From Pectobacterium actinidiae (GTDB lineage Bacteria; Pseudomonadota; Gammaproteobacteria; Enterobacterales; Enterobacteriaceae), in the NCBI RefSeq assembly GCF_000803315.1, contig NZ_JRMH01000001.1, positions 3,162,001 through 3,226,000 on the forward strand: a DNA stretch of 64,000 nt, written 5' to 3'. Numbering within the stretch: position 1 is the stretch's first letter; every line of letters starts with the position of its first letter. This document shows positions 1 through 64,000 of the stretch, in pieces. Both the position numbers and the translations under genes were made by a program. Below the pieces are notes generated by a model. It did not search any database and was not told the DNA's origin. It saw only the letters and a list, made by a program, of their open reading frames with translations.

Positions 1-665
<665 letters not shown>

Positions 666-1067
666 TTGAAAATTACCCGCAGTGGTTCACACCCGTCCCA
701 GCCTGGCTCGGAAAGCTATTTTTCCGGCAATGTACGTATCGATGCGCCCTTTCAGGGCACCGCCCCCGCTCGGGTTGGCGGCGCGACGGTCACTTTTGAG
801 CCCCGCGCACGCACCGCATGGCATACCCATCCGCTCGGTCAGACGCTGATCGTCACACAGGGACGAGGCTGGCTTCAGGAATGGGGTGGCGACATTCAGG
901 AAATCAATCAGGGCGATATCGTCTGGATACCCGAAGGCGTAAAACACTGGCACGGCGCGACAGCACAAACCGCGATGACGCACATTGCCATTGCCGAGTC
1001 ACTTAACGGTAGCCCGGTCGACTGGCTGGAAAAAGTCAGCGATGAGCAGTACGAAAACGGGAAATAG
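666..1067 (+). CDS. Cupin protein, Mn-dependent hydroxynitrile lyase-like family
   Basis: Small single-domain cupin of 133 aa. I chose the TTG at 666 (preceded by AGAGAGG at a 5-base spacing) because family homology begins at MKITRSGSH; the upstream frame to 597 is unrelated. Cupin motif 1 is [14 protein letters not shown] and motif 2 is [16 protein letters not shown]. With this start the candidate metal ligands fall at His53, His55, Gln59 and His94. As I recall, these are the positions used by the cupin hydroxynitrile lyase GtHNL, and the C-terminal [12 protein letters not shown] is also typical of that group. The natural substrate of these enterobacterial homologues is not established. It is divergent from a LysR gene, its probable regulator. 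Confidence 0.85.
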
Positions 1068-1155
1068 CATAAGGAAAAAATCGGCGCAGGGTCGAAGCAG
1101 CAAAGCCACTCAGCGTGAAGACTGAATGGCTTTTTCCCCTTGCTCAGCGATGCAG

Positions 1156-1479
1156 CTAGCGCATGTGGAGATTGACGCCAGAAACCTCTTTCCTGAGTTC
1201 AATTATCTCTTCAGCCAGCTCACGGCACAGCATCGCATTCATCAGGTGATCTTGCGCGTGCACGACGATAAGTTCGATATTGGTTTTTTCCTTACTCTGC
1301 TCGCCAATAAATCCGGTCTGGATCAATTGCGCCCGGTTCAGCGCCACCGCCGCCATTTTTAATAATTCATCGACGTGATCCCACTCTCCCCGGCGAGCGG
1401 ATCTCAGTGCTTCCATTGCACAGGAACGTGTTTCGCCAGATTTAACAATAAGCTCAATCATCCGCGTTTCTACATCCAT
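1156..1479 (-). CDS. PTS lactose/cellobiose-type IIA protein (orphan)
   Basis: 107 aa, the usual length of a stand-alone lactose/cellobiose family EIIA (like ChbA). This all-helical cytoplasmic protein accepts phosphate from HPr on a histidine; the conserved site is visible in IVVHAQDHLMNAM. The N-terminal pattern (IVKSGETRSCAMEALRSAR) is also typical. The start ATG follows GGGGGATGG. No EIIB or EIIC of the same family lies beside it, which is unusual because these subunits are normally encoded together. It may serve a permease encoded elsewhere or act in regulation. Neighbours are a cupin and a decayed ABC transporter, neither linked to PTS function. Confidence 0.88.
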   Translation of the reverse strand: MDVETRMIELIVKSGETRSCAMEALRSARRGEWDHVDELLKMAAVALNRAQLIQTGFIGEQSKEKTNIELIVVHAQDHLMNAMLCRELAEEIIELRKEVSGVNLHMR

Positions 1480-1650
1480 TTTTCCATCCCCCGAATATCA
1501 GTTGCTGTGTCACCTTTTTGTTGGTCAATTAACCCAAAATTGCAGACAAGCGCACATGACACCGAAGCAAATACGGTGCATTTGTTGTATCGCTACTTAT
1601 AGCCTGCACAATAAATATAGATGATGAACCAATATTTGTTTCTGTAAATC

Positions 1651-2040
1651 ATGATGTTATATCTCATTTCCGATGAAATAAATTTCACAGAAGCGTCAGC
1701 TTGTTTGTTTGGTGGCTGGGAGGTGTGGCAGCGCCGCGAACTGCTTGACGCCTTTCGCCAAACCATGACGCTGGCACTGAGCGGTGCCGCACTCACGACG
1801 CTCGCGGCTATCCCAATGGCCTGGCTGACGATCCGCCACCCCAGCCGCCAGTTTCGGTTTTTGGAAGGGTGTAATTACATCACCAGCTCTCTGCCGGGTA
1901 TCGTCGTCGCACTGACGCTGCACGTCCACCACGCAGATGCCAGTATCATTGAACTGAAAACCGTCAGTCACGCCGCTTTCGCGATAGGCCAACAGGTCAG
2001 CCTGAGCGTGAACGGTACGGCACACGTTTTCAGTCAATAA
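1651..2040 (+). pseudogene. Deletion remnant of a ferric-iron-type ABC transporter (permease fused to ATPase tail)
   Basis: The 129-codon frame does not make a plausible whole protein. Residues from about 20 to 92 ([18 protein letters not shown] to [12 protein letters not shown]) resemble an internal part of a binding-protein-dependent permease of the iron (FbpB/AfuB-like) type. From about residue 93 ([13 protein letters not shown]) to the end ([16 protein letters not shown]) it resembles the C-terminal TOBE-like tail of the matching ATPase (FbpC/AfuC-like). The simplest reading is one in-frame deletion that removed the end of the permease gene and most of the ATPase gene. No binding protein gene is present. 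The exact 5' limit is uncertain. It converges on arnF. Confidence 0.65.
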
Positions 2041-2057
2041 TCACCTTTGCAGGCGGC

Positions 2058-2450
2058 TTAGCGCACCGCCTGAGTGTTACGGCTCACCAGCCAGACGCCT
2101 AGCAGAATAATCAGGACACCGAGGGTTTTATGCAGGCTCATCGGTTCATTCAGCCACGGCAGGAAAACCGCCGCCAGATAAACCACCGCGTAGCTCAGGC
2201 TAATCAACGGATAGGCGCGGCTTAACGGCAGATAGCGCAGCACCATGAACCAGCACCCCATCGACAGCCCGTAGCAGATCACCCCGGTCAGCACCACAGC
2301 CGCAGGCCAGCCTGCCACCAACAAGCTGAGCGACGGCCAGTGCGCGAAGGAGATGCTCGGCAGCGCCAGCATGCCGCTTTTCATTAACACCTGCGCGGTG
2401 CTGGCTAGCACAATGCTGATAATCGCCCAGGCATAGCCTCTTTTTGCCAT
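2058..2450 (-). CDS. arnF: ArnF, undecaprenyl-phosphate-L-Ara4N flippase subunit
   Basis: 130 aa when started at 2450 ([16 protein letters not shown]); an ATG one codon upstream at 2453 is equally possible and overlaps the arnE stop. It is a small four-helix EamA/SMR-like membrane protein that pairs with ArnE to move undecaprenyl-phosphate-L-Ara4N across the inner membrane. Hydrophobic segments lie at about residues 7-25, 43-62, 69-88 and 101-122, and the tail [14 protein letters not shown] is typical. AGGGGGG lies just upstream of the start. Last gene of the arn operon, converging on the ABC transporter remnant. Confidence 0.93.
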
Positions 2451-2791
2451 CATCCCCCCTGCATCAGATAGATACCGGTGACAATTAGCGCAATACCCCA
2501 CCAGTGGTGCCTGTCCACACGCTCGCCAAACCCGTAGTGCGCCAGCAGCGTGACCAGAACGAAATTAATACTCAGCAGCGGATACGCCACGCCAAGCGGG
2601 AGATGCTGCAACACCACCAGCCACAGCAGCAGCCCGATACCGAGCAGCAAGGCCGCCACCATCAGCCATCCCAGCGTCACGCGCTGGCGTCGATGCGTCG
2701 GCAAACGCCGCCAGCACTCCGCCGCCTGTTTCTGGCACAGTTGCCCTAAACTAGTCAGCAGGCAGACGACGGCAACCAAGAGATAACTCAT
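2450..2791 (-). CDS. arnE: ArnE, undecaprenyl-phosphate-L-Ara4N flippase subunit
   Basis: 113 aa, EamA/SMR-like, partner of ArnF. Four hydrophobic segments are visible, starting with [20 protein letters not shown], and the C-terminus [15 protein letters not shown] is typical of the family. Its ATG overlaps the arnT stop codon (ATGA), so translational coupling is likely. It is shorter than ArnF, as in other enterobacteria. Function follows from the family and from its fixed place in the operon. Confidence 0.93.
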
Positions 2792-4458
2792 GGCGCGACC
2801 TGCTTATAAAACAGCAGTACGTAACGGTGCGATTTTCTCAACTGATTCGGCACAGGCAGATTGCGGTACTCATCATCGCTGTCCCGGTCGATTTTCAGCA
2901 CCAGCGCGACATTTCCGCTACGCCGTTTCTCGGCAAGCCAGTCTGGAAACGCCTCCTCATCGACAAAGCGATCAGCGGAATCCGCATAGTTCAGCCCATA
3001 GTTCAGCTCGCCCCGCGCTTTAAATAAGGTGATATCGCTACGCTTCAACTCCCACGCCAGTCCGGCCGCCAGCCCCACTTCGTCGCTAAGAACATAGCGG
3101 CTGTCTTGCAGCAACGGCTGGTGGCTACGAATAAAGGTTTGGGGGTTCTTTGAATCCACCACGCTCGCCGGCATACTCCCGCCAACGAGCAGCGCCAGAA
3201 ATAATGGACAGCCCGCGACCAGATAGCCCCACGCCCGCTGCTTTTTCAGGCTGACAGCGGCAAAGGCCACCCAGCCGATAAAACAGACCACACCCGAGAC
3301 GATGGTCAGCCCTTCTCCCGACTGATAGAAATGCGGCACGATGATGCCGAGGCCAAGCGCGACAACGGCGAGCACCAGCACAGTGCCGAAGGCAATATTG
3401 AGCCAGCTATTGATGCGCAATACTCGTTCTCGTACGGCGGGTGCCAGCCCGGCAATCCATGCCGCCATCAGCAACGCCAGCGGTGCAAAGCACGGCAGAA
3501 TATAAGTCAGCAACTTACCCTTAGCGATGCTGAAAAACAGCAGCGGCATCACCATCCAACACAGCAGAAGGAACCGCTCCGGGTGCGCCTTCCGTTCCGT
3601 CCAGCCACTGCGCAACGCGCCCGGCAGCAGCGCTAGCCAGGGGAACGTTCCGAGAATCAAAACCGGCAGGTAATACCAGAACGGAGCCTTATGCTGTGCA
3701 TCGTCTTCGGCAAAACGCTGGATATGCTCAACCCAAAAAAAGTAATGCCAGTAATCGGCTTCGCGTGCATGCACCGCCAGCGCCCACGGCGCACTCAGCA
3801 ATACCGCGACAACAACTGCCAGCGGCCCGAACAGCAACAGTTCCTTAATCCGCTTTTGCGCCAGCGCCACCGGTAGCACACTGATGACCGGCAACGCCAG
3901 CGCCAGAAAGCCTTTGGTCATAAACCCCATGCCACAGGCCAGCCCCATCAGCCCCCAGGCTACGAGCCGTTCACCCGTCAACGTAGCCCGCAAGATCAGA
4001 GCGTGACTGAACAGCGCCGCCGTCATCCAGAGCGTCACCATCGGATCGAGCACGCTGTAGGTGCCGATGCCATACACAAGCAGTGAGGTGAGATAGATCA
4101 TCGTCGCCAGCAGCGCGGTGCGCTGGTTTTTCCACAGCAGCATCGCCAGCCAGAACACCAGCAGCGCGCTCAACCCGGTAGAAAATACCGCGGCAAAGCG
4201 CACGGCAAAATTGGTATGACCTAATAACCACTGACTGATGTTATTCAGCCAGTATCCCGCCACGGGTTTCTCAAAATAGCGAATACCCAACAAATGCGGC
4301 ACGATCCAATCGCCCCGCTGAAGCATCTCGCGACTGATTTCGGCATAGCGTGTTTCGTCCGGCGACCACAGCAAACGACCGTTCAGCGGCAACAGGTAGA
4401 GTAATGCAAATAACACCATTACCACGGTGCTTTTCCGTTTTATCAGGTTTTTTTCCAT
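2788..4458 (-). CDS. arnT: ArnT, L-Ara4N lipid A transferase
   Basis: 556 aa, close to the 550 aa of the E. coli enzyme, when started at the ATG at 4458 (MEKNLIKRKSTVV), which follows GGGAG. An upstream in-frame extension to 4503 would overlap arnD and is not conserved. ArnT is a GT-C glycosyltransferase of the inner membrane that moves L-Ara4N from undecaprenyl phosphate onto lipid A on the periplasmic side, giving resistance to polymyxin and cationic peptides. The first periplasmic loop shows the GT-C signature WSPDETRYAEISREML with its acidic pair (D, E), and FEKPVAGYWLNN follows. About 12 hydrophobic segments precede a soluble C-terminal part. Gap to arnD is 17 bases. Confidence 0.96.
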   Translation of the reverse strand: MEKNLIKRKSTVVMVLFALLYLLPLNGRLLWSPDETRYAEISREMLQRGDWIVPHLLGIRYFEKPVAGYWLNNISQWLLGHTNFAVRFAAVFSTGLSALLVFWLAMLLWKNQRTALLATMIYLTSLLVYGIGTYSVLDPMVTLWMTAALFSHALILRATLTGERLVAWGLMGLACGMGFMTKGFLALALPVISVLPVALAQKRIKELLLFGPLAVVVAVLLSAPWALAVHAREADYWHYFFWVEHIQRFAEDDAQHKAPFWYYLPVLILGTFPWLALLPGALRSGWTERKAHPERFLLLCWMVMPLLFFSIAKGKLLTYILPCFAPLALLMAAWIAGLAPAVRERVLRINSWLNIAFGTVLVLAVVALGLGIIVPHFYQSGEGLTIVSGVVCFIGWVAFAAVSLKKQRAWGYLVAGCPLFLALLVGGSMPASVVDSKNPQTFIRSHQPLLQDSRYVLSDEVGLAAGLAWELKRSDITLFKARGELNYGLNYADSADRFVDEEAFPDWLAEKRRSGNVALVLKIDRDSDDEYRNLPVPNQLRKSHRYVLLFYKQVAP

Positions 4459-4475
4459 GCTATCTCCCGCTCTCT

Positions 4476-5369
4476 TTATTCTTCCACTTGCACGCCAAGC
4501 CACCCTTCCCGTCCGGGGAACGGCGCACGTTTAATCCGCCCGACGGGCAACGTGGCTCGGTCATCAGGCAGCAATGAGGAAAGCGGACAAAATTCGATGT
4601 GCTGCTGACGGGCACGAAGCAGCAACTGACGGAACAACGCCAGCTTCGCACCGCCTTCAACCTCCGCATGGATGGTGTAGACCGGCACGCCGCGGTCATG
4701 CTGGATGGCATCAAGAATGAAATCGTTAAATTCGCCGTCGCTCACGCGCTCGCCGATGACTTCATCGTAGGTCGGCAAGGTGACCGGGATCTGCACGGTA
4801 CCCAAATCACCATTTTTCAGGCGTGGTCGGAAAGGTCGGGTGCCGCGGCAGTCGCTGTTATAGCCCAGATTCCAGCGCTGCTTCATCTCGACAACGCGCG
4901 AATCGGCTCGCCAGCCCGCCACAGCGGAACAGTGCACCGGCGATAGCAGAATCGATGTTAGTTCGTCCATGCCTTCACGGAATTGCGCGGCCAACTGTGT
5001 ATCCGACCAGCGGGCAACATTCGCCTGCCAGCCGTGATGATCCCACGCGTGTAGCCCCACCTCATGCCCGGCGTCGTGCGTCTGGCGGATTAACGCGCCA
5101 AACCGTGCGCCGATACGACGCCCCGGCCACGCCGTACCAGCCAGCAAGATATCCCAGCCGTAGAGCGAGGCCGCATTGGAGCGCAGCATCTTCCATAAAA
5201 AGCGCGGGCGTAGCAGGCGCCACAGGTGACGCCCCATGTTGTCCGGCCCGACGCTAAAAAAGACACTCGCCTGAATATCGAATTCCGCCAGTACATCCAG
5301 CAGCGCAGGCACGCCGTCCCGCGTACCGCGCCAGGTATCGACATCTATCCGCAGGCCAACACGCGTCAT
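4476..5369 (-). CDS. arnD: ArnD, 4-deoxy-4-formamido-L-arabinose-phosphoundecaprenol deformylase
   Basis: 297 aa with the NodB/polysaccharide-deacetylase fold. [17 protein letters not shown] supplies the first acidic residues, and [15 protein letters not shown] has the histidines expected for metal binding. It removes the formyl group from undecaprenyl-phosphate-L-Ara4FN so that the free amino sugar can be flipped and transferred by ArnT. The ATG overlaps the arnA stop by four bases, indicating coupled translation. A weakly hydrophobic stretch near residues 60-75 may associate with the membrane. Confidence 0.95.
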
Positions 5370-7366
5370 CGCTGCGCTTCCTTGGCGTCAGCGGTATTCT
5401 GGAGGTCAACGGTACGCAGGAAATAATCCAGCGTTTCCGCGACTGTTTGCTCCATCTTCACCGTCGGTTCCCATTCCAGCAGGCGTTTAGCGTTGCGAAT
5501 GCTCGGCGTGCGGTGCGCGACATCCTGATAACCTTTGCCGTAATAGCTGCTGCTTTCCACGTCAATAAATCCGGCGAACGGTGGGAAGCAGTCACGCAGC
5601 GGGTGTGCATTAAAGCTGGTCAGCAGCATTTCGCCCAGTTCGCGGATACTGGCTTCATTATGCGGATTACCGATGTTGATGATCTGGCCGTCACACTGGC
5701 CGTTGCGGTTTTCAATAATGCGGAACAGCGCTTCAATGCCGTCATGAATGTCGGTAAAGCAGCGCTTCTGCGCGCCGCCATCCACCAGCTTGATTGGCGA
5801 TCCTTCCACCAGATTGAGGATCAACTGGGTAATGGCACGAGAGCTGCCGATGCGTGCGGCATCCAGCGTATCCAGACGCGGCCCCATCCAGTTAAACGGA
5901 CGGAACAGCGTGAAACGCAGGCCGTTTTTCGCGCCGTACGCCCAGATCACCCGATCCAGCAATTGCTTGGATACGGAGTAGATCCAGCGCTGCTTGTTGA
6001 TCGGCCCGACAATCAGGCGCGAGGTATCTTCATCAAACTCGTTGTCGTCACACATGCCGTACACTTCAGAAGTGGACGGGAAAACGATGCGTTTGTTGTA
6101 GCGCACGCAGTCGCGCACGATTTTCAGGTTCTCTTCAAAGTCCAGTTCAAACACGCGCAGCGGGTTACGGGTGTATTCAATCGGCGTGGCAATCGCCACC
6201 AGCGGCAGAATGACATCGCATTTCTTGATGTGGTATTCGATCCATTCGTTATGGATGCTGATATCGCCTTCCACAAAATGGAAACGCGGATCGCCAAGAA
6301 AACGGGCGATGGCATCCGAGCTGATATCCAGCCCGTAGATCTCATAGCGTTCGTCGCGCAGCAGGCGTTCGGTCAGATGGTTACCGATAAAACCGTTCAC
6401 GCCGAGGATCAGGACGCGCGTGCGGCGTCGTTGCACGCGGCTGGCGAGGTTACCCAGCCGCGCCAGCGGCATCATGCCCATTTCTGCCGCCAGTCGGCTA
6501 CCCGACATATACAGCCCTGCTTCACTCTGCCCGCTGACGATCTCAAGCGCGTCTTCACCACAGGACACCACCAGCGGCGACGTCGAGATAATCGCGCCAG
6601 GCTTACCACCTATCTTGTCCTTTACAACGCGCGCGCGCCAAATCGTCACTTTACGCTCACCGAGAAACGTAAACGCGCCCGGATACGGCTCCGTCACCGC
6701 GCGGATCAGGTTGTTAATCTCACGGGCGCTTTTGTGCCAGTCGATCAGCCCATCAGCCGCCGCGCGACGTCCGAAATAGCTGGCTCGGCTTTCATCCTGC
6801 GGCGTCAGCGTAATCTCACGCGAGCGGATCAACGGTAATTGCTGCGCCAGCAAAGCGGCAGCGGCGGTACGGCATTTTCCATGCAGAGTCAGCGCAGTGT
6901 CTTCCTCGTCAATCGCCACCACGGCCTGGGCGACGATATCACCCGCATCGGCGCGGGACACCATCTTGTGCAGCGTCACGCCCGTTTGCGTTTCACCGTT
7001 CACCAGCACCCAATTCACCGGCGCACGTCCCCGGTAGCGCGGTAGCAGTGAACCGTGGAGATTGAACGCGCCAAACGCTGGCAACTGGAGAATGTCATCG
7101 CTTAATAACGTGCGGTAATAGAAGGAAAAAATAACGTCTGGTACCAGTTCCCGAATGCGGTTCACCCAGAGCGGATGGTTAATGTCTTCCGGTGCAAACA
7201 CCGGCACGTCCATTTCCGCAGCCGCTTTCGCCACCGACCCATAGAAGTGATTCTCGCCCGGTGCATCGCTGTGCGTGAACACGGCTTGAATCTCATAGCC
7301 CGCGAGCTTTAACGCCTCAAGACCGACGCAGCCGATATCATGGTAGGCAAATACGATCGTTTTCAT
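5366..7366 (-). CDS. arnA: ArnA, bifunctional UDP-L-Ara4N formyltransferase / UDP-glucuronate decarboxylase
   Basis: 666 aa, near the 660 aa of E. coli ArnA. The N-terminal formyltransferase (about 1-305) shows [12 protein letters not shown] with Asn102 and His104, and Asp140 in [11 protein letters not shown], the catalytic set described for the family. The C-terminal NAD-dependent short-chain dehydrogenase domain has the Rossmann motif [10 protein letters not shown] near residue 322 and the YSVSKQ Tyr/Lys pair. The C-terminal half oxidatively decarboxylates UDP-glucuronate, ArnB aminates the product, and the N-terminal half formylates it. It overlaps arnC and arnD by four bases each. The long open frame opposite (5447-6838) is a shadow. 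Confidence 0.97.
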
Positions 7367-8346
7367 TCTTCTTCATCCCGTAAACTGGTGGTCAGTGGCG
7401 TTGCCGCACTCACTGTTTTTTGCACAAAATAGCGTGGTCGGGCACGGACATCGGTATAGATACGGCCGATGTATTCCCCCAATAGCCCCATCCCGACGAA
7501 CTGCGCGCCGATAAACATGAACAACACGGCAAACAGCGTGAACACGCCCTCTGCCGCCCATTCCGCACCGAGGAACAGACGCAGGCCGATCAACAGCAGC
7601 GCCAGCAGGAAGCCCGACAGCGCAACCACGCTGCCGATCAGGCTGAGTATGCGCAGCGGTGTCGTCGTCAGGCAGGTCAGCAGGTCGTACATCAGGTTAA
7701 TCAGCTTCAAAAAGCTGTATTTGGACGTGCCGAATTCGCGCTCGGCATGCATCACGTCGATCTCGATGGTTTTCCGGGCGAAGGTATTGGCAAGGATAGG
7801 AATAAAGGTGCTGCGTTCGTGGCAGCGCAGCATCGCGATGACAATGTGACGACGATACGCGCGCAGCATACAGCCGTAATCCACCATCGATTTCCCGGTT
7901 GAACGCCGGATCATCATATTGATGGTTTTCGAGGCCAGTTTGCGAAACAGCGAATCCTTCCGGTTTGCCCGTACGGTGCCGACCACGTCATACCCTTGCG
8001 CGGCGTACTCAACCAGCCGCGGGATTTCTTCCGGCGGATTCTGTAAATCGGCATCAAGCGTGATCACTACGTCACCCACCGCCTGCTGAAACCCAGCCAT
8101 GATGGCCGAGTGCTGACCATAGTTGCGATTCAACAGCACGGTAATAATGTGCTTTTCCGGGTCACTCGCCGCCTCAGTCAGCAGATCCGCCGAACGATCG
8201 CTGCTGCCGTCATCAACCAGAATAATTTCCCAGGGTTTACCAATCTGCCGACAGGCTGCCAGCGTCCGTTCGATCAGTACCGGCAGACTTTCTTCTTCGT
8301 TATAAACGGGAATCACAATAGAAACATTTTTGATGTCATCACTCAC
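7363..8346 (-). CDS. arnC: ArnC, undecaprenyl-phosphate 4-deoxy-4-formamido-L-arabinose transferase
   Basis: 327 aa GT2 glycosyltransferase. The GT-A core is at the N-terminus ([17 protein letters not shown], then [13 protein letters not shown] with the metal-binding DAD, and [14 protein letters not shown]). Two transmembrane helices follow at about 235-257 and 268-292. It moves the formylated amino sugar from UDP to undecaprenyl phosphate on the cytoplasmic face. The start overlaps the end of arnB by eight bases and the stop overlaps arnA by four, so the whole operon is tightly packed. Confidence 0.96.
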
Positions 8347-9487
8347 GAACAGACTCCAGAATCGAGGTTAGCGCCGCAACGACGCGATCGACATCGCTGT
8401 CCTGCATATCGGGGAACAGCGGCAGCGTCATCAGCGATGCCGAATTCCATTCCGTTGCCGGCAGGTGCAAGTGGGGATAGCGCTCACGGTAGTATTTCTG
8501 CGTATGCACCGCTCTGAAATGCAGCCCGGTGCCAATGCCGCGCGTTTGCAGCGCCGCCATCAGAGCATCGCGTGAAATACCGCACTGCGCTTCATCTACG
8601 CGCACCATAAACAGGTGCCAGGCGTGCAGATGGGGATAGTCAGGAACGGCCAGCGGCGGGAGCGGCAGCGAGCGCAACTGGGTGAGATAACGTGCTGCAA
8701 GCTGCTGGCGACGGGCGTTAATCGCCGGGAGTTTATCCAGTTGAACCAGCGCAATCGCCGCATTGATATCCGCCAGATTGTATTTAAACCCCGGCGTCAC
8801 CACTTCGGCCTGCGGCTTGCGCCCCTGCAATTGTCTATCGAACGCATCCACGCCCAGCCCGTGAAACTTCAGGCTGCGTAGTCGTTCGGCAAGTACCTCG
8901 TCATCCGTCACCACCATGCCGCCTTCCGCACAGGTGATATTTTTAATCGCGTGAAACGAGAATATGGCGGTGCCACGCGCACCGATCCATTCATCACGAT
9001 ATTGCGTACCGACGGCGTGCGCCGCATCCTCTATCAGCGGGATACCGTAGCGTTCGCTGATATCATGCAGCGCCGTCAGATCGGCCGGAGCGCCAGCGTA
9101 ATGCACGGGAATAATCGCTTTGGTCTTCGGAGTGATGGCCGCCTCCACATCCTGTGGTCGCACCATCAGCGTATGCCGATCCACATCGACCATCACCGGT
9201 TCAGCCCCCAAGAGCGTGATGATATTGACGGTTGAAACCCAGGTTTGGGATGGCGTAATCACCTCGTCACCGGGGCCAATACCGAGCGCCATCAGCGTGA
9301 CGTGCATTCCGCCCGTTGCCGAACTGACCGCAATCGCCTGTCGGCACCCTATTCGCTGGCAAAACGCCTGCTCTAATTGCTGACATTTCGGCCCCGTGGT
9401 TATCCAGCCGGATTGTAATACTTCAGCCACGGCAGCAATTTCCTCTTCGCCCATGTTCGGGCGAGAAAAAGGCAAAAAATCCGTCAT
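8339..9487 (-). CDS. arnB: ArnB, UDP-4-amino-4-deoxy-L-arabinose:oxoglutarate aminotransferase
   Basis: 382 aa PLP-dependent aminotransferase of the DegT/DnrJ/EryC1 family. The start [16 protein letters not shown] at 9487 matches the usual family N-terminus; an ATG 13 codons upstream is open but not conserved. The PLP lysine is Lys182 in [15 protein letters not shown], and [11 protein letters not shown] carries the aspartate that contacts the cofactor. It uses glutamate to aminate UDP-4-keto-arabinose. First gene of the operon, with a PmrA box 62 bases upstream, which points to control by PmrAB. Confidence 0.97.
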
Positions 9488-9548
9488 AACGTATTCCCAA
9501 AATAAATAATGGCGAGAAATCATCATTCAGCAGTCTAAATAATGAAGC

Positions 9549-9565
9549 CTTAAGCCAACCTTAAT
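9549..9565 (-). promoter_or_regulatory. PmrA (BasR) box of the arn operon
   Basis: The plus strand reads CTTAAG-CCAAC-CTTAAT, two half-sites separated by five bases, matching the known PmrA recognition pattern (C/T)TTAA(G/T)-N5-(C/T)TTAA(G/T). It lies in the 218-bp gap between ugd and arnB, facing arnB. A CATTAT hexamer five bases downstream on the minus strand could serve as the -10 element. No box of this quality was seen ahead of ugd. Confidence 0.8.
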
Positions 9566-9705
9566 TTATTACGACAATCATAAAACCACAGATAAACGGC
9601 ACGACATGACAAAACAGCCAAAAGACATAACTAATTACAATGCAAAAATGAACTTTTCGAGAATAACCGAAGAGCAAAATATTGGTTTATTGATTGACGG
9701 AAAAA

Positions 9706-10872
9706 TCAATCTTCGCCGAATAAATCTCGCGTATAGACTTTCCCCATCACATCTTTTAATTCATCGGCATAACGATTGGTAATAATAATGTCACACTGCT
9801 GTTTGAAACTGTCGAGTTGATGAATGATAGGGAAATCTAAAAAATCATCATCATCAATCCCGGGTTCATAAATCACCACGTTGATTCCTTTCGCTTTTAT
9901 CCTTTTCATAATGCCCTGAATGGAAGAGAAGCGAAAATTAGTCGACCCCGCTTTCATGATGAGGCGATGGACGCCGACGGTCTTCGGGTGGCGACGAATA
10001 ATCGTGTCGGCAATGAAGTCTTTTCTCGTATGGTTAGCCTCTACGATAGCCTTGATCAGGTTATTCGGCACGGTACGATAATTGGCCAAAAGCTGCCGGG
10101 TATCCTTTGGTAAACAGTAGCCGCCATAGCCGAAAGAAGGATTGTTGTAGTAATCGCCAATACGCGGATCGAGACATACGCCTTCAATAATCTGCCGGGC
10201 ATTCAGTCCTAGCGATTCAGCATAGCTGTCCAACTCGTTAAAGTAGGCCACGCGCATCGCCAGAAAAGTATTCGCAAACAGTTTTATCGCTTCAGCCTCG
10301 GTTGGATCGGTAAACAGCACGCGAATATCTTTTTTTAATGCACATTCCATCAATACGTTAGCGAAGAATCTTGCCCTTTCTGACCGCTCACCCACCACAA
10401 TCCGCGACGGGTAAAGACTGTCGTGCAGCGCCTTTCCCTCACGTAAAAACTCGGGCGAAAAAATGATGTTACCCGTATCCAACTGCTGGCTGATTTTCTC
10501 CGTGAAGCCAACGGGCACCGTCGATTTAATCACCATAATGGCCTGCGGATTAATCGCCAGCACGTCGCGAATCACCGCCTCTACCGATGACGTGTTGAAA
10601 TAGTTGGTTTGCGGATCGTAATCCGTCGGCGTCGCGATAATCACGAACTGCGCATCGCGATACGCCTCACGCTTATCCAGCGTAGCGGAAAAATTCAGCG
10701 TCTCATGTTGTAAAAAACGCGCAATCTCGGCGTCATTAATCGGCGATTTTCGTTGATTCAACAACGCCACTTTTTCAGCTACAATATCCAACGCCACAAC
10801 CTGATGCTGTTGCGCTAATAATAATCCATTCGATAAACCGACATATCCCGTTCCACTAATCGCTATTTTCAT
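9706..10872 (-). CDS. ugd: UDP-glucose 6-dehydrogenase
   Basis: 388 aa, the same length as E. coli Ugd. It oxidises UDP-glucose to UDP-glucuronate, the first committed precursor for L-Ara4N and for many capsules. It has the N-terminal Rossmann motif [15 protein letters not shown], the central signature [14 protein letters not shown] with the catalytic cysteine, and the C-terminal [10 protein letters not shown]. It points the same way as the arn operon, but 218 bp and a PmrA box intervene before arnB, so it probably has its own promoter in the long region upstream. Confidence 0.96.
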
Positions 10873-11421
10873 GAAGGGCTCTTTATTTCATCGCTGACTA
10901 AAAAAATATTCCGCCGCAGTATCTTTCTTCTGTTTTCATCTGAATAGAGGCGTAACATGTCAATTTATTTCTTATTTCTCTCCTACGATACACGCCCCTC
11001 ATTCACAAATACTGTTTTCCTTATCCGCCGATAACATCAGCAGCACAATATCCTTATCATTAGCAATTCCAGTTAAACGCCGATTAAACATAGCGCATTT
11101 AATGATAAATAAAGATCTCCTTACACCTTGTGACTTTTTTAATTATTAGCGTAAAAATAAATTTCCATGACGTTATGTAACATAACGTTTTTTATCTTAG
11201 ATAATTTTAATGAATAAACACGATGACACCTGTTTGTTTTAACTTCTTCATCAACCGTACATGGAGGGAGTATGTAGATGCTTTACTTTTTTTACCAAAG
11301 CGTCTTGCTATTGGATAAAAGCCGACAAAAAACATAAGCAGATCTCATCAATGGCAGCGCAAATGACAGAAACGTCTACACTTATCATCAGTCATTTCTT
11401 TGGCTAAGGATGGGAAGGATA
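10873..11421. other. Long AT-rich intergenic region ugd / diguanylate cyclase
   Basis: Nearly 550 bp between divergent genes, strongly AT-rich around 10930-11250, with no supported coding sequence. It holds a perfect 19-bp palindrome at 11170-11188, listed separately. It must carry the ugd promoter, and in related bacteria ugd is under complex control (PhoP, PmrA, RcsB), but no site could be assigned with confidence. CTTAGA followed by TTTAAT at 11197-11212 is only a poor PmrA-like match. Confidence 0.5.
11170..11188. promoter_or_regulatory. Perfect 19-bp palindrome, possible operator
   Basis: ACGTTATGT-A-ACATAACGT, nine-base arms around a single base, followed by TTTTT. The one-base centre and lack of an upstream plus-strand gene argue against a plain terminator and favour a dimeric repressor or activator site serving ugd or the diguanylate cyclase. 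No regulator is named because the sequence was not matched to a known operator. Confidence 0.45.
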
Positions 11422-12969
11422 ATGAAGGTCAGCACACGCAACAAAGCCAGCCACTATCAGATGCCGCTCCAGAAATTGATGATCGTCTTTATGTTATTCA
11501 TCATCACCACGGTAGTGGCGCTGAACGGATGGGCGATATTCAATTCCCACCAACAGCTTATCGATTCTACGGAAAAAAATGCCAAGAATCTGTCCCTGTC
11601 GCTGGCGCGTCATGCCGAAGATACGTTTTTACAAGTCGATATCCTGTTACAGGATTTACAAGAGCGCATCGAGAAGGATGGGCAATCGCCCACACAATTG
11701 AATCGTCTGGCCGATATTCTGAAAAGCCGTAAAGCGACACTGCCGCAGTTGCATGGCATTTTCATCTACGACAACAGAGGCGAATGGCTGGTGAACTCAG
11801 GAATGTCAAAACCAGCCCATGCCAATAATGCTGACAGAGAGTATTTCAAGTATCACCAGAACAACGTCAACCATTCCTTATACATCGGTAGCGTGATTCA
11901 GAGCCGCTCTACTGGCGATCTGATCATCCCCGTTTCCATGCGTATCAATAAACCAGACGGCAGTTTTGACGGCGTGCTGCTCGCCACCGTCTCGCTGAAC
12001 TATTTTAAACAATATTATGGCTACTACTCCCTGGGGAATATGGATGTGCTCGCTATTCTGCTTTCCGATGGGCGAATTCTGTACGGCCGGCCTTACGATG
12101 ATTCATACGTCAACCGCAATGTGTCCAACGGCCCGCTCTTTTCAGAGCACCTGAAGCAGTCAGAAAGCGGCACCGCAACGTTCGTCTCCACGCTCGATCA
12201 CATCGAACGGATTTATGGTTACACCAAATTAAAGCGCTATCCTATCGTCATTGCAGCGGGTTACGATCTCAATCTGGTGCTCGATAAATGGCGGAGGGAC
12301 AACCTGATCTACGGTGCCATTACGCTCATTCTTCTGTTCACGATTACCCTGCTCGGCCTGATTGTACTGAGACAAATTCGTATGAATTTGAAAAATCAGA
12401 TCGATTTAACCATCGTGCGTGATGAACTCACGTCGGTTAACCACACGCTGCAAACGCTGGCGCTGTTCGATGGCCTGACGGGCTTAGCTAACCGCCGCCA
12501 GTTCGATATTTTCCTGCAACAAACCCTATTGCAGGCTGCGGAGAAGCGGCAGTGTATCGCGCTGATCATGTTCGACGTCGACGCTTTCAAGAAATATAAC
12601 GACCACTATGGGCATGTGGCAGGCGATGAGTGTTTGCGCAAGATTGGTAATATCTTGAGCAATATGCTGAGGCATAACGAAAATTTGGTCGCCCGCTATG
12701 GCGGTGAGGAATTCGCTATCATTATCACCGAGGCCGATAAGCAAAGCGCGGCGGCGCTTGCTCAGCGTGCGCTGGATTTAGTACGCGAGGAAAAGATCCC
12801 GCATGAAATCACGCTGTTCCCGGAAAAAATCGTCACCATTAGCGCCGGTGTCTACGTGTTCTGCGTTGATAACCCACCACCTGCGGCATCGTCCGTTATC
12901 GATATTGCCGATGCTGCACTGTATCGCGCCAAACATGGCGGTAAAAACCGTATTGAGGTGAGTGAATAG
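11422..12969 (+). CDS. Membrane-bound diguanylate cyclase (GGDEF) with periplasmic sensor
   Basis: 515 aa. A transmembrane helix at about 16-38 (LMIVFMLFIITTVVALN) and another near 300-318 (GAITLILLFTITLLG) enclose a periplasmic domain of about 260 aa that looks like a PDC/Cache sensor. The C-terminal GGDEF domain starts near residue 345 (LALFDGLTGLANRR) and has the active-site motif RYGGEEF with GGEEF at 427-431, so it should make cyclic di-GMP from two GTP. The inhibitory RxxD site expected just before the active site is not canonical (RHNENLVA). Start chosen at the second ATG (GGGAAGGA upstream); one at 11410 is also possible. Transcribed alone. Confidence 0.9.
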   Translation: MKVSTRNKASHYQMPLQKLMIVFMLFIITTVVALNGWAIFNSHQQLIDSTEKNAKNLSLSLARHAEDTFLQVDILLQDLQERIEKDGQSPTQLNRLADILKSRKATLPQLHGIFIYDNRGEWLVNSGMSKPAHANNADREYFKYHQNNVNHSLYIGSVIQSRSTGDLIIPVSMRINKPDGSFDGVLLATVSLNYFKQYYGYYSLGNMDVLAILLSDGRILYGRPYDDSYVNRNVSNGPLFSEHLKQSESGTATFVSTLDHIERIYGYTKLKRYPIVIAAGYDLNLVLDKWRRDNLIYGAITLILLFTITLLGLIVLRQIRMNLKNQIDLTIVRDELTSVNHTLQTLALFDGLTGLANRRQFDIFLQQTLLQAAEKRQCIALIMFDVDAFKKYNDHYGHVAGDECLRKIGNILSNMLRHNENLVARYGGEEFAIIITEADKQSAAALAQRALDLVREEKIPHEITLFPEKIVTISAGVYVFCVDNPPPAASSVIDIADAALYRAKHGGKNRIEVSE

Positions 12970-13076
12970 CGGCAGCAATTGGAATTAATGTTGATGCAAT
13001 ACCTGACAGCACGCGCAGCTTCTGACAAAATAGCGGCCATCTCCCCCCTATTTCAAATTGATGGGTCTTTTCTCAG

Positions 13077-13940
13077 ATGGCAGCAAAGATTATTGATGGT
13101 AAAACGATTGCGCAGCAGGTCAAAGACGAAGTTGCCGCACGGGTCACGCAGCGTTTAGCAGAAGGAAAGCGCGCACCGGGTCTGGCTGTTGTGCTGGTCG
13201 GTGAGAACCCCGCGTCACAGATTTATGTCGCCAGCAAGCGCAAGGTGTGCGAAGAAGTCGGCTTTATTTCCCGCTCTTATGATTTACCCATCACCACAAC
13301 GGAATCTGAGCTGTTAGCGCTCATCGACCAGCTCAACGCCGATCGGACGATTGACGGTATTCTGGTTCAGCTTCCTCTGCCGGAAGGCATCGATAACACC
13401 AAAGTGATTGAACGCATCGCGCCAAGTAAAGATGTGGATGGCTTCCATCCTTACAACGTGGGTCGTCTGTGCCAGCGAGCGCCAATGCTGCGCGCCTGTA
13501 CGCCACGCGGCATCATCACACTGTTGGAACGTTATAATATCGACACCTTCGGGCTGAATGCCGTTGTGGTCGGTGCATCCAATATTGTTGGTCGTCCGAT
13601 GAGTCTGGAACTGCTGCTGGCTGGCTGTACGACTACCGTCACGCACCGTTTCACCAAAAATCTGCGCCACCATGTTGAAAACGCCGATCTGTTGGTTGTC
13701 GCGGTCGGAAAACCGGGCTTCATCCCCGGCGAATGGATTAAACCGGGTGCAGTTGTACTGGACGTGGGCATCAACCGTCTGGAAAGCGGCAAAGTGGTCG
13801 GTGATGTGGAGTTTGAAACGGCGCAGGAAAGAGCGTCTTACATCAGCCCCGTACCGGGCGGCGTCGGGCCAATGACCGTTGCCACGCTGATTCAAAACAC
13901 GCTCCAGGCGTGTGAAGAGTATCATGACCACGCCGAATAA
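13077..13940 (+). CDS. folD: FolD, methylenetetrahydrofolate dehydrogenase / cyclohydrolase
   Basis: 287 aa bifunctional cytoplasmic enzyme that interconverts 5,10-methylene-, 5,10-methenyl- and 10-formyl-tetrahydrofolate with NADP, feeding purine and fMet synthesis. Family signatures are present: [15 protein letters not shown] with the catalytic Lys, [25 protein letters not shown], the dinucleotide-binding [12 protein letters not shown] and the C-terminal [14 protein letters not shown]. Length is typical (E. coli 288). It begins the folD-ybcJ-cysS block in the usual enterobacterial arrangement. Confidence 0.97.
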
Positions 13941-13976
13941 TTGGCGATAAGGTCAAACACCGATAAGCAGGAATTT

Positions 13977-14189
13977 ATGGCAACCTTTAATCTTGAAAAA
14001 CATCCACACGTTGAGCTGTGCGATCTCTTGAAACTGCTGGGCTGGAGCGAAAGTGGCGCAGCAGCCAAACTGTCTATCGCCGCAGGCGACGTAACCGTTG
14101 ACGGCCAAACGGAAACACGTAAGCGTTGCAAAATCGTTGCCGGGCAAACCGTTCAGTTCAATGGCGAAACGGTAAAAGTCACCGAGTAA
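13977..14189 (+). CDS. ybcJ: YbcJ, small S4-domain RNA-binding protein
   Basis: 70 aa, made almost entirely of one S4-type RNA-binding fold (HVELCDLLKLLGWSESGAAA, then GDVTVDGQTETRKRCKI). Start at 13977 is supported by CAGGA upstream and by the family N-terminus MATFNLEKHPH; the frame is open further upstream. It sits 36 bp after folD as in E. coli. A ribosome-related role has been suggested for the family; the precise job is unknown. Confidence 0.92.
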   Translation: MATFNLEKHPHVELCDLLKLLGWSESGAAAKLSIAAGDVTVDGQTETRKRCKIVAGQTVQFNGETVKVTE

Positions 14190-14212
14190 CCCTGACGGCG
14201 TCGATCATGGCG

Positions 14213-14247
14213 AAAAAAAGCCCGCGATTCATCTCGCGGGCTTTTTT
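14213..14247. terminator. Bidirectional terminator between ybcJ and cysS
   Basis: A perfect nine-base stem AGCCCGCGA/TCGCGGGCT around TTCATC, flanked by an A-run on the left and a T-run on the right, so it works for ybcJ on the plus strand and for cysS on the minus strand. Confidence 0.9.
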
Positions 14248-14274
14248 ACTGAAACGTATGCTTGGAAGAAAGCG

Positions 14275-15660
14275 TTACTTACGACGCCAGATCGTTCCCT
14301 GCGGGCCATCTTCAAGCACGATCCCCATTTCATTCAAGCGATCGCGAGCCTGATCTGCCAGCGCCCAGTCTTTCGCCGCACGCGCATCTTTACGCTGCTG
14401 GATTAACGCTTCGATTTCTTTCACTTCATCGTCATCCACCTGCACGCCATTTTGCAGGAACTGCTCAGGATCCTGCTCCAGCAGGCCGAGCACGCCGGAC
14501 AGTTTACGCAGTGCCGATGCCAACTGGTTCGCTGCCAGCACGTCTTCCGTTTTTAGGCGGTTAACTTCACGCGCCATATCAAACAGTACCGAGTAGGCTT
14601 CCGGCGTGTTGAAATCGTCGTCCATCGCTTCGCGGAAACGGGCTTCAAACTCGTCACCGCCCTGCGCCGCCACGCTAGCATCCGTTCCACGCAGCGCCGT
14701 ATACAGGCGATCCAGCGCCGCACGCGCCTGTTTCAGGTTGTCTTCGCTGTAGTTCAACTGGCTACGATAGTGGCCTGACATCAGGAAGTAACGCACGGTT
14801 TCCGGATCGTAATACGCCAGCACGTCGCGTACGGTGAAGAAGTTATTGAGCGACTTTGACATCTTTTCGCGGTCAACCATCACCATGCCTGAGTGCATCC
14901 AGTAATTCACATACGAGCCGTCGTGTGCACAGCTGGACTGCGCGATCTCGTTTTCGTGGTGCGGGAACATCAAATCTGAACCGCCGCCGTGAATATCAAA
15001 ATGCGTGCCCAGCTGTTTACAGTTCATGGCAGAACATTCGATGTGCCAGCCAGGGCGCCCTTCCCCCCACGGAGAAGACCAGTGAGGCTCACCCGGCTTG
15101 GACATTTTCCACAGCACGAAGTCCATCGGGTTACGCTTCACTTCGGTAATTTCAACGCGCGCGCCAGCCTGCAACTGATCCAGATCCTGACGAGACAGCA
15201 CACCATAGCCCGGCGCGGTATCAACAGAGAACATCACATCACCATTACTCGCGACATAGGCGTGGCGACGGGCAATCAGCGTTTCCACCATTTCGATGAT
15301 ATCGGCAATATGGTGCGTTGCACGCGGTTCGGCATCAGGGCGCAGAATATTCAATGCATCAAAATCAGCGTGCATCTCTGCGATCATTCGAGTCGTCAGT
15401 TGGTCGCTGGTTTCCCCATTCTCTATCGCACGTTTAATAATTTTGTCGTCAATATCGGTGACATTACGCACATACTTCAGTGAATATCCCAGATACCGCA
15501 AATACCGCGCCACTACATCAAACGCCACGAAAGTACGCCCGTGACCGATATGACACAGGTCATAAACGGTGATGCCACACACATACATTCCTACCTGACC
15601 GGCATGGATGGGTTTAAATTCCTCTTTTTGGCGACTCAGCGTATTAAAAATCTTTAGCAT
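14275..15660 (-). CDS. cysS: Cysteinyl-tRNA synthetase
   Basis: 461 aa, same length as E. coli CysS, a class I aminoacyl-tRNA synthetase. The ATP-binding HIGH motif appears as [13 protein letters not shown] and KMSKS as [11 protein letters not shown]. The zinc site is represented by [10 protein letters not shown] near the N-terminus, ECSAMNC and HHENEIAQS in the catalytic core. A C-terminal helical anticodon-binding region ends in [10 protein letters not shown]. It converges on ybcJ across a shared terminator. Confidence 0.98.
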
Positions 15661-15962
15661 CAGGGCGTTCCAGTGTTTTTATAAAAAATGGTTTTCACAA
15701 AAAATGGGCTTCACAAAAACGTGGTCTTAACAAAGACATCGTGTTCACACGATAGGTCGATCACATTCGCTACTCGCGTCAGTAATATCAATGTATTCAG
15801 GGTTGATACCCCAACGGCGTATTGAAACCTGAACCCTACTGTATTGCAAGGTTAATAAGAGAGGGAATCGGTGAGAAAGGATAAAAATGAAATGACCCGG
15901 AAAATCCGGGCCATTTCACATCATTGGCGATGACTGACAAAAGCCATCCGCTGACAAAAAAC
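15661..15962. other. Intergenic region upstream of cysS
   Basis: About 300 bp holding the cysS promoter region and, at its right end, the DoxX terminator at 15889-15917. Near 15681-15728 a short imperfect direct repeat, TTCACAAAAAATGG and TTCACAAAAACGTGG, recurs with a period of about 16 bases. No tRNA, T-box or other known leader was recognised. Confidence 0.5.
15889..15917 (-). terminator. Terminator downstream of the DoxX gene
   Basis: Stem GAAATG-x-CCCGGA paired with TCCGGG-x-CATTTC around an AAA loop, with one unpaired A-C position. Read on the minus strand it is followed by ATTTTTATC, a modest U-tract, 46 bp past the DoxX stop codon. Confidence 0.75.
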
Positions 15963-16394
15963 TCAGCGCCAACGCGGATTGGACATCACAGAATATTTAC
16001 CGCTACCGAGCAGAGCAATGGCAATACCGGCAAAGAAGAACACGGCCGTGCCTTCAACACCCCAGGCACCAGTTTTTGCCAGCGTAACAAAACCATCCGG
16101 GTGAACCAGCAACGTCGCCACCACCATCGTGAAGGAGAAGATCAACGCAGAAGGACGAGTAAGAATCCCGAGAATCATCAGGATCGGGGTGATAACTTCT
16201 CCGACATACACACCGTAACCAATAAAAGCAGGGAGCCCTGCACCAGCCAGCATGCCTTCAATCCCACCAATGCCGCCATGTACCTTGTGCCAGCCATGAA
16301 ACAGCATCAGAACACTGAAAGACACACGCAAAAACAGCTTGCCAAAATCCGGTTTGTCTAACAGACGATTAACACCATCCAGAATACCCAGCAT
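15963..16394 (-). CDS. DoxX family inner-membrane protein
   Basis: 143 aa with four hydrophobic segments, beginning LFLRVSFSVLMLFHGWHKV, which carries the typical DoxX first-helix pattern. YGVYVGEVITPILMILGILTRP is the second signature. Family members (DoxX, YphA) are integral membrane proteins of uncertain function, some linked to oxidative stress. In E. coli the position between cysS and ppiB differs, so this gene is a local insertion into an otherwise conserved block. Monocistronic, with its own terminator and a 419-bp region upstream. Confidence 0.85.
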   Translation of the reverse strand: MLGILDGVNRLLDKPDFGKLFLRVSFSVLMLFHGWHKVHGGIGGIEGMLAGAGLPAFIGYGVYVGEVITPILMILGILTRPSALIFSFTMVVATLLVHPDGFVTLAKTGAWGVEGTAVFFFAGIAIALLGSGKYSVMSNPRWR

Positions 16395-16813
16395 AGTTCA
16401 CCTATCTCTTTAGAGTTATTTAGGAAAATAAGAATTACTCCCAGATTAATCTGAGTGATAAAAAAAGAATACGTTGATTATGCAAAACATTGATCTGAGG
16501 CAAAAAAAATCTCATTCAAATTAATTAACTGTCATTCTATTAATTAATCAATTTATTTGTTTTTAAAAGTCCATCCTGCCTGATTAACGCCTCGTTGCGC
16601 AATCTTCTGTAGCACACGCCTTTCCTGATAACGGCCAAAATCAGCGTAGTACACATTTTTATACGATTTTCCCATTCAGCCAACCGCCAACATCTGCACG
16701 GTAATCGCGAAGTACTGACTCAATCGACCAGTTATGCTATAACAGCGCTCTTGTTGTTCACTGTATTTTGTGAACTGCACTCTTATCACTAAGGCTATCT
16801 AGGGTTCATTATT
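16395..16813. other. Divergent intergenic region doxX / ppiB
   Basis: 419 bp, very AT-rich at 16430-16570 with several runs of TTAATTAA type, then more balanced toward ppiB. A short inverted repeat TTCAC-N8-GTGAA lies at about 16756-16773, close to the expected ppiB promoter. No coding sequence or known RNA was recognised. Confidence 0.45.
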
Positions 16814-17308
16814 ATGATTACGCTTCATACCAACCACGGCGATATCGTTATTAACACGTTTGCAGACAAAGCGCCGGTTACCGTAGAAAACTTCCTGAAC
16901 TACTGTCGCAGCGGTTTTTATGACAACACGATTTTTCACCGCGTGATTAATGGTTTTATGATTCAGGGCGGCGGCTTCGCTCCCGGCATGGATCAGAAAG
17001 AAACCAATGCGACAATCAAAAATGAAGCCAACAACGGCCTGAAAAATACCCGTGGCACGCTGGCGATGGCACGTACTAACGATCCGCACTCTGCGACTGC
17101 CCAGTTCTTTATCAACCTCGTTGATAACGATTTCCTGAACTTCCGTTCAGAGCGTGCCGATGGCTGGGGCTACTGCGTTTTCGCTGAAGTCACCGAAGGC
17201 ATGGACGTTGTTGATAAAATCAAAGGCGTTGCTACCGGCCGCAGCGGCATGCACCAGGATGTACCGAAAGAAGACGTGGTGATTACCCACGTAACGGTCA
17301 GCGAATAA
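16814..17308 (+). CDS. ppiB: Peptidyl-prolyl cis-trans isomerase B (cyclophilin)
   Basis: 164 aa, the length of E. coli PpiB, a cytoplasmic cyclophilin with no signal peptide. Cyclophilin active-site segments are clear: [13 protein letters not shown] with the catalytic Arg, then [17 protein letters not shown]. It catalyses proline isomerisation during protein folding. Followed after only 10 bp by lpxH, so the two are probably cotranscribed, as in E. coli. Confidence 0.97.
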
Positions 17309-17318
17309 TCCTGCCTGC

Positions 17319-18041
17319 ATGGCAACGTTGTTTATTGCCGATCTGCATTTAAGTGTTCATGAACCGGCGATTACCGCCGGTTTTCTGCGTTTTTTACGCC
17401 ATGATGCGATCCATGCCGATGCGCTGTACATACTTGGCGACCTGTTCGACGCCTGGATTGGTGACGACGATCCCCAGCCGCTACATGCCACTGTCGCTAA
17501 GGAACTGCATGCCTTACATCAGCGCGGCATCCCCTGCTATTTCGTGCACGGTAACCGTGATTTTCTGATCGGTAAGCGTTTCGCCAAGCAAAGCGGAATG
17601 ACACTGCTGCCGACAGAAACGGTGCTCAATCTCTACGACCAAAAGATCCTCATTCTGCATGGTGATACCTTGTGCACTGACGATCGGCATTATCAGCAAT
17701 TCCGCCGTCGGGTACACAACCCCTTTATTCAATGGCTATTCCTGCGGTTGCCTTTATCGATGCGTCTGAAGATCGCGGCGAAAATGCGGGCCACCAGTCA
17801 GCACGAAAACCAGAAAAAATCGCAGCAAATTATGGATGTTAATCACCATGCCGTGATTGAACGCTTACAGCATTATCAAGTGGAGACGATGATCCACGGC
17901 CACACGCACCGCCCGGCCATTCATCAAGTCGAGCTTGGTGAGTCTTCTGGTCGTCGCGCCGTTCTCGGTGCCTGGCATGAAGAAGGGTCGATGATTAAGG
18001 TCACACCACAAAATATCGAACTGATTTCCTTCCCATTTTAA
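17319..18041 (+). CDS. lpxH: UDP-2,3-diacylglucosamine diphosphatase
   Basis: 240 aa calcineurin-like metallophosphatase, membrane-associated on the cytoplasmic side, that cleaves UDP-2,3-diacylglucosamine to lipid X in lipid A synthesis. Metal-binding motifs are all present: FIADLHLS (DxH), [12 protein letters not shown] (GDxxD), [11 protein letters not shown] (GNRD/H), [10 protein letters not shown] and [11 protein letters not shown] (GHxH). Length matches E. coli LpxH (240). It lies between ppiB and purE as in other enterobacteria. Confidence 0.97.
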
Positions 18042-18099
18042 TGCGTTTCCTGCCATTGACTTAACGGTCGCTCGCCTTATTCCCCCTTCATTTCCGCAT

Positions 18100-18115
18100 A
18101 CGCAACCGTTTTCCT
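18100..18115 (+). promoter_or_regulatory. PurR operator of purEK
   Basis: ACGCAACCGTTTTCCT, close to the PurR consensus ACGCAAACGTTTGCGT and, as I recall, identical to the E. coli purEK operator. It lies about 115 bp ahead of purE, so guanine or hypoxanthine bound to PurR should repress this operon. Confidence 0.88.
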
Positions 18116-18231
18116 CGCCATAATGGCGTGGTATGCTCTACGCCCTCAACGTCAGGCCCTCCCTGTCTGGCAGACGTAAATGCGTCACGAACACGTACAA
18201 TTACAGGTACAACCACAGGAGCATTACAGGC

Positions 18232-18741
18232 ATGTCATCCAACGTTGCCCCGGCTAAAATTGCCATCATCATGGGTTCAAAGAGTGACTGGGCCACCATG
18301 CAGTTTGCTGCGGAAATCCTCACCACGCTGAACATTCCTTTTCATACCGAAGTCGTTTCCGCACACCGGACGCCGGACAAGCTATTCAGCTTCGCAGAGC
18401 AAGCAGCACAGAACGGTTTTGATGTGATTATCGCGGGCGCAGGCGGCGCAGCACACCTGCCGGGTATGCTGGCAGCAAAAACGCTGGTTCCCGTGCTTGG
18501 CGTGCCGGTACAAAGCTCAACGCTGAGCGGGGTAGACAGCCTGTATTCCATCGTCCAAATGCCTCGTGGTATCCCGGTCGGCACGTTGGCGATTGGCAAA
18601 GCGGGCGCTGCGAATGCGGCTCTGCTGGCCGCACAAATTCTTGCCCTGCATGATAATGGCATCGCCACCCGATTGGCAGACTGGCGTCAGGCGCAAACCG
18701 ATGATGTCCTCTCTCATCCCGATCCGCGGGAGGAGGCATGA
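18232..18741 (+). CDS. purE: N5-carboxyaminoimidazole ribonucleotide mutase
   Basis: 169 aa, exactly the E. coli length when started at 18232 ([20 protein letters not shown]), with AGGAG upstream. The in-frame extension from 18133 covers the operator region and is not coding. The class I PurE signatures are [21 protein letters not shown] with the catalytic His, and [14 protein letters not shown]. It converts N5-CAIR to CAIR in de novo purine synthesis and works with PurK, whose gene overlaps its stop by four bases. Confidence 0.97.
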
Positions 18742-19808
18742 AACCGGTCTGCGTATTAGGCAATGGTCAATTGGGCAGAATGCTGCGCCAGGCTGGTGAA
18801 CCGCTAGGCATTGCGGTTTACCCCGTCGGGCTGGATGCAGAGCCGGAATCAGTTCCGTTCCATAATAGTGTCATTACCGCCGAGATCGAACGCTGGCCGG
18901 AAACCGCCCTCACCCGCGAGTTAGCCGAGCACACAGCGTTTGCGAACCGCGATATTTTCCCGCGTCTGGCCGATCGCCTGACGCAAAAGCAGTTGCTGGA
19001 CTCGCTGAATCTGGCAACGGCCCCTTGGCAACTGCTGGCTAGCGCCGAGGAATGGCCACACGTCTTCGCCTCATTAGGCGAGTTAGCAATCGTTAAACGT
19101 CGTGTCGGTGGTTACGATGGCCGTGGACAATGGCGCTTGCGCGAGGGCGAACAGCAGACATTGCCCGCAGACTGCTACGGCGAGTGTATCGTTGAGAAAG
19201 GCATTAACTTTTCCGGCGAAGTTTCGCTAGTGGGTGCCCGCAATGCGCACGGCAAATGTGTGTTCTACCCGCTCACTCATAACCTGCATCAAGATGGCAT
19301 TCTGCGCACCAGCGTGGCGTTCCCTCAACCCGATCCGCAGTTGCAACAGCAGGCAGAGCAGATGCTGTCTGCAATAATGAATGCGCTGGGTTATGTCGGC
19401 GTGATGGCGATGGAATGCTTTATTGTCGGCGACCACCTGCTCATTAACGAGTTGGCTCCACGCGTACACAATAGCGGGCATTGGACGCAAAATGGCGCGT
19501 CGATCAGCCAGTTTGAATTGCACCTGCGCGCTATTCTGGACTTGCCGCTGCCGGTACCGGTTGTCGAAACGCCGTCGGTAATGGTCAATCTGATCGGCAC
19601 TGACGTGAATATCGACTGGCTGGCGCTGCCGCTGGTACATCTGCACTGGTATGAGAAAGACGTTCGTCCTGGCCGCAAAGTTGGACATCTCAATCTGCCG
19701 TCGTCGGACACCGCACAGTTGCAACGCACGCTGCAATCGCTGGCTCCTCTCTTGCCAGAGGAATACCACAGCGGTCTGGCGTGGGCAGAAGAAAAGCTCA
19801 CTGCCTGA
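18738..19808 (+). CDS. purK: N5-carboxyaminoimidazole ribonucleotide synthase
   Basis: 356 aa ATP-grasp ligase (E. coli 355) that uses ATP and bicarbonate to carboxylate AIR to N5-CAIR. It opens with [17 protein letters not shown]; the ATP-grasp region includes [15 protein letters not shown] and [19 protein letters not shown], followed by [15 protein letters not shown]. Start ATG overlaps the purE stop (ATGA), indicating coupled translation of the two consecutive pathway enzymes. Confidence 0.97.
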
Positions 19809-19820
19809 CAGATTAGTGAC

Positions 19821-19854
19821 CGTTATCCGGCAGGTTGCAATCTGCCGGATAACG
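19821..19854 (+). terminator. Hairpin after purK
   Basis: A perfect 13-base stem CGTTATCCGGCAG/CTGCCGGATAACG with an 8-base loop, 12 bp after the purK stop. It has no strong U-tract (CTTATCGAAT follows), so it may act as a weak terminator or as a 3' mRNA stabiliser. Confidence 0.65.
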
Positions 19855-20346
19855 CTTATCGAATAACAACGCATCGGGTTGTGATGCGATGCAACAGCAG
19901 GAACCGTACTATCGACAGATCCACGAAAGAGAAAAACCATCATTACGCGTGACATCAGCAAAATTGCGTTTATTATTTCATCTGCTCTTTATTTTATTTA
20001 TTGTTCATTTTTCATCACCCAGCAATTAAATAAAGTATCAATAACGAGCCGTTAAAAATATTAAAAATAAAGTATCAAAATTGATATTTAAATTTGCGCG
20101 GAAATTTATTAAAATATTTCCCGTCAATTCATTTCTGTGATCGCCTCAATATTATTCGCTGACCACCACGATATAGAATGCCGCCACAAAACAGTATTGA
20201 CCTGCTGACATAATTAGCAACATGTCTTGTTCATTTTTCAAACTCTGTAACGGCAACTTGCCGATACTGTAATTTTTATAATCCACATCATGTGGCAATA
20301 CTCTTGTAACGGGGTATTAATATGTTCACCGAGGAGAAATCAGTAT
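19855..20346. other. AT-rich intergenic region upstream of sdaC
   Basis: About 490 bp, strongly AT-rich at 19975-20160 (runs of ATTTATT, TTAAAAATA). TTTCTGTGATCGCC near 20134 has only one good half of a CRP site. Two short open frames lack ribosome binding sites. The sdaC promoter must lie here; no operator was assigned. Confidence 0.45.
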
Positions 20347-21636
20347 ATGAGCACCATTCAAGATAGCAGCCAGGTGTTAGAACAGGCTTCAGGATGGCGT
20401 AAAAGCGACACCGTCTGGATGCTGGGCCTCTATGGCACGGCTATCGGCGCTGGCGTATTATTCTTACCTATCAATGCGGGTATTGGTGGACTAATTCCGT
20501 TAATTATCATGGCACTGATTGCCTTCCCGATGACATATTATTCTCACCGTGCCTTATGCCGTTTTGTATTATCCGGCAAGAAAGGCGGCGAAGATATTAC
20601 CGAAGTTGTTGAAGAACATTTCGGCGTCGGCGCAGGTAAATTAATCACTTTACTTTATTTTTTCGCTATTTATCCGATTCTATTAGTTTATAGCGTCGCC
20701 ATCACCAATACGGTAGATAGCTTTATTACTCACCAATTACATCTGCCTTCTCCGCCGCGTGCCGTGCTGTCATTAATATTGATTCTCGGGCTAATGTTTA
20801 TTGTTCGCTTCGGTGAAGCAATGATCGTTAAGGCAATGAGCATTCTGGTTTATCCTTTTGTTGCCGTACTGATGTTGCTGGCGCTTTATTTAGTTCCGAA
20901 CTGGAATACCTCTGTTTTTGAGAATATTTCTCTGAGTTCCAGCATCACGGGCAACGGTCTGTTGGCGACATTATGGCTGGCAATTCCGGTGATGGTCTTC
21001 TCCTTCAACCACTCACCAATCATCTCCTCTTTCGCCGTTGCCAAACGTAAAGAATATGGTGATGACGCAGAGAAAAAATGTTCACGCATTCTGTCTTACA
21101 GCCACATCATGATGGTGCTGACCGTGATGTTCTTCGTCTTCAGCTGTGTACTGAGCCTTTCTCCGGCTGAGCTGATGGAAGCGAAAGCACAGAACATTTC
21201 TATTCTGTCCTATCTGGCGAACCACTTTAACAACCCGGTAATCGGCTATCTGGCTCCGGTTATTGCCACCATCGCGATCTCTAAATCGTTCCTGGGTCAC
21301 TACCTGGGCGCTGGCGAAGGTTTTAACGGTATGATCGTGAAAACCCTACGTAGCAGAGGCAAAACCATTTCCCACACCAAACTGAACCGCATCACGGCGC
21401 TGTTCATGCTGATCACCACCTGGATTGTTGCGACGAAGAACCCAAGCATTCTCGGTATGATCGAAACGTTGGGCGGCCCGATTATCGCCTGCCTGCTGTT
21501 CCTGATGCCGATGTACGCCATCCAGAAAGTCCCAGCGATGAAGAAATACAGCGGCCACATCAGCAACGTCTTTGTCACCCTGATGGGACTGATCGCTATT
21601 TCCGCCATTGTTTACAGCCTGCGCGATCTGCTGTAA
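20347..21636 (+). CDS. sdaC: Serine transporter (HAAAP family)
   Basis: 429 aa, the E. coli SdaC length, with the start at 20347 ([13 protein letters not shown]) supported by GAGGAG upstream; the longer frame from 20290 is not conserved. It is an inner-membrane proton-serine symporter with about 11 hydrophobic segments. The first contains [20 protein letters not shown], the signature of hydroxy/aromatic amino acid permeases, and [12 protein letters not shown] follows in the middle. With sdaA downstream it forms a serine uptake and catabolism unit. Confidence 0.96.
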
Positions 21637-21677
21637 GCCCCCACGCTACTTTAACGCCGATACGTTATTTTCTAGCC

Positions 21678-21802
21678 ATACCCTAAATAATTCGAGTTGT
21701 AGGAAGGCGGCAACCACACGAATCCCCAGGAGCTTACATAAGTAAGTGACTGGGGTGAGTGAGGGAAGCCAACGCACATACGGCTTGAAGTATGACGGGT
21801 AT
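21678..21802. repeat. ERIC element (enterobacterial repetitive intergenic consensus)
   Basis: About 125 bp with ends ATACCC and GGGTAT and the diagnostic ERIC core: AATCCCCAGGAGCTTACATA followed by AGTAAGTGACTGGGGTGAG. It is a long imperfect palindrome. It lies between sdaC and sdaA, ending 27 bp before the sdaA start, so it would be transcribed if the genes are cotranscribed and could affect mRNA stability or sdaA translation. Confidence 0.95.
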
Positions 21803-21829
21803 GCGGCGTTTTTTTTCAAGGAAATCGCT

Positions 21830-23197
21830 ATGGTCAGCGTATTTGATATCTTCAAAATCGGTATCGGCCCGTCCAGTTCTCATACCGTCGGCCCAATGAA
21901 AGCGGGTAAAATGTTCACTGACGATCTGGTGAATCGCGCGCTTATCTCATCGGTGACACGCATCGTCGTTGATATTTACGGCTCACTCTCCCTGACGGGG
22001 AAAGGGCACCACACCGATATCGCCATCATTATGGGGCTCGCAGGTAACCTGCCAGATAGAGTAAATATCGATAGTATTCCGGCGTTTATTCAACAGGTGA
22101 AAGACACGCAGCGGCTGCCGATGCTCAACGGTCAGTATGAGGTCAGCTTCCCGCTGGAATCCTCCCTGCGTTTCCAACCTGAGAACCTGCCGTTGCACGA
22201 AAACGGCATGACTATTCGCGCGTATAATCAACAAGAACTGGTCTATAGCAAAACGTATTACTCCATTGGGGGGGGATTCGTCGTCGATCAGGAAAACTTC
22301 GGCAAACCCAATCTGGCAGAGGAAAGCGCACCCTACCCGTTCTTTTCTGCCCAGAAACTGCTGCAACCCTGTCACGATCACTGCCTGTCTTTATCCGCCA
22401 TCGTCCTGAAAAACGAGATTGCGATGCATGGACGGGAAGCGCTTGAGCATTATTTTGCCGATGTGTGGAAAACCATGCAGGACTGCATGCATCGCGGCAT
22501 GAATACCGAAGGCGTGTTACCTGGCCCATTGCGTGTTCCGCGCCGTGCATCGGCACTGCATCGCCTGCTGTTCATTAACGATCGTTTTTCTAACGACCCG
22601 ATGGATGCGATGGACTGGGTTAATATGTTCGCGATGGCCGTATCAGAAGAAAATGCGGCTGGCGGACGTGTCGTCACCGCACCAACTAACGGGGCGTGCG
22701 GCATTATCCCCGCCGTACTGGCCTATTACGATCGCTACGTTCAACCCGTCACCCCAGAATCTTACCTGCGCTACTTCCTGGCATCCGGAGCTATCGGCAT
22801 GCTCTACAAAATGAACGCGTCTATTTCCGGTGCCGAAGTGGGCTGTCAGGGAGAAGTCGGTGTGGCCTGCTCGATGGCCGCAGCCGGTCTGGCTGAGTTG
22901 CTCGGCGCGAACCCTGAACAAGTCTGCATCGCGGCGGAAATCGGCATGGAGCATAATCTGGGACTGACCTGTGACCCGGTAGCCGGTCAGGTTCAGGTGC
23001 CGTGCATTGAACGCAACGCCATCGCCTCCGTGAAGGCGATCAACGCCGCTAGAATGGCAATGCGCCGCACCAGCGAGCCACGTGTATCTCTGGATAAGGT
23101 CATTGAAACCATGTATGAAACTGGCAAAGACATGAACGCCAAGTACCGTGAAACGTCTCGTGGGGGATTGGCGATTAAAGTGGTTTTGTGCGAATAG
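21830..23197 (+). CDS. sdaA: L-serine ammonia-lyase (iron-sulfur type)
   Basis: 455 aa (E. coli SdaA 454). It deaminates L-serine to pyruvate and ammonia using a [4Fe-4S] cluster. The start at 21830 (MVSVFDIFKIGIGPSSSHT) has AAGGA upstream; the frame upstream runs through the ERIC element and is not real. The motif GPSSSHTVGPMKAG is the family hallmark. Cluster cysteines fit the segments GCQGEVGVACSMAAAG and TCDPVAGQVQVPCIERN. A terminator follows the gene. Confidence 0.97.
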   Translation: MVSVFDIFKIGIGPSSSHTVGPMKAGKMFTDDLVNRALISSVTRIVVDIYGSLSLTGKGHHTDIAIIMGLAGNLPDRVNIDSIPAFIQQVKDTQRLPMLNGQYEVSFPLESSLRFQPENLPLHENGMTIRAYNQQELVYSKTYYSIGGGFVVDQENFGKPNLAEESAPYPFFSAQKLLQPCHDHCLSLSAIVLKNEIAMHGREALEHYFADVWKTMQDCMHRGMNTEGVLPGPLRVPRRASALHRLLFINDRFSNDPMDAMDWVNMFAMAVSEENAAGGRVVTAPTNGACGIIPAVLAYYDRYVQPVTPESYLRYFLASGAIGMLYKMNASISGAEVGCQGEVGVACSMAAAGLAELLGANPEQVCIAAEIGMEHNLGLTCDPVAGQVQVPCIERNAIASVKAINAARMAMRRTSEPRVSLDKVIETMYETGKDMNAKYRETSRGGLAIKVVLCE

Positions 23198-23265
23198 AGA
23201 AGACTAGAGCAACCTTGTCGCGTTAAGTGCCTGACAGATCAACGCGACAATCGGGGATTAGGCAT

Positions 23266-23309
23266 AAGGGTTAATGCGAGTAACTCCGCATTAGCCCTTT
23301 ATTTTTTAT
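23266..23309 (+). terminator. Terminator of sdaA
   Basis: A 13-base stem (AAGGGTTAATGCG with CGCATTAGCCCTT, one G-T pair) around AGTAACTC, then TATTTTTTAT. A second perfect 10-base inverted repeat TTGTCGCGTT/AACGCGACAA lies just upstream at about 23216-23250. The T-tract overlaps the end of the convergent XRE gene. Confidence 0.85.
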
Positions 23310-23736
23310 CGCTTTCAGGCAGCGACCAGACAATGTTGTTTTCAGCCGCCGCGATGTACCAGTCCACGGTACTGTTAGCCGGTTTTTTGATATTTTCATG
23401 CTTGGTGAGCGCTTTGGCAGGAAACGTAGCGGCCTTCTTTCTGATACGCAGCGGCGTCTGTTTTTTCTCACCGCTAATCTGTGCATGGAAGGATTCCACT
23501 TCGGCATCGAAAAGCACGCCTTCAATCTGATGCAAACGATTCAATCCACGCAGAATAGAAAGCAGGCTACTCAGCGTAATGGATTCGCCCATTTCTGCAC
23601 GCTTGATCGTCGCAATCCCTAGCCCTGCCCGTTCGGCGAGATCGACCTGCGATAGACGTTGCTGAATTCTGGAGTCTTTTATTCTCCGGCACAGCTCGGT
23701 AATAATTTCGCCTTCGTTCATGGTACTGAATTTCAT
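23299..23736 (-). CDS. XRE-family helix-turn-helix regulator
   Basis: 145 aa from the ATG at 23736 (MKFSTMNEGEIITELC); a GTG four codons upstream and an ATG five codons downstream are alternatives. The N-terminal part holds a Cro/C1-type helix-turn-helix at about residues 14-68 (RLSQVDLAERAGLGIATIKR). The rest is a basic tail without a recognised domain, rich in Lys (GEKKQTPLRIRKKAA), ending WSLPESDKK. No toxin, phage gene or obvious target lies beside it. It sits between the convergent sdaA and the end of the phosphate transporter operon. Its regulon is unknown. Confidence 0.8.
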   Translation of the reverse strand: MKFSTMNEGEIITELCRRIKDSRIQQRLSQVDLAERAGLGIATIKRAEMGESITLSSLLSILRGLNRLHQIEGVLFDAEVESFHAQISGEKKQTPLRIRKKAATFPAKALTKHENIKKPANSTVDWYIAAAENNIVWSLPESDKK

Positions 23737-23867
23737 CTTACCCGCCACTTGCCAGAGTCAAAAGATTTGCGCGCATTTTATCATCAATTTTTCAAATGGC
23801 ACGGACAATTGATGAACGGTATCCATAATTTTCTTAGGTCATTAAAACGTAGTGGTCTGATGAAATT

Positions 23868-24683
23868 TCACCCAAAACGCCCGGTAATATAATCCTCCGT
23901 GCGGCGCTGCGCCGGAGAAGTGAACAGATCGTCCGTACGATTGTATTCGATCAGTTTGCCCTGATTGATAAACGCGGTGTAATCAGACACGCGAGCCGCC
24001 TGCTGCATGTTGTGCGTCACCAGCACCAGCGTGAAATGCTGCTTTAGCGTTCCCATCAGCTCTTCAACAATCAGCGTAGAAATCGGGTCGAGCGCGGAGG
24101 TCGGTTCATCCAGCAACAACACTTCCGGCTCAATGGCGATCGCCCGGGCGATGACCAGGCGCTGCTGCTGCCCGCTGGATAGCGTCAGCGCGTTGTCGCT
24201 CAATCGATCCTTTACCTCATGCCAAAGTGCCGCCGCCCGCAGCGCATGCTCAACGGCATCATCCAGAAAACGGCGATCGCGCAGTCCCTGCAACCTCAGG
24301 CCATAAATCACATTTTCATAGATCGATTTGGGAAACGGATTCGGCCGTTGAAAAACCATACCGACCCGACGGCGCAACGTGGCAACATCCAACTGTGGGT
24401 CGTTGATAGGCATCCCGTTCAGCCAGATATCGCCTTCGGTGCGGCAGTCGTCCACCAGATCGTTCATGCGATTAAAGCAGCGTAACAGCGTAGATTTGCC
24501 ACAGCCCGACGGCCCAATCAGCGCCGTCACCTGATTCTTAGGAATGCGAATCGAAATATCGTTCAGAGCCTGTTTATTGCCATAGTACAGATTCAGATGT
24601 TCCACGGTTAACGTCGTCTGCTCATCACTCAGTTGATGAACATCAGGCAACGGTGCCATCTCCTTTTGTGTCATAAATCCCAT
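23868..24683 (-). CDS. PstB-like phosphate ABC transporter ATPase
   Basis: 271 aa with an N-terminal extension of about 25 residues before the ABC domain. Walker A is [11 protein letters not shown], the signature is [14 protein letters not shown] (LSSGQ rather than the usual LSGGQ), Walker B is [13 protein letters not shown], and the switch His is in [15 protein letters not shown]. PstB-type specificity is supported by [14 protein letters not shown]. Start ATG has AGGA seven bases upstream. It is the last gene of the pstC-pstA-pstB set divergent from ppk. The gene is PstB by family, but it belongs to a second-type system that lacks PstS and PhoU locally. Confidence 0.9.
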
Positions 24684-24698
24684 AACTTCATCCTACTT

Positions 24699-26345
24699 TC
24701 AGAGTGATAACGAACGATATTTCTCACGCAAAACATGGCGAATGCCAATCGCCGCAAGGTTCAACCCAACCACAATCAACACCAGCAGCAGTGCGGTGAT
24801 GTACACCAGCGGCCTTGCGGCTTCTACGTCTGGGCTTTGGAAAGCCAGATCGTAGATTTGGAATCCCAGATGCATAAATTTTCGCTCAAGATGCAGATAA
24901 GGGAAAATGTCATCAACCGGTAACACGGGAACTGACTTCACCACACCAACCAACATCAGCGGTGCGGTTTCTCCTGCGGCACGCGCCACGGCGAGAATTA
25001 AGCCCGTCATCATCGCGGGAACCGCCATCGGCAGCACAACGTGCCACAGCGTTTCAGCTTTGGTCGCTCCCAGCGCTAATGAACCGTGGCGCACGGACAT
25101 AGGAATGCGCGACAGCCCTTCCTCCGTCGCCACAATCACCACTGGCAGCGTCAGCAGTGCCAGCGTCAGCGACGCCCACAGCAGCCCCGGCGTACCAAAC
25201 GTCGGATTCGGCAGCGCTTCAGAATAGAACAGTTGGTCCAACGTGCCGCCGATGAGATACACAAAAAAACCTAACCCGAACACGCCATAAACAATGGAAG
25301 GCACCCCAGCCAGATTGACAACGGCAATCCGCACCCAGCGCGTTAAGCTGTTTTTCCCCGCGTACTCATGCAGATAAACCGCAGCAATCACCCCTAGCGG
25401 CATCACGATAATAGACATCAACACCACCATCAGCACCGTGCCAAAAATGGCGGGGAAAAGGTGGCCCGCGCTGTTGCTGTCCGGCGAATAGTGCACCAAC
25501 ATGAATTTCGCCTGCTCGCCCCAGTGGCTGACTTTCTCCCACAGGTTCATCGCATTTGGATACCAGGCCTGTTCAATGTCCCTGAGCGGAATAAGATGGA
25601 CGCTGCCGTTCGCGTCGCGTAGCTGTACGGTATCGCGATTAATCTCCAGATTGAGTAAAGTTAACTGGTGCGACAGCTCATCGAAGCGGCGTTGCAGCTC
25701 AATACGTTCAGCCTGAAGGCGCGCTAACGCCTGATTATCCAGCGTATTGGCCTGCTGCCGCTTTTTCTCTTCCAGCCGCAGCGCCTCAAACTGCTGGTTG
25801 ATCTTCGCCATCTCCCCCATGCGGATGGCCTGCGTCTTCGCGAGCAACCCCTGCACCTGCTGGACGCGATGCTGTAACGTGGCGGGGAAATCCGTCGCCA
25901 CCAGCGGCTGCTCACCCTCCAACATGCCAGCCAGATAACCATAGGCCGTACCATTATTGGTACGCTTCAACACCAGAATGTCGGCAGGTTTATCAAAGCG
26001 AACAATGTCGCGCGACAGCAGCGCACGAAAGCTCTGCCCATAGATTTCACGCTGGCCAATTTTGATCAAATAACGGGTTTCAGCGTCACCGGGCGAAGAG
26101 GACAAACCGGCCTGTTCCAACTGCTGGGACGAAAGCGTCTGCTCCGCATAAATTTCCCCCATCAGCGCACGCTGTACACCGTGTTCAGGCTGCAACGTCA
26201 GCAGCCAAACGGGTTGCGGCCACAGATAGCGCATCCCCTGCCCGGCCAACAGCACGATGATCGTCAGCATCGCCAGCAGGCTAATCGAAATGGACGATGC
26301 GGTCAGCCACACCCAGGGCCTTCCCGAACGGAACCAGCGCGTCAC
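24699..26345 (-). CDS. PstA-like phosphate ABC transporter permease, enlarged
   Basis: 548 aa, almost twice the length of E. coli PstA (296). A transmembrane helix lies at about residues 15-42. A periplasmic insert of about 250 aa follows, including a probable coiled coil at about 177-240 (KINQQFEALRLEEKKRQQ and following). The real permease domain starts near residue 300 (GTVLMVVLMSIIVMPLGVIA) and has the EAA-like loop SLALGATKAETLWHVVLP. Start is a GTG overlapping the pstC stop by four bases. The insert probably faces the periplasm and could replace or dock an unknown binding partner. Confidence 0.9.
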   Translation of the reverse strand: MTRWFRSGRPWVWLTASSISISLLAMLTIIVLLAGQGMRYLWPQPVWLLTLQPEHGVQRALMGEIYAEQTLSSQQLEQAGLSSSPGDAETRYLIKIGQREIYGQSFRALLSRDIVRFDKPADILVLKRTNNGTAYGYLAGMLEGEQPLVATDFPATLQHRVQQVQGLLAKTQAIRMGEMAKINQQFEALRLEEKKRQQANTLDNQALARLQAERIELQRRFDELSHQLTLLNLEINRDTVQLRDANGSVHLIPLRDIEQAWYPNAMNLWEKVSHWGEQAKFMLVHYSPDSNSAGHLFPAIFGTVLMVVLMSIIVMPLGVIAAVYLHEYAGKNSLTRWVRIAVVNLAGVPSIVYGVFGLGFFVYLIGGTLDQLFYSEALPNPTFGTPGLLWASLTLALLTLPVVIVATEEGLSRIPMSVRHGSLALGATKAETLWHVVLPMAVPAMMTGLILAVARAAGETAPLMLVGVVKSVPVLPVDDIFPYLHLERKFMHLGFQIYDLAFQSPDVEAARPLVYITALLLVLIVVGLNLAAIGIRHVLREKYRSLSL

Positions 26346-28522
26346 GCGTTTTCTCCTTCATCACGGTAGCGTTGGCGTAAGCGCTGTCGGATAGTTTCAG
26401 CCAGCGTGTTCACGATAAACGTGAAAACAAATAGCGTTAATGCCGTTAAAAACAGCACCCGATAGTGACCGCTGTTCGTCACCGCTTCCGGCATTTCAAT
26501 CGCGATATTCGCCGCCAGCGAACGCAGCCCCTGAAGCAGCCCCTCATCCATAATCGGCGTATTACCCGTCGCCATGAGCACAATCATGGTTTCCCCCACG
26601 GCGCGACCAAAACTCAGCATCAACGCGGCGAAAATTCCAGCACTGGCGGACGGCAGCACGACACGCCACAGGGTTTGCCACGCCGTCGCCCCCAGCGCCA
26701 ACGATCCCTGACTTAAGCGAGCCGGTACGCTGAACAACGCATCTTCCGCCAGCGAAAAAATCAGCGGGATCAGCGCGAAGCCGAGAGCAACGCCCGCCAC
26801 CAGCGTATTGCGTTGAACAAAATCATCGCCTAACCACTGATATAGCGGCTGTCCCAATACGGCGATTTCGATAGGCGGCGCAAGCCAACAGCCAGCCACA
26901 AATGTCAGCGAAATGGCGGGGATAAGGAATAGCACGTCCCAGCCCATAGGGAAACGGGCGCGCCAGCGCGTCGGCAGGCACTCAATCAGCCAGCCGCAGC
27001 CAAGCACGACTAGCATCCATAAAATCGGCATGACCAGAATGGCTGACAGATACGTCGCAAAATGCGGAGCCAGCCAAATGGCCGCAATCAGGCCGACAAC
27101 CACCGTCGGCAGCGCGCCCATGATTTCCAGCGTGGGTTTAATCCAGCGTCGCAACGTCGGCGACATAAAACAGGCGGTATAAATCGCGGCGGACAGCGCC
27201 AGCGGTGTCGCAAAGAGCATGGCGTAAATCGCCGCTTTCATCGTGCCTAACATCAGCGGCATCATACTGAATTTGGCCTGATAGCTGTCATCCGCCGACG
27301 TGGATTGCCAGATATAGGCAGGCTCCGGGTAGTTTTCGTACCACAGCTTTTGCCACAGCCCGCGCCAGCCAATATCGGGATACGGGTTATCAACCTGATA
27401 GCGATGCCAGCCCTGCGCCGTTTCAACCAGCATGGCAGATCCGTGCGGCGAAAACGCCAGCCCCTGCGCATGAGCCGGTAACGTCTGCGTCAGCAGCGCA
27501 TGCGACTGCTTGCTGGCAAACAGCGACAGTTCGCCCTGAGCGTTCAATGTGGCAAAGACTCGCCGCTGCGCCTCCGTTGCCAACAACACCGATTCGCCCA
27601 CAACGTGCGGAAACTGACGAATCTCTGTCAGCGTCGCGCCCTTTTCGCTCGGCACGTCAAACCATTGGCTAATCTGCCCGTCAGCAGCCTGTACCAGCAG
27701 CGATCGTCCACCAGACAACAGTGCCAGATGCAGAGGTTCCGCCAGTTGTAACTGACGCTGTTCCCGCAGCGTCACCGCGTTCGCCTCCACCTGCCACAGC
27801 GTTAATGTCTTACCGCTGAGCACATAGACTTGCTGCCCGTCTGGCGTCAGCAGCAGTTGGTTAATCATCCCCGCCGGAAGCGTAATCTGCGCCCGTTGCC
27901 GTACGCCATTGTTATCAACCTCGGCAATAATCAAGGCATTTTCCTGCCCGATCGCCGCCACAACAGCCTGCTTTTCACCCACCGCAGCCATTGCCAAATG
28001 ACGCAGCGGCTGCGCCGGTAACCCAAGCGAATACGCCTGCTCACCCAGCGGATACTCCCAGACAGGAGAATGATTTTCCGTACGTGACACCATACGTGAC
28101 AATATAGGCTGAACGAAAATCAGGCGGCCATCAGGCTGACTCAGGGCATAAATCTGTCGCTCCCCCTGACTCTGCGCCAGCAAACTCAGCGCGGGCACCA
28201 GTTGAATACGCGACATCGGCTGGTTTTCCGCAAACGAAATAAACTCGCCATAGCCCTGACGGTCGATGCGAAACCCAATTTGCCCGTTGTCGCTCAGTCC
28301 CAGCGCCAGTGACGGCTCCGCACTGTGGCGCTGTACCGTTTTATGGCCGTTAATGGTGGGAGAAAGGAACAGTGGCGTCACCACATACAGCAGATAGAAG
28401 AAAATTAACAGCAGCATAGCCAAAACCAGCAGCCCGCTGCCCGCAACAATGCGGTGAGTCAAACGATCGACCCACGCTCGTCGACGATCTCGATACTGTG
28501 ATGTGTTGACTATTTTTACCAT
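26342..28522 (-). CDS. PstC-like phosphate ABC transporter permease with beta-propeller-like insert
   Basis: 726 aa against 319 for E. coli PstC. A transmembrane helix lies at about residues 28-52. It is followed by a large region to about 390 made of repeated short strand patterns (for example LLLTPDGQQVYVLSGKTLTL and LALLSGGRSLLVQAADG), which look like WD40/beta-propeller blades and should lie in the periplasm. The permease domain begins near 425 and contains SLALGATAWQTLWRVVLPSA as the ATPase-contact loop. First gene of a pst-like operon divergent from ppk-ppx, which fits a role in phosphate supply for polyphosphate, though transport has not been shown here. Confidence 0.88.
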   Translation of the reverse strand: MVKIVNTSQYRDRRRAWVDRLTHRIVAGSGLLVLAMLLLIFFYLLYVVTPLFLSPTINGHKTVQRHSAEPSLALGLSDNGQIGFRIDRQGYGEFISFAENQPMSRIQLVPALSLLAQSQGERQIYALSQPDGRLIFVQPILSRMVSRTENHSPVWEYPLGEQAYSLGLPAQPLRHLAMAAVGEKQAVVAAIGQENALIIAEVDNNGVRQRAQITLPAGMINQLLLTPDGQQVYVLSGKTLTLWQVEANAVTLREQRQLQLAEPLHLALLSGGRSLLVQAADGQISQWFDVPSEKGATLTEIRQFPHVVGESVLLATEAQRRVFATLNAQGELSLFASKQSHALLTQTLPAHAQGLAFSPHGSAMLVETAQGWHRYQVDNPYPDIGWRGLWQKLWYENYPEPAYIWQSTSADDSYQAKFSMMPLMLGTMKAAIYAMLFATPLALSAAIYTACFMSPTLRRWIKPTLEIMGALPTVVVGLIAAIWLAPHFATYLSAILVMPILWMLVVLGCGWLIECLPTRWRARFPMGWDVLFLIPAISLTFVAGCWLAPPIEIAVLGQPLYQWLGDDFVQRNTLVAGVALGFALIPLIFSLAEDALFSVPARLSQGSLALGATAWQTLWRVVLPSASAGIFAALMLSFGRAVGETMIVLMATGNTPIMDEGLLQGLRSLAANIAIEMPEAVTNSGHYRVLFLTALTLFVFTFIVNTLAETIRQRLRQRYRDEGENA

Positions 28523-28739
28523 TGTTCTCGCCGTTAGAGTGAAGCCGCCAGAGTCGTGTTGCTAACGTATTGCGGGTAGCATATGTTGCCTTTACGCCCA
28601 TAATATGACAATGGTAAGTCTGTCTATGAATTAGATTTTATCGTCATCAACACGCCATAATGTTGTTGTACCCTATCTCCACAGCAGAAGGGTATGAATA
28701 TTGGATGAACCTTCAGTACATGAGTTGAGCGGAGTGACA

Positions 28740-30812
28740 ATGGGTCAGGACAAACTCTACATAGAGAAAGAATTAAGTTGGTTATCCTTTAATGAACGAG
28801 TACTTCAGGAAGCAGCAGATAAAAGCAACCCGTTAATCGAACGCATGCGCTTTCTGGGCATCTACTCCAGCAACCTTGATGAATTTTATAAAGTCCGTTT
28901 TGCCGATTTGAAAAGACGCATTCTGATTAACGAAGAACAAGGTCTGGACGGCAATCTGCGACATCTTTTAGGCAAAATTCAGGCGCGCGTACTCAAAACT
29001 GATCAAATCTTCGATAGCCTGTACAATGAGTTACTGCTGGAGATGGCGCGTAACCAGATTTTTCTGGTCAATGAACGTCAGGTTTCCCCTACTCAGCAAG
29101 AGTGGCTGAGGGACTACTTCCGACAATATTTGCGTCCGCATATCACGCCAATACTCATCTTTAACGAAACCAATCTGGTTGAGTTTCTGAAGGATAGCTA
29201 TACCTATCTTGCTGTCGAAATTATTCGTGGCGACGAGATCAGCTACGCATTGCTTGAAATTCCTTCGGATAAAATACCGCGCTTCGTCAACCTGCCAGCA
29301 GAAGCGCCGCGCCGTCGTAAGACCATGATCCTCATCGATAACATTCTGCGTTATTGTCTGGATGACATCTTCAAGGGCTTCTTTGATTATGACGCGCTGA
29401 ATGCGTACTCCATGAAAATGACGCGCGATGCAGAATACGATCTGGTTACGGAGATGGAGTCCAGCCTGCTGGAGTTGATGTCTTCCAGTCTGAAACAGCG
29501 CTTAACCGCGGAGCCGGTGAGATTTGTGTATCAGCGCGACATGCCGGATGCCATGGTCGAAATGCTACTGGAGAAACTGGGTATCTCTTCCTATGACTCC
29601 GTTATCCCCGGTGGGCGTTATCATAATTTCAAAGACTTTATTTCTTTCCCGAACGTCGGACGTGCCAATCTGGTCAATAAGCCCTTGCCACGTCTGCGGC
29701 ACACCGGATTCAACCATTTTCGCAATGGGTTTGATGCGATCCGTGAGCGCGATGTTCTGCTCTATTACCCGTACCATACCTTCGAGCACGTATTGGAACT
29801 GCTGCGACAAGCCTCTTTCGACCCTAACGTGCTGTCCATCAAAATCAACATTTACCGCGTCGCCAAAGACTCGCGCATTATTAATTCGATGATCCACGCG
29901 GCACATAACGGCAAGAAAGTGACGGTAGTGGTAGAGCTACAGGCACGCTTTGACGAAGAAGCAAACATCCATTGGGCCAAGCGCCTGACGGAAGCTGGTG
30001 TACACGTCATTTTCTCTGTACCTGGGCTGAAGATTCACGCCAAGCTGTTCCTGATTTCCCGCCGCGAAGGGGAAAACATCGTGCGTTACGCGCATATCGG
30101 CACCGGTAACTTCAACGAGAAAACCGCCCGTCTGTATACGGATTACTCGCTGTTGACCGCCGACGAGCGCATTACCAACGAAGTCCGTCGCGTCTTCAAC
30201 TTCATTGAAAACCCCTACCGCCCGGTCAGCTTCGAGCACCTGCTGGTGTCACCGCAAAACTCCCGCGACAAGCTTTACCAACTGATCAATACCGAGATCG
30301 AAAACGCGCTGGCGAATCGTGATGCAGGCATTACGCTTAAGGTAAATAATCTGGTGGATAAAGGGCTGGCGGAAAAGCTGTATCAGGCTTCGTCTGCGGG
30401 CGTGAAAATTAATCTGCTGGTACGCGGCATGTGCTCACTGATCCCTAATTTGCCGGGGATCAGCGAAAATATTCAGGTCATCAGTATTCTTGACCGCTAT
30501 CTGGAACACGATCGGGTGTATGTCTTCAACAACGGCGGGGACAAGAAAGTCTACCTCTCTTCCGCAGACTGGATGACACGCAACATTGATTATCGCATTG
30601 AAGTCGCAGTGGAAATTCTGGATCCCATTTTGAAAAACCGCGTGCTGGAAACGCTGGATATTCTGTTCAGCGATACGGTGAAAGCCCGTGTCATTGATAA
30701 AGAATCGAGCAACCGCTATGTCTCACGCGGCAACAAGCGTAAAGTACGCGCGCAAAATGCCATTTACGACTACATCAAGGCGTTGGAGCAACCTGGAGAT
30801 AAGCCTGAATAA
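28740..30812 (+). CDS. ppk1: Polyphosphate kinase 1
   Basis: 690 aa (E. coli 688). It makes inorganic polyphosphate from ATP. Start at 28740 ([18 protein letters not shown]) follows GGAG at five bases; frames upstream are not conserved. The N-terminal domain has [18 protein letters not shown]. The phospholipase-D-like C-terminal domains contain KIHAKLFLI and [19 protein letters not shown], which carry the histidines used for autophosphorylation. Overlaps ppx by one base. Confidence 0.97.
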
Positions 30813-32347
30813 TGCCGTTAACGAACAATGAAAAAACCGAGATAAAGCCGCAAGAATTCGCGGCTATCGACCTGGGCTCCAATAGTTTTCACATGGTGAT
30901 CGCACGCGTGGTAAACGGTGCGCTTCAGGTATTGGGGCGTTTAAAACAGCGAGTACATCTGGCCGACGGGCTGGACAGCAAAAACATGCTCAGCGAAGAA
31001 GCTATTCAACGCGGCCTGAGCTGTCTGGCGCTGTTTGCTGAACGCCTGCAAGGCTTCCCTGCCATGAACGTTTCTATCGTCGGAACGCACGCGCTGCGTC
31101 AGGCGGCTAACGCGCAGGAATTTTTGCGCCGCGCGGCGGACATCATTCCCTATCCGATAGAGATCATTTCTGGCCATGAAGAAGCCCGCCTGATTTTTAT
31201 GGGCGTGGAGCATACACAGCCGGAAAAAGGCCGCAAGCTGGTCATCGATATCGGCGGTGGTTCTACCGAGCTGGTTATCGGTGAAGATTTCGAGCCGATG
31301 CTGGTAGAAAGCCGTCGTATGGGGTGCGTCAGCTTCGCACAGCAATTTTTCCCGAATGGTGAAATTAGCGAAGCCAACTTCAAGCGCGCCCGGTTGGCCG
31401 CAGCGCAAAAGCTGGAAACGCTGTCCTGGGAATACCGCATATACGGCTGGAAATTCGCCCTCGGTGCGTCTGGAACGATCAAAGCCACGCATGAAATTCT
31501 GGTGGAGATGGGAGAGAAAGACGGCCTGATTACCCCCGAGCGACTGGAAATGCTACGCACGCAAATCTTGCAGTTTAAGCACTTCAAAGCGCTGAGTCTG
31601 CCGGGTCTGTCCGAAGATCGTCAGTCAGTGCTGGTGCCCGGTCTGGCTATTCTGTGTGGTATTTTTGATGCGTTGGCAATCAAAGAATTACGTCTGTCCG
31701 ATGGTGCGCTGCGCGAAGGCGTGCTGTACGAAATGGAAGGGCGTTTCCGCCATCAGGATATTCGTATCCGTACCGCGCAGAGTCTGGCGACCCATTACAA
31801 TATCGACCGCGAGCAGGCGCGACGCGTACGGGAAACCACGCAGCAGCTTTATGCGCAGTGGGCAGAGCAAAATCCTAATCTGGTGCATCCACAGCTTGAG
31901 GCTATTTTAAACTGGGCTTCTATGCTGCATGAAGTGGGATTAGGCATTAACCATAGCGGCATGCACCGTCATTCCGCTTACATTCTGCAAAATACCAATC
32001 TGCCCGGCTTCAATCAGGAGCAGCAGCTTGTCCTGTCAATGATCGTACGGTTGCACCGTAAAGCGATCAAGCTGGAAGAATTGCCGCGGTTGAACCTGTT
32101 CAAAAAGAAACAGTATTTGCCCATGATACAACTCTTGCGCCTCGCCACGCTGTTGAATAACCAGCGTCAGGCAACGACAACGCCGGAATCGTTACGGCTG
32201 CAAACTGATGACAACTACTGGACACTGACGTTCCCACGCGACTTCTTTACCAACAACACGCTGGTACAGCTGGATTTGGAACGAGAACAGGAATATTGGC
32301 AGGACGTCACAGGCTGGAAGCTGATGATTGAGGAAGAAAAAACCTGA
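30812..32347 (+). CDS. ppx: Exopolyphosphatase
   Basis: 511 aa (E. coli 513), ASKHA-fold Ppx/GppA family. N-terminal [16 protein letters not shown] and [14 protein letters not shown] are the two phosphate-binding loops, and [14 protein letters not shown] belongs to the second domain. The C-terminal half has the HD-like region [17 protein letters not shown]. It trims terminal phosphates from polyphosphate, opposing Ppk. Translationally coupled to ppk through TAATG. Confidence 0.97.
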
Positions 32348-32442
32348 CTGATGAAAACGTTACGTGGGAATCCGAGCCTGCACCGGACGGTGCCGTAGCG
32401 CAAAATCGCGCAGCGGTGCTGGTCGGTTAGGGCTGATTAACG

Positions 32443-32469
32443 TAAAGTTTACAGAGATGGGGCCGATAC
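32443..32469 (+). promoter_or_regulatory. Sigma-28 (FliA) promoter upstream of the YjfB-like gene
   Basis: TAAAGTTT, an 11-base spacer, then GCCGATAC, which matches the flagellar sigma factor consensus TAAAGTTT-N11-GCCGATAA at 15 of 16 positions with exact spacing. The start codon of the motility gene is 110 bp downstream, so the message would carry a 5' leader of about 100 bases. Confidence 0.85.
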
Positions 32470-32579
32470 CAAAATGATGGCTGGCGAGAATTTTTCGCCA
32501 ACGTCGTGCAACCTCGGTGGAAAGGCGCGCTTCCTTTCCATACCGGATATCAATCCAACTCAGTGTTAAGGAGAGTGAA

Positions 32580-32768
32580 ATGGATGTATCACAGATTGCA
32601 TCACTCGCGACCGACCTCAGCAACATGCGTACCAGCAATGAGGCCAGTGCGCTTGTGCTGAAAAAAGCGCTCGATAGCCAAGAGGCTGTTGCTTTAGGTA
32701 TTTTGCAGGCATTACCACCTCTGCCAGCAAATCCGGCGATTGGGCGTAACGTCAATACCACGGCGTAA
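32580..32768 (+). CDS. YjfB-family putative motility protein
   Basis: 62 aa small soluble protein. AAGGAGAG upstream fixes the start at 32580 (MDVSQIASLATDLSNM). The family hallmarks are the alanine-rich helix VLKKALDSQEAVALGILQAL, then a proline patch LPPLPANP and the C-terminal IGRNVNTTA. Pfam calls this family a putative motility protein. Here a near-perfect sigma-28 promoter supports late flagellar expression. Biochemical function unknown. Own terminator downstream. Confidence 0.85.
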   Translation: MDVSQIASLATDLSNMRTSNEASALVLKKALDSQEAVALGILQALPPLPANPAIGRNVNTTA

Positions 32769-32784
32769 TTCCCTTGTACTACAC

Positions 32785-32816
32785 AACCCGCTTATCCGTT
32801 TTTGAGCGGGTTTTTT
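32785..32816 (+). terminator. Terminator of the YjfB-like gene
   Basis: Stem AACCCGCT/AGCGGGTT with a 12-base loop, followed by a run of T, 16 bp after the stop codon. Confidence 0.9.
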
Positions 32817-32997
32817 GCTGATTCCCTTTTAATGCCCTTTCCTTTTCACACCGGCCTCTAACGTCTCTCTCCTTGCACCGAACGTGCGAAAACCGGATCG
32901 ACCATCATCTTTTTCACTGAGGTACATTGACCTCGCCTACTGCTTGTGCCTAAATAAACAACAGCGAATGTTCGCTTTTATAGAGGATTAACTGGTA

Positions 32998-33213
32998 ATG
33001 TCCACGCTTACCCACAGACGACGATTATCGATACGCCCGCGACGAAGTGGCTCTCGGATCGCCCGTGCTGTTTTACTCATCAGCTTCATCATTCTTTTAG
33101 GCCGTTTTGCCTACTCCACCATTACCGCGTTTGGTCATCATCAAGACAAACAGCAGCAGCGTGCTGAACAATTACTGCTTCCTGCCAACGTACTCGCCAA
33201 TCAGAAAGAATAG
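32998..33213 (+). CDS. YfgG-like small membrane protein (DUF2633)
   Basis: 71 aa: a basic N-terminus (THRRRLSIRPRRSGSR), one transmembrane helix at about residues 22-42 (IARAVLLISFIILLGRFAYS) and a short polar tail. It closely resembles E. coli YfgG (VLLISFIFFFGRF, then HHQ) and sits downstream of ppx as in E. coli. Work on E. coli YfgG, as I recall it, links the protein to metal stress; the mechanism is unknown. The hairpin at 33325-33347 probably ends its message. Confidence 0.8.
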   Translation: MSTLTHRRRLSIRPRRSGSRIARAVLLISFIILLGRFAYSTITAFGHHQDKQQQRAEQLLLPANVLANQKE

Positions 33214-33324
33214 CGCTTAACCAATCCGTTCCTTATATTCTCTTGTTCTTCATCAGGCTTGTTGCCTTCCTATTGCTGCGCCTGTCATTCATGCCCGTTG
33301 TCATTCAGGTGATGCCATACCAAT

Positions 33325-33347
33325 AAAAAAACGTCGGGAACGTTTTT
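33325..33347. terminator. Terminator between yfgG-like gene and ohr
   Basis: AAAAACGT-CGGGA-ACGTTTTT: eight-base stem with A-run and T-run on either side. It overlaps the first bases of the two-hairpin repeat copy B. Confidence 0.7.
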
Positions 33348-33408
33348 CTACGTTGCGTAGCAACGGCCCGAAGGGTGACGGACGAGGATATCCGTCATAA
33401 AAAAAACG
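33340..33408 (+). repeat. Two-hairpin intergenic repeat, copy B
   Basis: Matches 521-588. First hairpin CGTTGC-GTA-GCAACG, second TGACGGAC with ATCCGTCA, followed by an A-run. Between the hairpins GCCCG-AGGGTGACGGAC is conserved. It lies in the gap between the yfgG-like gene and the convergent ohr. Confidence 0.7.
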
Positions 33409-33472
33409 GCAGTGCGAATCCTCCGCAGCCACCGTTTTCATCAACCAACAGTACGTTTGTTTCAAACCGGAC

Positions 33473-33898
33473 TTAGACGATAGTCAGAGTCACGTCGATG
33501 TTGCCGCGCGTTGCATTGGAATATGGGCAAACAATATGGGCTTTCTGCACTAAATCTTCAGCCACGGCGCGATCCAGGCCCGGCAGGGAAATTTTCAACT
33601 CAACTTCGATACCAAACCCGGTCGGGATGGCACCGATACCTACGCTACCATTTACCGTGGTATCAGCCGGGACCGCGATTTTGTCACGCGCACCGACAAA
33701 TTTCATCGCGCCAAGGAAACAGGCAGAATAGCCCGCGGCGAACAGCTGCTCTGGGTTCGTCCCTTCACCGCCTGCGCCACCCAGCTCACGTGGGGTCGTC
33801 AATTTAATATCAACCGCGTTATCGGAAGACACCGCACGACCATCACGACCACCGGTGGCCTGAGCATGAGCAACGTATAATACTTTTTCAATAGACAT
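33473..33898 (-). CDS. ohr: Organic hydroperoxide resistance protein (Ohr, OsmC family)
   Basis: 141 aa from the ATG at 33898 ([17 protein letters not shown]), preceded by TGGAG. Ohr is a cytoplasmic thiol peroxidase that reduces organic and fatty acid hydroperoxides. The two reactive cysteines lie in [11 protein letters not shown] and [12 protein letters not shown], the Ohr-type arrangement, and [12 protein letters not shown] is diagnostic. It is followed upstream by ohrR, and both promoters contain the same operator-like sequence. Confidence 0.96.
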
Positions 33899-33963
33899 AA
33901 TGTGACTCCAGATAGTTAGGAATGGCCTAAGAGAGTGTAGATGTGACTCAGACGTCACTTAAA

Positions 33964-33988
33964 TAGCGAAAAATTAAATCGCGAACTA
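33964..33988 (-). promoter_or_regulatory. Probable OhrR operator in the ohr promoter
   Basis: The minus strand reads TAGTTCGCGATTTAAT then TTTTCGCTA. It shares the 10-mer GCGATTTAAT and the following TTCG-TA with 34569-34593 ahead of ohrR. Both contain the dyad CGA-N9-TCG with an AT-rich centre, as expected for a MarR-family dimer. Confidence 0.65.
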
Positions 33989-34069
33989 CTTATTTATTTA
34001 AAAAAACGACGTCGATAAGATGACGCTGGCTAACTGATTTCGCGGTGCGCAAGGCAATCGCGAGTATCT

Positions 34070-34507
34070 TCAAAGATGCTCAATCAGATTCTTACGCAGC
34101 GTCTCTAAATCTTTTTTGATCGTCTGCAACTGGTCAAGATGGCATTCCGTCGCGCAAAACACGCTTTCAGGAATCTCTCGAGCCTGTTGCTGAAGTGCTC
34201 GTCCTGCTTCAGTTAACCCGACCAGCACCTGACGTTCATCTTCTGTTCCTCGATTACGTACCACTAAGCCTGCGCTTTGTAAGCGCTTGAGCAACGGCGT
34301 TAGCGTGGCAGAATCAAGATACAGACGCTCGCCTAGCTCAGACACCGTCAAACCATCACGCTCCCACAGCACCAGCATCACCAGATATTGGGGATAGGTC
34401 AGATTCAATTCAGACAGCAAACGACGATACAGTTTATTCATCGCCAAATTGGCTGAATACAGTGCGAAGCACAGCTGTCCATCCAGTTTGTAAGCGTTAT
34501 CGTTCAT
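34070..34507 (-). CDS. ohrR: OhrR, peroxide-sensing MarR-family repressor
   Basis: 145 aa from the ATG at 34507 ([20 protein letters not shown]); an ATG four codons upstream (34519) is also possible. LCFALYSA holds the conserved N-terminal redox cysteine of OhrR. The MarR winged helix spans about 45-110 ([37 protein letters not shown]). Oxidation of the cysteine by organic hydroperoxides releases DNA and derepresses ohr. It is followed by ohr on the same strand, 171 bp away. Confidence 0.94.
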
Positions 34508-34568
34508 CGTCTCTGCCATCGGTATCGGTTACGTTTCTGGAACTGACTATATATCGCCCAAAACTAAG

Positions 34569-34593
34569 TAGCAAGCGATTTAATAATTCGTTA
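34569..34593 (+). promoter_or_regulatory. Probable OhrR operator in the ohrR promoter
   Basis: TAGCAAGCGATTTAAT then AATTCGTTA, about 60 bp upstream of the ohrR start codon. It matches the ohr promoter site at about 19 of 25 positions, so OhrR probably represses its own gene as well. Confidence 0.6.
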
Positions 34594-34735
34594 GATAAAA
34601 ATGCATCAAAAACACGTCTGGGTACTATCGCATACCTTTCAAACGGCGATTCGCCAGTATTCCTATTCTTAATCTACTGATTTTGCGCTACGTTTAATAA
34701 AACACGGATAAAAAACAGATCGAGCATAAAACATT

Positions 34736-36202
34736 ATGTCGAGTGTAAAAAAACTTACCGACCTCCGGCGCCGCATCTCCCTTCTGCTGTTGGAAAATAA
34801 AGAACTGGTTGAAGATATTATCAACCGGCAGCCGCGCTTGACGGAACGCGACGGCGGTGACACGGCGTTAAGTAACAAAATCGGGCTGCGTGACAAAAGT
34901 ATCCTGCTCGATCAAACCGCAGAAATCAGCGAGCTTATCATCGGGCTACATGCCGCTGACCTTGCCGATTTGCTGGAGTCTTTACCGCAGGATGAACGTC
35001 TGGCGCTATGGCGACTTATCCCGATAGCGAAGCGCGGCCACGTGTTGATTGAGGCCTCTGACAGCATTTCTGACGATCTGATCGGCGATATGCAGGACAA
35101 AGAAATCCTGAGAGCGGTTCGGATACTGGATGTCGACGAGCAGGCTCAGCTGTCGCGCCTCGTTCCTCGTCATCTGCTGGGCAGAATACTGACGTCGCTT
35201 GAGCCGAAGCAGCGCGCGCAGCTACGCGCCGCCATCAATTATGATGAAGACTGTCTCGGCCACATGATGGATTTCAAGCTCATCACCGTGCGCGCCGATG
35301 TTACGCTCGCGACCGTACAGCGCTATCTGCGCTACCGCAAAAAGATCCCCAATTCCACCGATAAGCTGTTTGTTACCGATCGTAAGAACACGCTGATCGG
35401 CGAGCTGTCGCTGGCCAGTATCCTGCTCCACTCGCCCCAGGCTCTGGTTACTGACGTCATGGATGCTCAACCGTTGAGGTTCCAGCCTGAAGATAAAGTC
35501 GAAGAGGCCGCAGGGGCTTTTGAACGTTACGATTTAATTTCCAGCGCCGTGGTCGATAGCAAAGGGAAACTCATGGGACGCCTGACGATTGAGGACATCT
35601 TCGACGTTGTAAACCGGGAAAGCGACAGCAATCTGCGGCGTTCAGGGGGGTTAACACCTTCTGAAGATGTCTACGCACCTGTGTATAAATCGTTCCGCAA
35701 CCGCTGGGCATGGCTGGCTATCAATCTTTGTACGGCACTTATTGCCTCACGGGTCATCGGCCTGTTTGAACATACGTTGTCCCATTTGGTGGCGCTGGCG
35801 ACGCTCATGCCGATTGTTGCCGGAATCGGCGGAAATACCGGCAACCAGACGATCACCATGATTGTGCGTGCACTGGCGTTGCATCAGCTTGAACACGGCA
35901 AGAAATCGTACCTGCTGCTAAAAGAATTAGGCGTTGCGCTGGTAAACGGGGTGATATGGGGCACGATTATGGGCGTGGTAACCTTCCTACTTTATGGCAA
36001 CGCCGCAATGGGTGGCGTGATGATGCTGGCGATTCTGCTGAACTTGCTGCTCGCCGCGTTGATGGGCGTCGCTATCCCGCTGATCATGATGAAACTCGGC
36101 CGCGATCCGGCCATCGGCTCCAGCGTCATGATCACTGCCATCACCGATACCGGTGGTTTCTTTATCTTTCTTGGACTAGCAACGCTGCTTCTGCTTCCTT
36201 AA
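34736..36202 (+). CDS. mgtE: MgtE magnesium transporter
   Basis: 488 aa. Order of domains: an N-terminal helical MgtE_N superhelix to about 170 (LHAADLADLLESLPQDERL), a CBS pair at about 170-300 (VTDVMDAQPLRFQPEDKVEE), then five transmembrane helices from about 320. The pore signature GIGGNTGNQTITMIVRALAL lies in the second helix. The C-terminal ITAITDTGGFFIFLG completes the channel. MgtE is a Mg2+-gated channel of the inner membrane. No Mg riboswitch was seen in the 216 bp upstream. It shares a terminator with the convergent galK. Confidence 0.95.
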   Translation: MSSVKKLTDLRRRISLLLLENKELVEDIINRQPRLTERDGGDTALSNKIGLRDKSILLDQTAEISELIIGLHAADLADLLESLPQDERLALWRLIPIAKRGHVLIEASDSISDDLIGDMQDKEILRAVRILDVDEQAQLSRLVPRHLLGRILTSLEPKQRAQLRAAINYDEDCLGHMMDFKLITVRADVTLATVQRYLRYRKKIPNSTDKLFVTDRKNTLIGELSLASILLHSPQALVTDVMDAQPLRFQPEDKVEEAAGAFERYDLISSAVVDSKGKLMGRLTIEDIFDVVNRESDSNLRRSGGLTPSEDVYAPVYKSFRNRWAWLAINLCTALIASRVIGLFEHTLSHLVALATLMPIVAGIGGNTGNQTITMIVRALALHQLEHGKKSYLLLKELGVALVNGVIWGTIMGVVTFLLYGNAAMGGVMMLAILLNLLLAALMGVAIPLIMMKLGRDPAIGSSVMITAITDTGGFFIFLGLATLLLLP

Positions 36203-36214
36203 GTATATGAATGT

Positions 36215-36245
36215 AAAAAAGGGTTTTATGAATAAAACCCTTTTT
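36215..36245. terminator. Bidirectional terminator mgtE / galK
   Basis: Stem AAAAAGGGTTTTAT with ATAAAACCCTTTTT, symmetrical with A-run and T-run, between the convergent stops of mgtE and galK. Confidence 0.9.
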
Positions 36246-36267
36246 ACCTGCCATTACCGGACGAGGC

Positions 36268-37431
36268 TTAACTCACACGCCCTGCACCGCCGGATGCCTG
36301 ACACAGATAGATCGACGGCTGAAGCCCGGTGCGTGCCGGATATTCACGTTCAATCACCTGTTTAACTTCGTCAGTCAGCGCCGAAGGAATAAGGGCAACG
36401 ATGCAGCCACCGAAACCGCCGCCGGTCATACGCACACCGCCCCGCTCACCAACATACTCCTGAATCAGATCCACCAGCGCATCAATCGGGGGCACGGTAA
36501 TTTCAAAATCATCGCGCATGGAGACATGCGATTCGGCCATCAACATAAACAAACGGTGTGCATCCTGGCGTGCCAGCGCATCGGCCGCTTCCAGCGTACG
36601 ACGGTTTTCGGTAATAACATGCCGCGCACGGCGTACCGCCACCGGATCCAGTCCCTCGATTCCGGCTTCAAATTGCGACAGTGAAACATCGCGCAGCGCC
36701 TTGACGTTAAAGTGACGCGCCGCCGATTCACACTGTTGGCGGCGTGTGTTGTATTCGCTATCCACCAGCCCACGACGCACGTTAGAATTCACGATCAGGA
36801 CGTCAACGCCATCGAGCATACGCACAGAGCGACCTTCCAGGGAGCGACAATCGATCAACAGCGCCTGACCGACACGCCCTTGAGCGGAAATAAACTGATC
36901 CATAATACCGCAGCTACAGCCGACAAAATCGTTTTCCGCCTGCTGACCATTCAACGCCACATCCAACTGGCTGATATCCAGATCATTCAGCTCTTTAAAC
37001 GTCTGCCCGATAGCCACTTCCAGCGAGGCCGACGAGCTTAGCCCTGCGCCAGAAGGCACATTACCGGAGACCACCATATCCATGCCGGTGAGCGGCAGGC
37101 CGCGCGCCAGCAAAAATTTCACCGTTCCACGAATATAGTTCGCCCAGGTATAGTCCGGGTGAGGCACAATCTCTTTGGCGAGATCGAATTCATCCTGCTG
37201 GTTGTCAAAATCCACCGCCACCACCCGTACGATACCATCCTGGCGTACCGCCGCGCTGACTACCGTCTGGTAATCGATAGCACAAGGCAAGACAAAACCA
37301 TCGTTATAGTCGGTGTGCTCACCAATCAGGTTGACCCGGCCGGGAGCCTGAATAGCCGCGTGCGGCGCATAGCCAAATAATCGGACAAAAACAGACTCGG
37401 TTAACTGACGTAGAGAATCAATACGGCTCAT
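36268..37431 (-). CDS. galK: Galactokinase
   Basis: 387 aa GHMP kinase (E. coli 382) that phosphorylates galactose at C1. Signatures: [17 protein letters not shown] (galactose binding), [19 protein letters not shown] (ATP loop) and [18 protein letters not shown]. Its start has GAGG upstream, nine bases after galT. Galactose comes from GanB cleavage of galactan oligosaccharides encoded a few kb away. No galE is adjacent, so epimerisation must be done by a gene elsewhere. Confidence 0.97.
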
Positions 37432-37440
37432 AAAATGACC

Positions 37441-38481
37441 TCAAATTTGCTCACGAAAATGGATATCACTCACGCTGCGTAAACGTTCAGCGGCCTGCTC
37501 TGCCGTCAGATCACGCTGTGCCTCAGCCAGCATTTCATAGCCGACCATAAATTTGCGCACGCTGGCGGAACGTAATAACGGGGGATAAAAATGGGCATGT
37601 AGCTGCCAGTGTGTAATGTCATCCCCCTTGAACGGCGCGCCATGCCACCCCATCGAATAGGGGAATGAGCATTGGAACAGGTTGTCGTAACGGCTGGTCA
37701 GCTTTTTCAGGATCAGCGCCAGACAGTCACGCTGAACGTCATTTAGCTGTGGCAACCGCTGTACGGCGAACTTGGGCAGTACCAGCGTTTCAAACGGCCA
37801 CGACGCCCAGTAAGGGACAACCGCCAACCAGTGATCCGTTTCCACTACGATGCGCGAACCGTCAGCCTGTTCGCGGCGAACGTAGTCCAGCAGTAGCGGC
37901 GAACCGTGACGGGAGAAATAGTCTCGCTGCTGCTCATCTTCACGCTGTACTTCGTTCGGCAGAAAATCGTTAGCCCAAACCTGCCCGTGCGGATGGGGAT
38001 TGGAGCACCCCATCATCGTCCCTTTATTCTCAAAGACCTGAACCCACGGATATCGCTTGCCCAGCTCTTCAGTCTGTTCGCTCCACGTCTCGATCACCGC
38101 TTTCAACGCTGGCAGCGAAAGCTGTGGCAGACTTTTGCTGTGATCGGGAGAAAAACAGATTACGCGGCTGACGCCACGAGCTTGCTGAACACGGAAAAGC
38201 TCATCATCGCCCGATGGTGCATCCGGCGTGTCCTCCATCAGAGCTGAAAAGTCATTCGTAAAAACAAAGGTGCCCTGATAGTGCGGATTGATATCGCCAG
38301 TAATCCGTTTATTGCCCGCACATAGGTAGCAGGTCGGATCGTAAGGCGGCGGCGTAGAACGATCCGGTTCATCCTGCTGACCCTGCCAGGGGCGCTTTGC
38401 GCGATGCGGAGAAACCAGAATCCATTCGCCTTTCAGTGGATTAAAACGGCGGTGCGGATGTTCAGTTGGCTCAAACTGCAT
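37441..38481 (-). CDS. galT: Galactose-1-phosphate uridylyltransferase
   Basis: 346 aa (E. coli 348), HIT-like class I GalT. Zinc cysteines appear in TCYLCAGN, and the catalytic histidine triad in [13 protein letters not shown], where His forms the uridylyl intermediate. It exchanges UMP between UDP-glucose and galactose-1-phosphate. The start follows GAGGAATAG. First gene of the galTK operon. Two LacI-family operator-like sites and a CRP-like site lie between it and the divergent ganR. Confidence 0.97.
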
Positions 38482-38619
38482 AAGCTATTCCTCAATACAA
38501 AATATACATTCGGTACAGCAGCGGGCACCATCGCAGCCAATTGTATGGCGCTAACAGCCCGTCAGCGGCCTGGAAAAGGCATCAGGTCAGTCTGTAAACA
38601 TAGCCAGAGAAACACCTGA

Positions 38620-38635
38620 ATGTAATCAGTTTCAC
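38620..38635. promoter_or_regulatory. GalR/GanR-type operator (weaker) upstream of galT
   Basis: ATGTAATCAGTTTCAC matches GTGTAANCGNTTNCAC with changes at the first base and at the central G. It is 139 bp upstream of the galT start. Confidence 0.55.
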
Positions 38636-38707
38636 TCTATGTTATGGATAAAATAGCTGTAATAATGCTGAATACCGATAGCTTGCTATCGTTTATCTAT
38701 CACACGA

Positions 38708-38723
38708 GTGTAATCGGTTACCC
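38708..38723. promoter_or_regulatory. GalR/GanR-type operator between galT and ganR
   Basis: GTGTAATCGGTTACCC, a close match to the GalR/GalS type GTGTAANCGNTTNCAC. It lies in the 460-bp divergent region and can control both galTK and ganR. The galT-side site is 73 bp away, a spacing that would permit looping as in the E. coli gal operon. Confidence 0.75.
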
Positions 38724-38774
38724 TAAATTTAAACCTCAGACTGGTATTTTGGAAGAGAGAAATAGCCGATGATT

Positions 38775-38790
38775 GTTGATAGCGATCACA
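38775..38790. promoter_or_regulatory. Possible CRP site between galT and ganR
   Basis: GTTGA-TAGCGA-TCACA: the right half is perfect for TGTGA-N6-TCACA and the left half matches at three of five. Catabolite control of galactose genes is expected from the family, but this site is only moderate. Confidence 0.4.
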
Positions 38791-38944
38791 TAAGTACGGT
38801 CTGGATCAAAAAGGAAGCGTGGTCGGATAGGTAACATCCCCCAAAAACCTGTACATTTATAAATATAAGTAATCGATTTTTCTTTTAACTTGTGCGTTAG
38901 GCTGCGCTCCGCCTCACAACGCATTTGACCGCTCAGGAATGCCA

Positions 38945-39955
38945 ATGGCCACAATAAAGGATGTTGCTCGTCTATCAGGTGTATCAGTCGCTACGGTTTC
39001 ACGCGTGATTAATAACTCACCCAAAGCCAGTACCGCCTCAAAGGAAGCCGTACACAAGGCCATGGCGGAGCTGCAATATCATCCGAACGCTAACGCCAGA
39101 GCGCTCGCACATCAGAGTGCAGAAACCATGGGACTGGTCGTTGCCGATGTATCCGATCCTTTTTTCGGGACGATGGTTAAATCTGTCGAACAAATTGCAC
39201 AGGCAACGGGCAATTTTCTGCTGATAGGTAACGGCTACCACAATGCCGAGCAGGAAAAGAAAGCCATTGAACAGCTAATTCGCCACCGCTGTGCGGGGTT
39301 GATCGTGCATGCAAAAATGCTTTCAGATGAGGAACTGGCGGCGCTGATGAGCCACATTCCTGACATGGTGCTCATCAACCGCACATTACCCGGTTATGAA
39401 AACCGCTGTGTTGCACTCGACGACCGCTACGGCTCCTGGCTAGCAACACGTCATTTAATTCAGGAAGGGCATCAACGGATCGGTTTCCTTTGCTCTAATC
39501 ACCAAATTTCCGACTCCGCCGATCGCCTGCAAGGCTATGTGGATGCGCTGCAAGAGCACGGCATCGCACGGGACGAACGTCTCATCGCACGCGCCTCGCC
39601 AGACGAGGTGGGCGGAGAATCTGCCATGATGGAACTCCTGAGTCGAGGCGGCAATATGACGGCAGTGGTGTGCTACAACGATTCCATGGCCGCGGGCGCG
39701 CTTTCTGTCTTGAGCGATAACAGTATCAGCGTACCGCAGGACATGTCGGTCGTCGGGTTTGATGACGTATTGATCGCCCGCTATCTTCGCCCTCGTCTGA
39801 CCACTGTGCACTATCCGGTTTCCGCGATGGCGATTCAGGCAGCAGAATTAGCCATCGCGTTATCCCACGGTAAACAGCTCAGCGAAACCACGAATATGTT
39901 TAGCCCGACGCTGGTGCGTCGTCATTCCGTCAGCCCCCCTGTTAGTAAGAAATAA
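38945..39955 (+). CDS. ganR: GalR/GalS-like LacI-family regulator of galactan genes (GanR)
   Basis: 336 aa from the ATG at 38945, which has AGGA at six bases; the ATG two codons upstream has no spacing to the ribosome site. The LacI headpiece is MATIKDVARLSGVSVATVSR followed by VINNSPKAS. The effector domain resembles E. coli GalS and GalR closely (VVADVSDPFFGTMVK, IRHRCAGLIVHAKML, SVVGFDDVLIARYLRP, FSPTLVRRHSV). Sites of the matching operator type lie ahead of galT, ganL, ganK and ganE, so it probably senses galactose or galactobiose and represses the set. It corresponds in position to GanR of Dickeya. Confidence 0.9.
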   Translation: MATIKDVARLSGVSVATVSRVINNSPKASTASKEAVHKAMAELQYHPNANARALAHQSAETMGLVVADVSDPFFGTMVKSVEQIAQATGNFLLIGNGYHNAEQEKKAIEQLIRHRCAGLIVHAKMLSDEELAALMSHIPDMVLINRTLPGYENRCVALDDRYGSWLATRHLIQEGHQRIGFLCSNHQISDSADRLQGYVDALQEHGIARDERLIARASPDEVGGESAMMELLSRGGNMTAVVCYNDSMAAGALSVLSDNSISVPQDMSVVGFDDVLIARYLRPRLTTVHYPVSAMAIQAAELAIALSHGKQLSETTNMFSPTLVRRHSVSPPVSKK

Positions 39956-40150
39956 CAACGTTCAACACAGCTTGCCGACTCATCAGGCGAGCTGTGCTTT
40001 TCACTTCCCCCAGTTTTCTTCCTCCCTGTAGCGACCTTTTTTGTGATTCCAGAAATGTTTCCAACTCGGCAACGCATCACGCCTTTTAGGCAACGTTTCG
40101 AATGCTGATATAAAAAATTTTATGCTGCATTTGAATAACACAGCCAATAG

Positions 40151-40166
40151 GTGTAACCAGTTACAT
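40151..40166. promoter_or_regulatory. GanR-type operator 1 upstream of ganL
   Basis: GTGTAACCAGTTACAT: a good dyad of the GTGTAANCGNTTNCAC class with one change in the central CG. Confidence 0.7.
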
Positions 40167-40326
40167 ACCATTACACAGCAAATAACATCGCATCATGACT
40201 GATAAATACTCGAAACACGGCGTGTAACATCGTTAAGTCAGTGTAAATTTTGGTGTAACTATTTTGTATTTTGTGAGAACAATCATGTCACGCGCCATTT
40301 TATTCCCCCATAATCCTTCGCCATGA

Positions 40327-40342
40327 GTGGAAGCGTTTTACC
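40327..40342. promoter_or_regulatory. GanR-type operator 2 upstream of ganL
   Basis: GTGGAAGCGTTTTACC, matching the GalR form TGGAANCGTTTNCC well. It is 63 bp before the ganL start, near the expected promoter. Confidence 0.7.
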
Positions 40343-40404
40343 TCCGTTCACGTCATGTTATTTGGAACATCCACATTCTTACCCGAATAAGCGAAAGGTA
40401 TATT

Positions 40405-41712
40405 ATGAAAAGAAAACTGCTGACGACATCCATTGCGCTGAGTTTGGCAATGCTGGCAACCCCTTCTTATTCTGTTGATTTTTCAGGATACTTCCGTTCT
40501 GGCGTGGGTGTATCAAACCACGGAAAACAACAGACCGCCGATAAAGAATATGTGGGAAGATTGGGTAACGAAGATGACACCTACGGCGAAATCCAATTAG
40601 GACAGCAGCTGTATAACGAAAATGGGAAAACGTTTTACTTCGACAGTATGATCTCCATGTTCTCCAACGGCTCGAACGATAATGAAACCACAAAAGATGA
40701 TGATGCCGAGTTTGGTTTACGCCAGTTAAATCTTCAGGCGAAAGGCTTTGTACCTGGGTTACCGGATGCCACGGTCTGGGCGGGGAAACGTTACTACCAG
40801 CGCCATGATTTGCACATCATCGATACTAAATACTGGAACATCTCCGGTGCAGGTGCCGGGATCGAAAACGTCAAAGCCGGTGAAGGCGCGTTCTCGTTTG
40901 CCTGGATCCGTGCCGATGCCGAAAACATGAACGTCGACTGTAGCAACAGCTTGAATAATCAGGAGTGTTCTTCCAGACAAGATACCTACAACGACCTGAA
41001 CATTAACTATCTGGATGCGCGCTATGCGGGCTGGAAGCCGTGGGACGGCGCGTGGACCGAGTTTGGTATCTCCTACGCGATGCCGAATGAGGCGGACACG
41101 CAGAAAAATATCTTCCTCGCGGAAGGCCAAAAATTCGATCCGAAAGACTCGATGATGATCACCGGTGAACTCAGCCACTACTTCTCTGGCCTCAAGTCCA
41201 ACCAGAAACTCGTGCTGCAATACGCCGATAAAGGGCTGGCACACAACATGGTCGATCAGGGCGGCGGCTGGTATGACGTCTGGAACATCAATGCCAATGC
41301 CAAAGGCTATCGTGTCATTCAGGCTGGTGACCTACCGATCACGGATACTATTTCTCTGAGCCATGTTCTGACCTACGGTAAAGCGGATAAAATCAGCCTA
41401 TTTCGTGACAGCACAGAATTATTGTCTGCGGTAGGCCGCGGCCAATATGCCTGGACCAAAAACCAGAAAACCTATCTGGAAGCGGGTGCGTACCAGAAAA
41501 AGGATAGTTGGACCAGCGGCACGGAAAGTAAATATAGCGGCCAGAAATACACGCTGGCACACGCTTTCAGCGCCGATATTCCGATGCTGACACGCCCGGA
41601 ACTGCGCTTCTTCGTTTCTTACCTGAACGGTGGTAATGAAAATAGAAACCGCTTCAACGACGATCGCAGCAACGCAGTGAACGTCGGTATTCAAGCGGAA
41701 GCCTGGTGGTAA
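40405..41712 (+). CDS. ganL: GanL, LamB-like outer-membrane oligogalactan porin
   Basis: 435 aa from the ATG at 40405 (AAAGG upstream); the longer frame from 40327 is not coding. A signal peptide is clear ([20 protein letters not shown] then SYS, mature [12 protein letters not shown]). Mature protein resembles maltoporins: the N-terminal [22 protein letters not shown] and the C-terminal [10 protein letters not shown], ending in an aromatic residue as outer-membrane barrels do. By homology with Dickeya GanL it lets galactan oligosaccharides cross the outer membrane. Two GanR-type operators lie upstream and strong terminators downstream. Confidence 0.92.
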
Positions 41713-41729
41713 TACGGCACTAACCCTCA

Positions 41730-41758
41730 GCCCGACGGGCTCATCATTCTCGTCGGGC
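41730..41758 (+). terminator. First hairpin after ganL
   Basis: Stem GCCCGACG/CGTCGGGC with a 13-base loop, 17 bp after the stop codon, followed by ATTTCCC. Probably works with the stronger hairpin just downstream. Confidence 0.6.
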
Positions 41759-41765
41759 ATTTCCC

Positions 41766-41793
41766 AAAAGGCTTTCTACGGAAAGCCTTTTTC
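41766..41793 (+). terminator. Main terminator of ganL
   Basis: Stem AAAAGGCTTTC/GAAAGCCTTTT closed by a TACG tetraloop and followed by TCTAT; typical rho-independent form. Confidence 0.88.
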
Positions 41794-41850
41794 TATTGCG
41801 AGTAACACTCGCTATCAAATTTTCACTGCATCATATGCGGTAGTACGAAA

Positions 41851-42100
41851 ATTTCGTGCGTGTTAACTACCGAGCAAATCTGTGATGTCATCACACGCCC
41901 GACAAGGCGCGCTCAATCGCCGCAGCGCCTTGACCACTGGCTTTTCGGCGCTAATTGCGTCGCTACGCGATACCTTCGGCGTGCGTGACCGCTATTCGGG
42001 CCGCCAGTGACGCGTTCCCGACGCGGCACTGCCTTTCGCGGCATCCATGCCGCTCACCCGGCAATCACGCCCACCTCAGCGCAATTTTTTACGCCAGAGA
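41851..42100 (+). mobile_element. MITE-like structured repeat, copy 1 (right end missing)
   Basis: It begins with ATTTCGTGCG, the conserved left end, and ends near TTTACGCCAGAG. It matches copies at 51375-51668 (inverted) and 62023-62299. Internal hairpins: CAAGGCGC/GCGCCTTG at 41903-41932, CAGTG-A-CGCGT with ACGCG-G-CACTG near 42005-42031, and GCGGCA/TGCCGC at 42038-42053. The right terminal repeat seen in the other copies is absent. No ORF with a ribosome site. It lies between the convergent ganL and ganK. Confidence 0.75.
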
Positions 42101-42147
42101 AACCCAAAACAGCGGAATATTGAGAGACAGAAGATTTTATCAGCAGC

Positions 42148-42178
42148 ATAAACAGCGCCCGCAAAGGGCGCTGTTTAT
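42148..42178 (-). terminator. Terminator of ganK
   Basis: Perfect 13-base stem ATAAACAGCGCCC/GGGCGCTGTTTAT with loop GCAAA, 49 bp past the ganK stop. The U-tract on the minus strand is weak. Confidence 0.75.
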
Positions 42179-42226
42179 GTTTAGAAGGGATTTTGGCTAT
42201 TGAGATTCAGCGATGCAGTCGCTTAA

Positions 42227-43309
42227 CTAGGCGCTGATACGCAGGCCATCGGCGTTGAACACTAGACAGTTATTCGGGGAGAAGAAGACCTCAATATGTT
42301 CATACGGTTTGAAAGCACTGTCGCCCGCAAGCAGCAGTTTGAAGTTATCAATCCCGCAGCATTGGCCAAACAGATAAGTACTGTTACCTAAACGCTCGAC
42401 GACCTCACAGCCGAATGACAGGCGAATTCCCTCACCTTCCGGCGAAACGTGTTCCGGCCGTAGCCCCAGAGTAACCGTGCTGCCAACGGTCAGTTCACCA
42501 GTGCGAATCGGCAACTCAAGCTGCAACTGCTCGGCCACATTCACCGTCAGGCTATCCGGCGTCCAGTCAACCACCTGCGCTGGTAGAAAATTCATTTTTG
42601 GCGAGCCGATAAAGCCCGCAACAAACTGGTTAACCGGATGATAATAAAGCTCCATCGGCGATCCCACCTGCTCGACTTTACCGTAATTCATGACCACAAT
42701 TTTATCGGCCAGCGTCATGGCTTCGACCTGATCGTGCGTCACGTAAATCATCGTCGTTTTCAATTCCTGATGCAGTTTGGCAATATGCAAACGCATATCC
42801 ACGCGCAGCTCTGCATCCAGGTTCGACAGCGGTTCATCAAACAGGAAAACTTTCGGGTTACGCACGATAGCGCGCCCTATCGCCACGCGCTGACGCTGCC
42901 CACCAGATAGCTCCTTCGGCTTGCGCTCCAGCAGGTGAGACAGTTGCAGCGTCTTCGCCACCATCTCGATTTGGTGCTTAATCTGGTCTTTCGGTACACC
43001 ATTCACACGCAGGCCATAACCCATATTCTCAGCAACGGTCATGTGCGGATACAGCGCATAAGACTGGAACACCATAGCCACGCCACGGTGAGCAGGGGCA
43101 ACATCATTCACGACGGCCTCATCAATCATGATTTCACCGCCCGTGACATCTTCCAGTCCGGCAATCATTCTCAGCAACGTCGACTTACCGCAGCCAGACG
43201 GCCCAACAAAAACGGCGAACTCTCCATCTGCAATCGTCAGATTCACATCGTGAAGCGTAATCGTTTTGCCAAAATGCTTACTCACTTTATCCAACTGGAT
43301 CGACGCCAT
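42227..43309 (-). CDS. ganK: GanK, MalK/MsmX-like ABC transporter ATPase
   Basis: 360 aa from the ATG at 43309 (GAGG upstream); the frame from 43360 is not conserved. ABC domain: Walker [17 protein letters not shown], signature [14 protein letters not shown], Walker [17 protein letters not shown] and switch [12 protein letters not shown]. The MalK-type C-terminal regulatory domain follows ([24 protein letters not shown]). It should power the GanFG permease. Encoded opposite to ganEFGAB across a shared operator region, as in Dickeya. Confidence 0.92.
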
Positions 43310-43468
43310 AACAGTAACCTCTTGATAATTTTGCTTTTCAGGATATAAGCGCTGAGTCACAACGGCCCAGTGGTCGTCTACTCAAAATGGCTCGGTAGCC
43401 CTTCCAGACGTATCCACATCCGGCCAGGTTTACCTGCACGCTGGTCATAATCGCAATATAACAGCATG

Positions 43469-43484
43469 GTGTAACCGTTTGCAC
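43469..43484. promoter_or_regulatory. GanR-type operator, ganK side
   Basis: GTGTAACCGTTTGCAC, matching GTGTAANCGNTTNCAC at every fixed position. 160 bp upstream of ganK. Confidence 0.82.
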
Positions 43485-43501
43485 AAACAGGGGGTTACTT
43501 T

Positions 43502-43517
43502 TGTGCATAAGATCACA
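43502..43517. promoter_or_regulatory. CRP site in the gan divergent promoter
   Basis: TGTGC-ATAAGA-TCACA inside TTTTGTGCATAAGATCACAG: nine of ten positions of the TGTGA-N6-TCACA core. It sits midway between the two GanR-type operators, suggesting joint cAMP-CRP activation of both directions. Confidence 0.72.
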
Positions 43518-43574
43518 GCCTTTACATGTTTCGCTGGCAGACGTGGCGCACTCTGCTTAATGTAATCGCCACTG

Positions 43575-43590
43575 GTGTAACCGTTACCCT
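43575..43590. promoter_or_regulatory. GanR-type operator, ganE side
   Basis: GTGTAACCGTTACCCT: left half perfect, right half degenerate. It is 106 bp from the operator at 43469 (about ten DNA turns), compatible with looping. Confidence 0.62.
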
Positions 43591-43801
43591 AGTTTGTGGA
43601 AAACGCATAATAAAGCGTCACACGCCACACAGCGACGATCACCAAACCACGTGTACTGTTAGATGCCTCATTCCCTGCGGTGTACTGCTGTGCGATGTAA
43701 CGTTACACCCGCATCACACAGGGACGGCAAAAACGGCGAAAGCGGAAAGTACGCGACGATTTCCTACCATGATGGGCCCACCAGGGCTTTGAGGACTAAT
43801 G

Positions 43802-45034
43802 ATGAAAATGAAAACACTGACCACCGTCATCATGATTTCACTGGGTATCACCGGCGTACTCAGCAAATCAGCGCTGGCAGCCGACAAAGAACTTCTGGTA
43901 TGGGAAGATATCAAGAAATCCGACGGCATCGCCGACGCGATCAAAGCCTTTGAAAAACAGAATAATGTCAAAATCAACGTGCTGGAAACGCCTTACGCGC
44001 AGCAGATTGAGAAACTCCGTCTGGATGGCCCGGCAGGCATCGGTCCGGATGTGATCGTGATGCCACACGATCAGGTCGGTACCGCCGTGGTTCAGGGATT
44101 GATCAGCGAACTAAAGCTGGATCAGACGTTCCTGTCGAGTTTCACCAAACCGGCACTGGAAGCACAAACCTATAACGGTAAGCTATACGGCGTGCCAAAA
44201 GCGGTTGAAACCACCGTGCTGGTGTACAACAAAGACCTAATGCCACAACCGCCGGAAAAATTCGACGACTTGTTCACGTTCTCCAAACAGCAACGTGCCG
44301 AAGGCCGCTATGGTCTGCTGGCGAAATTTGACGAAATTTATTACGCCTACGGCGTCATCGCTGGGATGGGTGGCTACATTTTCGGGCAGAACAGCAACGG
44401 TTCACCAAACGTAAAAGACATCGGTCTGGATAAACAAGCCACCATCGATGCCGTCAACTATATCAAGAAATTCTATGCCGATGGCCTGTTCCCGCCGGGT
44501 ATCGTCGGTGAAACCGGCGCTAACGCCATCGATTCCCTGTTCACCGAGAAAAAAGCCGCAGCCGTAATTACCGGTCCGTGGGCGTTCCAGCCGTACAAAA
44601 ACGCGGGCGTAAACTATGGCGTTGCCCCACTGCCGCTGCTGCCAAACGGCGAGCACCCGCGTTCGCTGCTGGGCGTCAAAGGCTACAGCATCTCCACCTA
44701 CTCCAAAAACAAAGAGCTGGCGCAGAAATTCATTGAGTTCATCAATCAGCCTGAGTACGCCAAAGTTCGCTTCCAGTTAACCGGTGAAATCCCACCAATC
44801 GCGGCGCTGGTTGACGATCCGCTAATTAAGGACGACGAAAAATCCCGTGCTGTCGCGATCCAGTCTGGCTATGCCGTTCCTATGCCGAGCGTACCGGAAA
44901 TGCAGGAAGTCTGGACGCCAGCAAACAGTGCGCTGCAACTGAGCGTGACAGGCAAGCAGGACACCAAAGCGGCGCTGGAATCTGCCGTGAAGGTTATCAA
45001 AATGCAGATCGAAGCTAACCACAGTAACCAGTAA
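43802..45034 (+). CDS. ganE: GanE, periplasmic galactooligosaccharide-binding protein
   Basis: 410 aa from the second of two adjacent ATGs (43802), which has GAGGA at six bases. Signal peptide MKMKTLTTVIMISLGITGVL ending ALA before ADKELLVW. Cluster with MalE-like binding proteins: LLVWEDIKKSDGIADAIKAF, GIGPDVIVMPHDQVG, AAAVITGPWAFQPYK. It delivers galactan oligosaccharides to GanFG. First gene of ganEFGAB, with a stem-loop following it that may favour its higher expression. Confidence 0.92.
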   Translation: MKMKTLTTVIMISLGITGVLSKSALAADKELLVWEDIKKSDGIADAIKAFEKQNNVKINVLETPYAQQIEKLRLDGPAGIGPDVIVMPHDQVGTAVVQGLISELKLDQTFLSSFTKPALEAQTYNGKLYGVPKAVETTVLVYNKDLMPQPPEKFDDLFTFSKQQRAEGRYGLLAKFDEIYYAYGVIAGMGGYIFGQNSNGSPNVKDIGLDKQATIDAVNYIKKFYADGLFPPGIVGETGANAIDSLFTEKKAAAVITGPWAFQPYKNAGVNYGVAPLPLLPNGEHPRSLLGVKGYSISTYSKNKELAQKFIEFINQPEYAKVRFQLTGEIPPIAALVDDPLIKDDEKSRAVAIQSGYAVPMPSVPEMQEVWTPANSALQLSVTGKQDTKAALESAVKVIKMQIEANHSNQ

Positions 45035-45064
45035 TCCCCCGCACCACCGTGGGTCAACGTGGGG

Positions 45065-45102
45065 CCCCCTGTTTATCCCTGAAAACGTTCGGGATGTGGG
45101 GG
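45065..45102 (+). repeat. Stem-loop between ganE and ganF
   Basis: CCCCC pairs with GGGGG and, inside it, TCCC with GGGA around TGAAAACGTTC. Binding-protein genes of sugar ABC operons often carry such a hairpin downstream, which protects the upstream message and lowers expression of the permease genes; the role here is inferred. Confidence 0.55.
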
Positions 45103-45133
45103 TACCCATGTTTTTAAGAAAATGGAGGTAGAT

Positions 45134-46438
45134 GTGACCGTCAACGCCAGCGGCCTTACGCCACAAGAGAGAGGATGTCGCCACGCCAGAACGGCTGTAT
45201 TGCTGGCGATCGTCCCCGGACTTGGACAGATTTATAATCGCCAGTTCGTCAAAGGCGCATTGTTCTTTATCATCATGGTCTGCTTCATCGGCATATTCCA
45301 TGATTTCCTGCGGAACGGCGCCTGGGGGCTCATCACGCTGGGCACTGAGCTGCCGCGCGATCACTCTATTTTTCTGCTGGCAAAAGGCATTATCAGCGTA
45401 ATCGTCGCCGCCTTTGGCGTCGGTGTTTACTATTTCAGCCTGCGCGATGCCTACGTGTGCGGTGCCAGACGCGATAAAGGTCTGCCGTTGAACAGCGTGA
45501 AGAAGCAATATCAAATGCTGCTGAGCGAAGGCTTTCCTTATCTGATGATCACGCCCGGCTTCATCCTGTTGGTCTTTGTCGTGGTTTTCCCGATTATTTT
45601 CGGTTTTTCCATTGCCTTTACCAATTACAACCTCTATCACACGCCACCTGCCAAGCTGGTCGATTGGGTAGGGATGACAAACTTTATCAATATCTTCCGG
45701 CTCGACCTCTGGCGTTCAACGTTCTTTGACGTGCTGCAATGGACGGTGATTTGGACGCTGATTGCGACCACACTCCAGTGCGCCGTGGGCATCCTGCTGG
45801 CGATTTTGGTGAACCAGAAAGGCCTGCGTTTCAAACCACTGATCCGCACTATCCTAATCCTGCCGTGGGCGGTGCCGGGCTTCGTCACTATTCTGGTCTT
45901 CGCGGGGATGTTTAACGAAACGTTTGGCGTGATTAATAACGGGATTCTGGCCGCATTGGGGATTGAACCCAAAGCGTGGATGACCGATCCATTTTGGACC
46001 AAAACCGCGCTGATTTTGATGCAAACCTGGTTAGGTTTCCCGTTTGTGTTCGCCATGACCACCGGCGTATTGCAGGCTATTCCTGATGATTTGTACGAAG
46101 CCGCAACCATTGACGGAGCGAGCAGTTGGTACAAGCTGACCACCATCACACTGCCGCTGGTGCTCTACTCCATCGCGCCGATCATCATCACGCAGTACAC
46201 GTTCAACTTTAATAATTTCAACATCATCTATCTGTTCAACAACGGCGGACCGGCGGTGATCGGCTCTAACGCGGGCGGGACGGATATTCTAGTGTCCTGG
46301 ATTTATAAGCTGACCATGTCTTCTTCCCAATATGCAATCGCAGCCAGCATCACCATTCTGCTGTCGATTTTTGTCGTGGGCGTCGCGCTGTGGCAGTTCC
46401 GCGCCACCAATTCCTTCAAACAAGACAACATGGCATAG
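45134..46438 (+). CDS. ganF: GanF, MalF-like permease of the galactooligosaccharide transporter
   Basis: 434 aa if started at the GTG at 45134, which has GGAGGT at four bases; the ATG at 45122 lies upstream of that ribosome site and has none of its own. About eight hydrophobic segments: extra N-terminal helices (LLAIVPGLGQIYNRQF, GALFFIIMVCFIGIF) precede the six-helix permease core. The ATPase-contact EAA loop is YEAATIDGASSWYKLTTITL. Shorter than MalF because the large periplasmic loop is missing. Forms the inner-membrane channel with GanG. Confidence 0.9.
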   Translation: MTVNASGLTPQERGCRHARTAVLLAIVPGLGQIYNRQFVKGALFFIIMVCFIGIFHDFLRNGAWGLITLGTELPRDHSIFLLAKGIISVIVAAFGVGVYYFSLRDAYVCGARRDKGLPLNSVKKQYQMLLSEGFPYLMITPGFILLVFVVVFPIIFGFSIAFTNYNLYHTPPAKLVDWVGMTNFINIFRLDLWRSTFFDVLQWTVIWTLIATTLQCAVGILLAILVNQKGLRFKPLIRTILILPWAVPGFVTILVFAGMFNETFGVINNGILAALGIEPKAWMTDPFWTKTALILMQTWLGFPFVFAMTTGVLQAIPDDLYEAATIDGASSWYKLTTITLPLVLYSIAPIIITQYTFNFNNFNIIYLFNNGGPAVIGSNAGGTDILVSWIYKLTMSSSQYAIAASITILLSIFVVGVALWQFRATNSFKQDNMA

Positions 46439-46450
46439 GAAAGCGCGCAG

Positions 46451-47299
46451 ATGAAAAAACACAGCGTTAAACGCCAGAATTTTATCAAACTCGGCCTGAC
46501 CTACCTGCTGCTGGCGATGGTGGCCGTCATCATTATTTATCCACTGATCTGGACGGTTGGCGCGTCGCTGAACCCCGGCAACAGCCTGCTCAATACGTCA
46601 ATCATCCCAGACAACTTCTCCTTCATTCACTATGAGGAGCTGTTTAACGGCCAGATTGACTACGCGGCGTGGTACTGGAATTCGATGAAAATCAGCTTCC
46701 TGACCATGATTCTGACGCTCGTCAGCGTCAGTTTCACCGCCTATTCCTTCTCTCGCTTCCGCTTTCGTGGCCGCCAAAACGGGCTGATGCTGTTTTTACT
46801 CTTACAGATGATCCCGCAGTTTTCCGCGTTGATCGCCATCTTCGTACTGGCGCAGATGCTGGGGCTGGTAAACAGCCATATTGCACTGGTGCTGGTTTAC
46901 GTCGGCGGCATGATCCCGATGAATACCTATCTGATGAAAGGCTATCTGGATGCCATCCCGAAAGATCTGGATGAGTCCGCGCGTATGGACGGCGCAGGCA
47001 ACTTCCGCATCTTTATCGAGATCATTATGCCGCTGTCTAAACCGATCATCGCGGTGATCGCCCTGTTCTCGTTTACCGGCCCGCTGGGTGACTTCATTCT
47101 CTCCAGCACCATCCTGCGCACACCGGATCAGTACACGCTGCCCATCGGGCTCTACAACCTGGTGTCGCAGAAGATGGGCGCCAGTTACACCACCTACGCC
47201 GCTGGAGCCGTGCTGATCGCGGTACCGGTCGCCATTCTTTATCTTTCATTGCAAAAGTACTTTGTCTCCGGCCTGACCTCAGGCGGAACCAAAGGGTAA
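46451..47299 (+). CDS. ganG: GanG, MalG-like permease of the galactooligosaccharide transporter
   Basis: 282 aa, six hydrophobic segments, MalG family. The EAA loop reads DESARMDGAGNFRIFIEIIM. It begins 12 bp after ganF and is followed 35 bp later by ganA. It pairs with GanF and is energised by GanK. Function assigned from family and locus; direct specificity for galactan oligomers is inferred from Dickeya. Confidence 0.92.
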   Translation: MKKHSVKRQNFIKLGLTYLLLAMVAVIIIYPLIWTVGASLNPGNSLLNTSIIPDNFSFIHYEELFNGQIDYAAWYWNSMKISFLTMILTLVSVSFTAYSFSRFRFRGRQNGLMLFLLLQMIPQFSALIAIFVLAQMLGLVNSHIALVLVYVGGMIPMNTYLMKGYLDAIPKDLDESARMDGAGNFRIFIEIIMPLSKPIIAVIALFSFTGPLGDFILSSTILRTPDQYTLPIGLYNLVSQKMGASYTTYAAGAVLIAVPVAILYLSLQKYFVSGLTSGGTKG

Positions 47300-47334
47300 T
47301 TACTCAACATCTGTACCAATTCCAGGAACGTAAA

Positions 47335-48549
47335 ATGAAAATGAAAAAACGCGTACTGATGGCCGCCATGCTCGCAACTGGCCTGTTGACCTTCTCCCTG
47401 CCGCAGACCCTGCATGCCGCAGAGAATGTGACGATCAATAAGTTGACGAACGTCCCTGCCGATTTCATCAAAGGCGCGGATATTTCCATGCTAAACGAGG
47501 TGGAAAAGCACGGCGGAAAATTTTATGACGAACATGGCAAACAGAAAGATGCCATGTTGATCCTGAAAGAGAACGGCATTAACTATATTCGTTTGCGCAT
47601 CTGGAACGACCCAAAAGATGCGGCAGGCAACGGTTACGGCGGCGGTAACAACGATCTGGCTACCACGCTGGCGCTGGCTAAACGCGCCAAAGCGAACGGT
47701 ATGAAAATACTGCTGGATTTCCACTACAGCGATTTCTGGACCGACCCAGCCCACCAAAACAAACCCAAAGCCTGGTCTGGCCTAAGCGCAGAACAGCTCA
47801 CAACTGCCGTACATGACTACACCAAAGCCACCATTAGCGAATTCCAGAAAGCGGGCGTCATGCCGGATATGGTGCAGATCGGTAACGAATTGAACGGCGG
47901 GATGCTGTGGCCGGAAGGAAAAAGTTGGGGTCAGGGTGGCGGTGAATTTGATCGCCTCGCGGCGATGTTGAAAGCCGGTATTCAGGGCGTGAAGGAAGTA
48001 CAGGGCGCGAATAACGTCAAAATCATGCTGCATCTGGCGGAAGGCACCAAAAACGACACCTTTATCTGGTGGTTCGATGAGATCGTCAAACGTAATGTCC
48101 CGTTTGATGTCATCGGTGCCTCGTTCTACACCTACTGGAACGGCCCCATCAGCGCGTTGCAGTACAACATGAACGACGTCACCAAACGCTACAATAAAGA
48201 CATCATCGTGGTTGAAGCCGCCTATGCTTACACGCTGGAAAACTGCGATAACGCGGAAAACAGCTTTCAGCAAAAAGAGTTGGATGCAGGCGGCTACCCC
48301 GCTTCCGTTCAGGGTCAGGCCAATTACCTGCACGATCTGATGCAAAGCGTCATCAACGTCCCCAATCAGCGTGGTAAAGGCGTCTTCTATTGGGAACCCA
48401 TCTGGCTGCCAACGCCCGGCGCAACCTGGGCCACGAAAGCGGGCATGAAATACAACAAAGACGAATGGAAAGAAGGCAACGCGCGGGAAAATCAGGCGCT
48501 GTTCGATTGCAAAGGCAACGTACTGCCTTCCATCAAAGCGTTTAAGTAA
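47335..48549 (+). CDS. ganA: GanA, arabinogalactan endo-beta-1,4-galactanase (GH53)
   Basis: 404 aa with a signal peptide (MKMKKRVLMAAMLATGLLTF, cleavage after LHA before AENV). The GH53 barrel begins FIKGADISMLNEVEKHGGKF and INYIRLRIWNDP. The acid/base Glu is in QIGNELNGGMLWPEG and the nucleophile in IIVVEAAYAYTLE; the end FYWEPIWLPTPGATW is typical. It cuts beta-1,4-galactan side chains of pectin; with a Sec signal it should be periplasmic, as described for Dickeya. RBS is AGGA. It fits the plant-pathogen lifestyle. Confidence 0.96.
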   Translation: MKMKKRVLMAAMLATGLLTFSLPQTLHAAENVTINKLTNVPADFIKGADISMLNEVEKHGGKFYDEHGKQKDAMLILKENGINYIRLRIWNDPKDAAGNGYGGGNNDLATTLALAKRAKANGMKILLDFHYSDFWTDPAHQNKPKAWSGLSAEQLTTAVHDYTKATISEFQKAGVMPDMVQIGNELNGGMLWPEGKSWGQGGGEFDRLAAMLKAGIQGVKEVQGANNVKIMLHLAEGTKNDTFIWWFDEIVKRNVPFDVIGASFYTYWNGPISALQYNMNDVTKRYNKDIIVVEAAYAYTLENCDNAENSFQQKELDAGGYPASVQGQANYLHDLMQSVINVPNQRGKGVFYWEPIWLPTPGATWATKAGMKYNKDEWKEGNARENQALFDCKGNVLPSIKAFK

Positions 48550-48551
48550 GT

Positions 48552-48766
48552 CGTAAACCGTATTCAGAGCGTGACAACCCGTTTAACTGAACAAGAGCGG
48601 CGATAATGGGATAGAAGAGTAAAGCGTTTGCGCCAGGGATGGCGCAACCCGAGCGTACAGGGATGTATTCACAGCGTCTTTACGATCTACCCATCATCGC
48701 CGCATAAGCACATTGCCAGCTATCTCGAACACGCAAACCGTATTCAACGCGTTGACAACCCGTTTA
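48552..48766. repeat. 34-bp direct repeats flanking an insert between ganA and ganB
   Basis: 48552-48585 and 48732-48766 are near-identical (AAACCGTATTCA, then GACAACCCGTTTA in both). The first starts two bases after the ganA stop; the second ends just before the ganB ribosome site. The right copy contains the perfect palindrome TCAACGCGTTGA, which is eroded in the left one. Between them lies 146 bp with the large palindrome at 48597-48703. Confidence 0.8.
48597..48703. repeat. Large imperfect palindromic element between ganA and ganB
   Basis: The outer arms are GCGGCGATAATGGG and CCCATCATCGCCGC, extended inward by TAG-N-GTAAAG against CTTTAC-N-TCTA. An inner hairpin TTGCGCC-AGGGAT-GGCGCAA is perfect for seven pairs. 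Similar GCGCC-x-GGATGGCGC sequences are, from memory, frequent between genes of soft-rot bacteria. It would be transcribed within ganEFGAB. Confidence 0.65.
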
Positions 48767-48776
48767 GGAGAAAACG

Positions 48777-50837
48777 ATGTTCAAATTCCCCCCGCTAAGC
48801 AGCAAGGTGCCTGTTCTGCTGCACGGCGCTGACTATAACCCTGACCAATGGCTGGACGACCCAGCGGTTCTGGAAAAAGACATTGAGATGATGAAGCAGA
48901 CCCAGTGCAACGTCATGTCCGTGGGCATTTTCAGCTGGTCTGGTATTGAGCCGGAAGAAGGTCGCTACGAATTTGGCTGGCTGGATAGCATCCTCGACAC
49001 GCTGTATGCCAACGGTATCTTCGTTTTTCTGGCAACACCGAGCGGCGCACGCCCGGCTTGGCTGTCGCAGAAATACCCTGATGTACTGCGCGTTGGCAGC
49101 AACCGCGTGCGGGCGCTGCACGGTGGCCGCCATAACCACTGCCTGAGCTCGCCGAACTATCGCGAGAAAGTGAAACAAATCAACACCCGGTTGGCAAAAC
49201 GTTACTCGCACCATCCTGCAGTAATCGGCTGGCATATTTCCAACGAATACAGCGGCGAGTGCCATTGCGATACCTGCCGCAGTACCTTCCAGAGCTGGTT
49301 GAAAGCACGCTACGGCACGATAGACGCGTTGAATAAAGCGTGGTGGAGCACCTTCTGGAGCCACACCTACACCGACTGGTCACAGTTAGAACCCCCGTCG
49401 CCTATCGGTGAAGTCTCCATCCACGGCCTGAATCTGGACTGGAAACGCTTTAACACCTCACAGGTCAGCGATTTCTGTGCCGCAGAAATTGCACCGCTAA
49501 AAGCCGAAAACCCGTCTCTGCCAACCACGACGAACTTCATGGAATACTTCTATGATTACGACTACTGGCAGTTGGCGAAGGTGATCGACTTCATCTCCTG
49601 GGACAGCTACCCGCTGTGGCATAACGCGGAAGATGACTGCACGCTGGGTGCCTACACCGCGATGTATCACGACCTGATGCGTACGCTAAAAGGTGGAAAG
49701 CCGTTCTACCTGATGGAATCAACGCCAAGCCTGACCAACTGGCAACCGATCAGTAAACTGAAAAAGCCGGGCATGCATATCCTGTCTTCACTTCAGGCCG
49801 TCGCACACGGGTCAGACTCCGTGCAGTATTTCCAGTGGCGTAAGAGCCGCGGTTCCGTTGAGAAATTCCACGGTGCCGTCGTCGATCATGTTGGGCATAT
49901 CGACACCCGCGTTGGGCGTGAAGTGCAGGAGTTGGGTGACATACTCAACAAACTCGCACCGGTAGCAGGCAGTCGGGTTGACGCCAAAGTCGCCATCATT
50001 TTCGACTGGGAAAGCCGCTGGGCAATGGACAACGCCCAAGGGCCGCGCAACGCGGGGCTGTTCTATGAGAAAACCGTCACCGAACATTATCGTACGTTCT
50101 GGGAACAGGGCGTGGCGGTAGATATCATCAACGCCGATGTCGATCTCAGCGGTTATCAGCTCGTGATCGCACCGATGCTCTACATGGTACGCGAGGGCTT
50201 TGCCGAACGTGTCGATGCTTTCGTCAAACAGGGTGGCCGTTTTGTCACCACCTATTGGTCTGGCGTCGTCAACGAAACCGATCTGTGTCATCAAAACGGT
50301 TTCCCAGGCCCGCTGCGTCCTATCATGGGAATATGGGCAGAAGAAATCGATGGGCTGTACGATCATGAAAGCAACAGCATCAGCGGTCTGGACGGCAACG
50401 AGCAACGTCTGGTCGGCCCGTATCAGGTCACCCACCTGTGCGAGTTAATTCATCTCGAAGGCGCGCGGGCACTGGCAACCTATGACAGCGATTTCTACGC
50501 GGGTCGCCCAGCTGTTACGGTCAATGACTACGGCAAGGGGCAGGCCTATTACATCGCATCGCGCAACGATCTCGCCTTCCAGCGTGATTTCTTCACCACG
50601 CTGATACAAACGCTGGATTTACCGCGCGCGCTACCGTCCGACCTCCCCTACGGCGTTGTCGCTCACCGTCGTGATGACGGGGAAAGTGAGTTTATCTTCG
50701 TACAGAATTACACGGCAACGCCACAGTACATTACGTTGCCTGCCACCTACGAGGAAATGACCACAGGTAGCACACTTTCAGGGGCGCTCGACCTGTCAGG
50801 CTACGGCTGCCGGATTCTACGCCGCGCATTACAGTAA
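48777..50837 (+). CDS. ganB: GanB, beta-galactosidase (GH42)
   Basis: 686 aa, typical for GH42. TIM-barrel start LLHGADYNPDQWLDDPAVLE. The acid/base Glu is in IGWHISNEYSGECHCDTC, which also shows the cysteine cluster that binds zinc in GH42 enzymes, and the nucleophile Glu is in PFYLMESTPSLTNWQ. No signal peptide, so it hydrolyses imported galacto-oligosaccharides to galactose in the cytoplasm. Trimerisation and C-terminal domains follow the barrel. RBS AGGAG lies at the end of the right direct repeat. Last clear gene of ganEFGAB. Confidence 0.96.
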   Translation: MFKFPPLSSKVPVLLHGADYNPDQWLDDPAVLEKDIEMMKQTQCNVMSVGIFSWSGIEPEEGRYEFGWLDSILDTLYANGIFVFLATPSGARPAWLSQKYPDVLRVGSNRVRALHGGRHNHCLSSPNYREKVKQINTRLAKRYSHHPAVIGWHISNEYSGECHCDTCRSTFQSWLKARYGTIDALNKAWWSTFWSHTYTDWSQLEPPSPIGEVSIHGLNLDWKRFNTSQVSDFCAAEIAPLKAENPSLPTTTNFMEYFYDYDYWQLAKVIDFISWDSYPLWHNAEDDCTLGAYTAMYHDLMRTLKGGKPFYLMESTPSLTNWQPISKLKKPGMHILSSLQAVAHGSDSVQYFQWRKSRGSVEKFHGAVVDHVGHIDTRVGREVQELGDILNKLAPVAGSRVDAKVAIIFDWESRWAMDNAQGPRNAGLFYEKTVTEHYRTFWEQGVAVDIINADVDLSGYQLVIAPMLYMVREGFAERVDAFVKQGGRFVTTYWSGVVNETDLCHQNGFPGPLRPIMGIWAEEIDGLYDHESNSISGLDGNEQRLVGPYQVTHLCELIHLEGARALATYDSDFYAGRPAVTVNDYGKGQAYYIASRNDLAFQRDFFTTLIQTLDLPRALPSDLPYGVVAHRRDDGESEFIFVQNYTATPQYITLPATYEEMTTGSTLSGALDLSGYGCRILRRALQ

Positions 50838-50870
50838 GGCTCATGCTTGTCGGTTAAGCATTACGCTACC

Positions 50871-50920
50871 GGGCGAACACGGTGCAGACGTTCCTACGGA
50901 ACCTCATCACCGTGTTTCGC
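50871..50920. repeat. Palindromic hairpin repeat, copy 1
   Basis: Outer arms GGCGAA-CACGGTG and CACCGTG-TTTCGCC, inner GACGTTCC-TAC-GGAACCTC. It shares GAGGTTCC and the CACGG frame with 54352-54390 in the other orientation. It lies between ganB and the PTS EIIB gene, without a U-tract. Confidence 0.65.
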
Positions 50921-50988
50921 CTAACAGTAATGTTACGTAAACGGCATTATCATACGCACGCTGATAAACAAACGAAGAGGTGACTACG

Positions 50989-51330
50989 ATGGGCAAGATT
51001 CACAATTTTCGGAAATTGTTCGCATCAATGTTGGGTAAGCAAATTACCGAGATTGAAATCGCTTCACCGCTAGACAAAGAAAACTTGCAGCAGTTGGTAA
51101 CCGCCTTTGGCGGCAAAGAAAATATCGTCAGTCTGGATGCCTGCATCACCCGCCTGCGGGTCGAGGTTCATAGCCTGCGACTGGTTAACAGCGACAGTTT
51201 GCAAAAGCTGGGCGCTATCGGCGTGATTATTGTCGGTCATCAGGTACAGGCCATTTTCGGCACCCAATCGGATAACCTGCGCCGCGAACTAGCCGCCTGG
51301 TTTGAGGATGATGGCGCAGAAGCGCGCTAA
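50989..51330 (+). CDS. PTS EIIB domain protein, glucose family (orphan)
   Basis: 113 aa from the ATG at 50989 (AGAGG at eight bases); a GTG at 50980 is less likely. The EIIB fold of the glucose/N-acetylglucosamine family is complete over about residues 30-105. The phosphorylated Cys is in VSLDACITRLRVEV, followed by LGAIGVIIVGHQVQAIFG. Normally this domain is fused to an EIIC membrane part; here it stands alone with an N-terminal arm MGKIHNFRKLFASMLGKQ that resembles the linker after an EIIC. It may complement a permease encoded elsewhere or sense sugar flux. Weak case for membership of the gan operon. Confidence 0.87.
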   Translation: MGKIHNFRKLFASMLGKQITEIEIASPLDKENLQQLVTAFGGKENIVSLDACITRLRVEVHSLRLVNSDSLQKLGAIGVIIVGHQVQAIFGTQSDNLRRELAAWFEDDGAEAR

Positions 51331-51374
51331 ATGCTCGCAGTCTCTTAGTTACATTTTTATGCCACTATTGAGGC

Positions 51375-51668
51375 AGTTTCGTGCGCGATAAATGTTGTGA
51401 ATGTACGAATACCTTGCCGTTATCTGGCGTAAAAAATTATGCAGCGGTGAGCTTGACCGCCGAGTGAGCGACAGGACGTCGCGAAAACCAGTGCCGCGTC
51501 GGGAACGCGTCACTGGTGGCTCGATTAGCGGTCATGAACACCGATGGGACCGCGTAGCGGCATAATTCCCGCCAAAAGCCGGGGTTCATAGGGGGCTGGC
51601 GTAGCCCCCTATGTCGGGCGCGTGCTACGAGGTAGCATGAAAATGGCGGTATGATGGCGCACGAAACT
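51375..51668 (-). mobile_element. MITE-like structured repeat, copy 2
   Basis: Bounded by terminal inverted repeats AGTTTCGTGCGC (51375-51386) and GCGCACGAAACT (51657-51668). The interior, read on the minus strand, aligns with copies 1 and 3. Hairpins: AGGGGGCT/AGCCCCCT at 51590-51610, CAGTG-CCGCGT with its complement near 51490-51520, and GCGAC/GTCGC at 51468-51482. The stems pair but differ in sequence from the other copies. No transposase. It lies between convergent PTS EIIB and the aldo/keto reductase. Confidence 0.8.
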
Positions 51669-51746
51669 ATTCCCACATCCGCATGTAATTTCCACACCCG
51701 CATATAAAAGTGTAATGAAGAAACACCTGCGAAGAAGGCGAACTCC

Positions 51747-52712
51747 TTAATAACGACTCGCACGATCCAGCAGCTCAATATCTTCTGCTGGCAGCACCAG
51801 TCGCGTCGCACTCGCCAGTTCGGCAACCTGCTCCAGCGATGTCGCACTGGCGATCGGTGCCGTGATGCTCGGGCGGGCGATCAGCCATGCCAGCGCGACC
51901 TGCGATGGTGTCGTCTGATGCGCATTCGCCACGCTATCCAACGCTTCCAAAATGGTGCGACCGCGCTCATTCAGGTATTTTTCTACGACGCCCTGCCCGC
52001 GTGCACTTTTCGACGCATCCTTAGGCTGACGATACTTACCTGACAGAAACCCGCTAGCCAGAGAATAGTAGCTAATCACGCCAATCCCCTGCTCACGCAC
52101 CAACGGCTCTAGCGCGGCTTCATAACCCTGCCGATCGTACAAATTGTATTCCGGTTGCAGCGTTTCATAACGCGCCAGATGGTTGGCTTGACTGACTTTC
52201 AGCGCCTCAGCCAGACGCGCCGCGCTGTAGTTGGATGCCCCAATCGCGCGTACTTTCCCTTCTTTAATCAACGCATCAAACGTAGCCAGCGTTTCTTCCA
52301 GTGGCGTATCTTTGTCGTCCGTATGTGCCTGATAGAGATCGATATAGTCCGTCTGCAAGCGTTGTAATGAGGCCTCGACGGCCTGACGAATATAGCGAGG
52401 AGACAGCCCTTTCTTGCCCTCCCCCAAATCCATACCCACCTTGGTCGCGATAATCACCTTGTCGCGTTGGCCACTTTTTTTCAGCCAGTTACCGATGATC
52501 GTTTCAGACTCACCGCCCTGATTACCGGGTGCCCAGCGCGAGTAAACATCGGCGGTATCAATGAAATTTAGCCCATGCGCCAATAACGCATCCAGCAGGC
52601 TGAACGATGTCGACTCATCGACCGTCCAGCCAAAGACGTTACCGCCGAACGAGAAAGGCGGAACCACGATCCCTGAACGTCCAAGCTCGCGTGTAGTATT
52701 TGATACTGACAT
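51747..52712 (-). CDS. Aldo/keto reductase
   Basis: 321 aa from the ATG at 52712 with AAGGAGAG upstream; a GTG two codons earlier is open but lacks spacing. AKR barrel with the catalytic tetrad visible: Asp in NFIDTADVYSRW, Tyr in the same helix, Lys in VIIATKVGMDLG and His in LYQAHTDDKDTP. The NADP-binding end includes PIASATSLEQVAEL. Similar to YajO/Tas-type reductases. Substrate not predictable. Monocistronic. Confidence 0.9.
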   Translation of the reverse strand: MSVSNTTRELGRSGIVVPPFSFGGNVFGWTVDESTSFSLLDALLAHGLNFIDTADVYSRWAPGNQGGESETIIGNWLKKSGQRDKVIIATKVGMDLGEGKKGLSPRYIRQAVEASLQRLQTDYIDLYQAHTDDKDTPLEETLATFDALIKEGKVRAIGASNYSAARLAEALKVSQANHLARYETLQPEYNLYDRQGYEAALEPLVREQGIGVISYYSLASGFLSGKYRQPKDASKSARGQGVVEKYLNERGRTILEALDSVANAHQTTPSQVALAWLIARPSITAPIASATSLEQVAELASATRLVLPAEDIELLDRASRY

Positions 52713-52970
52713 AATCACTCTCCTTTTGAATCATGCAGAAAACATCATGAAAAATACCCGCCTACCTGCAACGTGGGTATACCAATGTGACTTTCTGTTG
52801 AGGGATAAGAATAATGAATGAACAGAAAAGTGCGAATAACGAGACGTAGCATTTAGTTTAGATAAAATCCCAAGGTATAATTGTTTTTTTGCGTCCCTCC
52901 TCTCATTTTTAATGCACGCGTTACATAAAATGACGTGGAAAATTAGGCCTGCCTCATATTTGGAGCACAC

Positions 52971-54167
52971 ATGTCCCTGTCCCATATTGCGCAATTTATT
53001 TTGGCGCTGGTTGTTGTTACGGCGCTGGCGCTGCTTGTCTGCCGCGATCGTAAAAGCATTCGTATTCGTTTTATTATTCAGCTACTCGTCATCGAGATTC
53101 TGCTTGCTTACTTCTTCCTGTACTCAAACGTGGGTTTAGGTATCGTCAAAGGGTTCGCCGCAGTATTTGACAAATTACTCGGATTTGCAGGCCAAGGGAC
53201 GGACTTCGTATTCGGTGACATGGTGAATAGTGAGAAGAACCTGATTTCCTTCTTCTTTAAAGTGCTCTGCCCTATCGTCTTCATTTCCGCGCTGATCGGT
53301 ATCCTGCAACACATTAAAGTGCTGCCGATCATCATCCGCGCCATTGGTACCGTTCTTTCCAAAGTGAACGGCATGGGTAAGCTGGAATCCTTTAACGCAG
53401 TCAGTTCACTGATTCTCGGCCAGTCCGAAAACTTCATTGCCTACAAAGACATTCTGGGCAAGATGTCCGAAAAACGCATGTACACTATGTCCGCGACCGC
53501 CATGTCGACCGTGTCGATGTCTATCGTCGGTGCGTACATGTCTATGCTGGATGCCAAATTTGTCGTTGCCGCGCTGATTCTGAACATGTTCAGTACCTTC
53601 ATCGTGCTGTCGCTGATCAACCCTTACAAAGTCGGTGAAGAGCCGGAATTGCAGTTGGGTAACCTGCATGAAAATCAGAGCTTCTTTGAAATGCTGGGCG
53701 AATACATTCTGGCAGGTTTCAAAGTTGCCGTTATCGTGGCAGCCATGTTGATCGGCTTCATTGCACTGATTGCCGCGGTTAATGCGATTTTCAGCGCCAT
53801 TTTTGGCATCAGCTTCCAGGAAGTCCTCGGCTACGCGTTCTATCCGTTCGCCTGGATCATGGGTATCCCGTCTCACGAAGCCCTTCAGGTTGGTAGCATC
53901 ATGGCAACCAAACTGGTTTCTAACGAATTTGTGGCGATGCTGGAACTGCAAAAAGTCGCAGGCGAACTGTCTCCGCGCAGCGTGGGCATCCTGTCAGTGT
54001 TCCTGGTGTCCTTCGCCAACTTCTCGTCGATTGGTATTATTGCCGGCGCGATTAAAGGCCTGAACGAACAACAAGGCAACGTGGTTTCCCGTTTTGGCCT
54101 GAAACTGGTTTATGGTTCTACGCTGGTGAGCATCCTTTCTGCCGCTATCGCCGGTCTGGTGCTGTAA
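52971..54167 (+). CDS. nupC: NupC, nucleoside:H+ symporter (CNT family)
   Basis: 398 aa (E. coli NupC 400), very close along its length: [56 protein letters not shown] and [19 protein letters not shown]. About eight to ten membrane segments plus re-entrant loops typical of concentrative nucleoside transporters. It imports nucleosides except guanosine types in E. coli. GGAG precedes the ATG by six bases. No clear CytR or CRP site was seen in the 258 bp upstream. Confidence 0.95.
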
Positions 54168-54204
54168 CCTTTCATCGTGTTATAAAATTTTTATCCCTAC
54201 CCAT

Positions 54205-54225
54205 CCGGCAGCCTCGCGCTGCCGG
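54205..54225 (+). terminator. Terminator of nupC
   Basis: Stem CCGGCAGC/GCTGCCGG with loop CTCGC, followed by GTTCTTTCC, 37 bp after the stop codon. Confidence 0.8.
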
Positions 54226-54351
54226 GTTCTTTCCTACAAATCCTGACATATCTTCTATAATTTCTTCATTTTTGTCCGGCTTCCCTTGTTTAAACTAGTA
54301 AAATGCGGCCATTGGCTAATGTTGATCACTTAAGCCTTATTTTAGGAGAAA

Positions 54352-54390
54352 CACGGGGATGAGGTTCCCGCAGGGACACCTCGTCCCGTG
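54352..54390. repeat. Palindromic hairpin repeat, copy 2
   Basis: CACGGGGATGAGGTTCCC, loop GCA, then GGGA-CACCTCGTC-CCGTG: an 18-base stem with one bulge. Related to 50871-50920. It lies 150 bp upstream of mdtA. Confidence 0.65.
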
Positions 54391-54461
54391 GTCGCTCCGT
54401 GTATCTCGGTTCTTAAACGATCGGCACGCGGTCATTGGTCCAATAACACGCTGAGTATGAT

Positions 54462-54496
54462 AGCCAACGCACATGCCGCATGAAGTATGACGGGTA
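54462..54496. repeat. ERIC remnant (one end only)
   Basis: AGCCAACGCACATGCCGCAT and then GAAGTATGACGGGTA match the right end of the ERIC at 21678-21802. The core and left half are missing. Immediately upstream of mdtA. Confidence 0.8.
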
Positions 54497-54538
54497 GATC
54501 GTACTTCACACGCAATCTGGAGAGAGTAATCCATCACT

Positions 54539-55774
54539 ATGAATGCCAAACGTATCCGAGGCCTGCTGGTACTTGCCGCCATTATCGCTATTGCCGTGCT
54601 GATCTGGCGCCATTTTACCCAGACACCGCCTGCCTCCCCTGGCACAAGTGAACAGCACGCGGCCCGTACGTCACATGCGGGAAATAGTACCAGTGGCGGC
54701 GGACGCCGCGCCGCGATGCGTACGCTGGCACCCGTACAGGCGGCGCTGACACAATCCGCTTCCGTGCCTTATTACCTCTCCGGTTTAGGCACCGTGATGG
54801 CGGCCAACACCGTGACGCTGCGCAGTCGGGTGAACGGTCAGTTGATGGCACTCCACTTTCAGGAAGGGCAGCAGGTTAAAGCTGGCGACCTGCTGGCAGA
54901 AATCGATCCCCGTCCTTTTCAGGTTGAGCTGACGCAGGCGCAGGGACAGTTGGCAAAAGATCGGGCAGTGCTGGCTAATGCCCAACAGGATTTAGCACGC
55001 TATCAGCAACTGGTGAAAACCAACCTGATCTCCCGTCAGGAGCTGGATGCGCAGACCGCCGCCGTTCGTCAGGCAGAAGGCACGCTAAAAGCCGATGAAG
55101 GTGCCGTCGCCAGCGCACAGCTCCAGTTGGATTACAGCAAAATCACCGCGCCTATCAGTGGTCGGATCGGCTTAAAGCAGGTCGATATAGGGAATTACAT
55201 CACCAGCGGCGATACTAATGGGATTGTCGTGATTACGCAGACTTACCCTATTGATGTCGTCTTTACCGTACCGGAAGCGGACATCTCCACGATTCTGAGT
55301 GCGCAGAAATCCGATCAGCCGCCTGTGGTAGAAGCCTGGGATCGCGCCAATCAAAAGAAACTCTCGCAGGGCATCCTGCTGAGCATGGACAACCAGATCG
55401 ACACCACCACGGGCACGATCAAGCTCAAGGCGCGTTTTGACAATCTGGACGATGCCCTGTTCCCGAACCAGTTCGTGAATATCCGCATGAAGGTCGACAC
55501 GCTGAAAAATGCCGTCGTCGCACCATCCGCCGCCGTACAAATGGGCAATGAAGGCCGCTTCGTCTGGATTCTGAATGATAAAAATGAAGTGAGTAAGCGT
55601 CAGGTTACCACCAGTATTCAGTACGGCCAGTTGGTTGTGGTGACCGCCGGGCTGGACGCCAATGTTCAGGTTGTGACTGACGGCATCGACCGCCTGACCG
55701 AAGGCGCGAAAGTGGAAGTCGTGCCCTCAGCGTTGACGGAGAAAACGCCCGCCATCGCTGGGGAGAAATCCTGA
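54539..55774 (+). CDS. mdtA: MdtA, membrane-fusion subunit of the MdtABC RND efflux pump
   Basis: 411 aa (E. coli 415). N-terminal membrane anchor at about residues 6-24 ([18 protein letters not shown]), then a low-complexity linker and the fusion-protein core: lipoyl half-motifs [20 protein letters not shown] and [17 protein letters not shown] around a helical hairpin ([20 protein letters not shown]). It links MdtBC to TolC. The stop overlaps the mdtB start by one base. First gene of the operon, normally controlled by BaeSR. Confidence 0.96.
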
Positions 55775-58700
55775 TGCAGGATACCGTTCCAGCCAACGGC
55801 GGTGGGCCGTCTCGCCTGTTTATTCTGCGTCCAGTCGCAACGACGCTGCTGATGATCGCCATTTTGTTAGCCGGTATTATCGGCTATCGGGCGCTACCCG
55901 TTTCTGCGCTGCCCGAAGTCGATTATCCAACGATTCAGGTCATTACCCTCTATCCCGGTGCCAGCCCCGATGTGGTGACCTCGGCGATTACCGCGCCGCT
56001 GGAGCGGCAGTTCGGCCAGATGTCCGGGCTAAAACAGATGTCGACACAGAGCGCTGGCGGCGCATCCGTCATCACGCTCCAGTTCCAGCTTGAGCTATCG
56101 ATGGACGTCGCCGAACAGGATGTGCAGGCCGCTATCAATGCGGCCAGCAACCTGCTGCCGAGCGATCTACCCTATCCGCCGACCTACAGCAAAGTGAATC
56201 CGGCGGATCCGCCGATTATGACGCTTGCCGTCACCTCCAGCGCCATGTCGATGACACAGGTTCAGGATATGGTGGACAACCGCATCGCGCAGAAAATTTC
56301 ACAGGTGGCGGGCGTCGGTCTGGTGTCATTAGCCGGTGGCCAACGTCCGGCAGTGCGGGTAAGGCTGAACGCCCCTGCGCTAGCGGCGTACGGCTTGACC
56401 AGCGAAACGATCCGCACCGCCATTACCGCCGCCAATGTGAATTCCGCCAAGGGGAGCCTGGATGGCCCGACACGTTCAGTCACGCTCTCCGCCAACGATC
56501 AAATGAAATCCGTTGATGATTACCGCAAGCTGATTGTCGCGTGGAAGAATGGCGCGCCAGTGCGGCTTCAGGATGTCGCGACTATCGAACAGGCCGCCGA
56601 AAACATTCATCTCGGTGCCTGGGCGAATCGACAGCAGGCGATCATTATCAACATTCAGCGCCAGCCGGGCGCCAACGTCATCACGACCACGGACAGCATT
56701 AGCAAGATGCTGCCCGCGTTAAAAGCCAGTCTGCCGAACTCAGTCAACGTCACCACGTTGACTGACCGCACCACCAGCATTCGCGCCTCGGTGAAAGACG
56801 TCCAGTTTGAACTGCTGCTGGCTATCGCGCTGGTCGTCATGGTGATTTACCTGTTCTTGCGTAACGCTGTCGCCACGCTGATCCCCAGCATTGCCGTGCC
56901 ACTGTCGCTGATTGGCACCTTTGCCGCGATGTATTTTCTCGGCTTCTCCATCAACAACCTGACGCTCATGGCGCTCACCATCGCCACTGGTTTCGTGGTG
57001 GATGATGCCATTGTGGTGATTGAAAACATCGCCCGCTATATCGAAAAAGGGGAAAAGCCGCTTAACGCGGCGCTAAAAGGTGCGGGAGAAATCGGCTTCA
57101 CCATTATTTCTCTGACCTTTTCGCTCATCGCCGTGCTGATCCCGTTGCTGTTTATGGGTGATATCGTCGGACGCCTGTTCCGCGAATTCGCCGTCACGCT
57201 GGCGGTATCCATCCTGATTTCCGCTGTCGTTTCGCTCACGCTGACACCCATGATGTGCGCCCGAATGCTGAGCCATCAGTCACTGCGTAAACAGAACCGT
57301 TTTACCCGCGCCAGCGAACGGTTCTTCACTCGCCTGATTGATGCCTACGGCGTCTGGCTGCGCAAGGTGCTGAATCATCCGTGGCTGACGCTTAGCGTCG
57401 CACTCGGTACGCTGCTGCTGACGATTCTGCTCTATATCGTGATCCCAAAAGGCTTCTTCCCGATACAGGATAACGGCATTATTCAGGGCACCGTGCAAGC
57501 GCCGCAGACGGTCTCGTTCAGCAGCATGGCCGACCGCCAACAGCGCGTCGCGTCCATCATCATGAAAGATCCGGCGGTCGAGAGCGTATCCTCGTTTATC
57601 GGCGTTGATGGCACGAATGCCGCGCTGAACAGCGGCCGACTGCAAATCAACCTAAAGCCGCTCAGTGAACGTAGCGAACGCATTCCGGAGATCATCAGTC
57701 GCTTGCAACAGCAAACAGCACAAATTCCCGGCATCCAGCTCTATCTGCAACCGGTACAGGATCTCACCATCGACACCCAAATTAGCCGCACGCAATACCA
57801 GTTTACGTTGCAGGCGATGTCGTTGGACGAGCTGAGCGAGTGGGTGCCGACGCTGATGACCGAACTAAAAACGCTGCCGCAGCTAGAGGATGTCAGCAGC
57901 GACTGGCAAGATGGCGCGGCGGTCGCCTACGTCAACGTGAACCGCGACAGCGCCAGCCGTTTGGGTATTACGATGTCACAGGTCGACAGCGCGCTGTACA
58001 ACGCCTTTGGTCAGCGACTGGTTTCCACCATCTATACGCAGGCCAGCCAATACCGCGTGGTGCTGGAACACGATACGACCAACAATACCGGTCTGGACGC
58101 ATTGAACGACGTGCGCCTTATCAGCAGCGACGGCGGCACCATTCCGCTCAGCAGCATCGCCACCATTGAAGAGCGTCAGGGGCCGCTGGCGATCAACCAT
58201 ATCGACCAGTTCCCCTCGACGACGATCTCTTTCAACGTCGCCAGCGGCTATGCGTTAGGCGAAGCGGTTGATGCCATCACGCAGGCCGAGCAGCAGATGA
58301 ACCTGCCTGCGGATATCACCACTCGCTTTCAGGGCAGTACGCTGGCGTTCCAGTCAGCACTGAGCAGCACGGTATGGCTTATCGTGGCGGCAATTGTCGC
58401 GATGTACATTGTGCTCGGCGTGCTGTACGAAAGCTTTATTCATCCGATCACCATCTTGTCTACGCTGCCAACGGCGGGCGTCGGTGCACTGCTGGCGCTC
58501 ATGATGGCGGGGAACGAGCTGGATGTGATCGCCATTATCGGGATCATATTGCTCATTGGGATCGTGAAGAAAAATGCCATCATGATGATCGACTTCGCAC
58601 TGGCGGCGGAGCGAGAACAGGGGATGAAACCGTATGATGCGATTTATCAGGCCTGTCTGCTGCGTTTCCGACCGATTTTGATGACCACCATGGCGGCGCT

Positions 58701-58896
58701 GCTGAGTGCGCTACCGCTGATGCTGAGCACTGGCGTCGGCGCAGAGCTGCGCCAGCCGCTGGGAATCTGTATGGTCGGAGGCCTGATCATGAGCCAAATC
58801 CTGACGCTGTTTACGACACCGGTGATCTACCTGCTGTTTGACCGTCTGGCGACGCGTTTCCGCCGTTTAGCGCGTCAGGAGGAAGAGGCCGAGTGA
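55774..58896 (+). CDS. mdtB: MdtB, RND multidrug efflux transporter
   Basis: 1040 aa, identical in length to E. coli MdtB. Twelve-helix RND protomer: first helix [20 protein letters not shown], two large periplasmic domains, and the proton-relay helix with [19 protein letters not shown] (paired Asp). In the MdtB2C heterotrimer MdtB is thought to drive proton coupling. Substrates include bile salts and novobiocin in E. coli. Overlaps mdtA by one base and mdtC by four. Confidence 0.97.
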
Positions 58897-61800
58897 AGTT
58901 CTTCGCCCTGTTTATCCACCGCCCCGTCGCCACCCTGCTGCTGACGCTGGCTATCGCGCTCTGTGGCGTATTAGGCTTCCGCCTGTTGCCGGTGTCGCCG
59001 CTGCCGCAGGTGGATTTCCCGGTGATCTCGGTCAGCGCCTCGTTGCCCGGTGCCTCGCCGGAAACCATGGCTTCTGCCGTCGCCACGCCCCTGGAGCGCG
59101 CGCTCGGCAGGATCGCGGGCGTTAGCGAGATGACCTCCACCAGCTCGCTCGGCAGCACCCGCGTCATTCTGGTATTTAATCTCGACAGGGATATCAACGG
59201 TGCAGCGCGTGATGTACAGGCGGCCATTAACGCGGCACAAAATCTGTTGCCATCCGGCATGTCCAGCCGCCCGACCTACCGCAAAGTCAATCCGTCCGAC
59301 GCGCCCGTCATGATTCTGACGCTGACCTCGGAAACCTACAGTCAGGGGCAACTGTACGACTTTGCTTCTACCCAACTGTCGCAGAAAATTTCACAGATGG
59401 AAGGCGTCGGCGATGTCTCCATCGGCGGAAGTTCACTGCCTGCCGTGCGCGTCGCGCTGAATCCGGTAGCCTTGTTTAATCAGGGAATTTCCCTCGATGA
59501 GGTGCGGCAGGCCATCGCACAGGCGAACGTACGTCAGCCGCTGGGGAATGTGGAAAACAGCCAGAAAAGCTGGCAGATACAAACCAACGATGCGCTAAAA
59601 ACCGCCGATGCCTACGCGCCGCTGATTATCCACTACAACAACGGCGCTGCCGTCCGCCTGAGCGACGTCGCCACGGTAGAAGATTCAGTCCAGAACGCCC
59701 GTAACGCGGGGATGGCGAACGCGAAGCCTGCGATTTTGGTGATGATTCGCCGTGCGCCGGATGCCAACATTATCACCACGGTAGACAATATCCGCGCCGC
59801 GATGCCGGAACTACGTGCCAGCCTGCCTGCCGAAATACAGCTGGATGTCGCGCAGGATCGCTCCCCCACCATTCGCGCCTCGTTGGCGGAAGTCGAGCAA
59901 TCGCTGGTTATCGCCGTCGCGCTGGTTATTCTGGTCGTCTTCCTGTTCCTACGTTCAGCCCGCGCGACCGCCATTCCGGCACTGGCCGTCCCGGTTTCGC
60001 TGATCGGCACCTTCGCCGCCATGTACCTGTGCGGCTTTAGTCTGAACAACCTGTCGCTGATGGCGCTTACCATTGCCACCGGTTTCGTGGTGGATGACGC
60101 CATCGTGGTGCTGGAGAATATTTCCCGCCACATCGAGGCCGGCATGAAGCCGTTACAGGCCTCGCTTCAGGGCGTGCGCGAAGTGGGGTTTACCGTCTTA
60201 TCGATGAGTTTGTCGCTGGTGGCGGTGTTCATTCCTTTGCTGCTGATGGATGGCTTGCCGGGGCGACTATTCCGCGAATTCGCCGTCACGCTGTCGGTAG
60301 CGATCATGATTTCGCTGCTGATCTCGCTGACGCTGACGCCGATGCTGTGCGCCCGCCTGCTACGTGCCGTTCCCAAGCGTAGCCAGCCGCGCACCCGTGG
60401 TTTTAACCGCGTATTGCTCGCCATGCAGCAAGGCTACGGGCGTTCATTGAAGTGGGTGCTCAACCATGCACGTTGGGTGTTGCTGCTCCTGCTGGGCACC
60501 ATTGCACTCAACGTCTGGCTGTACATCAGCATTCCCAAGACTTTTTTCCCAGAGCAGGACACAGGCCGACTGATGGGCTTTATTCAGGCCGATCAGAGTA
60601 TTTCTTTTCAGGCTATGACGGTGAAACTCCAAAACTTCATGACCATCGTCAGTAGCGATCCGGCGGTGGATAACGTGAACGGGTTTACCGGCGGTTCGCG
60701 CACCAACAGCGGGTCGATGTTTATTTCGCTTAAGCCGCTGTCCGAACGTGATGTATCGGCACAGCAAGTGATCAGTCGCCTGCGCGTCAAGCTGGCAAAA
60801 GAACCCGGTGCCAACCTGTTTTTAATGCCGGTGCAGGATATTCGTATCGGCGGGCGGGAATCGAGCGCCGGATACCAATACACGCTGCTGTCTGACGATC
60901 TAAGCGAGCTACGCGCCTGGGAACCCAAGATTCGTGCTGCTTTCAGCAAACTCCCTGAGCTGGCCGACGTGAATTCCGATCAGCAGGATAAAGGCGCGGA
61001 AATGGCGCTGACCTACGATCGTGATGCGATGGCGCAGCTCGGCATCAGCGTTTCTGCCGCTAACGCACTACTCAATAACGCCTTCGGACAGCGTCAGATT
61101 TCAACCATTTACCAGCCACTAAACCAATATAAGGTGGTGATGGAAGTGGACGACGCCTACACGCAGGACGTCAGTTCACTCGACAAAATGTTCGTGATCA
61201 ATAATGAAGGTAAGCCCATCCCGCTCTCTTATTTCGCCAGTTGGAAGCCGATCAACGCGCCGCTGTCGGTGAACCATCAGGGGCTGTCTGCCGCCTCGAC
61301 GATCTCTTTTAATCTGCCGGAGGGCACCGATCTTTCCAACGCCACGGCGGCGATAGAAAGAACCATGACATCGCTGGGCGTGCCGTCCGCAGTACGCGGT
61401 CAGTTCTCCGGTACGGCACAGGCGTTCCAGCAGTCGCAGTCTTCGCAACTGTTGCTGATTCTGGCGGCGATTATCACCGTGTATATCGTGCTGGGCGTGT
61501 TGTATGAAAGCTATGTGCACCCGCTGACGATTCTGTCTACCCTGCCCTCGGCGGGCGTGGGTGCGCTGCTGGCGCTGGAGTGGTTCGGCGCACCGTTTAG
61601 TCTGGTGGCACTCATTGGCATCATGCTGCTGATTGGGATCGTGAAGAAGAACGCGATCATGATGGTGGATTTTGCGCTGGTGGCGCAGCGCAGCGGCGGG
61701 TTGAGCGCACAGGATGCGATTTTTCAGGCCTGCCTGCTGCGTTTCCGCCCGATTATGATGACCACGCTAGCGGCACTGTTTGGCGCACTGCCGCTGGTAC

Positions 61801-61973
61801 TGACCAGCGGCGACGGCGCGGAACTGCGCCAACCGCTCGGCATCACGATCGTCGGCGGACTGGTGATGAGCCAAATCCTCACGCTGTACACCACACCGGT
61901 GGTGTATCTGTTTTTCGACAAGCTAAGGGGGATTCGGCGTAAAGCCCCGGAGAAGGATTTGTCATTGTCGTGA
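58893..61973 (+). CDS. mdtC: MdtC, RND multidrug efflux transporter
   Basis: 1026 aa (E. coli 1025). Start is a GTG inside the mdtB stop region (GTGA overlap), giving [23 protein letters not shown] features parallel Mdt[21 protein letters not shown] and the C-terminal [19 protein letters not shown] type helix ([16 protein letters not shown]). In the heterotrimer MdtC is thought to handle substrate binding. In E. coli mdtD follows directly; here 425 bp intervene, filled mostly by a MITE-like repeat. Confidence 0.97.
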
Positions 61974-62398
61974 CTGAACATGAACAACGATAAAGATCTA
62001 ATAACATGCTATTTCAGGGGGGGAGGTTTCGTGCGCTCAAGCTTCACCGTTTTTCTAATAGCGCCCCGAACGCGCCCGACCAAGGGCGGCTCAATTGCCG
62101 TCGCCCTTGGAACCCTGGCTATTGGCGGGAAATTATGCCGCTTTGCGGTGCCTTCGGGAAAAGCATCCTCTTTACGGACCGCCGCTGACGCGTTCCCTAC
62201 GCGGCATCGGCTTGCGCGGCATCCATGCCGCTTATCCGAGAGTCTGCATTTCCCTCAGCATAATTTACGCCAGGGAAAATACTCAGCGCACGAAACCTCT
62301 CCGAGATAATAATATTCGTGCTTTGAGAGCACCATGCGAAATGTGAGGACACCACCGACTATGCCCAATGTATTCAACAATCAAGAAGGTCATGAAAG
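61974..62398. other. Expanded gap between mdtC and mdtD
   Basis: 425 bp, of which 277 bp are the repeat copy 3. The remainder downstream (62300-62398) is AT-rich and leads to mdtD; it could contain a new promoter for mdtD-baeSR. No terminator with a U-tract was seen after mdtC. Confidence 0.6.
62023..62299 (+). mobile_element. MITE-like structured repeat, copy 3 (intact ends)
   Basis: 277 bp with perfect 15-bp terminal inverted repeats GAGGTTTCGTGCGCT (62023-62037) and AGCGCACGAAACCTC (62285-62299). Interior hairpins: CAAGGGCG/CGCCCTTG at 62081-62109 and GCGGCATCCATGCCGC at about 62216-62231. The central hairpin near 62186-62212 is eroded. No target-site duplication was clear. No transposase. 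Inserted between mdtC and mdtD. Confidence 0.82.
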
Positions 62399-63799
62399 AT
62401 GACCCAACCAGCCTCCGTCCGCTGGCAGCTCTGGATTGTTGCCTTTGGCTTTTTTATGCAGACGCTGGATACCACCATCGTGAATACCGCGCTGCCTTCA
62501 ATGGCCGCGAGTCTGAATGAAAGCCCGCTGCATATGCATTCGGTGATTGTTTCCTATGTGCTGACCGTCGCCGTGATGTTGCCCGCCAGCGGCTGGCTAG
62601 CCGATCGCATCGGCGTGAAGAATATCTTTTTCGCCGCGATTCTGCTGTTTACGCTCGGGTCACTGCTGTGCGCCCGTTCGGAAACGTTGAACGAACTGCT
62701 GGCCTCTCGCGTCATTCAAGGTATTGGCGGCGCGATGATGGTGCCAGTAGGCCGCCTGACGGTGATGAAGATCGTCCCGCGCGATCAGTATATGGCGGCC
62801 ATGACATTCGTGACGCTACCCGGCCAGATTGGCCCATTAATGGGGCCCGCGCTTGGCGGTTTTCTGGTGGAATACGCCAGCTGGCACTGGATTTTCCTCA
62901 TCAACCTGCCCGTTGGCATTATCGGCGCGCTGGCAACCTGGTTCCTGATGCCCAACTACACCATGCGCACCCAACGCTTCGACATCAGCGGCTTCCTCTG
63001 GCTTGCCGTCGGTATGGCCACACTGACATTGGCGTTAGACGGCAACCGCAGTCTGGGCATTCCGCCGATTGCCATTTTCGCGTTAATCGCCATTGGGCTG
63101 ATCGCACTACTGAGCTACTGGCTGCACGCCCGCCACAACAAACGGGCGCTGTTTAACCTGCATCTGTTCGACACATCCACTTTTTCTATCGGCCTGACAG
63201 GCGGGCTTTTGGCACGCATCGGCAGCGGCATGTTGCCGTTTATGACGCCGCTATTTTTACAGCTAGGAATGGGATTTTCTCCGTTCCATGCCGGGCTGAT
63301 GATGGTGCCAATGGTGCTAGGCAGCATGGGAATGAAGCGGGTCGTCGTACAGGTCGTTAACCGATTCGGCTACCGCCGCGTGCTGATGGTCTCCACGCTG
63401 CTGTTGGCGCTGGTCACGGCGCTGTTTGCACTGGTCGCGCTTATGAAATGGATCTGGATGATCCCGATTGTGCTGTTCTTCCTCGGTACGGTGAATGCCG
63501 TTCGCTTCTCCACCATGAACACGCTGACGTTGAAGGATCTGCCGGATACGCTTGCCAGCGGCGGCAATAGCCTGCTGTCGATGACCATGCAGTTGTCCAC
63601 CAGCCTCGGTGTGAGTATCGCGGGTATTCTGCTGGGGATGTTCTCTCAACCGCACATGGCAGCGGGAAGCGGAGACACTAACATGGTATTTATTTACACC
63701 TATCTCAGCATGATCGTTATCATCGCCCTGCCCGTGTTAATTTTTAATCGCGTGCCAATGGACAGCGTCAAGCAGTCAACGCTGCCGCGTCAATCGTGA
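62399..63799 (+). CDS. mdtD: MdtD, MFS transporter of the DHA2 (14-helix) type
   Basis: 466 aa (E. coli 471). Opens [20 protein letters not shown], with motif D1 near [13 protein letters not shown], motif A in [14 protein letters not shown] and motif C in [16 protein letters not shown]. About 14 hydrophobic segments. Classed as a putative drug or metabolite exporter; in E. coli it is reported to export citrate under iron control. Six bases separate it from baeS. Confidence 0.94.
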
Positions 63800-63805
63800 G
63801 GTCGT

Positions 63806-64000
63806 TATGAAATTCGGCATTACCGCTAAACTGTTTCTCGCGATTTTCGCCACCTGCATGCTAGTGCTGGTAACCATGCACTGGGGCGTACGCGTTAGCT
63901 TCGAGCGCGGCTTTATCGACTACATTAAGCGCGGCAACGAACAGCGGGTGACACAACTGCGCGATGCGCTGGCGGAACAGTATCAGCAGCACGGCAACTG
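63806..64000 (+). CDS. baeS: BaeS, envelope-stress sensor histidine kinase (N-terminal part)
   Basis: 65 codons to the window edge: MKFGITAKLFLAIFATCMLV gives the first transmembrane helix, then HWGVRVSFERGFIDYIKRGN as the start of the periplasmic sensor. It matches BaeS, partner of BaeR, which activates mdtABC in E. coli on envelope stress. The HAMP, dimerisation and ATPase domains lie outside the window. RBS AGG is just upstream. Confidence 0.9.

Follow-up and report, generated by a model that had tools for sequence, protein, structure and literature searches.

An intergenic element recurs within a 64,000-nucleotide stretch of the Pectobacterium actinidiae genome (the window), with hairpins whose sequences differ between copies. 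Is it a mobile DNA element, or does it encode a structured RNA? The original prediction described a three-copy, MITE-like element, and its copies are indeed present at 41851–42100, 51375–51668 and 62023–62299. As it stated, all of them follow gene ends. Copies 1 and 2 are located between convergent genes and copy 3 between two genes of the same direction, which we named mdtC-like and mdtD-like from the gene order as in E. coli. Copy 3 is thus located inside an apparent operon. The copies, their loop GGA triplets and the flanking genes are as follows.

40327–41712, + strand: LamB-family porin, ends before copy 1
41851–42100, predicted RNA strand −: copy 1; core 41893–42099, P1 arms 41903–41910 and 41925–41932
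42016–42018, − strand: P5 loop GGA of copy 1 (TCC on the + strand)
42044–42046, − strand: P6 loop GGA of copy 1 (TCC on the + strand)
42227–43360, − strand: ABC ATPase with MalK OB domain, right of copy 1 and running toward it
50980–51330, + strand: PTS EIIB-domain protein, ends before copy 2
51375–51668, predicted RNA strand +: copy 2; core 51422–51623
51474–51476, + strand: P6 loop GGA of copy 2
51502–51504, + strand: P5 loop GGA of copy 2
51747–52718, − strand: aldo/keto reductase, right of copy 2 and running toward it
58893–61973, + strand: mdtC-like RND transporter (Pfam ACR_tran), left of copy 3
62023–62299, predicted RNA strand −: copy 3; core 62070–62275, between the mdtC-like and mdtD-like genes
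62194–62196, − strand: P5 loop GGA of copy 3 (TCC on the + strand)
62222–62224, − strand: P6 loop GGA of copy 3 (TCC on the + strand)
62399–63799, + strand: mdtD-like MFS transporter, right of copy 3

Two copies carry the terminal inverted repeats ascribed to them, a perfect 15-bp pair in copy 3 (62023–62037 and 62285–62299) and 12-bp motifs in copy 2 (51375–51386 and 51657–51668). Copy 1 has the left end motif and lacks the right-hand one. Judged from open reading frames alone, no transposase frame was seen, in agreement with the original prediction. Two frames of at least 80 aa overlap copy 3 (109 and 83 aa) and one 136-aa frame overlaps copy 2. No frame of at least 110 aa overlaps copy 1.

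Fold and covariation of the element

The element has a branched fold of about 205 nt. In the structure modeled here, the 5' domain would consist of the outer stems P2 and P4 around two neighboring hairpins, P6 and P5, and then the small hairpin P3. The 3' domain would be formed by P0, enclosing the long hairpin P1. All stems named in the original prediction are present in the copies. The R1 covariance model matches the cores of copies 1, 2 and 3 with 211.2 bits (C1:3203893-3204099), 216.5 bits (C1:3213422-3213623) and 192.1 bits (C1:3224070-3224275). The element is not limited to three copies as had been assumed; the genome carries about 40. Of 1703 candidates, 150 were scored with the model; 40 matched, 35 strongly.

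Pairing was proposed to be kept through sequence change, with a larger alignment as the check, and covariation in such alignments is strong. Among 87 distinct copies, 94.5% of cells are paired, compared to 81.1% in shuffles, and 665 cells hold double changes (195 ± 12 shuffled). A set of 29 copies gives 182 double-change cells (52 ± 6 shuffled), and covariation is also found in 28 distinct rows from one site across 25 species. In all three sets, four of five measures give values that none of 500 shuffles reaches, and the structure scores far lower when slid out of register. The number of further pair types is not above shuffles in any of the sets. One P1 pair takes four types among the 87 distinct copies (AU 42, GC 21, CG 19 and UA 4), and the long-range P4 stem holds compensated pairs. 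Owing to exchange between copies, the double changes are not independent. The end motif GTTTCGTGCG was also considered as a stem arm pairing with the start of the core. An exchange of arms among copies did not support this: native arms scored 5.32 and swapped ones 5.30, and 9632 of 20000 permutations were as good as the native arrangement.

Although the evidence on strand is mixed, the fold probably belongs to the strand complementary to the one in the original prediction. In favor of this strand are 30 A-C cells in 14 pairs versus 11 G-T cells in 9, counted over 46 of the 53 pairs. Seven pairs are outside the filter of this count, and G-T cells are numerous in five (46, 25, 29, 22 and 12), which would favor the original strand if these are real pairs. 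RNAalifold gave −175.1 kcal/mol for the predicted strand and −164.6 kcal/mol for the other. Folding z-scores were dropped as proof of the predicted strand, since they point the other way (−4.22 for the original strand versus −3.57), with the predicted strand lower in 13 of 48 copies. Neighbor orientation was dropped as well, because copies with co-directional neighbors show no strand bias (6 versus 5).

Genomic sites and mobility

The element was found by blastn in all 24 other Pectobacterium genomes searched. Its exact core pattern is present in Pectobacterium and Brenneria records only. The fold is recognizable in other genera, and inverted pairs of the element are found in two other genera of the same family. 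A distant blastn search with copy 3 alone gave no match in phage and plasmid collections. As judged by titles and abstract starts, none of the papers listed for Pectobacterium repeats and MITEs is on the element, and those listed for its sequence words are on other subjects.

The label MITE-like is weakly supported. The inverted ends of copies 2 and 3 speak for it, the distribution of ends and sites against it. Of the 25 exact GTTTCGTGCGC end motifs in the genome, 20 adjoin a core, 3 form a second end and 2 lie elsewhere. Just 3 of the 40 copies, including copies 2 and 3 of the window, have the motif on both sides, and a looser motif is found on the right at 4 of 30 loci. A reversed-pattern control of GTTTCGTGCGC occurs 5 times. 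One of the two stray sites is inside a reading frame and the other is about 250 bp past a gene that we take to be integrase-like; following the exact motif only, we found no R1 match near either.

The sites are shared across species. Profile hits in the syntenic regions of ten additional species are confined to these three sites (site 1 in 9, site 2 in 8 and site 3 in 9 of the 10 species); at site 3, G012 has a 266-bp remnant. These ten regions, compared with that of the window, contain no new site indicative of recent mobility. Past insertion between mdtC and mdtD is supported, because the gap is empty outside the genus. It measures 3–97 bp in 8 genomes of other genera (8 of 9 loci parsed, G028 being the exception), and R1 finds nothing in the nine loci, G028 included. 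In E. coli K-12, mdtC and mdtD abut. Among 25 Pectobacterium genomes, none has an empty mdtC–mdtD site with base-level boundaries.

Copies at one site flip orientation between species, and inversion is seen at all three window sites. At site 2, everything between the two end motifs seems, by eye, to be inverted. At the mdtC–mdtD site, five species have a + copy followed by a − copy and one has a fused pair. Simple inversion is therefore not the only account of this site; loss of alternate arms plus conversion is a possible one. By visual inspection, the copies sharing a site look like mosaics of subfamilies, and one species has a + half joined to a − half at the P5 palindrome. The in-place flips argue against a strand-fixed role for a given neighbor.

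Flanking genes are convergent at 18 and divergent at 1 of the 30 copies used out of 40 in the genome. No promoter-like site is found around the three window copies (0 in each region). A terminator-like site is located within copy 2 (51462–51442), and none inside copies 1 and 3. On the original strand, a run of six T is found near the core end in copies 1 and 2.

GGA loops and the relation to TwoAYGGAY

On the predicted strand, the element contains two adjacent hairpins, each with a GGA loop. The triplet is present in 48 of 48 non-redundant copies in the P6 loop and equally in 48 of 48 in the P5 loop, and the neighboring loop letters vary. These 48 copies, also used for the strand counts, were chosen from 90 aligned matches so that identity stays below 93%. 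GGA in a hairpin tip is the mark to which the bacterial regulator CsrA/RsmA binds. P6 forms an ANGGAN hexaloop closed by C-G in 37/48 copies and reads CAGGACG in 11/48. P5 reads CGGGA in 28/48 and begins ANGGA in 14/48. AYGGAY is found in 33/48 copies in P6 and in 0/48 in P5. Both stems are long and GC-rich, and the two triplets are about 25 alignment columns apart, a spacing at which one RsmA dimer could bind both.

Passages of one paper describe ANGGAN hexaloops and CAGGA(U/A/C)G as known RsmE and CsrB sites, the latter motif being that of the CsrB repeats, and report that CsrA bridges sites 10–63 nt apart and that most selected CsrA ligands have four or fewer contiguous pairs (PMC7652899). 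The element agrees with a CsrA/RsmA-type site in its loop GGA, in the preference for ANGGAN and in a spacing within 10–63 nt; P5 and the long stems fit less well.

Covariance-model matches indicate that the GGA-hairpin half of the element is related to the Rfam family TwoAYGGAY (RF01731, clan CL00106), a predicted CsrA-binding RNA that was proposed as such in the part of PMC4333381 cited here. The relation is recognizable in both directions. RF01731, with an Rfam gathering score of 43 bits, matches 2 of 20 of the element's own loci at 36.5 and 33.6 bits, both below this score, and copy 3 at 31.0 bits. No match at E ≤ 0.001 was found in the genome itself, with 11 of 110 candidates scored. Three R1-found loci of one other genus (L091, L100 and L107; G130) reach 45.6–52.8 bits, above the cut-off; in g40, the other genus that carries the element, RF01731 is not among the matches listed for six loci. 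Conversely, R1 finds 7 of 20 RF01731 loci at 31.0–42.5 bits, its matches being antisense to those of Rfam. The original prediction had held that an existing Rfam entry of the same kind would speak against it. This applies in part, as RF01731 is related and the element's own copies are below its cut-off.

Both families have an outer stem around two adjacent GGA hairpins, and TwoAYGGAY is also multi-copy in several other gammaproteobacterial genomes. Unlike TwoAYGGAY, the element scores at most 36.5 bits in what was scanned, has no AYGGAY in its second loop and is present at about 40 copies per genome. The Rfam match at locus L012 (1471–1595) ends at P3, with the P2 3' arm and the P0/P1 domain located beyond it. 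Similar to CsrA-sequestering sRNAs of the CsrB/RsmB type, the element has hairpin loops with GGA, CAUGGAUG, CAUGGACG and CAGGACG. However, those sRNAs carry many sites in one gene, whereas the element is spread over about 40 units of two sites each, with no promoter-like site at the window copies.

Alternative explanations and proposed role

MITEs, ERIC, RU and REPINs are short, non-coding, intergenic, multi-copy and palindromic. Compared by description only, the element shares these properties, but it has a complex branched fold with conserved loop letters; it also mostly lacks a second inverted end and occupies sites common to several species. An element of the MITE or REPIN kind, whose hairpins lack a host function and are needed, as DNA, for a transposase from another locus to mobilize it, would account for the many intergenic copies without a clear coding frame, the inverted ends of copies 2 and 3, the insertion between mdtC and mdtD that is absent from 8 genomes of other genera and E. 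coli K-12, and the inverted pairs found in two further genera of this family. We consider it unlikely. Both exact ends are present in just 3 of 40 copies, the two stray motifs have no such element around them and are within the number expected by chance, the hits in ten syntenic regions are confined to the same three sites, and copy 3 is unmatched in phage and plasmid collections. Furthermore, DNA pairing alone does not need invariant loop triplets. Also by description, the element resembles the betaproteobacterial repeat element BRE (bprJ sRNAs) in being a dispersed intergenic repeat found through structured-RNA prediction; it differs from BRE as presented in the part of the source cited, at about 90 bp, also in tandem arrays and in Betaproteobacteria (PMC3110155).

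The triplets also bear on a role as a bidirectional terminator, insulator or mRNA 3'-end stabilizer between convergent genes, for which GGA loops would be incidental. Such a function would survive the inversions seen at all three sites, and the stable hairpins, the predominance of convergent neighbors (18/30, with 1/30 divergent), the T runs in copies 1 and 2 and the terminator-like site in copy 2 are consistent with it. Yet any insert that avoids promoters is also expected between convergent genes, copies 1 and 3 contain no terminator-like site, copy 3 is within an apparent operon, and a 200-nt two-domain fold with invariant loop triplets far exceeds the need. This role appears rather improbable. 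Pairing kept without selection, through gene conversion between copies and palindrome-correcting template switches, is the least credible of these explanations. The mosaics of subfamilies and the halves fused at the P5 palindrome are suggestive of such events. Conversion moves existing helices, however, and does not explain four pair types at one P1 pair, compensated long-range P4 pairs or GGA invariant in both loops, and the fold is recognizable in other genera.

On balance, we favor a reading in which the copies belong to a dispersed, TwoAYGGAY-like family of structured RNAs and are candidate RsmA-binding sites. The element would be a new multi-copy branch of TwoAYGGAY-like RNAs that probably binds RsmA. 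One RsmA (CsrA) dimer could hold the GGA of both hairpins. As most copies are between convergent genes, read-through from either side would transcribe them, and they may act as dispersed RsmA-binding sites in transcript 3' ends or as sRNAs cut from these. Together, the copies could titrate RsmA or tether it to many transcripts. A more far-reaching version, which we put forward as speculation and regard as doubtful, is a distributed RsmA sponge in Pectobacterium and Brenneria. About 40 recombining and flipping RNA cassettes at gene ends, with two RsmA sites each, would have spread as a repeat and would jointly set the free RsmA level in the cell. The same two-domain repeat, with the 3' P1 hairpin that is absent from the Rfam model, would recur in other gammaproteobacterial genomes.

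In soft-rot bacteria, RsmA is described, for P. atrosepticum, as central to the regulation of virulence-factor production, in passages of a paper that do not name such an element (PMC4710047). If the repeat supplies dozens of extra RsmA sites, repeat dynamics would be linked to a global regulator. TwoAYGGAY, a family without a shown function, would gain an abundant and easily tested relative, for which natural variants, inverted copies and paired copies are available. The larger alignment improves the family model by the P2 stem, the second domain and the P5-loop extension. Even without a role in CsrA binding, a structured RNA behaving as a 40-copy repeat is unusual.

Copies and their genomic sites

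The three copies described in the original prediction are present in the window:

41851-42100, copy 1, at site 1
51375-51668, copy 2, at site 2
62023-62299, copy 3, at site 3, the gap between mdtC and mdtD

A covariance model of the element, R1, was built from alignment A1, which consists of 29 cores from the same genome. R1 gave 40 matches in this genome in a covariance search that scored 150 of 1703 candidates, and 35 reach at least 160 bits. Blastn with copy 3, limited to 12 scored candidates per genome, hit each of the 24 other genomes searched in the genus and none of 34 others. An exact-match scan of one genome per species (84,980 species) for a 23-letter core pattern with one two-fold position returned 65 stretches, every one titled Pectobacterium or Brenneria, and R1 confirmed 10 of 10 Brenneria loci at 71-227 bits. 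Among 146 further genomes from the order, R1 found weaker relatives in seven, in two of these through partial matches only. Inverted element pairs about 40-235 bp apart, with the predicted RNA 5' ends face to face, are seen at L091, L099, L100, L106, L109 and L111 (three genomes, two other genera).

The element was also predicted to be MITE-like, a description that mostly does not hold. When syntenic 80-kb regions of ten species were compared by profile, hits were confined to sites 1-3. Site 1 is occupied in nine of ten species, site 2 in eight, and site 3 in nine, with a remnant in the tenth. Relative to this genome, the orientation is reversed at site 1 in species G004, G017 and G021, at site 2 in G013 and G004, and at site 3 in G004, G010 and G017. 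Across 25 species, the mdtC-mdtD gap contains only plus copies in 13, only minus copies in four, both in six (one fused) and remnants in two. Outside the genus the gap measures 3-97 bp in eight of nine loci, the remaining one not being parsed, and by R1 none of the nine carries the element. The two genes abut in E. coli K-12. Most simply, the element entered the mdtC-mdtD site before the genus diversified and, instead of moving, was later inverted, paired, deleted and converted there.

In species G022, an insert with an IS110-family transposase gene (Pfam; L174:15096-16181) lies within hairpin P6 of the copy at site 1. At site 2 in G001 and G002, the flanking anchors are the same but enclose a different stretch, of about 1.9 kb, instead of the copy. 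An AT-rich hairpin of the GTCTCTTAGTCAC...GACTAAGAGAC kind lies immediately outside the end motif, the terminal inverted repeat, in the left flank of many copies in this genome. Crude ORF calling, applied only around copies of the element, covered 30 of the 40 copies, and their neighbors are convergent (18), co-directional (11) or divergent (1). Consensus scans around the three window copies turned up no promoter-like sites; one terminator-like sequence lies within copy 2, on the strand read in the original prediction (the reader's strand).

Fold, covariation and GGA loops

On the opposite strand, the predicted RNA strand, helices P2 and P4 enclose the P6 and P5 hairpins, which are followed by the small hairpin P3; in the 3' domain, P0 encloses the long hairpin P1. 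Over 53 pairs, 94.2% of cells in A1 are paired, compared to 83.3% after shuffling, and 182 are double changes, compared to 52 +/- 6; 0 of 500 shuffles were as high on either measure. The A1 alignment, made with MAFFT, used no structural information, yet the structure itself was drawn from it. A3, with 90 matches from the genus (87 distinct), was fitted to the model and leans towards its structure; it has 94.5% paired cells versus 81.1% shuffled, and 665 double changes versus 195 +/- 12. When partners are shifted by 1-3 columns, 24-73 double changes remain. A4 is drawn from the mdtC-mdtD locus in 25 species, where copies exchange sequence; its 28 distinct rows include both arms of paired copies, and it gave 93 double changes versus 30 +/- 7. 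Further pair types did not rise above shuffles, 466 (A1), 410 (A3) and 86 (A4) of 500 being as high. The covariation in A1, A3 and A4 indicates that pairing is kept through sequence change, more strongly than originally proposed.

The P6 and P5 loops both carry GGA in all 48 non-redundant copies counted, which do not include distant copies inspected by eye. On the opposite strand, the P6 loop, taken together with the pair that closes it, reads CAUGGAUG (16), CAUGGACG (15), CAGGACG (11) or one of five rarer forms (6). The P5 loop reads UCGGGAA in 23 and UAGGGAA in 10, and the remainder have other forms. A 77-nt multi-hairpin module (94-100% identity) lies within the P5 loop in four of the 40 copies in this genome, including L030:1396-1472. 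It has partial matches at four places elsewhere, and G019, G008 and G023 also show it, by eye, at their mdtC-mdtD sites.

Relation to TwoAYGGAY and the RNA strand

At the gathering level, an Rfam scan of the window matched nothing on the element and one family elsewhere:

48621-48726, minus strand, match to Ysr224 (RF02770; Rfam, 86 bits)

A second Ysr224 match (100.6 bits, L060:1286-1392) lies near a further copy of the repeat; Ysr224 may itself be multi-copy in this genome.

At looser thresholds, the opposite strand of the element matches TwoAYGGAY (RF01731), a predicted CsrA-binding RNA, with 31.0 bits for copy 3 and signals in 2 of 20 loci of this genome (33.6 and 36.5 bits). Three loci of genome G130 found by R1 (L091, L100, L107) exceed the cut-off of 43 bits, at 45.6-52.8 bits. 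For six loci of another genus (g40), RF01731 is absent among matches at E <= 1. In the reverse test, 20 RF01731 loci in other families were searched with R1, which matched seven. A survey of the class found RF01731 in 13 of 229 genomes, 11 above the cut-off and six with at least five matches; it was found neither in this genome (at E <= 0.001, with 11 of 110 candidates scored) nor in any of 14 control genomes. A hairpin of at least 12 pairs occurs within 170 nt downstream of 5 of 15 RF01731 loci (four genomes), whereas none lies upstream of those 15 or in any of 225 distant segments, so a P1-like 3' hairpin recurs in part of the TwoAYGGAY family. Long hairpins follow TwoAYGGAY matches at L220, L221, L224, L229 and L237 in other gammaproteobacteria. 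Several are of the ACTTTCTT...AAGAAAGT kind, which we take to be common intergenic repeats.

The opposite strand is more likely to be the RNA strand, mainly because the TwoAYGGAY match is on it. Over 48 non-redundant rows and 46 of the 53 pairs, 30 cells in 14 pairs would be G-U if the opposite strand is the RNA, compared to 11 in nine pairs for the reader's strand, although these cells are not independent of each other. Five of the seven pairs outside this count are rich in G-T cells (46, 25, 29, 22 and 12), and these pairs, if real, would favor the reader's strand. RNAalifold scores the two strands at -175.1 (opposite) and -164.6 (reader's), their covariation contributions being almost equal. 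Single-sequence folding z-scores (-3.57 for the opposite strand, -4.22 for the reader's) point the other way.

Rfam types RF01731 as Cis-reg. The original list describes TwoAYGGAY as 'probably' an RNA and probably not cis-regulatory (PMC2864571), and CsrA binding is proposed for it in another paper (PMC4333381). The element is best explained as a multi-copy branch of TwoAYGGAY-like RNA that carries an additional domain and loops likely to bind the CsrA-type regulator RsmA, a function that we infer.
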